Source of the DNA: Antedon bifida
Taxonomy: Eukaryota > Echinodermata > Crinoidea > Comatulida > Antedonidae
NCBI GenBank assembly: GCA_963402885.1
Contig: OY727102.1
Location: 1,860,001 to 1,924,000 of the forward strand
Length of the DNA stretch: 64,000 bases
Direction: 5' to 3'
The position numbers and the translations under genes are program-made. Numbering within the stretch: position 1 is the first letter of the stretch; each line of letters begins with the position of its first letter. Positions 1 through 64,000 of the stretch are shown here, in pieces. The notes under the pieces are model-generated. The model was not told the origin of the DNA. It was given only the letters and a program-made list of their open reading frames with translations, and made no database searches.

Positions 1-431
1 TCGGGCTCTGTCAATTTGTTTGTTCATTCTCAAATCCTCATAGAACACGTCAAGTCTTGCAAATGTGTGTCTAGAATCAATTAAGAATGATTAATGAATG
101 ACGTCATGACATGAAGTGCATACAGTGAGTCTGATCCAACTTTCAGGAAAAAGAAGTTAGGCCCATATAATATTAGGTTTTCTATTTGTAAACTCCCTAC
201 AACCATAATTGCTGAAAAGCTTCACACTTTCAACGTGGAAACGAAAACATGTTGTCATCAACCTTTATTTACACACAATATGTCTAAATTTATTTTTGCG
301 AGAAAAAAAATGTTTTTATTATGAAAATTATGAATGAGGAAAATCTATATTATAATCTAAAGCATATAATACTGTTTGAGATTAAATATTTTGTATAGTA
401 ATAGAATTAATTCCTTGAATGTTGCTCCTAC
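1..431. other. Non-coding, presumed intron
   Basis: AT-rich sequence downstream of the last visible donor of the minus-strand channel gene. I found no exon bounded by splice sites, no TM2-like frame and no repeat. Confidence 0.4.
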
Positions 432-911
432 CTCATATATTCTGTCGTTCTTTCTACGTCACTGCTAATTCTTTCAAGATCGTTCGCAGCCTCTTCGCTC
501 AAAGTGCTTACATTTACGTAAATACTATCAAATAAGTTATCAAAGAACGTTTCAAAATATTTCTGCGTTCCTGAATTACTTATATTGCTGTGATTAGTAA
601 AGTTATTCTCGAGAATACCAGTCATGGCGTTACTAACGTCTAACACGTGATCATGAGCGCGTTCCTTGACGTCATCATAAAACTTTGAGTTGACGCTTAT
701 TGTTAGGTTACAATTCCAATCCCGAACTTCAAACATTTTATCCGTGATTTCAACCTCAACAAAACCAAACACATCAACTGCAATTTTTCGTAAGTGCTTC
801 TGCAAACTAGCTTCATTTATGTGATGTCCTTGAAAAGTTGCATTTAAAAAAGAAGGCGTGGCTTTAATGATAAATTCTCTCTTTTTTTCCGAGTTTGCAA
901 ATGTTACTTGC
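432..911 (-). CDS. Candidate extra extracellular exon of the DEG/ENaC gene
   Basis: A 480-bp open frame bounded by TATCTCCAG (acceptor) and GAG|GTAGGA (donor), about 160 residues with no stop. It is rich in N-glycosylation sequons (NAT, NLT, NFT, NHS, NIS, NVS), so it should be extracellular. The second half looks helical and acidic. It has no membrane segment and no TM2-like sequence. Position and phase put it after the palm strand of exon 7. I do not recognise the fold. It is either a lineage-specific insert between palm and TM2, or an exon of another minus-strand gene. Confidence 0.5.
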
Positions 912-3900
912 CTGGAGATAAAACGATAATGAGTTTTTGAAAAGATAAATGAAATTAAAAATCACATTGAAAGACAGATTAGTCAACATAGTAATATCGT
1001 ACAGACATAATAAGCTGAAATAAAGCCTTATCGTATGAGAAAAAAAATACGCGTTATTTTTAAAGGAACATCGATTAAAAATTTATAATGTATAATGGGA
1101 AAGATGATTGCTCTGGTTAGCCTCCTTCACTGATTTATTTTTGTGTGGAAATTACCTAGGCTTAGAAATTAAACTGAACTTGATACTCAACGTTAGCATT
1201 TCTCATCTGCATTATTGTTTCAGGAATAAAGCTATTTAAAAAAGAATAATCTATAACTAAAAAATGTAAATTTTCAATACCGTATTTTCCAACCAAGCGC
1301 TTTTCCAAAATGTTCAAGTTTCTTAGTCATGTATAGGGTACGTGCGACGCTTAGGGATGGGAAGTTACTGGAAGATAGCGTCTTCTGAAGATCCACCATC
1401 TCACATGGCTCCGGGCAATCACAAATATGGTGTTTTTCTCGTGCAAAAGTATCTGGTAATAATCAAAAACAGTAATCGAGATAAAAACCATTATCATTAT
1501 TAGATGTGAATTTACAACGGAAGGTCAGTTTTACCAATAATTATTATTTTTTAATTGAAGAATTGTTATTCAAAAGGAAGAAAAATTATCAAAATCAAAA
1601 GACGTATGGAATTTATTTTTAAAAAAGGACAAAACCATTCAATCTACCATTGCATGATCACAATCAAAAGGATCCCCATTTTTAATTTGTCGATATTTTG
1701 TCGAAAAAAGGCTAAATATATTTAAATATTATTACACTATATCAATGAAAGCATGCATGATATCTAAGTATTATTATCACCTATGTTTTTGCTGTAACAG
1801 TTCTTGTGTTGTAGTGGTAAACAAAATGGCACAGAATCTGAAACTAAGTGACAAAATACAATGAATACAGCAATATGCTGTTGCTGAAGAAATCCTGAGT
1901 GTCGTGTCGCCTCAGCTTTCTGGTCAAATTATAAACAGGAAATTTGATCTTTAATTCACATTATAAATAAGTATATCTTTCTTAAATTACATGATGTTTA
2001 TAGAATGTTAATTCGTAGAAGTCTGTCTATGGTTTATAAAGTAAAACCAATTAAAACCCTTTCGTTTTTACGACGCGCCGTGCTGCTAGCGGCTATCGAG
2101 TCTAAAAGTCATTCTGCTTCTGCTTACTGAAACCGGTCAGACGATATATGTAATAATGTAACGTACTTTAGTATCAAATCAAAGTATTATCAAAACGTAA
2201 TTTGCACCATTATATGGAGTAGGCCTAGGCCTAATATCTGTTTTATTAGCCAATCAAAATAGTCATTCATTGCTATTTAGTATTTAGTTAATCCAAGTGA
2301 TAAATGGATGGGTGAAAATGGGAAGACATCATGCTCACATTCGATTACAATATTCTTATTTTCATTGAATTAGAAACTAATCAGTTCATATGATTATAAA
2401 AATAAATTTGGTAATTCATTGTTATTCTTACCATTTGATGAAAAGAAAATCAGACATTTGCATAATTCAGCAAAGTAATTGGTTTCACAAGTTTGAATAC
2501 ATTTCGATTTACTGTAATGTTCGTCCTTCGATAATGTTAAGTCATCAGGTGTCTTGCTAGTGTTATCTGTTGTAATTTCTACACAGTCACTGAATGGTGC
2601 TGGTAGTAACTTAATCTAATGGTAAATAAAATAACAAATCAACAATAATCTTCAAATACAATGTTTGTTGAGTTTAAAACTACTTAATATCACCTTTGAT
2701 TTTGCTTAATTTGTTTTTCTTATTTAGGGCCTATATCCAAAATCTAAAGGTTGAAATATTTATATTTTGTGAATTAACAATGTCCAATGTCCAATGGTTC
2801 ATCAGAAAAGTGAGATTGTAATACTCACAAATCTCCGTCTAAGGCCTATGGATGTGCTCATACCAACTGCAATGTCAAGACCTTCCGATGCTACGTCAGC
2901 AGTATGATCATGCGCAGTAATCGATACCCTGAATCCCACCTTTTCTCTTGGTGCAGCAACATACTGGAGATGTTCCGCATTTAAAATTAAACTTAGACCA
3001 TTTGATAATCCTGAAAGAATTATTATTACTAATTACGTTATTAATTGTGCGCATGCATAAACATTGTGACGCGCTTCCACAAACGATTCGATTTGACTCT
3101 TATTTTTGGCGGATACTTTGTCCAGGCGACGACCAACAGCGCATGTGCGGGTCTAAGTTGTCGCGCAAACAGAAGGCTCCACATTGATAATTCACCGTCG
3201 TCTCAGTGTATTTCATTTCCAACTTTTATTTATTTGTACTAATCTCGTCTTTTAAATTGTATATTTTCCATTTCCATTTCATTAGCCTATATTACTTTCC
3301 AATTCAGAATTTCAAAACAAGCACGGTGATTCATTTACCACTCTCTTTGCAGTCAATGTTTTGCTTTGTTATTACAAGAACGATTTATTTATAACATATG
3401 AATAATTTAATGAGTATTATGCAGCTATCAAATATAGACGATTAAAGTTAACCAAACCGCCGTCAAAATTGCATTATGGAAATATTCTCCATTGTAATAT
3501 TTACATCGTATCTTGAATATTGAATTATTTGCATCATCATGTACTATACACTCTGCATATTTCTTTTTACCTGAATTATTGACTTCCATTGGGGGAAGCC
3601 TAAATTTGTAGCAAACTCCGAAATTGGTTAAAGTCTTTTCAAAATGTTGCGGACCACATGTTTTCATATTAAACTTGCACCTAATATAGAAGTATAAAAA
3701 TCGATTGTTAATATTACCTGTATCACATAAAAACATCAGTAGTAAAGGAGTACTCACAATGAGAAATGATATAATAAACAAACAAATTAATCAATCAACA
3801 ATAGTAGTAATAGTAAAACTAATATTTCTAGAAGTTTTCTGAATTAATGTTCATGGAACACACAAAATCTCAAAACCTAGTAATAAATTCGATTCGATGA

Positions 3901-6081
3901 CCTATAATTGCAACTTATCTAAGAAAGGAATCTTGTAGCAGACAAGTAAAGTATTCACTTACGACACAATCATATCCGTTTTGTCATGCCCATTCAAAGT
4001 GACAAGTTCTTTCATATCTCTTTTCCATAAATTGAAGATGTCACTTTTCTGGTTCGTGACGTCATCGTCGTCATCGTGAAGGTTTGTTAAGCCTTTATCA
4101 GGAAACAATTCCCGAATGAACTTTAACCCTTTCGTCAAAAAGTCGGCCGTACCATTAAATACAGGAACAATTTTATCTAACCTGTAAATGAATGGTCTTA
4201 TTTATTTACTTTCGTGTTTTTCTTGCACTGCTGATAGGCCTATATAAGATTTTTTTTTTCTCTCTCTAAGAACTAGAAGAAGTGGATACGATAGTATTTA
4301 TTGTCATTTTTACAACTAGTACAAATGAAAATTGGTTCTTGATATGTACTGTACATGCAAGTTATTATACTGTTTGATTGGATTGTAAATTAAAAAAAAA
4401 GTAAATTAGGGAAATAATCTGCGACTTGCAGCCTACTGGGCTGAATTGCGCACATATATTCATTCGTAAATAGGCCTATCATGTAATTCAGCTAATTTTG
4501 ATGTTATTAAATAGATTTAAATTAAAAATCAAGAACTTTAAAGAAGAGGACATAGAAGATGTGTTAATGTTAATAACGATATTGCTACTAAGGTACCTAG
4601 GCCTACTAATGTTTAACATTTTTACAGTACATAAACATATTTAAGCAACATTAATTCATGGAAATATAATATGTATATGAGAGCATTGCATGGTTGGGAT
4701 ATTGAATTAAGTGATAAATACAATACGATGTGTGCTTAGTTTATGACAAAGATTCATTTTTCAATTAGTAGAAAATCGTTAGTGAAAGCAGGGAAGAGTT
4801 AAATTACAATAATTTAACTCTTCCCTGGTGGAAGTTTGATTGGTATTTTTAACTGCTTACGATTTCCATCCCAGTTCCTATTGTGTATTGTTGACTGTGT
4901 TTTTACAAGAATATGTTTTGAGCATTGAGCACTTCTCTAGGCAAAAAAGGTATTAAACAATCTCATAACTCAAATCTGGCCTTGTGTTAGTGCTGCATGC
5001 AGATGCTACCTTTTGCCTGCATATCAAATTATCATAAATTGAACCAATTGTTTAGACAATTATTATTATTATTATTTTACAAGATATGCCTTAGTAGTAT
5101 AGCTTACTTACTTAAACATATTGCTGTTGCATATGGTAACCACAGGAAAAGGCATAGGAATAATGGTATCATGGCTAACTTCAGTGTATGTCGAATATGT
5201 CGTATATTCAATAATTGATTCCTTTATCTCACGTCCTAGGAAATACAGTGATACAATCAGAATCCCCAACCAAAATATCCTAATAAATAAAGATAAAATT
5301 ATTTAAATATCTAAAAATCTCAAAATAAATTGATAATTATATTATTATATAACACAATTTCAATATGTTTTGTTCTAACGTTCGATACTATTTCACAATT
5401 TATACTGATTTATCTGGGAATCTTAATGTGAAATATTTAAACATTTATTTACAAACATAGGCCTTCTTTCTAATAAAACAAAAATAAACAATTTACCACA
5501 TTCCTTAAAAAACATCAATTGTCTTTTTACATTTAGTTTTAAATTAAGGTGTTCATTTACTCAGCTTAGTTTATTTATTTTTATTTTTATAGGCCTATTT
5601 CATTTTTCTTGTAAATTTTAGGGTACTTCTTTATTAAGTTCATTTCAACATTGTATGTGTTTCCTTTTAATCTCGTTATCAACCTATATTACTGATTTTT
5701 AAAAATATTGTATCGATGATGAATAGAAGTATTTGATTTGATTTGAACGTTGAAACATATTATCTCTTCCATTTTAACGTCGTTTGCCTTTCCTTCTTAT
5801 TCTAGATTCTAGATCTAGACCCTACTTGCTAATACTTTTACATCCTACCTTCTAGGCCAATTATTAGCCTGTGTCAGGTTCCTAACTCCATGAAGCGTTG
5901 TTTCCTGTCCAAACTTTTCTAATCGCATCTGCAGTTTTTCAGGTTTTGTTCTTTTTTTCTCAATAGAATCAAAGAACATTTTCCTTCGCAAAAATCCATA
6001 TCCGCCAGATTTTCTCTGGAAAGGATAATTCTTCGTATGAGTTTCTGGAATCATTTCAGTCATCTTGTTTGCCTGAACCAT
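432..6081 (-). CDS. DEG/ENaC (ASIC-type) cation channel, 3' end off window
   Basis: Exons read on the minus strand: 6081-5849, 5279-5112, 4181-3963, 3680-3571, 3010-2829, 2615-2432, 1452-about 1187, 911-432. All phases agree except in exon 7. Exon 1 starts at an ATG with an in-frame stop upstream and holds the cytoplasmic gating motif T-T-L-H-G. Exon 2 encodes TM1 (IFWLGILIVSLYFL) and FPVVTICN, the family signature after TM1. Later exons give HDKTDMIVSCKF, FEKTLTNFGVCYKF, the GLSLIL palm strand, YSKSKC..C..C.C, then HHICDCPEPCE and SSNFPS. This order is diagnostic of the DEG/ENaC superfamily, trimeric Na+-permeable channels gated by protons, peptides or force. TM2 with its GxS filter is not seen and should lie beyond base 1. 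Exon 7 needs a +1 shift near base 1300. Exon 911-432 is phase-compatible but does not look like the family's usual post-palm sequence. Confidence 0.85.
1187..1452 (-). pseudogene. DEG/ENaC exon 7 with apparent frameshift
   Basis: The exon opens in phase with the previous one and encodes CDCPEPCE and SSNFPSLSVA, then TLYMTKKLEHFGK. That frame stops soon after. The +1 frame immediately continues with the expected family sequence, KYGIENLHFLVIDYSFLNSF and ETIMQ, matching the ASIC palm strand before TM2. The switch falls around 1290-1312, beside short A and T runs. With one base removed, a GTATCA donor (GT at 1186-1185) leaves phase 2, which fits the next exon at 911. It could be an assembly indel in a homopolymer, or a real lesion making the gene a pseudogene. 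Confidence 0.6.
4789..4827. repeat. Perfect 18-bp inverted repeat with 3-bp loop
   Basis: CAGGGAAGAGTTAAATTA is followed by CAA and its exact reverse complement. It lies in the intron between channel exons 2 and 3 and would form a strong hairpin. It may be the remnant of a tiny inverted-repeat element. Confidence 0.8.
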
Positions 6082-7122
6082 ACATTGAACATACTTATAT
6101 CATGCTAAATGTATTCCTCTTCTAATAACAAACATTTTCGAATTCCACTCTCAGCAGTGCGATACGAAATGATAATGCTCTTCATATACCTACATAAAAG
6201 TAATACTACTCAACAAGTCGGCTGTTTTCATTACCTTTCCGTTCTTATCTTGGTATATTGATTCCGATTGATGTGACATGAAATCAGACGATACGATTGA
6301 CCTTAGGCAGAAGAAAAGGTTCGGACAATTGCGCACACTAATCTACAAGATGACAGTGGGCGTACTTCGATCGCTCAGTATTCATCAATTTATTAACTCA
6401 ATCTCCGATATTTTCCAGAGTGTATTCTTCAGTGAAATTCCCAATTGCAATTATCTCTAGCTTTTGTGTACTGTATATCGATAACTGATGAATAAAGTCA
6501 ATTGTATATTCTACACTTCGTAGAACATGCAATCAGCGCAATTCAAGGATACCATGATCATTGTCTTTTTGTCGGCCGATGGTGCAGATCTTACTACAAC
6601 TGATTGTTTCTCTGTTCACGTCACTATGAATCCTGGCTGTGGATCGGTACAAAGTTATCATGTGCGCATTGTAGTAAATGACAGAAATGTTAATAATCAA
6701 ACATGATTTTAATATTTGTACAATCCATAAAACAATTACAATAATCCCCTACGATAATTATGGTAATTTTAAAATTTCAACTTTCCATATACGACTTCAA
6801 AGTTTTAGGTGAATTTTCTGTACATATATCGGCTTCATGCCTAGGCCTAGTACGGCGGCGGATTAGTCCAATTTCAAAGTTGGTCTGACATCGGCATCTT
6901 TTACAAAATGTTTTATATTTGATCTTATCTCAGCCCCCATTAACCACATACAAGAACCAACGGAGACAATTTGTTAATTTGTTTAATACATGTTTATTCT
7001 GGACGGTGTGGCCACATATGCCAACTACCATAAACTTTTATTCATAATAGCTTTCACACCAGTCCCAACCTATTTCGCTTAGGCCTACATTCCCAGTTTC
7101 CTGGACTTTCTGCAATCTCACT

Positions 7123-7158
7123 CCTGAGGACGACCAAAGCATATTGATCGAAACGTCG
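7123..7158 (+). repeat. Hammerhead-like motif, possible Penelope-like element remnant
   Basis: CTGAGGACGACC, about 13 bases, then GATCGAAACGTC. The CTGAnGA ... CGAAAC spacing recalls the minimal hammerhead core found in Penelope-like retroelements. The first pair of stem II is imperfect (C opposite C), so self-cleavage is doubtful. No reverse transcriptase frame is nearby. Confidence 0.3.
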
Positions 7159-7544
7159 AGAAACACAACAGTTCTTTACGTGGTGTACCGCAAACTGTAT
7201 ACAGTATTACATTTTATTACAATACAATTAATATCTTGCATGAAACGGATATTTCAAAATACAGCATAATGTGGTACGGTAGAATAATAATCTTCTAATG
7301 TTAAAGATTAACAAAAGTAAAATTTAACAGTGTGGCGTGTTTACCACGAATGACTAACAGTACCATCTTCCCCACTGCACCTGCACAAACTAATTTGCAT
7401 AACAAGGCACGGCACACCAATTTTCTTCTAAACACGTAACGAATAGATTGAATTTTTTGCATTGCAATTGAGGGCGCTAAACATAAAATTGACGAGATCA
7501 AATGATGGTGATAGCCAAAAAAAATAATAAAAGATGTTAAATGT

Positions 7545-7790
7545 GCTCTCCCTGCCTCAGCACTAAGGCCCTGCCACAGCCTTTTGGGGTCGTTTCCAGC
7601 ACATCACCTGATGCATTGATGTTGTTGCCTCATGATGTGTGGTGGAAAGGGGGACGTATAATTCTGTGAACCCCAAACACAGTAGCTCGCATAGCTTTAA
7701 CTCTATTCCACCGACCAGCGTGTGAATCGAACGCATGACATTCGTGTATTAAACTCAGTCGCCTGAGCTAACCGGTCATCTTGGTTTTAA
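7545..7790 (-). mobile_element. tRNA-derived SINE
   Basis: On the minus strand the head reads GGTTAGCTCAGGCGACTGAG (box A / D-arm-like), with GCGTTCGATTC (box B-like) about 45 bp later. An unrelated body runs toward 7545. This is the layout of a Pol III-driven, tRNA-related SINE. Outer limits are approximate and no clear target-site duplication was seen. Confidence 0.6.
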
Positions 7791-8399
7791 CAAGGTTAAT
7801 ATGCCTATTTATGACGTAATTGCGTATAATGAAGCGCAGCACGTATAGACTATTTCCAGCTTTGCAGTCATGTAATTTGTGGCGTGACGGGTAATGCTCT
7901 GTTTTGAGTAGATCTCATGTTACTAAACTTTGGTTCAAATCTATTTGGATTTATTTTTGTTATTGTAAAATGTAAAATAAATTTCGTTTTTCTTTTATTT
8001 TGAAAGAGAGTTATTTAGGTTTGAAAAAATAAAACAAAATCAGAAAACAGGGTCTGCTTGTTACTAAATAATAATTGTCGATGTTCATATTTTCCGGCCT
8101 AATTGAAACTATAATAATATTAGTTATTTATTTGTAAAGGTCGGGACGGTTGAATCAGTGCTTCAAATAAAAACGCACACTTACTCAATGTATTGGAATA
8201 TATGACATTATTTATTGTTATTACAGTAGTAGTCCATGGGCCAGGTCCAGTTTTTTGCGAAAGCAGTATCAAATTGGTGGCAAATGCTACCATACATTTT
8301 TGGAAAGCTTAATATGTCTACTTTTCAGAAATCCATGATAGCAATGCCAATTGTACAGCTTAATAGTCATTTTTTAGGATTATATAACACCGCCTACGG

Positions 8400-9990
8400 A
8401 AAATATGCAACACAAAATTTTGGGGTAGGGGGTAACATTTTTGCTAATAACTTGGGATTGAGTGAACATATTTGCATTTTCTTTGTGTCAGTATGTAGTG
8501 TATAGACTGCTTAAGCATAATATATTTTTATAAGTAAATCCAACAATTATTGACGCCATTAGAGGTCAGAAGGTCACTGAACTTTTATAAAAAATGAATT
8601 TTTTTCTAATATTAACTTATAACTTTCAGTTTTTAACAAAAAAAATACAATAGATGTTATGCAAACTGATGTTTTCATGAACATATAGACCCAATAAACA
8701 AGAAAATTGAAGTTAAAGATTACCAAAATATGAATATACTGTGTATTATGAAGAAATTTGTTGTTTTTAGTAATTTGTAATCGTTTACAATTATGGGGTA
8801 GGGGGTAACATTTTTGCGAATAATTTACAATTTAGTTAACAGATTTGCATTTTCTTGCTATCAGTATGTAGTGTATAGATTGCCTAATTGTAATATACTT
8901 TTTAAAAATGAATCCCGCATTTATTGACATCTTTAGAGGTCAAAAGGTCACTGACCTTTAATCAAAAATGCAATTTCTTCTAAAATAGCTTATGAATTTC
9001 AATTTTAAACACAAAAATACAAGAAATCTTATGCAAACTAATGTTTTCTTAAACCTATAGACACAATAAATAAGAAAATTGAAGTTAACATTTTTTCAAA
9101 AATGAATATGCTGTTCATTATAAAGAAACTTGTTCGTCATTAGTAATTTGTGACAATTATGGGGTAGGGGGTAACATTTTTGCAAATAACTTAAGATTTA
9201 GTTAACAGATTTACATTTTCTTGTTATCATTATGTAGTGTATGGATTTCTTTATTGTAATATGCTTTAAAAAAATGAATCCAACATCTATTGATGCCTTT
9301 TAGAGGTCAAAGGTCAATTACCTTTAATCAAAAATGCAATTTCTTCTAAATTAACTTATAAATTTCAATTTTAAACACAAAAATATATAGAGATCTTATG
9401 TTAATGTTTTCCCAAACCTATAGACACAATGAACAAGGAAATTGAAGTTAAACAAACAAATATTCTGTGAATTTATGAAGACATTCTGTCTGTTAATAGT
9501 AATTTCTTATTAACAATTATAAGGTAAGGGGTTACATTTTTCCTAATAACTTTGTATTTAGTGATCACATTTGAATTTATTTTGGTATTAATATGTACTG
9601 TGTAGGTTGCTTAATTGTTATATTCATTTTGAAAAAAATAAAATGTAACATATATTGACATCTTTTTAGGTAAAATGGTCATTGAACATTTAAAAAATGC
9701 AATTTCGTCCAAATTTACATTAATAAAGTTTCAATATTTAACGCAAAAATACAACAAATCTAATACAAACTTTTTTTTAAACCTATAAAGACAATGGACA
9801 AGAAATTGAAGTTAAAGATTAAAAACAAATAAACATGTGTACAGTAATAATAATATTAAGAATTGTGACCGTATTAGTAATTTGTAATTATTCAAAATTA
9901 TGGGGTAAGGGGTAACATTTTTGCTAATAACTTTGAATTTAGTGAACAGATTTTGCCTTTCTTGGTACCAATAAATAGTATATCAACTGT
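8400..9990 (+). repeat. Left arm: five tandem ~370-bp units
   Basis: The marker GGGTAGGGGGTAACATTTTT or a close variant recurs near 8422, 8795, 9160, 9523 and 9903, spacing about 363-380 bp. Each unit also holds a box resembling TAGAGGTCAAAGGTCA and the phrase CAAGAAAATTGAAGTTAA. Units diverge progressively inward, the two innermost most of all. Confidence 0.85.
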
Positions 9991-11112
9991 TTAATTGCTA
10001 TATATTAAAACATTATCAAATTGTTATTACCAATAGATTTATGTGGTTTTTATTTTATTAAACCTATAGAAAAATATTAACCGTTTAGTATTGTTATAGG
10101 TTACGAAATAACATGACCTTTTGGAGGGTATACATTATTTGATTTATTATTAAAGATGTATTGTCCCTTGAAACACAAAAAAATGAAGATCAAAATATTC
10201 TAAATTTAAATTGGCCATATCAAAGTAATATTAAAGTTATTCACTTTAAGTCGAAAATTCGAGCCAAAAGCAACAAGTTTACGTAATTTACAGGTAAATT
10301 CGTTGGATTACATTTCGTCTGGAAAATCGTTGCGAGCGAAAGTAAACAAAGATTTCAAACCATGAGTACGCATTATGCATATGCTAATTATGATTGTTTA
10401 CAACTCGTCACGGTTGAGAAGGTATTTTCACACAGATCGTGAGGAAGTTTTATGATTATGCATACAGAGAGTAGCCAAACAAGCGCGTTTCATTATGGGA
10501 TATGTTTTGACTGAAAACTTTGACTGGAAGTCAAAGTTATTTTTTTAACAAAAAACGTCTGTATTTCAGTTAAATGATTTTTTTTTCGACAAATTTTTGG
10601 TGATAGTTAATAACTATATGATACTTCAAAATGACCCACCTTTTTTCGAAATCTGTTATTTTTTATTTTTTTGGAATTAGTCAAAGGGACAATACATCTT
10701 TAATTAAAAATATCGTTGATGTTTCATTGTTATTACATATTGATAATAATATTAATAAACATATCCAGCTTCTGTGTTGTAAATTGTTTTTTATAATTTA
10801 CATATTCCAAACATTCAATTGTCTATAGTAATCATAGAAATGACAATTGTTTAGATTACCAATTATATCTGTAATTGATCTGTATTTGTAAATGATAAGA
10901 TATTCTAAGGTTATAAATGTTCATCTCGTCTGCAAATTAGGTAGTTTTCTTCTTTTTTTTAAAAACAAAACTGTTATGGTATTGTAATACTGTATTACAG
11001 GACAATAACATTTTCCTTCATCTTGATTTAAAGAAAACAGTTAGTTTATTCAAACTCATTAATATGTCAATTTTTTAGATTTTCATATTAGCTGCAGTTC
11101 AGCAATTCACAC

Positions 11113-11699
11113 TTACTAGGAAATTTACACTACAGCCTCAGAGACCGGTGGCGCTTCCACATACGTTTGAAAGAACTGGGTATCTCTCTGTTTTCATATC
11201 TCAGTTTGAATTATATTGGAGGATAACTCTGACACAACCACCTAAAGTTAGGTCCAGTCAATGCAATTTACACAGGAAGGAAAAATCATATCTGGTATCT
11301 TCAGAAGAGACTGTCATGTATACTTTACATTTTCTTCATTGATCACAGACGCCACTGAGCCAAATAGTGTTTCTATCCATTGTTGGATGCCCTTCACATC
11401 TCTAGAGAATACAGACTGAAGACTATAACGTGCTGTACCAGGGTACTTGGTTCTAGTATTTTTGTCAGCTTTTTCCATAACATTTTAAAAGATATTAGCG
11501 GTAACATTGATCAAAATCGGGAAACTTGCAAAGTATCACATTCCAAAATGTCAAGGAACATTGTACAAGATCATACTTCATTTTGCGATAACAAAATCAT
11601 GTCTTTTTAAGATTTCCATATATACCCAGTTGTTTTAAATGATGTAGGCTCCACTGGAATTTGACGATGTAATATAATAGAATTAATTCTATTATGAAT
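11113..11699. other. Central loop of the foldback element
   Basis: Unique sequence between the inner inverted repeats (11084-11112 / 11700-11728). It has a more complex base composition than the arms and short open frames on both strands (for example 11380-11610 plus), but no domain I recognise. It may be captured host DNA or the remnant of a former internal gene. Confidence 0.45.
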
Positions 11700-11984
11700 G
11701 TGTGAATTGCTAAACTGCAGCTGATATGCAGATCTGAAACATTTACCTATTGTTAATGAGTTCATTTTTGTAAACCAAGATACAGGAAATTGTCAGATGA
11801 ACATTTATAGAAAAGAATATCTTTTAAATACAAATTTAATTGGTAGGCCCTAGTGTCATTTTTAAAATTACTATATAAGTCGATTAATTCATTTAAAGTA
11901 CAAAATGTAAAATAATAACAATTTACACAGTATAGCCTAAAAACTAGAGCAGCAGCGTGAAAATAACCAAATACCCTATCAAAA

Positions 11985-12115
11985 GTAGTGGAGCTGTAGC
12001 TTGGTAATTAACGTGCTTGCCTTCCAATCCCAAGGTCCGGGGTTTAATCCTGACCTAGTGCCAGGGTTGTAACTCACAACTCTTTCAACTCCACTTCTTC
12101 ACGATAAATTATAAA
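11985..12115 (+). mobile_element. tRNA-Gly-like SINE head
   Basis: GTAGCTTGGTAATTAACGTG resembles a D arm / box A, CTTGCCTTCCAATCCCAAG an anticodon arm with a TCC loop, and GGGGTTTAATCCTG a box B. The T loop has lost the TTCGAATC form, so it is not a working tRNA gene. It sits in the right half of the foldback element and probably inserted later. Confidence 0.5.
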
Positions 12116-12399
12116 ATAGTTTATCCATCCTGTAACTTTACGATGAAATAAATGTTTTTATAAAGCTCTATATCCTCATATTAAAACAAAATCATTATTT
12201 TTTTTTTTCAATAAATAAAATAATGTATACCCTCCAACAAGTCATGCATAATGTTATTTTGTACCCCACAACAACACTAAATACTACAATTTTTCAATTT
12301 GTCTACAGGCTTTAAATAAAACTACACAGCCACTATTGGTAATATTATTTGAGATCAAAATGTTGCATAATTTTTTGATATAACAATTTTTAATTAAAC

Positions 12400-14350
12400 A
12401 GCTTATACAGTACCCTACTTATTGTTACCAAGAAATGCAAAATATGTTTAATAAATTCAAAGTTATTAGCAAAAATGTTACCCCTTACCCCATCATTTTA
12501 AGGATTACAAATTACTAATACGGTCAAAATTCTTCATATTGTTAGGGCCTATACATGTTTATTTGTGTTTAATCTGTAACTTCAATTTGTATTTGTACAT
12601 TGTCTGTATAGGTTTAAAAAAAACACCAGTTTGTAATAGATTTCTGGTATTTTTGTGTTTAAAATTGAAACTTTATTTATGTTAAATTTTGACGAAATTG
12701 TATTTTTTGTTAATGTTCAATGACCCTTTGACCTACAATGATGTCAATATGTTACGTTTTATTTTTTCAACATGAATATAACAATTAGCCAACCTACACA
12801 GTACATATTAATACAAAAAAAAGCAAATTAGATCAGTAAATACAAAGTTATTAGAAAAAATGTTACCCCTTACCCTATAATTGTTAAACAAAGTATTATT
12901 AACGGACAAAATGTCTTCATAAATTCATAGAATATTTGTTTGTTTAATTTAAATTTCTTGTTCATTGTGTCTATATGTTTAGGAAAACATAAACATAAGA
13001 TCTCTTATAAGTTTGTGTTTAAAATTTAAATGTATAAGTTATTTTAGAAGAAATTGCATTTTTGATTGAAGGTCATTGACCTTTGACCTCTAAAGATGTC
13101 AATAAATGTTGGATTCATTTTTTAAAAGTATATTACAATTAGGCAATCTATACACTACATACTGATAGCAAGAAAATGCAAATCTGTTAACTAAATTGTA
13201 AATTATTCGCAAAAATGTTACCCCCTACCCCATAATTGTAAACGATTACAAATTACTGAAAACGAACAAATTTCTTCACAATACATACCATATTCATTTT
13301 TTGTTAATCTTTAATTTCAATTTTCTTGTTTATTGGGTCTATATGTTCATGAAAATATCTGTTTGCATAATATCTATTGTATTTTTTTGGTTAAAAACTG
13401 AAAGTTATAAGTTAATATTAGAAAAAAAATCGTTTTTTATTAATTAAAGTTCAATGACCTTCTGACCTCTAATGTCGTCAATATTTGTTGGATTAACTTA
13501 GAAAAATATATTACGCTTAAGCAGTCTATACACTACATACTGATACCAAGAAAATGCAAATCTGTTCACTCAATCCCAAATTATTAGCAAAAATGTTACC
13601 CCCTACCCCATTATTGTCAATGATCACTAATGACGAACAAGTTTCTTTATAATGCACAGCATATTCAATTTTGAAAAAATGTTAAATTCAATTTTCTTAT
13701 TTATTGTGTCTATAGGTTTAAGAAAAAATTAGTTTGCATAAGATTTCTTGTATTTTTGTGTTTAAAATTGAAATTTATAAGCTAATTTAGAAGAAATTGC
13801 ATTTTTGATTAAAGGTCAGTGACCTTTTGACCTCTAAAGATTTCAATAAATGCGGGATTCATTTTTAAAAAGTATATTACAATTAGGCAATCTATACACT
13901 ACATACTGATAGCAAGAAAATGCAAATCTGTTAACTAAATTGTAAATTATTCGCAAAAATGTTACCCCCTACCCCATAATTGTAAACGATTACAAATTAC
14001 TAAAAACAACAAATTTCTTCATAATACACAGTATATTCATATTTTGTTAATCTTTAACTTCAATTTTCTTGTTTATTGGGTCTATATGTTCATGAAAACA
14101 TCAGTTTGCATAACATCTATTTTATTTTTTTTGTTGAAAACTGAAAGTTTTAAGCTAATATTAGAAAAAAATTCATTTTTTATTAAAGTTCAATGACCTT
14201 CTGACCTCTAATGGCGTCAATAATTGTTATATTTACTTATAAAAATATATTATGCTTAAGCAGTCTATACACTACATACTGACAAAAAGAAAATGCAAAT
14301 ATGTTCACTCAATCCCAAGTTATTAGCAAAAATGTTACCCCCTACCCCAA
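12400..14350 (-). repeat. Right arm: six inverted tandem ~370-bp units
   Basis: The reverse-complement marker AAAAATGTTACCCCCTACCC recurs near 12475, 12857, 13213, 13585, 13955 and 14327. The arm has one more unit than the left arm. The units around 13213 and 13955 are nearly identical over long stretches, which suggests a recent internal duplication or gene conversion. Confidence 0.85.
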
Positions 14351-14916
14351 AATTTTGTGTTGCATATTTTCCGTAGGCGGTGTTATATAATCCTAAAAAT
14401 TGACTATTAAGCTGTACAATTGACATTGCTATCATGGATTTCTGAAAAGTAGACATATTAAGCTTTCCAAAAATGTATGGTAGCATTTGCCACCAATTTG
14501 ATACCGAAAAAATGTCTGGCCCATGGACTATAGTATATCAATACAATAAAACTACCGTTACTATTATTGAGTTCAATAATGCTTTAATATAGTAGATATG
14601 AAGTTTAATAGTATATTATTATACTGTAGGCTACATACTCACCTATGAGTAATAGAACGAGAGTATGTATGATTGGCCCTTTTATTGTTTCTATTGATAT
14701 TTAAACGAGCGTTCATTCCATCTTTTCAAATACAATAGGGTTGTATACACCCAAGTTATTTTAGCCCATTGACACTCATTGGAGCATGACGTTTTTGTTG
14801 TTTGTACGTGGTACTGTTCGTTCTATTCTCTATGAAGAGTGAATTACTTATATTGAGGCGTAGATATAACTGAAATATCCACTAATTTTAGGCATACAAG
14901 TACTATTTCATCCATA

Positions 14917-17900
14917 ATGGGATATTGTAGATTAATTGGAAATACAGCAGTTTTACTACAAATTATATGTTACGCAATAAATGCACAGAATTCAGGTAGG
15001 GTTTTGCAAAATATTATCAGTACTATTTTTTAAGATCACGAAGAGCAGATGTGGTATGTAAAAGTGCTAATACGCATTGTGACTGGATCTACACTGAATA
15101 TCGGGCTACATTTTGGCTTGATCTAATTTTGGGTTTATCAGGACTAGCAGAAATAGTACGATATAGCCTAAATGTACCTTACATTATACAGTATTTATTT
15201 CAGTGAACCTTTATTTCATTTGCTAGAAAATTGTGTGAAAGTGAACATTGTACTATAGGCCTACATAGTAAACCAAAGTGTTTCTAATACCTTGATATAA
15301 TAGGCAAAATTTTAAAACAACATCTACTCTTGAGCGTTATTAATGATTTTTTTTCACAATTATCTAAGTCAAAGTGACGAATTAAATTCCAGTTCATTTT
15401 TAGAATTGTCCAAAAGTAATAATAGCATATTAATTGCCCTACAGTACTGTACATTAAATCCAAAGTTTCCAGTACTTGTTTTTACTGTACTGTACAAAGT
15501 AAACTGTAAAACATCTGAATAAATAATATCGGTGATATGAACTGCCGTTGGCATAAACATGGAAAAGAGACATTAGATTTAGAAGGACGTCGTGAAAAGG
15601 TAAACAGATTATCTGAAGAAATTGCCAGATACATCTACTAATCATTGGTTATTTTTTTATTACTGAATAATTCGATATACTGCATTTATTATTCTTATTT
15701 CTGTTATCGTCATGCAAATTAATATCCCTGACATACCGATCTGTTGAATACAGTATACAATATTCAAAGTTGGTATCTTTGTGAGTGAAGGAATAGTTTG
15801 ATCGAAATGTGTACAGTTAATGTTTTGTATTTACAGGAACTATACTTTTAGTTTGTGTAACACTCCAAATAAAAAGAAAATTAACTATAAAAAGTGCTCG
15901 GTACAACACTTCAATCTGTCTATTCTTTTTATTTCAACAATTTCTATATAGTTTGACAGCAATAAAATGTTGATAAAATGCGCTGTACTGTCAGGTACGG
16001 TATTGTTTTGACAGTGATCACTCCTATTGTTGTATCAAAATCTATAATATTGATTGCACAAAGATGAAAATTATGTTTCGGAAATGTAATCAAACAAAGC
16101 TGTATGCATTTGACAACACGTTAGAGACTTGGTACTATACAAACACCTGTAATGTAAACAAAAAAACAACCTTACCGTAATAGAGATAGTATTAAATAGA
16201 TGGCTATAACTACTGTTTTAAATATTCGAGGTCACATTTAATTGTGTGGCTATTCTCAGGGTTTTTTTTTTTTAAATTATTAAATTTCCAACTAATGTTA
16301 GTTTTGCATTTTCTTTAGTGTACAGTAGGCATTCTATTTTCGGTTGCTTCGTGTGAATTTAACTGGAAGAAGGAGTCAACTAATAATTATAGTTTTAGGT
16401 CCGTGTGGTAGACAAAATCATACAACAGTACTGTACGCCTACAGTACAGTACAGTACGTTGCCAATGTAGTATCAATCTTCTAGTATGTGTTTTTCATGA
16501 ATTTACTGTATCTCTCAAATGATTTTCTATCACATTCCTATGGTGCAATAAAACAAAAGATTAGTGAAGTAAAAGTATTTCTGAATATTGTCAAAATATT
16601 ACTTCCTTAGTTATCAAAGGTATAGTCATATCCAAAGGTATTCTTGTAACAATCGGCTTGATGAACCGTAAAATATTTCTAATAATGATAATAATTCTGT
16701 ACATGAACTGAAGCGTGAGTATCTAATCAGAACTAGAATTCTATATTCGCCATTTTCAACTCAACAATGTACGTTACAGTAACTAAATATCAAACCCGAA
16801 ATAGTGGTTGATACAATATCACAGCAAGTCTACAATTACAGTAATGAAATTCGCCAATACCGTCTTTTGAAAGCAAAGTATTGCTGTTTATGGAATACTG
16901 TAGCTATGTTATCGTACATATTTTATGTTCAACAAAGAAAAAAAAACCAATTGTTTCGAACCGTTATGTTATTACCAGAATTCTAGAGTTAAAGCAGTCA
17001 CACTAAAGATTTGTAATATAAAATTTGCTAGGCCTAAAATACCTTTACTGTACATAATAATAGTGACAGTTTTACGTATTTTATAGTGCTAAAATCGATA
17101 ATTTATAACTCAACATTGGCATTTTAATTTGCCAATATCCGTTTGTATTTGTAATAATCCGTTATAATAGGATATATCAAATGGTCTACAGTTGTTTACT
17201 GATTACTGAACTTAAGCATTCTTCCTTCTGCGATTACAGATTTTGATTATCTTTTTAATTGTTTGAATTCCAAGTAAGGAAAGTTAATCGTAAGTAATCC
17301 AAATGTAAACTATACGTACTGTAACTTTGAATTCCATTAGCTTATCAATAATCGCACTAAATCCTGCTTTTCATAGATGTATTAATCAAAACTAGCTATA
17401 AGTTTAACAAGTATTCAATACCTGTATATACTGTAGGCCCTAATATAAAATATACATTTTGGAATATTTTTACTAATTATTTTCCTTGTAGTTTTTCACA
17501 ATGTATAATTAAGAGAACAAAGAAAATAATGTGCTGGTCATCAAATCTTAATATGATTTTCTAAAAGTGATAAGTTAAGCTCTGTCTACACTATCAAAGT
17601 AATTTGACAAAAAATGTGATGTAACCAAATATGGTAGTGATATGCCCAAATATGGTAGTGATATAACATCATCGTGTCCATATATGGGCACATTTTTTGT
17701 CACATACAGTTTGATGGTGTAGACCGAGCTTAAGAAATAGCACGTTATGTGTCGGTGTCACGTGGACAGATTTGTGGATTGTCCGTTTTTAACATTTTGT
17801 CTGTTCTCGTTTGGCGTAACTTGCCATGTTTTGTATTTTCAGGTGACGTGCGGTTACAGGGGGGATCTAACATATTCGAAGGTAGAATTGAAATTTATGA

Positions 17901-20900
17901 CACCACTGAGTGGAAAACAGTATGTTTAGATAATTTCGGTATTGTCGACGCTGATGTGGTATGTCAACAGTTATTTAAACGTAAGTACATTATCTTGATA
18001 AAGCAATACGTTTGAATACTGCAATTTTTACTATTCATATGTTGGAACAACTTAAAATATTAATGCTGATATTTCTTATGTTCATTAAAGGGTTCTTTTA
18101 AATTTGACAATACACACAATATTATTTAATATACTTAATTAATTACAGAAAGTGCAATATCAGTAGTAGATGGGTCACAGTTTGGGGCTGGGACCAGTGA
18201 TGATTCACTAACTGGAGTAGCATGTACAGACACTGATACAACGTTACTAGGTTGTTCTAATTCTGGGTATTCAAATACATGTAGTAACCATGCAGGTGCC
18301 AACTGCCAAGGTAAGATATTTGTAGTATTTTAAATAAATGTTTATAATTCAATTCAACTTTTATTTCAAACAAACAGTCAATATGATACAGCACATATAA
18401 ATGAATAAAAACAAAAGGAAAGACATTCTATTCTGTAACAAACATCACCAAATGATGAAGGAGGGTGGACCAAGAATTATCCGTTGACATAATTAGTACC
18501 TCTCTTATTTGTAATAGTTTCTGGAATCCATCAATATATTCATGTATACAATTGTTTTGCTTGTCATTATTCTGTCAAGAAAACATTGTATTTATTTATT
18601 ATTTCCTATGATTCTAAACTTAACCGAGTGATAGCTTTTAACATGTTTAATGCAATATTTTACAAATGACACAATTACTTGATTACCATACAGAATGACG
18701 ATACAAATTAGATGAATATATATTGTGTAATAAAGTTTGTAACTTTGTTTTTGTTGTTTAGTTTTTGGGTACTTTGGCTGCTATAACAATGCAGTGGTGA
18801 TGCCATTACAAGGACCATTACTTACTGGCAAGGTAGACTTGACAATATCTAGTTGTATCGAATCTTGTCGAACTCGCGGTTATGTGTATGCTGGACCAAT
18901 AAATGGGGACAGATGCTCGTGTGGAAACACAATTGAAACACCTCATGTCGAGGAAAATCTGGTTTCAGAAACATTTTGCAATGTAGCCTGTTCAGGCGAC
19001 AGTTCACAGATCTGTGGTGGAGACGTTTACACTAGTATTTATACATGTAAGTCCAACTTTTCTACAATTTACCGTTTTCTTCCTTTTATGTTATTTTTAT
19101 ACTGTATATTATAATTATAGATTGAAAACATGTATGCACTTACTTATACTGTTTACAAAACCGGTTAACAATTTGAATTATCAAATAACAATTCAAATCT
19201 TTCTCAATTGTAGCTTCAATCGGACAATTTGAGGGTACATACACCCTACCGGAAGGCTTTGTATATTCTCCAAACTTTCCAAGTTCCTATTTAGGAGAAT
19301 CAACTTCATGGATGCTAACTTTTGAAAATCCAACAATTACTACGGTAACAATCTGGATGTTTGACGTATCAGAGAATGCTACCTTGGTGCTTACGTCTGG
19401 GACTGGTACCCGACAGTCGTATTCAGGCTCAGAATCACTCATTCTTCCACACGTCTGGACTACAGACCTGACGTCATCACTTGAAATCCGAATTGGAAGT
19501 ACTACAACGCCAGAGATTAGTAACGGATTCGTTATTACATATGAAGGTTAGTTATTTGACAGTTAAGATTATATTAGAAGATCTAAAATATTGATGACAT
19601 TTTATTTAGTAAAATTAAATGTTTTCTGTTAAAGACAAGGTCAATTTCCTCTTGGTAAAACGAAGAGTGTTATTCCAATCTTCCCTGGTCAAAGACAGTT
19701 TTTCAGCAACAGATTCCCTTCCCTGATTATTACAATGTTTCTAATATCAACTGAAGTTGATGTAATAAATGTGGATGGTCGATAACATTTATTTATAAAA
19801 AAAAAATTGTATCGTGTTTCCTAATATGCAAAAATACAAAACAGTACGGTAATAAAAATGGCTGAGAATAATATTTATATTTTTGTCCTCTATAATCTAG
19901 CTGTCACCGGAAGCTGTGGTGGTGATTTTGGAGGTACCTTGGGTTACATTGCATCCCCTGATTATCCTGAAGACGTGCCTTCTTCGAGCGCGACCTGCAC
20001 ATATTCCATTACAGCTCCGGACAATTACATCATCATAGTGGAACTCTTACAAAGATCACTGCCTAGTGGAAGTTCATTGGTATTGGTTGATGATGGTGTG
20101 ATTAATAGTGTAACAACTATCGGAACGTTTGCTCCATCAACTACCAATATGGTTTCTGTTACTTTCGTTTCTAGTGCTTTGTCGCCGTCTTCATTTCTCA
20201 TTAAATACACAGGTTAGTTAACCTATTTACTCTTTATATAGTAAACGCAGTTAGTCTATAAAGTTTAATAATGCCATATTTTGAAGTATCTTTCCTTTTG
20301 CACTTGTAACAGAAGACAGGAGCCACCGGAATTAGAATAATATTACTGTATAAACAAGAAGTTATTTCACTCTTCCTAGATTACACCATGTTATGGTGTA
20401 ATGGTATAACCAGTTCTAATCTGCTATACTGTTGCCCAGTCATATATTATAAATGAATGCTACTACTTTGATGAATGACTGTAAAATAATGTCAGTACAT
20501 GTTCCTATCAAAACTATATATAATACCCGTAGATGTATTGTAATTTCTAATATTATTCCATTGATATTGTGTATTGCTTTCTTTTATTTGAGTTGTTGTG
20601 TATTTATTGCACACCTTTGTTGAAAATATTTGTGACGCGTTACCAACATTCCTGTTTAGTTTAATAAAAGTATATCTTTCTATAGCTTCTCAAGGTCCGT
20701 CTGACGCGTTACAAACATTCATGTTTAATAAAAGTATATCTTTCTATAGCTTCTCAAGGTCCATGTGACGCGTTTCCAACCATCCCGTTTGGCACACTAG
20801 ATCCAAGTGTAACTGGTACAGTGTATCGGCCTACAACGGTGTCATTTACTTGTGATGCTGGCTACTCATCGTCAGACAGTTCTGTAACCTGTATGGAAGA

Positions 20901-23900
20901 CGGCTCATGGACGTCAGCAGAATGTACAGGTAACAATGGAACGTGTTTAGAATGTGATTGATTTGATTTAATATCAAATTAGAATCTTACCCAACATTAG
21001 GTTAGATTTAAGTCATTGCACTTGATATGACTTTACCAACTATAGACTATTAGTATATTCCTTGTAAATCATGAATACAGTAAAACCAATTTTATTGTCA
21101 TTATATGTAACAATAATATTTCAATTACACGTGCACTCACACTCCTTCTTTGTTGTTTGCTGTATCTTTTATGAAACTATGTTGTTTCAGATTGTTAATA
21201 ATAATGTAACCATGTTCTCAGTTAATTTGTGTTGTGTTACATATTGTGCTGTATGTCTGTCTTTCTGTTGAACGTAGTTAATTGTGATGCGTTGCCTACT
21301 ATTATGTCTGGTTCTATTATTACGGGTGACGATACTGTATTTAATCCGGGTGAACAACTAAACGTGAGTTGTGACGACGGATACACAGCATCTGCATCTA
21401 TGATCACGTGTTTGAACGACAATTCTTGGACGACAGTACAATGTATTGGTATGTTGTAATACTACGCCTCGACTTAAACTAAAATTGTTTAAGCCATCTC
21501 AAATGGCGTAGACAATACTATCCAGTAAAGCTTGGTTCCCACTATAGAGACCAAGCAAGTTTACCAGTAACAATCGAATCGAAAATGATCCATCGCCTGT
21601 GATTTATCAGATCACGTACGTTGCGCGTACGCCCTTGTGTTGCGTCTGTAGCGATCAGCACATGCTGAGATATGAACCATAATCTATTATTAATATAACC
21701 ATACATGTATTATTGCACTTTCCCGATACCATTGTCAGTTTAGTTAGATTAGTACTGTATGTTGATGCACTGTTCACACTTGTGTTGTCTTTCCACGATG
21801 AGTATTCCCTTTGTAACAATACAATTATATCTTTATGCATGTCTTTGTAGAAGATCCACCAACCACAACAGAAAGTACAACTACAGCCATAGATGCCACT
21901 ACTCAAGCTGTCACCACCGCTCCAGATGTAAGCACGGCTGCTCCAGGTGTAAGCACCGCTGCTCCAGTTGCAAGTACCGCCACTCCTGATGCAAGCACTG
22001 TTGTTGCTCCTGATGCAGACACAGTTACAACAAAGACTGTAACTACTGATTCACCATCTACTACTGCAGCTGGTGATCAACCAACTGAAGACGCAGATAG
22101 TACGACTGAAGGTTCAACAACAGTGAAGTCCACAACCCGATCTGAACAAAGTCAGTTTTGCTTATTACGATAGCATGTCTCATTTATAGAAACAATGCTT
22201 TATTTGAGTGTACTTAACATTTATAGTCTGCTGGTCAAATAGACGACCTTTCTAAGCAAACTAGTCACCCAGTAATACATATATATATTCAAAATTAAAT
22301 AATGAAGAAAGTTTCGATTATCACAAAATGTAATTAGCATACACCTGTCTACACGACGCACGAAAGAAAGATGTTTAATATTTTTACTAAAATTAATTTA
22401 GAAGATGTTTCTTTTTAGTATCGTGACGCATAAAGCAATGTTATAACTAACAACTTGTTTAAATTTTGTTTTAGCTTCAGATTTATGTCGAGTCAGCCGA
22501 GATCCTATAATGCAAAGCTTAGATAATGTAGAATCTGCTAATATTTTAGCACTAAATGTTGGCAACCCGTTAGACTGTGAAGGGTATTTGACCGGTATAG
22601 AGATCTTCAGTATAGACACATCAACGGTTACCATCAGTGTACTAAGGGTATTTGATTCAGTTATTTTTCAGAAAAATAATAGGCTTAGCTCATATACTAA
22701 ATAAATGGTTTATTTTTTAAGTGTAGGTATTAAAAAAACATACAATAAGCATTTAATTTGGTTTTATTAGTTTTTAGAAACGAATAATTACCAGCTGATT
22801 GGACGATTTGAAGTTGTTGGTGTGACATCTGATGTAGTAAAACACTCGTTGCCTGCGGATGAATATATTCGATTTGAAAGCGGTGATATGATAGCAACGA
22901 GCTCCAGAACATCTTCACCATTGACTTATTCAACTGATGAAGATTCGGTAGATTATATGATATGGAATATCACAGGAAATGACGTCTTTCACACTACAGA
23001 AGTTGAAAATGTGATACGGTTGACAAGCACAGACGACAGACCAAAGAGAACTTACTCATGGGCTGTTTTCATTACAGGTAGGTATTTTGGTATAACGCAT
23101 GCGCAAAAACAAAACGCAGTAGTTACTTTTATTTGTCTAATTGGAAGTTTAATGAACATTTTGCGCATTCTCACATATTTCTAAAAGGAATATCATTTAG
23201 ACCTGATGCTACGTACTTTAGGCTCATCGATGAAGGTCATACTATAACAACTACCGTTTTACATGTAATGAATAACTTTGCAAAACTATATTCCTAGTAG
23301 ATAGAGTAACTGTATGGACTAATTTGATCGATTGAGTGATACCATATTCATGCGTATTGGCACGAGAATAGATTAGAATAGATTAGACATTGTTTTATAA
23401 TTACAAATTTGTCATGTATCAGCATTGAAATATAAATATTTTGAACATAAAATAAAATAACTTTTTTAACAGTTAATCTGACGACATGCAGTAAGCCAGA
23501 CATTGATAATGCTGTGATAACACCAGACATGGAAGTGTACCAATATCAGGATACGATTGAAGTTAAATGTAATGATGGCTACACTCCAGATAGCGCGAGG
23601 TCACTGCAATGCCTCGCGAGTGGTTCCTTTGAGAGCTTTGAATGCACTGGTAAGGCTCTTCTTTACTCAGTATATGCTTTACCAGTAGACCGTTTTTTTA
23701 CAGTTCAGTTGAAGCTTTAAAATGAAAGTGCAAACTAACGTATAATTGGAATGCCATTGTTGTTGCAATACGCATATGTCTCATAAATAGATTCTCTCAA
23801 AAGCCACAATTAACAACTCTTTTTTGTTTTATTTCAGAAAAAGATCGACACACATTTTTCATTATATTCGGTAAGACTAGAAAGAAAAATGATAATAATA

Positions 23901-24607
23901 TTAAATTCAGATAGAATGTAATTATCAATTTACAATATACAAAACTATCACAATAAGGTAAACACTAAAGTACAACCAATTATGAAAAAAAAAACCACTT
24001 TTCCTTGACAATATTTCTTGATTTTTATCCGTTAAGGTATTGTTTGTGTCGGTGTGTTTGGTCTACTTACAGTAATTTCTTTAATAATGATGGTATGTGT
24101 AAAAGAGAAAGCACCTGTAAGGACAAAACAACCAAAAAGAAGGTAAAATCGTACTATAAATGTGTTTTTATAATAATTATATGTTAAATATAATTGTATT
24201 TACTGTGTTAGAGGTACTGTACTAGAGAGGAGGAACTACTACATGACTACCTTTGTATAAACAAAATATATTTTTCTTACAGTACATTTGTATCAAATGG
24301 TAGCAGTCGATCAGACAATTCGCAGAGAATGCTGATACCCATAGAATACGACAACGCACGAGGTAAAGGAGTTGCTGTCAGTAATCCAATACCAATAGCT
24401 GATGAAAATCCCGCGCAATTAAACGATCTTCAGTATCCACCGATCGACTATCCTTTGGATGACGTAAACGAGGCCATCCAGGCGATCGATGAGGCAGTGC
24501 TTGGGTTTGACGTTGATAACTTTTCCCTCGCTGAATCTGGCCCAATGGATAACAGGTCTGGAGGGGACTCTACTAGGCATCACGTCACATTTTCAGATAG
24601 GAGATGA
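14917..24607 (+). CDS. Gene A: SRCR-WSC-CUB-CUB-sushi mosaic receptor, type I membrane
   Basis: Exons: 14917-14995, 17843-17980, 18149-18310, 18762-19046, 19214-19546, 19901-20212, 20750-20929, 21278-21448, 21851-22150, 22475-22647, 22771-23077, 23473-23649, 23839-23871, 24037-24142, 24283-24607. The sum is 3081 nt, 1026 residues. In order they encode: a signal peptide; an SRCR domain over two exons (VRLQGGSNIFEGRIEIY, VVCQQL); WSC (GCY, CSCG, SQICGG); two CUB-like domains; two sushi domains (each ends SWT..CT); a Thr/Ala/Pro stalk with APDVSTA-like repeats; an unnamed beta-rich module; a third sushi; a 33-nt microexon; TM (IVCVGVFGLLTVISLIMM); and a ~120-residue tail with IEYDNA and LQYPPI. 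Nearly all ectodomain exons are phase 1-1. AATAAA at 25904 may serve polyadenylation. Recognition or adhesion at the cell surface is inferred from the domains. Confidence 0.85.
14996..17842 (+). other. Large first intron of gene A
   Basis: A 2.8-kb phase-1 intron from the donor G|GTAGGG at 14995 to the acceptor TATTTTCAG before 17843. It contains one MITE copy (17579-17729). No further exon with domain similarity was found on either strand. Confidence 0.6.
17575..17733. mobile_element. TTAA-flanked MITE, copy 1
   Basis: Element 17579-17729 (151 bp) with terminal inverted repeats GCTCTGTCTACACTATCAAA / TTTGATGGTGTAGACCGAGC. TTAA directly flanks each side, as for piggyBac-type insertion. The interior has three perfect CArG boxes: CCAAATATGG at 17625 and 17646, CCATATATGG at 17678. 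It lies in intron 1 of gene A, just upstream of the SRCR exon. Confidence 0.85.
20634..20770 (+). repeat. Tandem duplication of a splice acceptor and exon start
   Basis: GACGCGTT begins at 20634, 20703 and 20767. The first two copies each continue through TATATCTTTCTATAGCTTCT, the polypyrimidine tract and acceptor, then CAAGGTCC. The real sushi exon of gene A starts at 20750, using the second acceptor. The upstream acceptor at 20685 would add 64 nt and bring an in-frame stop. Confidence 0.85.
22475..23077 (+). other. Unnamed extracellular beta-rich module in gene A (2 exons)
   Basis: Exons 22475-22647 and 22771-23077 join in phase 0, unlike the phase-1 joints elsewhere, so they form one unit of about 160 residues. 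The pattern C..GYLTGIEIF..TVTISVLRFL, then YQLIGRFEVVGVT, then IRFESGDMIA resembles a widespread but loosely described jelly-roll-like module of metazoan extracellular proteins (…VWRP…LVG…v.pGD.IG…). The similarity is from memory and not tested. It lies between the Thr/Pro stalk and the last sushi. Confidence 0.5.
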
Positions 24608-26663
24608 GATGAATTTAAATTAAATTATTATAACGATGTATAAAGATTGTTTTAAAACATAGAACGCAAGAACTGCAGTTAAATCATTGTGCGCATGTGC
24701 AGATTCTATAGAATCTATTATCACCAATTACACAATGTGGGTAGGTCATCGGTCGATAGCTTTCTATTAACTGTGTCATGTATATACCCATCGACTAATT
24801 AAGAAAGTAAATTTTATCAAACAATGTTACATTATTGTAATGAATAATTATTTTAGTATAATAGAAGAATACAAATTTTAATAAGTTTTATTTGTATTAC
24901 AATAACAAATTTTTAGGAAATGTAGTAATTATTGTATTATTATGAAAACATAGACTTATAAGATTAAACTAGGCAAAACTTAAAGAAAAATAGATACGTA
25001 CTGTTATCTATTAAACTTTCCTATGGGGTAAACTCTAAATAATAACATTCCAAATCAATTTAAATGCTATGTTTTGTATACTCTAAACGATTGCTTCTTT
25101 TCTGTTGATCCAATAGATCGAAAGTACTAACAATGGTACTTACAACAACGTTCCACAAACATTCAGTTTCAATCTACTGGATCAACAAAAAAGAAAAATT
25201 CTCCTCTATAATATTAGAATCCAAATAAAATAATTTTCAGATTACATTAAGTTGTAAGTAAATTGTCAAATAAACAAGGAACTTTGAATCATACATTTTT
25301 CTTCTAGCCATGAATATTGACCGACTTATGATAAATTAATGGCAACAACACATTGCTGTGTATATTATATATTAATTACTATTTATTCAGAATTGTGTAT
25401 TTTATAGTAACAATGTACGTGTAGTATTGAAATGCAAAGGTTAATTTGATACAGCAGACATATACCGATTATGAAAAACTATACATATCAAAATATTAAA
25501 TATTTTGCAGCATAAATTATACCTTAGGCCTATTTGGTATGTAACTAGTAATTCCAAGGCACCAATATCTTCCCTTTCTATATAAGTGATACGTGTCTCT
25601 TCTGATATTGGCCTACTGATAAACAACATTTAATTTAATATACTGTGACTATAATAATGCTAACATAACATAATTCAGTGGGCCTATATCACTATATTAT
25701 ACTACAGGAAAGATCTGTAAAATTGTCAAAACATCAATTATATTTTGTTTGAGTTATGTATTTATTTTAACTTTTACATTTTACACAACGACGTTATTTT
25801 AGTGCTGCGTTTTAAATCTCAACCTGGGGTTTTGTTTGTAAATAGTAATAGTTGGTATATAATAGTATGTTTAATCTTATAACCCGTATTTAGATTGAAG
25901 ATTAATAAAGGAATTGTATTTTTTCATTTTCTTGTTTCTCTTTGAATGGTCTTTGTTTTCTTGGGAAGAAAATAAAATGAATATGATATATTTAGGCCAA
26001 TGTTAAAACCACAAATTATTAAAACTATATATCAATTACTGGATTTTAATGGAGTTAACTCAGAGAGTAAGAAAGATTATAATGTGTGGAAACCATAGCT
26101 GATTAGCCAGACGAAACTGTTTTGACACATAAGTTACTTCACTGGTTTATAACTTATGAATTTTATCGCAGAAATTATATTATGTGTGAAATGTATATGG
26201 ATACATACATTTCAGAGATTGTTTCCAAATCTACGTTTCATAAGCCGTTCATTTTATGATTTCATTTCATGTAGGCCTATATTATGCAGATGAGGCAAAC
26301 ATTTAATGGTTTGAATCAAATTAAAAATCATCAAAAAAATCTTTTATTCAGATGTTCCATTATTAGCCGCCCTCTGGAATTTATATCTTAACCAAGTTTC
26401 GAATTTTCACCTAATTGAACTTTATTGTCAAATTCTTTTGAACAACCGTAATCCACAAACAAAACCTCTCCTACCTGAAGTATTTACAAAAACCCATTGG
26501 ACCGTGTTTTGAAGTTTACACAAATAACCCCATTCAAGCTAATACAAATAAATAGTGATTGTTGTTAAAGTTGAAACCTACATGTATCGCCATATTGGGT
26601 CTTCCTTTATACCAAGAACAGCTTGAAAACGGAATTTTTGAACGTGAAACTACGTACCCCGTG
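24608..26663. other. Gene A 3' region and A-B intergenic DNA
   Basis: AT-rich, with no supported coding exon. It includes an imperfect inverted repeat at about 25096-25190 (arms containing GTTGATCCAATAGAT and ATCTACTGGATCAAC) and a candidate polyadenylation signal at 25904. The 5' UTR of gene B may begin before 26664. Confidence 0.5.
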
Positions 26664-29600
26664 ATGCATACTCTACTAGTTATAACCACTACCTTATTTT
26701 GTGTTCATTCTGGTGCAGCAAATATAATAACGAACTATGAAGGTTGGTGTCTTGAAGTTGTTTTTGGGAAGAAATAGTTAGATAGAATAAACTAGTACAC
26801 TTACCTTATACTGTGTGTTTTACACTACAATAGGCCTACAGAATATGGTTAAGAATAGCAAAACCTTAACTTGAATTTCAAATTAGTTTTAGCTTTCTGG
26901 TAACATGTAGTACAAGAATAGGCCTACTGGTACAACCAGTATTGAAAATTAAAATGAGTGTTTGTTTTTAGTTGGTATTGGTATTAAACTGAATTAAAAC
27001 ATAACATTATGACATGATTACAGGGCTGTGTCTATTTTTATAAATTTAAATCACCAGGCTTATAATGTACAATCACGTCACAGTATATCTGTCAGTATAT
27101 AACATGAGGTATTCAATAACAATTTGGATTATATTGCGTTATTCCTATAACTTGTCATGAAAATAAAAACGTTAGAAATTACTGGTAAAAAGGATGTTAG
27201 TAAAGCACCCTTAAAATTGGCAACTTAACTTTGCCGTATTATTGGGAATATTTTTTTATAATAGATTGAAATGTTAATATTTATTATTGTTTCTTATGAA
27301 CAGAGGGGGACATACGATTAGCTGACGGTCCGAATCCGTTTCAAGGGCGTCTTGAGATATATCATAACGAATCATGGGGAACGGTTTGTTCAGATGGCTG
27401 GAACGAAAACAACGCACAGGTGGTATGCAGGCAGTTAGGTAAAGATGACTCACAATGTTATTTTTAATTTTGCATTTGATTATAATAAGAAAATCATTTT
27501 TGGTAGTTTCTATGATTTAAAATCTGTCTTTCGAGACTTTATGTTTGTAAGACTCAGGTACCAACCTGGCCTTGTCTCTCCAACAACATTTGAAAGTATT
27601 CAAAACATAATAGAAAATGTTTAAATGATAAATAAGATAAATAATACATACTAATATTTTAGGAATCACACTATTAGAAATGGTAACTCTAATTAAAGAA
27701 ATTATTTTAGGTATAGTATAAGAACAATCATAATCCACACTCTTATCTACTAAAGCTCTTTCTACACTATCGAACTAGTGTGATGTGACCAAATATGGCA
27801 GTGACATGCTTAAATATGGTAGTGACATGCCCAAATATGGTAGTGATATGACATTTGTGTCACATAAACTTGATAGTGTAGACATAGCTTAAAAGGTATT
27901 TTGACCAAAACGTGAATGCTTTGGCAATTCTTAAATAATGAGTATAATTATTGGCCTATTTCTATTTATATTTTTCAGGATTTCTAGATGGAGTTCTTCT
28001 AGATAACGTGGTTAACAAATATCCCGTCACTTCAAACATTAATATATACTTATCGAATGTGGTATGTGATGGGTTAGAATCAGCATTGACTGAATGTCAA
28101 TATAACGGCTGGAGTGTGAATGGGTGTAATCACGAACAAGATGTGAATGTTTACTGTAAAGGTAACGTATTCTTCCCCCGTTCATTTATAATTATCTTGT
28201 AATAACCAATTATTTTTAATTTGTTTGTAAGCTAAACTTAGTTATGGTTTTTATTTAATTTTTTTTGCACTAAAACTGCAGTAGGCCTATTCAAAAAGGA
28301 ATTTATTTAAACCAACATGATACATATTTCTTCTTTCTTTCTTTCTTTCCTCTATGATGAAAACAGAATATGCACAAAAACCACTAAAAACTACTATTCT
28401 TTCCACATTAGACTTAAGTGAAAATTATGCATTATAATACTCTAGAAGCCTACGCAGATGAAATGGAATAGTTTAAATAGAGTCTACAATGAAACGTTTA
28501 TTACAATCTTTAAATAACATAATTATACAATATGTATTAAGCTCTGTCTACACTATCAAACGTTATGTGACAAAAAAAATGTGATGCGCCCATATATGGA
28601 CACGATGATGTCTACCATATTTGGACACATCACATTTTTTTTTCAAACTAGTGTGATAGTGTAGACAGAGCTTTAGACAGTAAGATAAAAACGGTACCAA
28701 ACGATAGTAATTTAGTTTGACTTTTTTAGTCCACAGTTACAGAGGTTGTTTTGTCAGTGAATTTCCTAACTACGCTTTGACTGGTAAAGAGGTTGGAATG
28801 ACCGATCCATTGAAGTTAGAAAGGTGTATGGAATTGTGTGATGGTTACGACTTCATGGGTGTGGAAGGAGGTGATTCATGTTTTTGTGGAAATGTTGCGG
28901 ATGATTACACAAGGTATGGAGAAGTGGTCGCGAGTGAATGCACCCTACCGTGTGAGGGCGATAGTAAGCAGTTCTGTGGAGGAATAAGTCGTATAGCGAT
29001 TTATGAGCGTAAGTGTCATGAGTTACCGCTGTATCCCTTCTCCTTGCCTTGAGCACGTTGTGGATATGTGCGCTTTATAAATCTTATTATCTTATCTTAT
29101 CTTCTATAACAAATGCAATAAATTGTTTTTGAAAAATGAAAGAAAGACAACTATATATTATTTTGACTAGGTTAACCGTACTAAATAAAAGAATAGCAGC
29201 AGTAAGTAGAAAGGAGAACTCAAGGGAAAATCAATACATGTAAGAAAGTCCCCATAAAATATCATTTGATACTGATGTACCATAAAACACGGTAAATAAG
29301 ATACAATTAACCGCCATTTTATTTATCGAAACTTGATCAATACTTTCTTTTTTGTAGGCTCTACTCATTTTCCGTTTTATAATGTTTGGGGAATTGTAAT
29401 AATTATACTATAATACTATAAAAAGTGAATACATATGCTTTACCTTATTTGAATTAAAGTAATAAAATAAGTAATCAAATTACATATCTTAAATTGTAGG
29501 CAATTGTTTATCAACAAGTGCTTCCAGTGGTGTATTACTATCACCTAGTTTTCCTGGCCAATACAGTATGGATGACCGATGTGAGCAGCAGACAGATTTA

Positions 29601-32033
29601 TCCATGAATGCCAAAACGCATGTGACCTTTCACCTTTTTGCGCTCACGGGTGATGACGCGTTAACACTTTCTGACGAGTTTGGAGATATAGTGACGTATA
29701 CTGCGTCAAACCCACCCCTAATGCGAAGCGTTATTGAAATAGATACGTTAAATGTTGAATTTGTTTCCTCATCAACATCAAGTGGTGGAGATGGTTACGT
29801 CATAACATACAGTGGTAAAGTATTGGTTCTAAAGCGTTATTCCCATTTAGGTGCAACGCAAGGACGCACACACGCAAAGTCTGGTCGGACGTCGTTTTTA
29901 TGAATCGGACAATTTCTTGTCTTGTGTGCAATATTCTTTGTCTAAGTCACTATTTGAATAAAAGTATGCCTTTAATGTTCATGTTTTTATAATACACTCC
30001 AATGGAGTGAACACTAAGATATGTCATATACAAACTAAAATGTATTTTGAATTTTAAAAAGTTATCACACATTTGTTTAAATCATAAATATTTGTTTGTA
30101 TGTATGCAGGTGTTTTAAAGTGTCCGAGTTCTATAAAATTTGCAAACGGTTCTCTACTGATGGAAGACCTGCAGTTCTATTATGAAGGCGATACGGCACT
30201 TGTTATGTGTGACAATGGCTTTGTCCCTCTTCAAGAAGACTTAGTCTGTACTGAAGATGGCGAGTGGTTTCCAGTTCCTTCTTGTGTAGAAGGTAAAACG
30301 TATACTATAATTAATTGTAGCCTCATTTTTATAAAGAAATACAAAATAATCACATGAAACATGTCCAGGTTCTAGTTAAAGAAGTTGAAGAACTTCCTTC
30401 TAATCTTTACAGCTAGTTACCTCCGCCAGAATGGCGAGAGGTAACGAGGGCAGTCGGGTGTGTTTGTTTCTTTCTATCTTTGTTAGTTAGCAGGATTACT
30501 CAAAACGTCAATGCCCGATTTTAAAGAGTTTAAAGGATGGTTTTAGAGCTGTTTGGAAACACATGATTCCATTTTCATATGCCTAGGCGGAGATTTGTAC
30601 TCTCTTAGTGCCCTTCTAGTTTGTTTATTTATTTCTATTTATTTTTTGTTTTACTTTATATTTAGTTACGTAAGGATCCCAGTTAGACATGGTTTCCTTC
30701 TAGTTGGGATCTTTCAACTGTTTTTATTCATCACGTGCTTGTATTATTTATTTACCTATAACAATTTACTTTTATATTGTATTTCTTACTTCTAGATGAA
30801 TTATGCTATTTTGTGTTTTCAGTTGCAAATAAATAAATGTCATAACATGTAAGATGCCTGGATTAAGTACCTGTTATACTCAAAATATACTTCCCGTATC
30901 GCTTAATAAAAGCCTATAGAAAATGTTGGCAAATTAACTACCCTATGTTATATTCATTTGCCTAAGGAGCATTATCCTTATCCATTTACCTTGCTATGGT
31001 CATGTACTATTTTAATGATATCTTTTGATTAAAACATGCCTAATAAATGTTTTATCATCACAATTATTAATTTCAGTAATTCCAGGAGATCTTCCAGATG
31101 AAACAGACAACGGTATTGGAAACTTCGAACCAATTCTTCTAATGTGTAAGTTAATGACACGTTTATGATGTTACTGATTATGATGGGGTGGTATTAAGAT
31201 TAACAACCGTGTATTTTGAAAATAATTATGATGATTATGAAGAAGATAATAATAATGTTGATGATTATAATGATGATGACGGTGATGATGATAGTAGTGT
31301 TTGTGGAATGATAGCTTACTCAAGGAGGATGAACCAGAAAATAATGATTGGAAGTGATTATAACGGTGGTTATGGTGATGATGATTTAATAACGCCAATA
31401 TGACCCAGATAATGAAGGTGATGATGATAGTTTGTAATATACCATTTTACAGACCATCAGGCTTAATTTTTGTTTTAATTTGCTGAAAATGATTATTTTT
31501 GTGTGTTTGTTTTATTGTTAGGTGTTGTATTAGTGGCCATCCTTGGAATTGCATTTTTTATGGTGTTTATGGGAGTCATATGTTCAGGAAAAAGACAATC
31601 CAGGTATCGAAATAAGTATTAATAATGATAACTATTAATTACCTTGTATTTTGACGAGAATGGTGACAATAATGATAATATAATAGTGATTGTAGACATA
31701 ATTAATAGGGAAATAAAAGCAATCGACAAGTGGTCTTCAATGTGAAACTGTCAATGATTTTATAATAGAATAGGTATAGGCTTATTGAATAAAATAAAAA
31801 ATAATCTAGAAACACATTACTAACTTGTAACTATTTTCCCCCAAAACCATAGTGACAAAACACCACTCGAAAATGTTGACACGCCATCTGGATCCGACAA
31901 CAGTGATTCGTTGGTGGACCGGGATATGTTTGATAGTAACCAGGGCAACGATAATCCACAGGTTGAAATAGAAGATGACGACGCTGTAAGCACAACTGAA
32001 GAAGAAGGACAATATTTATCAAATATCTATTAA
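26664..32033 (+). CDS. Gene B: SRCR-WSC-CUB-sushi type I membrane protein
   Basis: Exons: 26664-26742, 27304-27438, 27979-28161, 28730-29008, 29500-29814, 30110-30292, 31077-31145, 31522-31603, 31853-32033. The sum is 1506 nt, 501 residues. The start was chosen at [13 protein letters not shown], a clean signal peptide; an upstream in-frame ATG at 26559 would bury it. [38 protein letters not shown], then [10 protein letters not shown] and [37 protein letters not shown]-like: [16 protein letters not shown]. Sushi: C..D.G.V..C. A short linker precedes [22 protein letters not shown], then an acidic ~65-residue tail ending QYLSNIY. Its order matches the N-terminal half of gene A minus the second CUB, second sushi, stalk and unnamed module, so it is a shorter paralogue. 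Confidence 0.85.
27755..27888. mobile_element. TTAA-type MITE, copy 2
   Basis: Ends GCTCTTTCTACACTATCGAA and CTTGATAGTGTAGACATAGC, flanked by TAAA and TTAA. Two perfect CCAAATATGG CArG boxes lie inside. It is in the intron that splits the SRCR domain of gene B. Confidence 0.8.
28541..28671. mobile_element. TTAA-type MITE, copy 3
   Basis: GCTCTGTCTACACTATCAAA at the left, GTGATAGTGTAGACAGAGC at the right, flanked by TTAA and TTTA. It contains CCATATATGG and CCATATTTGG. It lies about 60 bp before the WSC exon of gene B (28730). Confidence 0.85.
29015..29105 (+). mobile_element. SINE-like 3' tail
   Basis: Just after the WSC exon donor of gene B the sequence reads TGCGCTTTATAAATCTTATT followed by repeated TTATC. 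This resembles the 3' end of invertebrate SINEs or LINEs with short-repeat tails. Only the end is recognisable. Confidence 0.35.
30420..30640. repeat. Probable dispersed repeat in intron of gene B
   Basis: CCTCCGCCAGAATGGCGAGA through GGCGGAGATTTGTACTCTCT. The more complex base composition and the CCTCCGCC / GGCGGAG mirror at the edges suggest an inserted element of about 200 bp. I cannot assign a class. Confidence 0.35.
31200..31430. repeat. Imperfect GAT/GAA microsatellite
   Basis: Degenerate (GAT)n and (GAA)n triplets in the intron between the linker and TM exons of gene B. They create long open frames on both strands that are not exons. Confidence 0.75.
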
Positions 32034-32119
32034 ACATCAACTTACATGTTGTTTGTAATCTTAAAAGTTTGAATTTCAGAATGCATGCGAGTATCTCAAC
32101 AGTACACTGTCTTCGTCAG

Positions 32120-32246
32120 GTTAAACTAGTTTGACAAAACAATTGTGATGTGCCCAAATATGGAGAGATATGCTTAAATATGGTAGTGATATAACATCAT
32201 CATGTCCATATATGTGCACATTTTCGTCACATAAAGTAGACAGAGC
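32120..32246. mobile_element. MITE, copy 4 (left end lost)
   Basis: The interior and the right end (GTAGACAGAGC, followed by TTTA) match the other copies, but the left terminal repeat is missing. One CCAAATATGG box is intact. It lies about 90 bp after the stop codon of gene B. Confidence 0.75.
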
Positions 32247-34119
32247 TTTAGAAGTCCTGTGAAGTAGGTCTATGTCAGTTGGATGTAGTATATTTGTAAA
32301 GTTCTTTTAACACATCACAAACATGGAATAGTTTTAATTAATTGAACTATCTTTCTGTTAATTTATTTAAGTAGGGCCTCTAAGTAGAGTTTGTACATAA
32401 ATAGATGTATTTTAGTCATAGCTAGTATTTCTGCATAATTTATAAATAACTATAGATAGTTTATTATAGAAATAATATTTCTTAATATATTTATGTATTT
32501 TCATAGATTAAGATTGATATTTTTTTTGTGTGTCATAATAATTAAATGAACAACTAAATATTTTCCAATATTTCTCTCGAATATGGCTTATTTATCTTAA
32601 AGTCCGCCCTCTATATCGTCACACGGTTGGGTTGTGTCTCGCGGTTTTAGCGTTGAAAATAATTAAAAACTGCATATCTGTCTGATAACATTGTAGTGTA
32701 AGTTACAAAACATTGACGGCATATTCAAAAAGATTGATTGCTTTGGTATGTAATAGAAAATTGATGCTGAAAAACGTTTTTTCTTGGAATTTATTATGAT
32801 TTGGTGGTGTTACAGTGTCTGTTATAAACAGTAAGTATAATTAAATGTTATCCAATTCATTCAGTAAGTGTTCATAGGATGGTTCTATTCAACTATACGC
32901 ATGGATTATACACCATTTTCGGGTAATTATTAAACAATTTCTACAAAATATAGTATAACATTTTTATCAATCATTGCCTTTTTTGTATGACTGTTATCTC
33001 GAAAGAATGAAAAAAAAACAATCCCCATTAAGCTGCTCCAGAAAAAATACAAATAAATAGTTAGTTAAATCATGTTAGTCTTTTCTTATTTTTTGATTAA
33101 ATTAATTATTGTTAATATTAGAAACTGAAAATGAAAGTAAAATATTTAACATTATTGCAAAAAAAGTGACCAGTATAATTATATAAGTGGTATGACGTCA
33201 TAATAGGGGAGCGGTAGCATAGAATCTTTATCTTGATCTATATCATCATTGATACCATTACGTCATCATCCAGCATAACTTGATCATCGTCAAATCGATT
33301 TGCATCATAACTACTATGTAGATATTATGATTGTCATTATTGTCAATTATTACTATAATTCATCCTAATTATCTTTACCATATTTTCTTTTACGTCATCA
33401 TCATAATTATTCCTTTAAACCATTGTAAGAAAACACCTAATAATTAAAATCATTTTCGCTTTGGGTTAATATTTGATAAAATACCTATTTCATTAACCCT
33501 AGTTGTGTTTTCGTTTTCTGTGATATAAATACATGTTTTATTATTAATTCAAGAAAAACAATGCTATTTCCGCCTGCATGTAAACGGGGACTTTTCCTAT
33601 TTTCTAATTATTACAGCTAATTGTAAAGCAGCTGTTGTCGTGTAAATGAGTCATTATAAAAACGTTTTACTAAAAATGTGCGAGATCATTATTATCACGT
33701 AATAAACGGTTCATTTTATAAGCGCAAATGGGAGTGGTCACAGGCCACTTGGGTGAGAAACGTGTTGATTGTAAACCAGTTAGGCTAACAATATCCGACT
33801 AACATGCTGCAAGTGGGAACAATAAATGCATTCAGTAGTATTATCCGCCCATGAACTCTATCGACCAATGTTGAGTACGACGTCGCTCATAGATGCTTGA
33901 GAAAATACCGTCCTTTCTTATTCAAATAGCAAGCAACAACAATACGTGTTGAACAATCTACCAACAGACCATGCAAAGGATTCTGTAATCGCTTAATAGG
34001 TGAATGCGACCGACAAAAACCGTTAGGTTTCGAACGTATTAATTTTTCTTCTTAACCTCACAGCTGATTAAGATACTGCTGAAGAAAGAGTCTAAAGAAG
34101 GGATGTTATTGTAGCTACG
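32247..34119. other. B-C intergenic region
   Basis: AT-rich DNA with an ATCATCATT-rich stretch near 33230-33420. No coding exon or clear element was found. The 5' UTR and promoter of gene C should lie at the distal end, but no core promoter motif is convincing. Confidence 0.45.
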
Positions 34120-37100
34120 ATGGCTGATGTGTATCAGTTTAGCCTAGCATTGCTGTTACTATGTGTGTTACCATCGGTCCAATCTCAAGGTAAGAACGCA
34201 GGTTGCAAGACATGTACATTAGTACTATGTCTAAAATTTGTCAACACTTGAACAATGCATCAGCTTTTATAGACATAATTCAATAGTAATGTACATTTCT
34301 AAAGTATGCTCTAAATAAGTAATCGGTTAGCAAAATTAGAATTTTCTACACCGTAACATCTGCAGGATAGAGCTAAATATCACGTGTTTGTGGACATATA
34401 AAAATACATTCATAATTTCGTTTAATATATGTATCATATGACAATAGCCCGAGCTTTAATTAAACCTACTTTATTATAGAGGTGTAGGCATATTTCCACA
34501 TTTGGGCCGAAGATCTACTAAATGATTAATTTTTTAAGCACAATTTGAGTATGGACGACACAGAGGGTATACAAACTTAGAAGGCCCATTAAACAAATCT
34601 TTCGTTTGAAGCCACATCTTAATGATACAGATTAGATGTTTTGAGTTATATAACGGATCCACCAAACCACAAAAGTGACCCCTTTTTTTCGTTTCTGCTA
34701 TACGTTTTAATTGCATTTATCACAGTATAGGTCTATGTCTATTTTATGCAACATTATCGCTACTTCATCATCATATGCCTCCTGTCCAGTGTAGATAGTC
34801 TATTGTTTAAGGTTATTTCCTGTATGTTTCACAACATTAATAATGCCAAATAGCAAAGGTTGCCAAAGAGATAACATAACGGATAAATGAAATCGAATTA
34901 TGTATTTACACATTTTTTTTATTATACATTGTCGCACCTCGTGTGGTATATTACAGGCATGCATGGAGTTAATGGTTAATATATTTTGTTAATACTCTGT
35001 CAATGTATATACCGTAGGCCTTCAAAGAGTAGGGCTAACAAAACAATGTTATTATAAACGTCAGTAAAAAAAATCCTATATGGACATTATCATATACTAA
35101 AATGTCTATTCTCATTTCAAGAACTTATCATGTTTTCTTGTAAAATGGACGAAATTAATATTAACTGTATAAGCATAGGCCTATTTTAAATTTTGAATCA
35201 TATTTCGCCATTCGTGCTAAAGGAATCCAATTAAGTAATATAAGTGTCATGACAGTGTAATACGCCTATTCAATATTTTCATTTATTAGCATTCATAAAC
35301 ATCAATGACTATCTTTATTAAAGATTGATTTGATAATCAGTCTAATATGAAAACCACCACTTACGGACCAATGGGTAATTGTGCCGTGTGGTATTATGTA
35401 TCTATAATTGCGCCTATTAAACAGTGTGCTACCTGTATTTTGATCTTTATTCTAATCAGCTTCATACCCGCCTTTTATTTTTAACCTGTTCCAATTTATT
35501 GTATTTTCTCACGTTGATTCAATTCAATTATGCCACTTTGTCTAGTATTCACACTGTGAATTCTTTGTCGTAACTGCGTGACAAAAGCACTTCAATACAA
35601 GTAAACTCGGTCCTTTATTAATACAATTTTACAGATTTTGTAATTATCCCAGACTGAACGTATTCGTATTTTATCAGTTAATGGAGGTACTGTCTAAAAA
35701 AAATGAAATAGGTCTACAATGTGTGTCATTTGGTACGTTCAAACTGAGCCAGGATGTTATCCGGCCACCGAACCGGAATTCGGGTTCAGTGTGAACGGAG
35801 CATTAATCAGAGTCGAACAGTGTGTGCCTGTGTGTAAACTGCTGTATGTATTAGGTAGGCTACACTACCGTAATAAAAACAATAACAATAGCAAGGATTA
35901 AATGATTATCTACTACCATCCATTGCATAAAATAATAATTTATTATTATTATTAGTCAGCGTTTGAAGAAACCACTTTAATTATTATTCAGGTCCTATAG
36001 GCTAAACCATCAAACCAGTTACTGAGCACGCTCAATTAATACGAGAGCTCTTGAGTATTAGCTCGAATAATTGGTATTTATCTACTATTCATTCGTAAAT
36101 GGTAAACAATAGCGTAACGATGGATACGACGACCAGTATATTTGAATTATGCTTTTATCCTTATGCTCATTGGAGCTATCAACAAGTGTATCTATGATTA
36201 TAAAATAACAAAATAATAAAAATATTGCTATTAAAAATTCAAAACCGATAACATTGCTGGTTTGGACTTAACACGAGCATATTGATTCCAATAAAAAAAA
36301 ATTACTATGCAAATTAGGTTCCTTAATCATTATTTTACGGCGTAAGTAGGTTTCTATGATTACCATGACAATAATAATAATAATTTTTTAAAAATGTCCT
36401 TTCTATCTGCTAAAGATTGCTTTTGTTTTTAAAATGATGTAAGCTGATTTTACAATCAGAAAATACAATTTAACTATACCATATTGGTTCCAGTATAATT
36501 GTCGTATTCCACTACGTTATTTTTATACAGTGCATAATTATAGTACAGGAAAATTTCAAATAATTTCAGAAAAATATCGACAGAATGCAAATTGCGCAGC
36601 TCACTTGAAATATGGCAGTGTTGCTAAGATACATACCTATATAACTATTATACTATACCTAATTAAAATGCGTCCCAGTGTATTATTATATTCACATTGT
36701 TCTGTACTCATCAATTTGACATTTAATTACCTGTACAGTACATTATTATTCTGATGATTCATTAGCAAAATGTCAAATGATTAAACATTGTCATTTAGTA
36801 CTGTATGTATACTGTCAATGGTGGATCAAGGAATGTCATATCGGGGTGCATTATGTAGGCCTATATATAAACGGAAATATCCACTTTTCACACTGTGAAT
36901 TCATTGTCGTAACTGCGTGACAAAAGCACTTCAATACACGTAAACCCGGTCCTTTATTAATACAATTTTACAGACTTTTGTAATCATTATCGACTAAACA
37001 TATTCGTATTTTATCAGTTAATGGAAGTACTGTCTAAAAAATGAAATAGGTCTATATAAAAACGGAAATATCAATGGTTAAACAAGATCAGATTCAAGTT

Positions 37101-40100
37101 ATGAAGCGGAGTATGTTTTCATCTGATCTATCACTGTGTATAGTCAGTCTTACGTGGATTCGGCCCTTGATCTAATTTGTATAGATTATTTTGATTTATA
37201 TCAACACATGTAAACATATTATTAAATCACAGACATATCCGGAATCCACGTAAACAGTTGAAAATGTAAGTCCTTCTTACGAATACAATAAAATATAAAG
37301 TCTTTTTAAAAAATACAATAAAATCTCCAAATCAAATTGACACTCAAGCACGTTTGGATGGTATACTTGTCATTAATGATGAGACAAATCTGACGTTAAA
37401 ATTGTAATCTTCCGGAAATAATATAATATACTGTATAAAATAAACCATAAAATCAACAATTACTTAAAAATAATTAAGATAATGAATGGTGTTTCCATTA
37501 TGTTTATTTATTAGTATTCTGTCAAAAGCATTTTTTAAATATTTAATGCCCAATTTCGGAAATCAAACATCGTCATACACAATTTAAAATGGAAAAAATT
37601 AAATTACATACTATTGTATTTTTATCCCATTAATAACATTAATAAACCATTACATATTAAAACATGTACTTACAGTACAGTATATAAGTAAATATAGATC
37701 AGGGAACTCATCCTCATAAATTATATTTACAGTATAGACAGATAGAGCCATCGTGAACTGGTACTATTACTATTGTAAACAAATTAATATAAATTCTTGT
37801 TTTCCGTTTCAGTGTGATATGTCGAGAATGTTAATCCATATTTTACTGTTTATTAAACATATGATTTTATATATATATAAAAAAAAACTATCGTAATATT
37901 TGAGGCCAAGGCTTCGTATCACCTTCCAATACTTCTCAATTGTTTTCCGTTTCATTGTGATGTGTCGAGAATGTAAACCCTATTTTTTAACTGTTTATTT
38001 AAACATATGATTTTTTTTTTATAATCATGATAATGTTTGAGGCCAAGGTTTCGTCTATTACCATCTTCAATATCTATCATCCTATTGTGATTAAATTACA
38101 AATATATAAATCAGTATTTTGGGCATCAAATTCATTATATCCTGATGACATTCACTTTGCTATCTTTAAAGCTCTATTTATACTATCAAACTAGTTTAAT
38201 GTGTGATGTGCCCATATGGCAGTGATATGCTCAAATATGGTAGTGATATGACATCATCATGTCCATATATGAGCACATCATATTTTTTGTCACATACAGT
38301 TTGATATTGTAGACATAGCTTACATGGAATTTGAAGTTGAATTATCTTCGTCTATATTATCGTCTTTATTTAGAGTTAAACATGTGTATGTTTGTAATAC
38401 TGTATATGGATCTACTGTACTATTAACACGTTGATGTCCGCCAGTAGTACTGAAAGGTTTCATTGTGACATACCAGTCAAAACTTCAACACATCCGGGTG
38501 AATTACCAGATCATGAATACATAATATTTTTAATTCTATTAAGTCTAAAATCTTAAATGAATTTGCTTGCGTCACATCCTACTATAAGGCCTCTTGGAAT
38601 ACTTTAACATTATTCACTCGCCGTTTTCATGTCAACGACTCTTCCAAATGTTTAACTGGATGACGTAACTAATGTTCTATTAACTAATTAGATGACGGTG
38701 ATGTTCATAGCATTATTGCTTGATTTTTAAATTAATCTCGATTTTTTAAATAATTTAATCGTGGTATTCACATTAACGATAGTAATGAGGAAGACGATGC
38801 CGATAAAGACAAATAATTGAATAAATCTGCATTCATGATACATAAGGATATTGCTACCAATTTCATGTAATTTATACATTAATCATCCAATGCGTGGTGT
38901 AATGTTGTTTGTGTCCGAAATGTATACGTGGTGTCTTAACGAATACCTTACAACATCTACGTGTAGTCATCAATACAAACTCTAAATATGATATTGTATT
39001 TATCTGTTTACAATAACTACTGTAGGGTAACAGTACAGTAACAGTAACAATAATGATTGCTTTCAAAATGACTGGCATCTTAAAATTAATTCTAAACAAA
39101 CATTCTAAACTGTAAATATTGTTTCAAAGTATGCCTAACGTATTTTTAATGAAATGTAGGAAACGGTTAATTATCCTTTGACGCAACAATGTCGTTTCTT
39201 GTTTACGAATGTGTACCCAAGGAAATTACGTAATTGTTTTTATTGACAATATAGCGTCAGGTCTAACAACTTATGTTTGTCTTCAATGTCATCGTTTAAT
39301 GGCAATTTGTATTAATTAGCAATTTGTTTGACCTCAGGAACTACCCACCCTTATTGTTAATAGCTATTCTTTAATTTTAAAGGTCGTCGTTTGAGTACAC
39401 ATAATGATTTGACAAATCAAGTTATTAGTTGAACTTAAGTAATGTTTGTTGTTAACTGTGTAAATGACGTGTTTGATTTGAAGGTGATCAAATGAGAATA
39501 AACATACAAATAGGCCTAAAAAGGCAACAACAATTCATATACATAAAGAGAAATTCGTCTTAAGCTCTGTCTACACTATCAAACTTTATGTGACAAAAAA
39601 AAATGTGATTTGCCCATAGATGGACATGATATCATACCACTACCATATTTGGGCATCACATTTTTTTTGTCACATAAAGCTTGATAGTGTAGACAGAGCT
39701 TTAGAACCGACTGGCGGAGCTGCGCACTGCGTGGACTTTACTGAACTAATTAACGTATTGAATAATTAACATTATTTATAAATAGTAAACGTATCAAAAA
39801 TCCTTTTTTTGTCATCTCACAAGTTAGGCCTATGATATGCCTAACTATTCGTTTGCTTCATTTTCATTCATTCATCATTTAACCTAGCATCTAATCTCCT
39901 TGGATGTACTTTTAAAATGCAAGATTGCTAACTAGATTACTTTTACTACTACTTAAATAATATTATAGTGTAACATTAATCTTATCTTGTGGTTACAGGT
40001 AACTATATGTTATTGGGATGTTTTTGGGACGATCAAATACGAGCTTTGCCTGATCTTACATCGTGCGCACCACCTTGTTTCACAGTCTGTTCAGCAGGCA

Positions 40101-43100
40101 CGCCTTATTGCCAGACTGGTAGCATGACCGTGGACTTTTGCACAGATCTGTGTAGATCTAAGCAGCACAAGTATGCTGGTTTGCAGGCTGGAAACCAGTG
40201 TTTCTGTGGAACGTCAGGAGCAAGTTTTAGCCAATACGGTCAATATACATGCTCAATTCCTTGTGAAGGTAACAGCTCACAGATATGCGGAGATGTCTAC
40301 AGAAATTCGGTGTATGACAGTGAGTTTGTATTTGATTTTTGAGGGGATTTTTTAAATTATTATATCCTATTCTATTCACAGTCATTCGTTTCAATTTTAT
40401 TTGGGCAAACACATGGACTTGCAATGTGCCTGTCACACTAGGCCTAACAATATAAAAACACAATAACAATATCTACCATTATTTCTCCATTGACTACATT
40501 CACCATATCCATTCCTACAATGATCTTCCTCTATCTATCCGCAATTCATTATCCTTTTCCTCATTAAAAACTAGACTTTTCTCCAAACTATGTAATCTTT
40601 TTACAGACTTTAATTTTAAATTGTAAAATATTAGATCTAAATAATTATATTTATTATTTTTTCTTAATTTAACATATCAGTTATTTTCTATATTCCAAAT
40701 TTTCTTATTCAGATTTTTAATTCTAATGTAATTTATTTTATTTATAGGCTTTTGTTTTTCTTTAACTTTTCTGTTTTTTTTTTGTATTTTGTGTATTGTA
40801 TCTGTTCCGAGAGTCCCAAATAATGATCAGCAATTGCTAGATGGATCACCCTCATTAAATATGATTCAAATAAATAAATAAATCTATCCATCGACCTAGT
40901 GTTTATTCATTTACTAGGTTCACTCCTTTCCCAACTCCATCTGCCTTCATTTGTATTACCGGGCTATGGTAATTATCTGAACTTGAATGCATGTTAACAA
41001 AAGGGTTAGGATTTTCACAGCATATCAAGTGCCATGTGAAACATTATTTGAAGCCTGGTCTTTCACTCACTCACTAATTAGTAATATACAGCTTTATTGC
41101 CATCATGTACTTGTTTCTATGCGACATTTAGAAGGTTAAGAATAACACTATGTAGTGTATAATGTAAAGCCTGTTTTTTTTATTCTATTCTATTATTATT
41201 ATTCTATATATAATGTAAAGGCTATTAACATAGGGTATTAACATAGGGTACCTCCGGTAAATGGACTTTACATGTCGATGTATGGGGGTTCGAATCCCAT
41301 GGCTAACTTCATTTTCTTTATAGTTAGAGGGAGATTATTTAGAGGGTTAGGTTTAGTTATATTTAGGAAGTAGTTCGGCTATCTTTCACACAAGGTGTCC
41401 CCAAATTATGTACGAAAAAAAATCGCTGCCCGGAGCGACCCTTTAAACATAACAGTTGGTACTAAGTATAGCTTATCGAAAGAATAACGTTCTAGAATCA
41501 CCAGAAACAGTACTTTAGAAACATTCCTTGTATTACACAGTCGAAATAATTAAATGTTTAATCAACTGAATATCAAACTCGTTACAAAAAACAAACTCTG
41601 AAAGTTATGACGTAACGTATACAAATATGCACCCTCGACCTGGGGGACATTATTTTCTTTGAAAACATGCCGCCTTTTACCCTTTTCCAATACCTGTATA
41701 AACACTATTATAATAATATTTCAGAGTGCTATTCAACCTGGGAAAATCGATTTCACAGACTGAATTCCGCCTTTGAATAAAACCGCAACATTTTCCAGTA
41801 TCTATATATTTCACGTTTATACTATTGCTGGGAGACAAACAGAAAACACCAATTTCGAAACGATTTCCAATACAAGACGTCTTGTATAGGCCTACACTAT
41901 ATTGTAGAATTGTATTGCTACCCTTAGGCCTATTGTATACAATTGTAAAACGACTTCCTGTCATTAAAACATATCATTTTTATTGAATTAACTTTGTAAG
42001 ATATAATCCTAGTCAATATGACCCTGATTTGCATAACTATAACATCTATATTTGAATACGTTGTAATTTTAGAATTATTAAAGGACAATTATTATTTCCC
42101 GTGTAAGCCTACGTGTGTAAAGAAATTAACAATGTCAATGCATACATTGTAGTTCTTTATATATTTTGCAAGTAATTGAAATGGGCCTATAGGCCTAATT
42201 ATCTTATTCTAATTCATTTTACAAAACCACTTACAGTTACCTGATATAATCCTCAAAATGTCTTTATTATTAAGAATAATTGTTAACATTTATTTTATAG
42301 CTTTATACCAAGCACCAACTTGTCCACAGCCAGTTACTGTTGTAAATGGAAGGATATTACCTGGTGAAAAATTAGAATATTTTGAAGGCGACTCAATTTC
42401 ATATATTTGCGATGACACGGCTTTCTTGCTCGGGGAACCGAACAGAACATGTTTGTCTTCGGGGCAATGGAACGTTCCTCCTCCAGAGTGCCGAGCGGTG
42501 TGTAACGAACCCATTGTGGGAATGGATAGTAATCGAGGAGCTCCAGCTCCAATTGAAGAGTATGTTAGTAGCGTCAATATTGCTGGTGAACGGTACACGT
42601 TATCGTGTTTGGTCGGGTACACTAGCTTGAATGACGTCCTTCTTGCCACTTGTCAGGTTGATGGTACTTGGGGCTATAATTCATCAGACACAATATGTGA
42701 AGGTATGTAAATACAATTGACATTTAATGTTAAGTATGAAACAAAATGAACTTCTTTACTAACATAATTCATAATTCATCGTGTCAACAATTCAAGGTAT
42801 TTTGAATTTGTGATGTAAGCTTTGTTTTAAAAACACTATAATTCAATGGCATCTATTAATTTGTTTATGCATTCGCTGACAAAATGAAAAGTAAAGATTT
42901 TACAAATTTTCAATGAAGGATATGGTAAATAGGTGCCACATCAGCTATTTCTATAATACTATTTTAATCTTCTTTTTTTCGTTGCAGTCGTTGTTTGCCC
43001 CACTCCAACACCACAAGAGGGTGTACAAATAAGTGGCAATTCTTACTCGTATCTAAGTACACTTATGTATACATGTTTGGAGGGTTTTACGTCGTCATCA

Positions 43101-45667
43101 GGCAGTGTCAGTCGACAGTGTCAAGCTGATGGAAGTTGGTCAGGAATGGCTCTTAGTTGTTCTGGTAAGTCTTTGAAGATAGTGGCTCTCTAGCTTGGTT
43201 GTTGGTTGAGGATCTTGTGTCTTTCACATCAACAGGAAGGTTTTCATTGTATATATGTTGTTGCCACACAGTACGCTGCTTAGTTTAGAAAGCATTGGGT
43301 GGTTATCTATCATCTAATTATTGTTTAACGCGTGTTGAAATAAAAGATTCAAGATTAAATTATTGTCACATAATAGCATACATACCATTTTTTGCATAGC
43401 TTAAACACTAAAAATAAAAAAATGAATAAACGTACATACTACCTTTAAATTATTACTGTACAGTATTTTGACAAACAAAAATGATGAAGCTGACCGCCAA
43501 GCTGACCGTCAAGCAGAACGTTAAAAGAGAGTCTCTAAAGTGGTTATTTTTTTTTTATTCGTACGATTAATCTCCAATGCTGTTAAACATAACTAAACAT
43601 CGTACATATATTGATGTTTATTGAAAAACATCCTCTGCCATTAAAAAAAAAAAAGAAACAACAATGATTACATGTTATACTCTTATTGTATTTCCAAAAT
43701 GAATCTCGTTGTCTTTTCAGTTGTGTCCTGTCCTCCACCTCAAATTACTGCCGATATGACAATAACTCCTGGACCTTACTACTTCGGAGATACAGTGATG
43801 TACTTCTGTCTTGATGGCTTGTTAATGGGTGAATCAATTCGAACTTGCACTGCAGGTAGCTCGTGGTCTGGCCAACCTCCATATTGTGTAAGACGTAAGT
43901 TCATAAAATCTATTCATTTTAATTTATGGAAAATTAAAGTATATAGTATTTACTTATATTTGTTTTATTTAATTTAAATAATTTACGTTAATATTTTTAG
44001 CCACCACTCGAGTCATGAACTATGCAACCACGGCACCACAATTCACTGCAATAGCAGCCACAGGACGTCCGACGGATTCTCGAAACACACCCAGATATGT
44101 GACTACGCCACGCCCAACAACAATGCCACCATATCCAACGATGAAATTGCCGACAACCAGGAAACACGTTACAACTGAACAAGAAACTAGACCACAAACA
44201 TTTCACCCTAGAAAAACGTCTATAGCACAGACAATAACAAATCGAGGAGATACGGGAGATCCATCGATAACCAATTTGGTAACTAATATCAAATCAGAAT
44301 CTGATCAAGATGTGACGTCACAAGATAATACATCTACAACTAGTGAAGAATTTAATGAAAAGGCCAAAAGTGACAAATCTCCTGCAGGTAAGCAACACAC
44401 CATTTCCTCTTACACCAGGTATGGTTATTGCATGTACTGAAACTTATACTGTACAGTTTCCATCAAATGCAACTCTGTGGTTGATTGCTATCAAATACAA
44501 CTTCATAGTTGCCCTATCGAATGCATAGTTTCTATCTCAGCAATGTCGACAAAGACTTATTCAGAATTCATCCATTTCTTGTGTTGAAATTCTTACTCCT
44601 AATTAACTTTCATTTATTGTTGTTCTTAATAGATTTCATGATACTGATTGTTATTGGTGCTGGTGTGTTTTCAGTAATTTTACTATCGATTATATTTACC
44701 GTTGCGTGTGTAAATTCGTAAGTACTGTAGTATATATGTGTTTTACCAATACTCGTAAGAAACATAACGTATAGCAATTACATGCTCATAGACTGTCAAT
44801 TGTATTCTTTTCGATATAATAATTATGATAACTCTACTGTAGGCCTACATGTATAGATGCAGAGTTTAAACTTCATTTCATCTCAAATTGTTTTAATTAT
44901 TTAAAATCAAAGTCTTGATTTGGACTGTTTTGTAGTTTAGTAGATTGTATCTAATATTTTATATGATATTTTTACACAGACCAAAAAGAGGAAAAGTAAA
45001 AGTTTCCAAACCAATCAATTTCATCAGTAGTAAAGAGACTGGATCAATGATGGACATTCTTTGGCCTGAAGATATCACACACGATAGTCCACGAAGTCGA
45101 GCAGATTCTGGGCTACCTCCTTCAGATCGAAACTCGCCTAATTCAACTGATGACTCTCCAGATGCAAATGGCAATGGTGGCATGGTAAACCTAGCCTTTG
45201 AACATGACGAGACAGACCGAGGCGATGAGGCGGACCAACGAGAGGAAGATCCATACCACCGAATAGATTTTGCAGTCGTTAATGAAAAAAATAAGATCAG
45301 TAGTGTCCTTATGAACAGTGGTATCATGTCACCTGCCCCTCAAACACAAGATGACCGAACCTCTATAAGTCACAGTCGAATGAACAGTTTCCAAAATCCA
45401 GAAGATGTGGATTCCTTATACGCTAAAGTAGATATGTCAAAAAAGACTAAAATGCGTATGCAGAACGGTCATAAAGATGATGCTGTAAGTGTGGATAATC
45501 CAATATACGAACAATCGCCACCTAAGTTTCTGTTACCGGCAAATGATAACCAGTCGATAAATGGCGGCGGTGTCGTTAGAAAGACATCTCGTAGAACACC
45601 CTCAGACGTCTCGGTATCAAGCCGTACGTACTGGGCTCAGTACGAAGAACAAGTAACGAGACTATAA
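34120..45667 (+). CDS. Gene C: WSC plus four sushi, mucin stalk, TM receptor
   Basis: Exons: 34120-34189, 39999-40319, 42301-42702, 42988-43164, 43721-43894, 44001-44387, 44633-44717, 44980-45667. The sum is 2304 nt, 767 residues. Signal peptide: FSLALLLLCVLPSVQSQ. The WSC domain (GCF, FCTDLC, CFCG, SSQICG) carries an extra loop with about five added cysteines. Exon 42301 encodes two sushi domains; 42988 and 43721 encode one each. Then come a Thr/Pro stalk (VTTPRPTTMPPYPT), TM FMILIVIGAGVFSVILLSII, and the longest tail of the cluster, about 230 residues. The tail contains SLYAKV (ITIM-like), NPIYEQ (NPxY) and a C-terminal VTRL (class I PDZ ligand). AATAAA at 46565 is a candidate polyadenylation signal. 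A symmetric cassette exon at 35753-35854 could be included. Confidence 0.85.
35548..35716 (+). repeat. Dispersed direct repeat, copy 1
   Basis: TTCACACTGTGAATTCTTTG through GAAATAGGTCTA, about 90% identical by eye to 36887-37054. The candidate WSC cassette starts only about 35 bp later. Confidence 0.8.
35753..35854 (+). CDS. Candidate half-WSC cassette exon of gene C
   Basis: A 102-nt open segment bounded by GAGCCAG| and TTAG|GTAGGC. It starts and ends in phase 1 and so could be included or skipped without changing frame. It encodes GCYPATEPEFGFSVNGALIR followed by VEQCVPVCKLLYVLG, which fits the first half of a WSC domain (GCY…sve.C...C). The second half (C.CG…) is absent; the next exon starts a complete WSC. 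It is either an alternative exon or the remnant of a second WSC. The polypyrimidine tract is weak. Confidence 0.45.
36887..37054 (+). repeat. Dispersed direct repeat, copy 2
   Basis: Second copy of the ~168-bp repeat. It is bracketed by near-identical short repeats (TATATAAACGGAAATATC before, TATAAAAACGGAAATATC after), which look like a target-site duplication. This copy may therefore have inserted as a unit. The class is unknown. Confidence 0.75.
37797..38080 (+). repeat. Tandem duplication, ~145-bp unit x2
   Basis: TTTTCCGTTTCAGTGTGATA ... GAGGCCAAGGCTTCGT is followed directly by a second copy, TTTTCCGTTTCATTGTGATG ... GAGGCCAAGGTTTCGT. Indels in A/T runs separate the copies. Confidence 0.75.
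38171..38319. mobile_element. MITE, copy 5
   Basis: GCTCTATTTATACTATCAAA at the left, TTTGATATTGTAGACATAGC at the right, flanked by TAAA and TTAC. It is more diverged than the other copies and has no perfect CArG box left. Confidence 0.75.
39564..39699. mobile_element. MITE, copy 6
   Basis: GCTCTGTCTACACTATCAAA preceded by TTAA; the right end CTTGATAGTGTAGACAGAGC is followed by TTTA. One CCATATTTGG box is intact. It lies 300 bp upstream of the WSC exon of gene C. Confidence 0.85.
40480..40883 (+). mobile_element. 5'-truncated non-LTR retrotransposon (CR1/L2-like)
   Basis: The frame ending at 40626 reads SYNDLPLSIRNSLSFSSLKT then RLFSKLCNLF before the stop. This is the typical C-terminal end of the reverse transcriptase ORF of CR1/L2-type non-LTR elements. 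A 3' UTR and an AAATAAATAAATAAAT tail end near 40883. It is a dead 3' fragment in the second intron of gene C. Confidence 0.7.
41280..41305 (+). repeat. Isolated box-B-like sequence, possible SINE relic
   Basis: GGGGGTTCGAATCCC is a perfect tRNA T-arm / box B match, but no box A or cloverleaf was found upstream. It is probably a decayed SINE rather than a tRNA gene. Confidence 0.35.
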
Positions 45668-46100
45668 ATGGTACCAAATTCATTGCGATTCACTATTATG
45701 TTTTCTGAGCATGCGCAGTCTAGTCGCGTGTCGTGAAATCGTCTTTATTCGACGAACTTAACAGTTTGCACTATTTAACCAGTCGATAGGTAACGAGTAA
45801 CGAGACACGAGACTATGTTACTAAATTAATTGATAGTAGTGATTTACTACGCGCCACGTTAGCTCATCATTATGTTTTCTGAGCATGCGCAGTCTAGTGG
45901 CGCGTCGTGAAATAGTCTGTATATAACGATCTCAACAGTTTGTACTATTTAACCAGTCGATAGTTAAGGGGACTATGTTACTAAATTCATTGATAAGTGA
46001 TTTACTACGCGCCACGTTAGCTCCTCATTATGTTTTCTAAGCATGCGCAGTCTAGTGGCGCGTCGTGAAATCGTCTGTATTCGACGATCTTAACCGTTTG
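45655..46100 (+). repeat. 3' UTR tandem repeat of gene C, about 3 units of 158-174 bp
   Basis: TATGTTTTCTGAGCATGCGC starts at 45697 and 45871, with a variant at 46029. The copies share AGTCTAGTGGCGCGTCGTGA and TTACTACGCGCCACGTTAGC. The unit seems to begin at the last codons of gene C: GTAACGAGACTAT at the stop reappears as GTAACGAGACACGAGACTAT near 45800. Confidence 0.8.
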
Positions 46101-47059
46101 CACTATTTAAAATAATTATAATTGTTTTAATCCCACCGATTTTGTTTTGATAAATGGATTGAGATTTTTCAAGAGATGTCCCTATGTCTATGCAAGTCTT
46201 CCAATTGTCAAGAGTGAATTGATGTATATAACAAAAATATTAAAATACAAATTGTTGTTTCGTGCATGTATGTTGTGAAAATACTAAATGTAAATACAAA
46301 AAATATAGTGAAAATATAGTGTATAAAAATTGTTGAGTGTAATTTAAAACAAATCTGAAATGGTCTGCATGAGAAATAAGGACTGTTGTGATTGGCTAAT
46401 TAATGACATTCTGTGAGCCACAATGACCTGAGAGGTCAAAGGTCTGTTGCCGTGTCAGATTTATATATTTTTCTACCAAATTGTATTATTCAACTTATGA
46501 ATGAACGATTATTAATGAATTGGAATATAATATTTGTAAGCGATATTTCTCACAATGTGTACCAAATAAACTAATATATAACACTGCTTTTGATACAGCC
46601 TGGCTGTTTCTAGTTCTCAGACTAGTAACCGCTATAACATGACTTAATTCTAATTTAATCTGTTAATTAATTTATAACATAAAATTAAGAGAAATGTGAC
46701 GTATATGAGTAAGTTAAGGTTAAATGTAAGGTCACGTGCAAGATTATACAAATTATATAATTAAAAATACGATGCCTACGATTTATGTAGCCTACTTATG
46801 TAATAGGCCTACATAGATTGTCGTGACCATCATAATGACGTATCGTGATGATGTGCACATGTTGGTGCCATTCAGTCTACACTGATTTAAAAAACTTAAT
46901 GTGAATATTGTATTATTTATTGTATACATTGTTGATAATAAAAGAAATATATTTTGCTCAACTTAAATTGTTTGTTTGCATTAACTAGAAATGCAGTTGT
47001 TCACTGAAAATAGTAGGCCTACGAACTGCGATCTTTATATGGGTGTGAACATTTTAAGC

Positions 47060-47165
47060 TTGGTCCGTGCACGCGCAATACAAACCAATTTAACCAATCA
47101 CAGTTAACCGATCATCCGAACTGTCGCTTATGATTGGTCGAAGTGTTGTTCGTACGTCTTTGTGT
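47060..47165 (+). repeat. Dispersed repeat, shared with 53695-53810 inverted
   Basis: AAACCAATTTAACCAATCAC, GATCATCCGAACTGTCG and TTCGTACGTCTTTGTGTTACG match, in order, the reverse complement of 53695-53810. A partial relative may exist near 21523-21640. The class is unknown. Confidence 0.5.
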
Positions 47166-47244
47166 TACGTTGTGAAGTGAAGGTAGGCCTACGACAAAGA
47201 ATGTTCATGATTACAAAATTGTTTTAAAAAACATAATTTATTAT

Positions 47245-47292
47245 TACTGAGAGTCAATTGGCTTAACCACTCGGCTACCACAGCTAATATCC
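47245..47292 (-). mobile_element. Truncated tRNA-Leu/Ser-like SINE head
   Basis: On the minus strand GTGGTAGCCGAGTGGTTAAG matches the box A / D-arm region of type II tRNAs. No box B follows within tRNA distance. Confidence 0.4.
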
Positions 47293-47308
47293 ATCAGTAA
47301 AATATAAA

Positions 47309-47451
47309 GCTCTGTCTACACTATCAACATTTGTGATGTGCCCAAATATGGTTGTGATATGCTCAAATATGGTAGTGATATGTCGTCATCCTGTCCATAT
47401 ATGGGTACATCACATTTTTTTTCACATAAAGTTTGATAGTGTAGACAAGGC
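47309..47451. mobile_element. MITE, copy 7
   Basis: GCTCTGTCTACACTATCAA at the left, TTTGATAGTGTAGACAAGGC at the right, followed by TTAA. It contains perfect CCAAATATGG and CCATATATGG boxes. It lies about 0.9 kb upstream of gene D. Confidence 0.8.
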
Positions 47452-47947
47452 TTAAAGCAACGACGCACATGATTAGATTAGGTTCAGATAATTCAAAATA
47501 AAGCAAGGTAAACAAGCTATGATAATAATTCATAGAAATGATTCCATTCTGTGACGTACACAGTGTTAGTTAACCGAACAAGAAAAGAAATGGTTGTGTT
47601 TTCAGAGAAAAAAAGTCATGAAGCTTGATTAAGACCGATTCTGATTCAATATTTATTTATGTTACATTTCATCGACATAGTAAAAGTTATTCATGGAACT
47701 TTGGAAAAACGAATTGGTTGCGAAACAATAAAAACAACTTAGTTCCATATCCAATTCCTCATCAAAGTTTGGAGTTTCATTTTACTGGTCATTCCACAAC
47801 AACCAAAAAGAATCTTTCAATTTTTCATAGGATTTATTCTGAAATATACATTCAGATTAATAACGTAGGCCTATCATACTCATGCCATGATAATGTAAGC
47901 ATTGTAACGCTAATCTCCGTTACATATAATCAAGGTTAAATTGCCTT

Positions 47948-48020
47948 GCTGTAATCATGGAGGAAATATTTCCTCCATGATTACAGCATGGAGGAAATAT
48001 ACATTTCCTCCATGCTGTAA
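47948..48020. repeat. Two overlapping palindromes upstream of gene D
   Basis: 47948-47987 is a perfect 40-bp palindrome with half GCTGTAATCATGGAGGAAAT. Overlapping it, TTACAGCATGGAGGAAAT (47981-47998) is mirrored exactly at 48003-48020 across ATAC. The shared core, CATGGAGGAAAT, alternates orientation. It lies 345-417 bp before the start codon of gene D. Confidence 0.85.
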
Positions 48021-48364
48021 TTGTATACTTATCTGTTTCATTTTGTCATCATCGTGTAAAAACGTGGATAGCTTTTTTACTTGATCTGATTAATACACTC
48101 ATAACAATTATTAATTTTATATATTGAAAACATTAGGAAGATACAATATACGCGAAGTTTATGTCCGCAAAATTTACGTCCGCGAATAAAACGGATAAAC
48201 TGTTATTATGAAACCTATGTTAATCCAGCGAACAATACGCACCTTTCCCAGGAACAAAGACTCTTCCAACCCACAACTTAATTTGCATCTCTATGAATGA
48301 CGCATCAAGCAAGGACTTACTGTAACAAACCCGTCGATAAAAATAATTCAGTTAGTCTATAGAA

Positions 48365-51300
48365 ATGGCGAAGGCAGGTACTTCCGGAAAATTATATTTT
48401 ATAATTCTGTTACATATATTTCTATTACACATATCGTTACCAATTTGTGATTGTAACAGTAAGTTTTTAATTATTTGTACTGTTTTACCACTGTTATAGG
48501 CAAATGTATTGTGATTGTAGGATTGTTACGGTGTTTCATTATGGTGACTGTACTCTTCTGAAGGTCAAAGTGACAGTGTTTCTTAGTTATCTTGGGAGAT
48601 CCAATGTTGGTTTTCATTTTTCGTAATATTTAAATTTCATAAAGTTCCCTCGGTTGAGATAAACTCATAAAATCTTTATATTTAATAGTAATTTTATTCC
48701 TAATAGTATAAATTTTAATCATAATAGTATAGGCCTACATTATTTTATTCTGAAGTATAAATTTATTATCATTATTGTATACCATTATGTATTCTAAGAG
48801 TCTGATTTATTCTTATTTTTTTCAATATAGCTTGTGTATATCCTGGCGTACAATCAAATGGTAACACTCTACCATTCCAAGCGTCGTTCCAAATCGGAGA
48901 AATAATTACATATATATGTTATGCAAATTACGAACTTGTAGGTCAAGTAAATTTAACATGTCTGGGTTCAGACACCTGGGATGCAGGCTTCCCGACATGT
49001 GTCAAGATATGTCCAGAAATTACATTTCCAAACACGCAGATTATAGACAGTAACGTTACGTTAGATTACGCCAATGTTATCGGAGATGTCCTTGTGTGGG
49101 GATGTGAAGACGGTTACTTGTTAGATCCAGGGCAAGAGGACACACAGACGGTTACCAGATGCAAATTATTAGGATGGGTTACAGAGACTGACGTCATCAC
49201 GTGTTCTAGTAAGTAGGCCTACTGTATTCCCACACTTAAACTATGATGAATGTATATTTTCCGAACCATTAATAATTAGGCCTACTCTTCCGTGGTTCAA
49301 CTCTAAAACAACTAGGCCTGCAGTCTTTAAATCGTAAAATATACATATAGAAGGACATTCAGTAGGTTTTGATACTGGTATGTATCATTATTATGATATA
49401 ACCTACCTACGTGTATTACTAATATTACTCTTACACTCAGCTGGTTTGTATTATAATAAATGGTAATTGCAGCCCATTATGCTGCTGTACTCAATATTAT
49501 TACATTGTATAGTAGTGTACTATTTGTTAGACAAATTCGGAGAAATGTAGTGTACGTTGTACAAAAGATTAAACAATGTATTATGCATGATGATCGATAA
49601 AACATCTGAAAGTAGAATGAACTTTTCATTTTAGTCTTTTCTACGTTTACGGATCTCTTGTTTTTTTTTGCGGGTAGTCTTTTTATTTTATTCTTAAGCC
49701 TTAAGTAGACATATTATTAACTCAAATTCTGATAGGCTTATTGTTTATTCGAAATAATATTTGTCCAAGATCTTCAGAGAATTTGAAATGTGTACTATAC
49801 TGTAGAATTGCTATTGGCTACGAGTTCTGTAGCAGAAAGTATTCAAATGGGTTATTATACAAATAAGAATTTCAAGGTTTTGACTGTTGTTCAAGATAAT
49901 CCCCCTTCCATTTCTATCAATATGTATGAATTACACCAATGTATGTTGAGTAAGAGTCTACTTAGGGGCCTACAATAACTTATCATAAATATTACTGCTG
50001 CAACACACTAATATTTTAGAAAATGAGGGGAATTAGGAGTGTCGGACTATGGAGAAGGTGTGTGGTGTTAGTTAAAGATAATGCTACTTGCATGTCGACT
50101 CGAGAGTGCCATACGTTTGAGACAATATTATTGCATGTCGAGTAGGCCACAAACTACTGACATGATATGTTGAGTGTAGATGGAGTGTAAGTGTCCTATT
50201 TTAAACTCTTAATAGTGAGTGTATAGAGCCAGGTATTCAATACAAGTACACCAAGACCTGTTAACTGAGATTGAGGCATGAAATCCACAAAAATATTTGT
50301 TGTTGGCAAAAGGCAAAAACAGTCCTTTGTGTTAAAACTAAGGCTTTTGGTTTGTGTAGAATTCTGTTGTTATGCTTCAATGACCCATGCCTTTCTTACA
50401 AAATAAGGTTCATAAAATCAAAGGGTATTTTTTAATACCACCCATTACACCTTCCTTTTATAACAGTGGTTCAGTGAATTGATAAATACAATACAACTAT
50501 GTATTCTAAAATTAATACAATACCATTATAGTTAAATTTTAGCTTTATTCGAATTATTTGCATGGTTCATAATAAAAAAATTAAATTAAACTGGTTTAAA
50601 TTGATGATAGTAAAGATGCGCTAAGTCTTGGCTTACGATGCTACTTTAAAGTCAAGATCCATACATTAGTATAATTTATACATAAAACTTTATTAATTTG
50701 TAAATATTTCTAGAATCTATAACAAGTAACGTTTCCTTACAGAAATATCTTGTCCTGATCCAGGAATTCCTATTGGGTTAGAGAGAGAGGGCAACTCGTT
50801 CTTATTTGAGGATGTTGTTACCTTCTCTTGCTCCAATGCAGATGATGTCATCAGCAGTGGGTCAACATCAAGAGTATGTCAATCGAATGGCACATGGTCC
50901 GGGTCAAACCCAACTTGTACAGGTAAGTGTATATATGTTATTATTATTTAGATAAAGCGTAACACAACTATTATAAATGTCATAAAAATAAACCATAATA
51001 ATGTGTAGCCACGTAATACTGTATGAGTCTTTTGTCTGGGAGTGCAAAGATAATAATTTTCCCGTTTACTAATCTATGACACACCCAAATGCTTGCCATA
51101 AGTGATTTGGTAAAAGTCTTTTCTGATCTTAATAGAATGTAGACATTATAGACTGTCATCCAGTAAATGGACGTTACCTTTTGCCTAGGCTTCATACTAA
51201 ACATATTTGTTTCATTATATGATAGATGTCAGTTGTATGGATCCTGGTAATAATAATCTTACCACAAGAACTGGTGATGATACATTTAAATATGAAGCCG

Positions 51301-53668
51301 TTGTGACGTATGAATGTGTGGAAGGTGCTATAAAGGTGTCTGGATCAGAGTCTATCAACTGCCAATTGGACAGTACATGGTCTGGAGAACCTCTTGTATG
51401 TAAATGTAAGTGATATTAAAAATGCCTCTCAGTAGCTTCATAACACTTTGACTTTTATCCTCAATTTTATCGAATAAGGTATACATACATAGTAGATTTA
51501 AATTCTATTTCTGTTCATGTTCTAGGCCTGTAGCACGCCTTTAGTCATAAAATATTGTTAATGAAGTTCTCTTAATTGCCTTTAGATCCAGCAACTACTC
51601 AACTACCTACAGACCTCGTGCCAACAACAAGTAAGTTTAGCCTAAAGATCCTTTCTCCTTCAATCTTATATCACCAAACTTGTTCCTCGATATGTTCCAT
51701 TTCGTTGCCTTCACTCCTCTGACAAATCATTGCTATCTGCTCGGTACTCAGATTTACAGAGGACAATTTCCATTTGTTGAATTCTCTCTTTGTAACGAAC
51801 TCACAACTTTTGTCAAATTCACAAACTTTTAATTCTTTTATAACTAATTTAAGTAGTAGACTTCATTATGGCATGTTGTACATCTTGTTAATTAATCACA
51901 TCAGTACCTTTTAGAATTACAATCTTGTATTTTATTTTTTTTTATTTTACTGTAATACCACCAACTGCTTATCTTTATTATCTGGACTATTTTTGCTAAA
52001 TTGATATTAAATATTATTTAATACGAATCCTATATTCAATCTGTGGATGATTATGTTTGAAAATACATTGTATACATAATTATATATGAATTTACTTAGG
52101 TTACATCGATGACATTTCTACTACAGCTTTATTTTCAAATACTACTATTATGATGCCAACAACAGACAAAGAGTCCGAAGTCTCTGCACTACCAAGTAAG
52201 TTCATATATTTTTAGATTTCTATATTTACATTATTTTGAGCGGTGGTAAGCTCCCTCTCCTATATCCAACTAACTTTACTTTCCAGTTTTGGAATATTTA
52301 AAAAAAAATGATGATTATAATTATTATAATTGTTTATTAAACGAATTCGTTTGACCATTTTAAATTGCATTTCCTTAACATTTGCATAGATTAACTCATC
52401 GGTCTGCTACAAAAACCCGTCCGCATACAGTTTTCCCAAATGATTTTCTCTCATGATTTTCTCTCAAAATTCGATAGATAGGCTATTGCTATAAAGCTAA
52501 TGTTTCCTAAAAAATAGAATCTAAATATAAATGAAACTATACGTATTCCCTAAATATAACTCTCAACTTAAAAAAACAAACACACAACTTATAGTCGATG
52601 GTTTATAATAAGGTAATAAAACAGCAAAAAAATCACTCATTGTTTCTTTTGAAAGACATTTTTAAAATTTTATTTTACAGAAAGTATACTCTATGCGGCC
52701 GCACTCGGTGGTTCTTTAGTGTTCGTGATTTTGATTGGCTCAGCAATTTGCATATTTACAAGGTGAAGTATATCCTACTCGAATGTTATAATACATTACA
52801 ATACGGAACTATGACACTTTCAACTTTTAACAATTCAATCCAAAATGTTAATGATTAAGTATATTTTACCTTGAATTCCTTTCATTTTTTATACTGTATA
52901 TGACATATGCTGTATGTTTTGTAGGTAGTTACCTTTTTGTAAATGTGTGTGTACTAATGTAAATTACTTTGTTAGTTTTGGATTTTATTTGGATTATTTT
53001 TATTATATTGTTAATGTTTCTCTACTGAACCACTTAGGAAATCAATGCTTTAGCACTGAAAGCGTCATTCAGTATAAAGACAGAATAAATAAATTATACG
53101 TACGATATAGTTTAACTTAAACTAGACACTTACCGTCATAAAACTAATCAATTTAAAAACAATATTAAAATGGGGTCTAAAATGTTGCGTCTTGGTCTTT
53201 ACCAAGACCAAAGGGTAATACGACCGACCGAAGTACTTCACACACAAAAACAATAACAATAACTTTAAAATGATAGGTATAAATGTATTTTAAAATTTGG
53301 CTATGTTTTGAAAAGTAAAATATTAATATTAATAAAACTATTATCAATATTATATTTTTAGTAAACCGAAAAGGTCCAAGCCAAACACACATCAAAAAAC
53401 TGATTGGGTACTTACGGCTAGCGTAGACGAAGAGGAAACCGAGGCTATCTATGACCTACCTGATCAGAAACCTCCGTATATCGAACCTCTCAAACCCGGT
53501 CAGAGACCGGGCCAGAAACCACCATACATCGAGCCTCTCAAACCAGGACCTGAAGGCCAAGTTCTAACTAAAAACGACAGTGTGCGAAGTGAAGGGTCGT
53601 ATATAACCCCAGAGGAGTTTGTTTCAATCGAGTATCAAAACGTGCCAGAGGTTTTGACGAGACTCTGA
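48365..53668 (+). CDS. Gene D: four-sushi receptor with stalk, TM and proline/tyrosine tail
   Basis: Exons: 48365-48458, 48831-49208, 50743-50922, 51226-51405, 51586-51630, 52100-52195, 52681-52762, 53362-53668. The sum is 1362 nt, 453 residues. Signal peptide: LYFIILLHIFLLHISLPIC. Exon 48831 carries two sushi domains and the next two exons one each, with the C...C...C..C pattern and W before the last Cys. Two tiny exons give a Thr-rich stalk (PATTQLPTDLVPTT). TM: YAAALGGSLVFVILIGSAIC. The ~100-residue tail has AIYDLPDQ, an internal duplication of QKPPYIEPLKPG, IEYQNV (ITIM-like and Grb2-type YxN) and a C-terminal LTRL. It resembles gene C without WSC. A candidate polyadenylation signal is at 54349. 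Confidence 0.85.
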
Positions 53669-53694
53669 AAAAGGCCTTACGTTGGGTTCCCGTT

Positions 53695-53810
53695 AGTACG
53701 CAACACAAGACGTACGCACAACGCAAGTCATTTTACCAATCGTAAACAAAAGTTCGGATGATCCGTCGATGTGATTGGTCAAATTACTTGCTGTTGGTTT
53801 GCATTACGTA
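53695..53810 (-). repeat. Dispersed repeat, inverted relative of 47060-47165
   Basis: The reverse complement contains GGATCATCCGAACTT and GCGTACGTCTTGTGTTGCG in the same order as 47060-47165. It starts within about 30 bp of the gene D stop codon and so probably forms part of its 3' UTR. Confidence 0.5.
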
Positions 53811-55754
53811 AGGTTAACCTTACTGTGAGCACTGATGCTTGAATATGCCTATATCTTGAAATGTTTGGAATACGAAGCTTTCAACTCGACGACCGACGAT
53901 CGTCAAAGTTAGGTCAAGTCAGTCGGCGTGTCTGGATCTAGAAAACCATCAAACGGTGTCGAGTTGGGGAGCGAGGAAGCACGACCCAACTTTTACGCAT
54001 GCGCATAATAAATTGAATCGAAAGCTCCGATTATTATCGACGACATGATATAGGTATAATACTAATCGCTGGAAGCAAGTATATCTTTAAATAGAAAGTT
54101 TAATTAATAATTTCTAAAAACTTTCAACCAGTAACCTCTTATTATAGTACCTACTTGTTCCTAGTCGTTGTTTTTTTTTTTTTTGTCGAGATCTTGAATA
54201 GGTCTATTTGCCAAATTGTTGCATTATTTTGTGGAGTGGGACCATTATATAACTACTGTACTGTAGAGAGCTGTGGGCAAGCTTGTGATATTAACGTTAC
54301 GTTATGTGTTCTTATTGTTATATATACACTGTGCTTAGTTTGAAACGTAATAAAAACGTTTGTTTTAGCATTTGACAACAAAAATCAGAAATTATATAAT
54401 GGTAGATATGATTGACATACCACCAGAATTAGAAGATAGATTTTATAATTTGTATAAATATTTCATTTTAAATATTATATTAAATATGTATAACCTACTA
54501 AATGCAATTAGGCATATCTATAGACAGATGTTTATTCATAATGATAATATGTATTAATTATAATATGCAAATTTCACAAATGGTGCTGTGCGCTAAGCAT
54601 TTACCTAGCGCCCTCTGTATGTTGAAATGCTAAGTACTGTACTTCAAATATAGATGTATAGTTAGGCTACATTTCAATGTAAATGATTTTAAATGAAAAC
54701 CGTTAATGCATTATATTGTTTATCTGTTTTATTATTTTTTGTTTATAGAGGGGTTTATCTGAATCTACAGACTAGCTGGTACCCAGGGAATCTCTTGAAA
54801 ATGACAAATATATAAATGAATTTATAAAACTATAAAATTCATGTTTTTTAAAGGTTTAACAAATTAATATTGATACATTCTTGAATGGTTTGAATCAGGG
54901 AGGGGTAAAATGAATCATTTTATTTTTCACCGTTATAATGTTATTAAAAATGTGTATATTTAGACTTTTAGTACAATACCATACTGTATACGTGTTTGTA
55001 GCCCTACTGTTAATATAGCGATAACAGTAATTTATGTTATTTATATGTTTATATTTTTGCATTATATTAATAAACAAAACGGATGATAACGAACGATAAC
55101 GGAATGATAACGAACTTGATATTTGAAATTATCTTCTTTGTCAATATTGCACAAAATACAAAGGAAGCCAAAAACTATTTGACGACAAAATGCGTTTATG
55201 ATACTTTTGCAACGGTTTTAATGTGATTTGGATTGCACGGGAGGAGCCTACACACTGAGACGGATGGGGAAGGGCATAGTTTAGATAATGTTAAGAAAAA
55301 TCCCACGTCTGCTTTTGCAAAATGTTCAACATTTAATGATTTAAACTATTTAATTTCATTTAATAAGATAAGTTAAATAATTCTTTTAGAACCCCCAGAA
55401 TGCACCAATTAATTGACGTCACTATTCTTTTCCAACCATCAACAAGAGCATAGGTCCACAAAGCACAGTAAGAGTGTGAGTGTATTAATTGTGTATGAAA
55501 ATAACATCTTACTCGCCATAAGTACACGAGGTAATGTTAGATAGCCATAAATTGTAATATAAATAACACATTAATGTATTTTTTTTGTTTTTATGTTGCT
55601 ATTTTTATAGGAGAAGAGGTGACTCGTTATATGGTAATTTCGTGGATTTGCATAGTAAAGCAAGTACAGTATAACAAAATTTAAATACTCGCGAACAGAA
55701 AACAATTTGTTGGAACAATCTACTGTATATTTCTCTATTTGTTTTAAGAAAAAT

Positions 55755-55830
55755 AGTCCTAGGTTTCAACATAGACCTATATATAGTCCTAGGTTTCAAT
55801 ATAGACCTATAAATAGGTCCATGGTTTCAA
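55755..55830 (+). repeat. Short tandem repeat, ~30-bp unit x2.5
   Basis: TAGTCCTAGGTTTCAACATA and TAGTCCTAGGTTTCAATATA, then a partial TAGGTCCATGGTTTCAAC, separated by GACCTATA. Confidence 0.75.
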
Positions 55831-55917
55831 CAAGATGGCACACAAACATGACGAGACGTGTTAATAAGAAAATAAATAATTACGTACAGATGAGAATTTT
55901 GTGAGAAAAAATATAAC

Positions 55918-55985
55918 GGATGGGAGTCGAACCCACCATTCCAGAGAACAATACAATATACGTTGTTCAAACTGGGTGAGCACGA
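55918..55985 (-). mobile_element. tRNA-like relic (SINE)
   Basis: On the minus strand a T-arm-like GGTGGGTTCGACTCCC sits at the 3' side, and the 5' side begins GTGCTCACCCAGTTTGAAC. There is no convincing cloverleaf, so a SINE relic is more likely than a functional tRNA. Confidence 0.35.
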
Positions 55986-56939
55986 TAAACAATAGCTGTT
56001 GTTGTATGAACACAATACAACGTGATAACGTATTGAACAAGCCTAATCAAAGCGTCAAATTGTTAACAACGGTTTAATTAATTTTGCCTCAATTTTAGTA
56101 ATTAACTGAGTACTCTGCTGCTGTAACAAGTGCGGTATGTAGTGTGAATCAACCATACTTCTGTAAAATGAAAATAAACCCTGCTGCTGCCACGCCTGAT
56201 GCGCATGCGTACGGCAAACGCGTCTGTGAATTTACTAAGCAGTACATGGACACAACAAAGAGCGTATCCATAATATTATAAGCTACTTATCTCAATAAAA
56301 GGATTATCTTTTTTAGAATACCAACAAGTAAGTACTATTTTTGTTAAATACGAAAATACCGACATTGTTAATGGATTTTGTAACCGAGGTTTAGTAATGT
56401 TTATGCCTTACAGGAGCAAGTATAGTATTAGCATATAGGGCCTACATTTGATACGGGTAGTTCATTAGGATATTTTGATATATCGGGGTACTGTAAAATA
56501 TAGGCCCAATGTAACTTATTAAACGTATGTATAGGCCTACTACCATCCAAAATAAAACAAAAGTTTGAAGATGAACAAAAGAATGTATTGCCTCAGTTTC
56601 AATGGAAATTGTTTATTGTCCACCTATTAGTGGAGTAAAACATTTGTAACTAAGTCAAAATTAGAATGTTACATGTTTTCTCGTTGCCATTATAAATAAA
56701 TATATATTAATAAAATGAATTAAATGAACGCTGAAAAGTACGCGTTGGCAAAATTAATTTTATTTTGTCTTTTTTATGTTACTACATTAGATATTAATTC
56801 GATTAAATCTGTCATGCGTCACTTGTAACTAAATTGTTTACTAAAGGCCCTTATTTGTTTTATTAGAACACTGAAGATGGAATAAAATCATTGAAGCTAG
56901 TTTGCTATCTCACATTTGTAGAAGAGAATACACAATGTC

Positions 56940-58844
56940 ATGTTGCTTATAGCAACAAGATGTTTGTTGTTCATGGATGTCTATCTATTATTCTTGAAAC
57001 ATGGTGAGTGGTTTATACATTTTTTCGTACTTTTCAAAATGCATTCACACATACATTAATTAATGTTCTATAATATCAATTAAAGATTTTCAATGATTAG
57101 CTAGGCAGGAACATGATGACTATTCACTATGACACTTGATGAAACTATTAAAGTTATACACGTTTATACACATGCAACCAAGAATCATTCAAACAAAATA
57201 TATAAATCTAAAAATGCGATGATATTTTAAGAGTGAATATTTTTTTTACAGTGACGCCGGAGATGACAGATGTGTTGAATTTAAATGTAACGTCAATTTC
57301 ACATACAACACCGACATCAACTAACTTTACCACTCACAACATGAGGGCTATGGCGTCATCATTGATACTGGAAGAGCAAAACATTACAGACAACACGAGC
57401 GTAGTTTTAGATGTTAATATTACAAGGTCGACTTTACCATCAGAGGTATCTTCAGTTCAACCAACTTTATCAAATATTGAGAACATCAGGCCTCCTACCG
57501 GTAGGCCTACTTCTGTGGTAGCAATGACTACGTTCAGTCGAAATACTTTAGAAAACCACACTGACTATGCGTCAAACGATACAAGTGAAAACTCTTCAGA
57601 TAGCACGATGACGTCATCATCAAGTAAAAACGGCAGCAAACTTATACTTACAGAACTATACTATAACCTGACACACGGTGAGACAATCACTTATTCTGAC
57701 ACTCCTGTTAGTAGGCCTAGCACTAGGCCTAGCATCACGTCTTCTTCACCATATCCGTCAGAATCAGACAAAACAACTACTGACTTCATTTCCACTATTA
57801 AATTAACAGAAGAAGAAGCAGGCTCTACCATCACTGGTCAGAATAAAAACAATTCTTACGATGAGAGAAAAACTCTACAGTTTGAAGAAATAAAAACGAC
57901 TTTGATTGATGCCACCGTGACGAAGACGACTAACAGCTTAAACATTATTTCAACAACAGGTAACGGAATTTCAGCAAGAATAATCAATGTTATTTAGAGT
58001 CACTTTTAAATAATTATAATAATAATAATATAAATAGAAAGGTTGTTGTTTTGACATGAAGTCGCAAATATTAGAACCTCGACAACGAAAGCAATCTATA
58101 TTTTCATTTCATTCTTCATTTCAAGAATATTTTATTAAATTTTAATAATTGCAAATAAAAAGACTATTATTGGGTATCTATACTAGAAGAAACACTTCTA
58201 TATTTAAAGTAAAACAAATATTTTCTTGCATTTTCAGAACAGAAAGTGGAATCTGAAGATGGCTACCACATTAGTAATTATAAATTTATATATTATATTG
58301 ATTTACTTTAATTCAAAATGTAGATTACATAAAACAGGTTTTGTTTATGCTATGGAACATACTGCGGCCAACTCTACCACAACTCGAGCGAAAGCTTTGC
58401 ACTGCACAAAAATGACGGTGTAGTATAGGCAAACTACGGATATAAATTAGTTTATAAAAATATAGTTTATTTATCATATTGCTTTTATTATTACTTTGTA
58501 ACAGATGATGTTTATGTTCTGTTGGCTATATCACTGGTTATCATAACAATCTGGTTATTGTTGGCCTTCTTTCTGTACATTATTGTATGCAAGTAAGTAA
58601 TAACACAAATTGCACAATTATATTTAAATAATGGTACGATTATATCAATATTAGGACACCGTTCACTAAACGTAATCATGTTACATTTATTTCTGTTTTT
58701 AGTCGAGTTTCATCAGGCTGTTCAACTCATAGTAGTAAATCAAGAGGTGTATACTCAAATACAGCACATGTTTCTGTAGTGGTTGCCACAGAAGAAGGCA
58801 TTTTTGATGATGACGGAATTGAGATTCTTCGCACGGCTTTGTAA
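56940..58844 (+). CDS. Gene E: mucin-like stalk, TM and short tail
   Basis: Exons: 56940-57003, 57252-57959, 58505-58592, 58703-58844. The sum is 1002 nt, 333 residues. The start ATG was chosen because it opens a signal-peptide-like MLLIATRCLLFMDVYLLFL in the frame that splices correctly; exon 1 is the weakest part of the model. Exon 2 is a 236-residue Ser/Thr/Asn-rich stalk with many NxS/T sequons and no cysteine-rich domain. TM: VYVLLAISLVIITIWLLLAF. The ~50-residue tail has VYSNTAHV and a C-terminal RTAL, a class I PDZ-type end like genes C and D. It lacks all ectodomain modules. A possible extra exon starts at 58238 (after TTTTCAG) but its donor is weak. A candidate polyadenylation signal is at 59046. 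Confidence 0.7.
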
Positions 58845-60347
58845 ACTGTTTCAAGCTCGGCACGCATCCGGGCATGCCTTCTTTTTGGGCGTAAATACAT
58901 TTTGTACACGTTTTTTTTAAAGCCTAAATGAACCGGTTGTTGCGGTTCAACATTTTTCTTAATAACATGCGATGGAGAAAGAAAAAAAAATGGAATGAAA
59001 AAAAAACAAATTGTGAAGACCTGCGTACATTTTTGTTTAAATCTAAATAAACAGTTTGTTGTGACTCTGCCTTCTCTTTAACATCTAACGGGAGAAAGAA
59101 AGAAATTAAGAGAAGAAATAATGAGAAAAGACACAAACACATAATTTAAAAAAGACATTTATTTTAAAATTGAAAATTCAATTAAAACGTATTAATTTTA
59201 TTTTACAGTACAATGATACAAAAATATGTTTTTCTCATAAACTACATAGCAAATTAATGTATTCTGTTTTATGTAGTATTTATATAATAATTTATTTTAC
59301 AGAATCTGTATATTCAAGGCTAAATGTTCGTGTTCCTTTATTTATAAATACAACACTTTGCATAAGTTGCTACTAATATCAACAAGAAATCATTTTTATA
59401 TTGTTAATATTTAAAAATACTAACATTATTCAGAACCAATCTACATGCCAATCAATTAGTTGATCACCATTGATTGACCAGTGATTGGTACAGTTGTATA
59501 AGTGCTAAAGCCAATTGTATTTTGTGTTATAACTTACAAAAATGATTGTTTAAAATGAATATACAAACATAAAAAATAGTGCCTCCCTATGATGTCGAGT
59601 CCTATTATTAACACCTATCAAAAGCATTGCAATGTTAAACTACTGTAAAATAAGCTAACTTTAGTTCTATTCTTTTCAAAACTATACGAACGAACACATT
59701 AAGTTATTTTAAATAATTCAATAACATTTAAACATTTATTATCTTTATATATTACATAGCCTATGTAAATATGCAGTCAATATCTGTATAATATCCTAAT
59801 AAGGCACTCACATACCAACGAGATTATATTGATACCATTAATGCTTCGAGACGGCATAATCAAGCAGTGTGTTACAATATCAATACTTTTAAGTTTATGG
59901 CATTTATAAGATTTGATAGTTCAAAAATAAGCACTGGCGGGAAAAATCATCAGTGATACGCTAACAAAATATAAGCGCGCGCGGGCGTATCCTGCGTTAC
60001 TATACTACGCGCATACATTTATGAGATCTAGAAAATGTTTTTAAAAAATGTATACCTAAAGATATTCAGTAATTGATATTATCGGAATGTAGCAATCAAA
60101 CAAGCCGCAAATAAAAGAAAAACATTTTTAAAAAACTGCAACTTATTTGGTTTCGGTGGATATAACCAATCAATGGAAGAACCACAATATTGATATATTT
60201 ACAAGGTGTACTTTCAAATCATCTACAACGTAGAACAAGATATTTTAACGAGAATAAATAAATTATTCTTCATCGTAAATGATTTATAGTTTGTAATTGG
60301 TCTTAAATTAAATATATAGGCCTATTATAATATAATATAGCGTTAGA
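58845..60347. other. Convergent 3' region between genes E and F
   Basis: The 3' UTRs of gene E (plus) and gene F (minus) meet here. AT-rich, with a small GC patch near 59975-60015 (GCGCGCGCGGGCG). No coding exon was seen. TTTATT at 59735, on the minus strand, is a possible polyadenylation signal for gene F. Confidence 0.5.
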
Positions 60348-63300
60348 CTATTTGGACATAAACTTGGGTTTAAATTTGCCGCCACTTGTTTCGCTTTCCA
60401 AGTGACCTATTGGTTTCCAGCCATCTGATTCATCGATTCCATTGGTTGTTGGCTCAACTTCATTTTCTTCGGTCATGTCAAACCCGTCATTTGTCGCCGC
60501 CATTGGCGGTTCAGCAAACCCGTCCAGGTAAGTAGGGTTAGGGATTGCTTCAATACTAGTAGTCTCTTTCAAAGGATGTTTTGTCTTTTTCCTAATTTTA
60601 TACAAAATAATCAAGAATTAAAAATATTTAATTGTTGTATTATATACTGCAATTTCTTGTTAATTCTGGAAGATTTGATTGATTTTTTTCTGTTAGTTAG
60701 TTTCGTTGTTGTTGAATATTTCAGAGGCGTGGGTGCGGGGTGCAGTTTATGAGGACCTAGCAGCTCTATTTTTCAAAATTGTCTTAGCTCAGCCCAACCA
60801 CTTGTCTTATCTCCAAACTGTCATAACAGTTCGAAATATTGAACAGACATTTATTATAATAAAATGTATGTAGTAACAGCAATTAAATTAAATGCTGTAA
60901 AAGAAAAAAAGAAAATACGAAATTAAAATGTAATTTTGTGATTACTTACTTTGCTGCAAGTATGTACGTTGCTCCTAAAATTAATATTATTAACAATAGA
61001 GCTGATATTCCAATAACTATGTACATCATCAGCATATCTATAAAACAAAATTAAGAATATGTGGTTACAAACAAAGTACAATTGTAAATTATCTAATCTA
61101 AATAAACTTTTTACAATAATGTTATACCAGTAATTAGATGTATGCCTTCCGTATCTATGACAAAACAAATTACATAGAATTTCAAATGACAAGTATATCT
61201 TAGACGGAAAATAAACAACCCAACTTCACAAAAGAACTAAAGCATGGACCCTCTATCGCGCATGCTCGACTGACTACTGGCAGTAGTTATTGTTATTGTA
61301 GTATTTAATGCATACTGCATATTACGTAATCCTGGTGGTTACGCCACCAGTATGCAAATTAGGTACGTCATTCTGAGGGATAGTAATTATCTGTATTGAC
61401 AGGGTAAGAAGAATGTGAATGAAGCCGGAAGGTAAATCAACAACAATCAACGCAGAAGAACTATATTATTTGTAAGTAAACGTTTCTGAATATTCGTTAT
61501 TCCATCAATTGCCAAATACCTATAGGAAAGTTTAAACTAAACGACATACGTCGATACCACGAGTTTATTTCTGCGATTTTTGAAATTCGAAATAGGCCTA
61601 CGATATGTGGTAATTACGATAAGTAAGCTACAACAATGTCTAACTAAACTTTTAACAACATAACGACATTAAGTTATACCAGAATCGCTTAAAATAAACG
61701 TTTAAGTTGATCTTACGCACATAATTGACCGTCGGTATAACAGAAAATGGAACAGATAACTTATCGGTTTTTTTTATTTTATAGGCCTAAATACTAATCT
61801 AAATGTTTACACAATAATTTTCAAAATAAATACCTGATTCTCCATCAGTCTGGGCAGCATTCTGACTTTTACCAGCTGAAATTTAAATAATGATATTATT
61901 ATAAGTTCTGTATCGTGTATTATAGCCTAGATGCTGTACACACATCATCATAGTTTAATGTTTATATATATAGTTTATTATAGAAACAATGCGTGTTTAT
62001 CCTATTGAACCTTTTCAGTATGTCTCTGTATTTAAGCATATCGTGTAATTCCTTCTCCCAGATTTATTATTATCGCTGGACGATTTTCAGTCGAAAGAAT
62101 ATTGCTTAGGATTAGGCCTAATAAAACATCATATTTAGTTAGTATACTTATAGTCCATCAAACTTACTAGTAGCGGGTACTGCTGTTGACTTTGCCTGCG
62201 TTACCTCCTCATTTGATGTTGATGTTTTCATAGCTAAAAAACACAATTATTGAGAAAAGTAAGTAACGATTGCGCACATACCAGTGACGATGGTTAATAA
62301 AACTTTATTTTATAATCACAGCTACACAGACAAGCCACAAATACTATCCAAAAACAAATAATTTCCTGACGCAAAATTAGTTATTTGTAGACATTTACAA
62401 TTAGCAATTGACATGACATTTTGATATCAATTTTTCAGATTATTAAACAATAAATATACATTTACACCTGTTCCGATTTACGGAACGGATGACGACATCG
62501 TTTGTAAAATGTACCGTTATTGAAAATCGGAACCGGTGTAAATGTAACGTTTGTGCGAAAAGAAGGAAATGTGTTTAGAGAAAAACGACCACCATGTTAA
62601 TCATCAATCACTTACTATCACTTGTTAACTTAGTTTGTAAAAGTGTTGCTAGTAGGGTGTCAGTAGTTGTAGGCCTAGGCGGTAATGTTGTACGCATCAG
62701 CGTTGTAAGCCTTTGTGTAAGCTTCTTCAGCGTTGTCAAACCTTCTGTTGTTACGTGATCAGTTGGAGTAGGCAGTTGGGTGGTGGGGCTTTTCGTCGTG
62801 TACAGGCGAGTGGTAGGTGGTAGAGTAAAGTTCTCAGTTGTAGGATTATGTGCTATTAAAATATATTTGGTGAATTCACAATAAGATACCACAACCGTGC
62901 AAAAACAAATACTAAATACAGTCTACTACTATATTTGCAGAAAGTAAAACGCATCCTCTTGTTTTATAAACACATAGGCCTATTGTAGAAGTTAATTTAA
63001 ATTAATTTACTTGAATATTGAACACAAGGATGTATGCATTGTACTTTCTTATTGAATTGTTATTAAACCACACATAGAAAAGGTGCAACTAAATTGATAT
63101 GCATGCTTTAGTTTCCCACCAATCTTGAGATAAAATAAATCGTGTGAATTTCACATCTAAACTTACTTGTGATTGCTTCAGATGTTGGTTGAGGGATTTC
63201 TAAAAACAAAATAATAATATATTCAATATCGCAATGCAATCTCACTAACATAATATCAAAGTCATATGGCCATGTAGTTTGTGCTTCTATCACTATTCCC

Positions 63301-63679
63301 ATAATTGGAAACAAAAATCATTGAATATGGTGTCGTCATGATATTTAAAGTATACAGTATTCTCTATTTAATTGGTCTCCGTCCGATATTTCAATTTCAT
63401 TTACTTTGTACAACTTTAACTTCATATTATACTTTATATTTCGGTGTGTAAATATAAACAAAAACAAACGATACAATATATTTTTTTTTAAATGGTACAA
63501 ACCTGTACAAACTATTGGTTCTCCAGACCAAGAGGTATTAGTATGGCAAGTTATCATTGCGTTCCCGCCTGTCTGCTCGTATCCCGTCATGCATTCGTAA
63601 GTAACTATTGCTCCAACAACATAACTGTCGCCAGTTCGGATTGAAAACTCAGAATTTGCTGGTTCCCCACACGTAGAAA
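60348..63679 (-). CDS. Gene F (3' part): sushi, stalk, TM and NPxY tail
   Basis: Exons on the minus strand: 63679-63503, 63199-63167, 62852-62616, 62233-62168, 61875-61834, 61037-60950, 60591-60348. Phases agree throughout, and the 5' part lies beyond the window. The first visible exon is a sushi domain (STCGEP…YECMTGYE…TSWSGEPIVCT), close in wording to the fourth sushi of gene D (STWSGEPLVC). Four small exons give a Thr/Pro stalk (TTRLYTTKSPTTQLPTPT). TM: MYIVIGISALLLIILILGA. The tail of about 80 residues contains IPNPTYLDGF, an NPxY motif, and ends KPKFMSK without a PDZ ligand. It is inverted relative to genes A-E. Confidence 0.8.
62459..62545. mobile_element. Small inverted-repeat element in intron of gene F
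   Basis: ACATTTACACCTGTTCCGAT at the left is mirrored by ATCGGAACCGGTGTAAATGT at the right, about 85 bp in all. The ends are typical of a tiny MITE and unrelated to the TTAA MITE family. Confidence 0.65.
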
Positions 63680-64000
63680 CTGAAATTAAATCAATACTGT
63701 ATTATGTTTAGCTGTATGCAAATGGGGAGACGTCTCAACGGAAATCATTCGATTTAAAAAAAAATTGTTTTATAATCCAGCGCGGGTTTTGCTCAATTTT
63801 ATGGAGAATTCAAAGTAATATAGCTCAAACAATGTAGTGGCCGATCGAGGATGCCATAGACAATAGGATTCTATATTTTGAACAATGATATTGGTATACT
63901 GTTCAGATCCCTCAGGGACAAGATAATAATAAATGAACGAAGAAGGCCTCTGTAAATGTCGATGATTAGATAATACGAGATATTAGATAGACCTGGTATT

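What the first reader, a model, noticed from the sequence alone, without database searches (positions are those of the whole stretch)
14917..63679. Cluster of six related mosaic receptors with nested domain architectures
Seen: six adjacent single-TM genes whose ectodomains form a series: SRCR-WSC-CUB-CUB-sushi(3)+extra, SRCR-WSC-CUB-sushi, WSC-sushi(4), sushi(4), stalk only, and ...sushi. Known: SRCR, CUB, CCP and WSC are carbohydrate- or protein-recognition modules common in echinoderm immune repertoires. Inference: one ancestral receptor duplicated in tandem and lost N-terminal modules stepwise, giving a possibly undescribed recognition or adhesion family. This is the best candidate for a new system in the window.
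Basis: partly seen in the sequence, partly recalled or inferred. Interest (0 to 1): 0.75.

Follow-up and report, generated by a model that had tools for sequence, protein, structure and literature searches.

The report
Feather-star mosaic receptor gene cluster
A feather-star chromosome carries a row of six old, single-membrane-pass receptor genes built from the usual echinoderm recognition modules, each with its own intracellular tail; the row is real and partly kept between species, but it is a new member of a known kind rather than a new system.

Summary
The window is from a crinoid close to Antedon mediterranea. Five genes run on +: A SRCR-WSC-CUB-CUB-sushi2-stalk-extra domain-sushi; B SRCR-WSC-CUB-sushi; C WSC-sushi4; D sushi4; E Ser/Thr stalk, with no signal peptide found. 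The sixth, F, lies on the opposite strand and, read past the window edge, is WSC-sushi10, not "...sushi". A. mediterranea orthologues of A, B, C, D and F support the models and lie on contigs of one and the same length; Anneissia japonica has A, B and C likewise. In six of six the last transmembrane exon reads phase 1 to 2 and one tail exon follows. The proposed history, one receptor losing N-terminal modules stepwise, is only partly supported: the four WSC domains resist being one clade (AU p 0.035; 0.003 if F's copy elsewhere is kept out), and sushi exons prefer other cluster genes over 35 outside repeats in only 12 of 22 cases. Relatives lie at C15 1.48-1.51 Mb and on C11. I read two or three older subfamilies. 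Three of seven tails carry NPxY; C, D and E end in T-x-L. Best guess: surface recognition receptors coupled to uptake or scaffold adaptors. No immune evidence.

The parts
14917..24607 (+). Gene A: signal peptide 14917-14995; SRCR 17843-17980 and 18149-18310; WSC 18762-19046; CUB 19214-19546 and 19901-20212; sushi 20750-20929 and 21278-21448; Thr/Ser stalk 21851-22150; unassigned domain about 22477-22650 and 22778-23077; sushi 23473-23649; small exon about 23838-23870; TM 24037-24142; tail 24283-24607
   Evidence: Pfam on orthologue P0005 and window; tblastn of P0005; splice phases. The small exon was read by eye from an ORF against P0005; the end of the first exon of the unassigned domain is approximate.
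26664..32033 (+). Gene B: signal peptide 26664-26738; SRCR 27304-27438 and 27979-28161; WSC 28730-29008; CUB 29502-29814; sushi 30110-30292; linker about 31070-31165; TM 31522-31603; tail 31853-32033
   Evidence: tblastn of A. mediterranea P0013; Pfam on P0013; splice phases
34120..45667 (+). Gene C: signal peptide 34120-34189; WSC 39999-40319; two sushi in one exon 42301-42702; sushi 42988-43164 and 43721-43894; stalk 44001-44387; TM 44633-44717; tail 44980-45667 ending VTRL, with NPIYE
   Evidence: full-length 94% match to A. mediterranea P0001 and 52% to Anneissia P0002; tblastn
48365..53668 (+). Gene D: signal peptide 48365-48460; two sushi in one exon 48831-49208; sushi 50743-50922 and 51226-51405; stalk pieces 51586-51630 and 52105-52209; TM 52681-52762; tail 53362-53668 ending VLTRL
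   Evidence: tblastn of A. mediterranea P0014, named membrane cofactor protein-like by its source; the first stalk piece is from splice prediction
57252..58844 (+). Gene E: Ser/Thr-rich stalk 57252-57959 (35% S+T, 11 N-glycosylation sequons); TM 58505-58592; tail 58703-58844 ending RTAL; 5' end not found
   Evidence: ORF and predicted splice phases, composition and ORF chance; no homologue tested at full length
60351..63683 (-). 3' part of gene F inside the window: last sushi 63504-63683, stalk piece 62166-62231, TM 60949-61038, tail 60351-60593 with NPTY. The gene continues outside the window to 76939 (window numbering): WSC 68143-68496, two-sushi exon 67568-67975, seven further sushi
   Evidence: tblastn of A. 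mediterranea P0016; Pfam on L010; sushi scan

Best explanation
An old crinoid gene cluster of type I single-pass membrane receptors. SRCR, WSC, CUB and sushi modules outside the cell bind glycans or proteins, a Ser/Thr-rich stalk lifts them off the membrane, and a gene-specific tail couples binding to PTB-type endocytic adaptors (NPxY) or PDZ scaffolds (T-x-L). The genes form older subfamilies (A/B; C/F, with D and perhaps E attached) kept side by side, rather than one receptor shortened step by step. Shown: anatomy, orthology, linkage in related crinoids (from contig lengths). Inferred: ligand classes, adaptor binding, uptake or scaffolding, and any role in defence or adhesion.
For: Orthologues of A, B, C, D and F on A. 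mediterranea contigs of one length (22,273,604 bases) and of A, B and C on Anneissia contigs of one length (419,248 bases), so very likely one contig each. The same 3' layout in six of six genes and in a related gene at C15 1.51 Mb. Tails 93-100% identical between the two Antedon. In the whole-genome searches with genes C and B the tails matched only themselves (only 59 of 117 and 86 of 385 candidates were scored). NPxY in 3 of 7 tails (0 of 20,000 shuffles reach three) and PDZ-type ends in 3 of 6 (19 of 20,000). SRCR of A, B and three loci elsewhere lie in two exons, the cut near VVCxQL(G); at a fourth locus only the first half was seen.
Against: Motifs were chosen after seeing the tails, and the tails of E and of the C15 1.51 Mb gene rest on my own models. 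Between A. mediterranea and Anneissia the tails of A, B and C (58-69%) are no better kept than the domains (46-70%), so special constraint on tails is not shown at that distance. No expression, ligand or adaptor data. WSC trees have long branches; a shared exon phase can arise independently and its background frequency was not measured.
Confidence: 0.5

Rival explanations
1. One reading: one ancestral receptor with all modules duplicated in tandem and descendants lost N-terminal modules in steps.
For: Nested architectures; shared 3' exon layout; D looks like C without WSC; D and F share a last sushi exon (139, reciprocal best); B's only sushi is nearest to C's first (90). SRCR linked to a long-type WSC on C11 (L029) offers a plausible ancestor for C and F. 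One clade of WSC-linked SRCR domains is not rejected (p 0.142).
Against: WSC one-clade test: p 0.003 without and 0.035 with F's copy. The two-sushi units of C, D and F score 74-100 with each other, within the range of 60 pairs from three outside proteins (medians 75-99, maxima 126-168). Over all 22 cluster sushi, other cluster genes beat outside repeats of this genome in only 12. Order and strand do not follow the series.
Confidence: 0.25
2. Complement regulation or complement reception: D, and perhaps F, bind C3 fragments as membrane cofactor protein and CR1 do; the neighbours are unrelated in function.
For: D has four sushi, a stalk, TM and a PDZ-type tail, the layout of vertebrate membrane cofactor protein (recalled); its orthologue is named membrane cofactor protein-like by its source.
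Against: Sushi repeats occur in many non-complement proteins; the published regulatory motif pattern (PMC6683126, passages seen) could not be tested, the passages giving the motifs as logos only.
Confidence: 0.15
3. Cell-cell or cell-matrix adhesion or junction receptors scaffolded through PDZ proteins, without a defence role.
For: One orthologue per gene found in the related species, unlike the large SRCR expansion reported in sea urchin (PMC10855680); C, D and E end in T-x-L.
Against: A, B and F lack such ends; no expression data.
Confidence: 0.3

Closest known systems
Echinoderm SRCR superfamily mosaics (sea urchin SRCR proteins that also carry WSC, CUB or sushi; PMC10855680)
   Same: Same modules in SRCR proteins: 36 WSC, 38 sushi and 35 CUB domains are counted in sea urchin SRCR proteins (one section read).
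   Different: Here a few genes with private tails and apparently one orthologue each; that paper's main text has no hit for crinoid or Anneissia; architectures were not compared one by one.
Membrane cofactor protein (CD46) and other regulators of complement activation
   Same: Gene D: four sushi, stalk, TM, short tail with PDZ-type end (the CD46 layout is recalled).
   Different: Regulatory activity untested; its neighbour C has WSC plus four sushi, which is foreign to that family (recalled).
DMBT1 (automatic name of Anneissia gene B)
   Same: SRCR and CUB domains.
   Different: One SRCR, a WSC and a TM; no zona pellucida domain was reported by Pfam.
CSMD proteins (automatic name of F)
   Same: Many sushi repeats and one TM.
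   Different: No CUB domain in F; alternating CUB-sushi is the CSMD hallmark (recalled).
NPxY clearance receptors (CED-1/Draper/MEGF10, LRP; recalled)
   Same: Type I layout with NPxY in the tails of C, F and the related gene at C15 1.51 Mb.
   Different: Ectodomains are of other modules; no adaptor binding shown.

Membership tests
SRCR superfamily, group A (genes A and B) | SRCR fold by profile | tested here: met
   PF00530 on P0005 (58.2 bits) and P0013 (95.8 bits), cut-off 26.1
SRCR superfamily, group A (genes A and B) | six cysteines and two coding exons (definition recalled) | tested here: met
   six Cys read from the sequences of A and B; two exons each; intron near VVCxQL(G), phase 1
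Regulators of complement activation (gene D) | tandem sushi repeats on a membrane stalk | tested here: met
   sushi in P0014, 90 bits, three stretches passing on their own; TM and tail
Regulators of complement activation (gene D) | ordered five-motif pattern over three repeats (PMC6683126) | not testable with these tools
   the passages seen give the motifs as logos only
Regulators of complement activation (gene D) | C3b or C4b binding or cofactor activity | not testable with these tools
   needs protein assay
DMBT1 (gene B) | zona pellucida domain with several SRCR and CUB (recalled) | tested here: not met
   one SRCR, one CUB, no ZP among Pfam matches of P0013 and P0015
CSMD (gene F) | alternating CUB and sushi (recalled) | tested here: not met
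   no CUB match in P0016 or in the minus strand of L010
One tandem family of the six genes | shared modules form clades against the rest of the genome | tested here: inconclusive
   WSC one clade rejected, p 0.035 with F's copy and 0.003 without it; sushi 12 of 22; WSC-linked SRCR one clade not rejected, tree unresolved (p 0.142)
One tandem family of the six genes | same TM-tail exon layout | tested here: met
   six of six (E by splice prediction only); background frequency in the genome not measured

The most novel reading that the evidence does not exclude
A crinoid receptor set kept as a linked block since before Antedonidae and Comatulidae parted (shown for A, B and C), in which ancient paralogues hold different recognition ectodomains and private conserved tails that split the downstream response: uptake through NPxY (C, F), scaffolding through PDZ (C, D, E), other tails (A, B). 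It would act as a fixed, combinatorial recognition panel rather than an expanding immune repertoire.
Probability: 0.2. Interest if true: 0.5.

Novelty: new member of a known kind. Interest (0 to 1): 0.33.

Why it matters
[quoted passage not shown] A block of mosaic receptors with one orthologue per gene and private tails is a contrast to the 357 SRCR gene models reported for the purple sea urchin (PMC10855680, passage seen), and gives a small, testable set for asking what these modules do outside such expansions.

Tried and rejected
Own-genome COX1 search for taxonomy got no answer; taxonomy came from protein matches instead. Structure prediction of A's orthologue failed (mean pLDDT 29.5), so no fold search was made and A's extra domain stays unassigned; Pfam (best E 0.013, below cut-off) and PDB sequence searches (best E 0.61) gave only chance-level matches for it. 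The SRCR tree with 12 outside SRCRs was unresolved; three one-clade tests were not rejected (p 0.142, 0.085, 0.201). Those 12 were picked from the 82 outside rows, a list that favours single-exon domains, so a split-exon contrast with the rest of the genome would be biased and is not claimed. The CUB tree (10 rows, 9 different) was not decisive. dN/dS was not possible (no A. mediterranea DNA). For the WSC AU tests three long rows of 31 were dropped, one of them the WSC of the C15 1.51 Mb gene. Of 35 genome WSC matches, 26 lay in loci that I had fetched and went into the tree, one of them cut by a locus end; nine did not. The 63 outside sushi turned out on recount to come from three proteins of other or unnamed sources only; I therefore repeated the test with 35 repeats of this genome. 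These were chosen from hits to C's sushi, which favours them against C; of the 20 stretches fetched for that, 14 gave a repeat by my pattern. The low identity (77%) of the extra domain comes from my wrong exon boundary there, and C's third sushi was not measured there. HRM matches in C are below cut-off and read as sushi overlap.

Full report
What it is. The genome (G000, 315.6 Mb, 27 contigs) is that of a feather star close to Antedon mediterranea: gene C, modelled from the window alone, matches an A. mediterranea protein over its full length at 94%, and the tail of gene A is identical over 108 residues. The window is C15:1860001-1924000. The species itself was not determined.

The genes. Five genes lie on the plus strand and one on the minus strand. 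A: signal peptide, two-exon SRCR, WSC, two CUB, two sushi, Thr/Ser stalk, an unassigned domain of about 160 residues, a third sushi, TM, tail. B: signal, two-exon SRCR, WSC, CUB, sushi, TM, tail. C: signal, WSC, two sushi in one exon, two more sushi, stalk, TM, tail. D: signal, two sushi in one exon, two more sushi, stalk, TM, tail. E: Ser/Thr stalk, TM, tail, with no 5' end found. F: on the minus strand, leaving the window; complete it has WSC, two sushi in one exon and eight further sushi, stalk, TM and tail. The module exons are bounded by phase-1 introns. In six of six genes the last transmembrane exon reads from phase 1 to phase 2 and one tail exon follows; orthologue proteins bear this out for A, B, C, D and F, while E rests on prediction.

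Conservation. A. mediterranea orthologues of A (P0005, P0006), B (P0013), C (P0001), D (P0014) and F (P0016) are each listed on a contig of 22,273,604 bases; Anneissia japonica orthologues of A (P0007, LOC117123027), B (P0015) and C (P0002, LOC117123028) are each listed on a contig of 419,248 bases, and an F-like protein (P0004) on one of 209,089. That these are single contigs is inferred from the equal lengths. In the WSC tree the Anneissia F-like domain joins F (98/95) and the copy at C15 1.487 Mb falls outside that pair (88/90), so that duplication looks older than the split of the two genera. D was not listed for Anneissia, where only the 7,994 candidates sharing most words were scored; E as modelled is below that search's length limit. 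In the three protein searches every match at E 1e-3 over most of a gene or of its query part came from crinoids; the others were partial matches to sushi or WSC proteins.

Is it one family? For WSC, 26 domains of this genome (of 35 matches) and five from orthologues were put in a tree. The four cluster domains need four changes of label, as many as shuffled labels (mean 3.9). Holding them together with their orthologues is rejected (AU p 0.003; 28 of 31 rows used), but that test forces F away from its near copy at C15 1.487 Mb; with the copy included p is 0.035. C, F and the copy together are not rejected (p 0.341). For sushi, of 22 cluster repeats the top match is in the same gene for 8, in another cluster gene for 5, in F's copy for 3, in other genes of this genome for 1 and in outside proteins for 5; between other cluster genes and 35 outside repeats of this genome it is 12 to 10. 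The strong links are F with its copy (201, 116, 169), F6-F7-F8, A1-A2, and the membrane-proximal repeats of D and F (139). A genome search with C's two-sushi exon puts exons on C7, C16 and C11 ahead of the other cluster exons. For SRCR, 82 of 89 rows of the search with B lie outside the window; a tree with 12 of them is unresolved and does not reject one clade of the WSC-linked SRCRs (p 0.142). So the data show no single recent series; an old common origin is neither shown nor excluded.

Relatives elsewhere. At C15 1.48-1.51 Mb lie an F-like gene (WSC and a two-sushi unit) and, on the minus strand, a gene with two-exon SRCR, WSC, CUB, stalk, a phase 1-to-2 TM exon and a tail with NPLY. On C11, SRCR exons precede WSC at 20.50 Mb (with CUB), 20.70 Mb and 21.49 Mb; where both halves were found (20.50, 20.70) the SRCR is split like those of A and B, and at 21.49 Mb only the first half was found. 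The family is therefore wider than the cluster, and an SRCR-WSC core from which C and F lost SRCR is possible but not shown.

How it may work. The five genes with complete models are type I single-pass proteins with recognition modules on a stalk or linker. The tails share no obvious sequence, and in the searches with C and B they match only themselves in the genome (capped lists). Between the two Antedon the tails are 93-100% identical; between A. mediterranea and Anneissia the tails of A, B and C are 69, 58 and 68% identical, while the measured folded domains lie between 46 and 70%, so the tails are conserved but not specially so. NPxY occurs in the tails of C, F and the C15 1.51 Mb gene (3 of 7; 0 of 20,000 shuffles reach three). 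C, D and E end in T-x-L (3 of 6; 19 of 20,000 shuffles reach three); the motifs were picked after looking. D in A. mediterranea ends in LTRF. From established knowledge (recalled) NPxY recruits PTB adaptors of endocytosis and T-x-L binds PDZ domains, so uptake and scaffolding are the likeliest outputs. Ligands are inferred from the module types only; the WSC papers listed concern fungi or plant-microbe contact and were seen as a search listing with the starts of abstracts. Defence is possible but untested; one orthologue per gene differs from the large SRCR expansion reported in the sea urchin (PMC10855680: passages and one section read).

Verdict. The cluster is real, old and at least partly conserved. 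The modules and their mixing are known from echinoderms; no paper that the ten searches listed describes this set. New member of a known kind, modest interest.

Noticed in passing
window 8416-9967 and 12776-14354: Two satellite arrays with units of about 366-373 bases whose consensus units look, by eye, like reverse complements of each other.
   Followed up: no
window 17625, 27789, 38231, 39633 (minus), 47342: A 21-base repeat (CCAAATATGGTAGTGACATG type, 9 matches with up to 3 mismatches, mean 0 in 100 shuffles) sits in introns of genes A, B and C and upstream of D; it may belong to a dispersed mobile element.
   Followed up: partly
window 1-9990 minus strand; about 83-87 kb in window numbering (L011, L012): An amiloride-sensitive channel (ASC/DEG-ENaC) gene lies upstream of the cluster, and a similar reading frame lies downstream (by eye; not confirmed in the three frames scanned), so channel genes may flank both sides.
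   Followed up: partly
L009 (C15:1850413-1852002): A single open frame for a protein with NHL repeats and a RING-like finger (below cut-off) upstream of the window.
   Followed up: no
P0004 (Anneissia japonica): The NCBI model of the F-like protein contains, between sushi repeats, a long stretch that looks by eye like a retroelement gag-type protein, so the model may be a chimera.
   Followed up: no
C12:9802393, 9810702, 9820662: Three similar partial WSC matches, each with one TAG inside, 8 and 10 kb apart: possibly broken copies.
   Followed up: no
gene A, P0005 against window 21274-21447: The A. mediterranea orthologue (isoform X1) has a sushi repeat twice where this genome's cluster gene shows one exon.
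   Followed up: no
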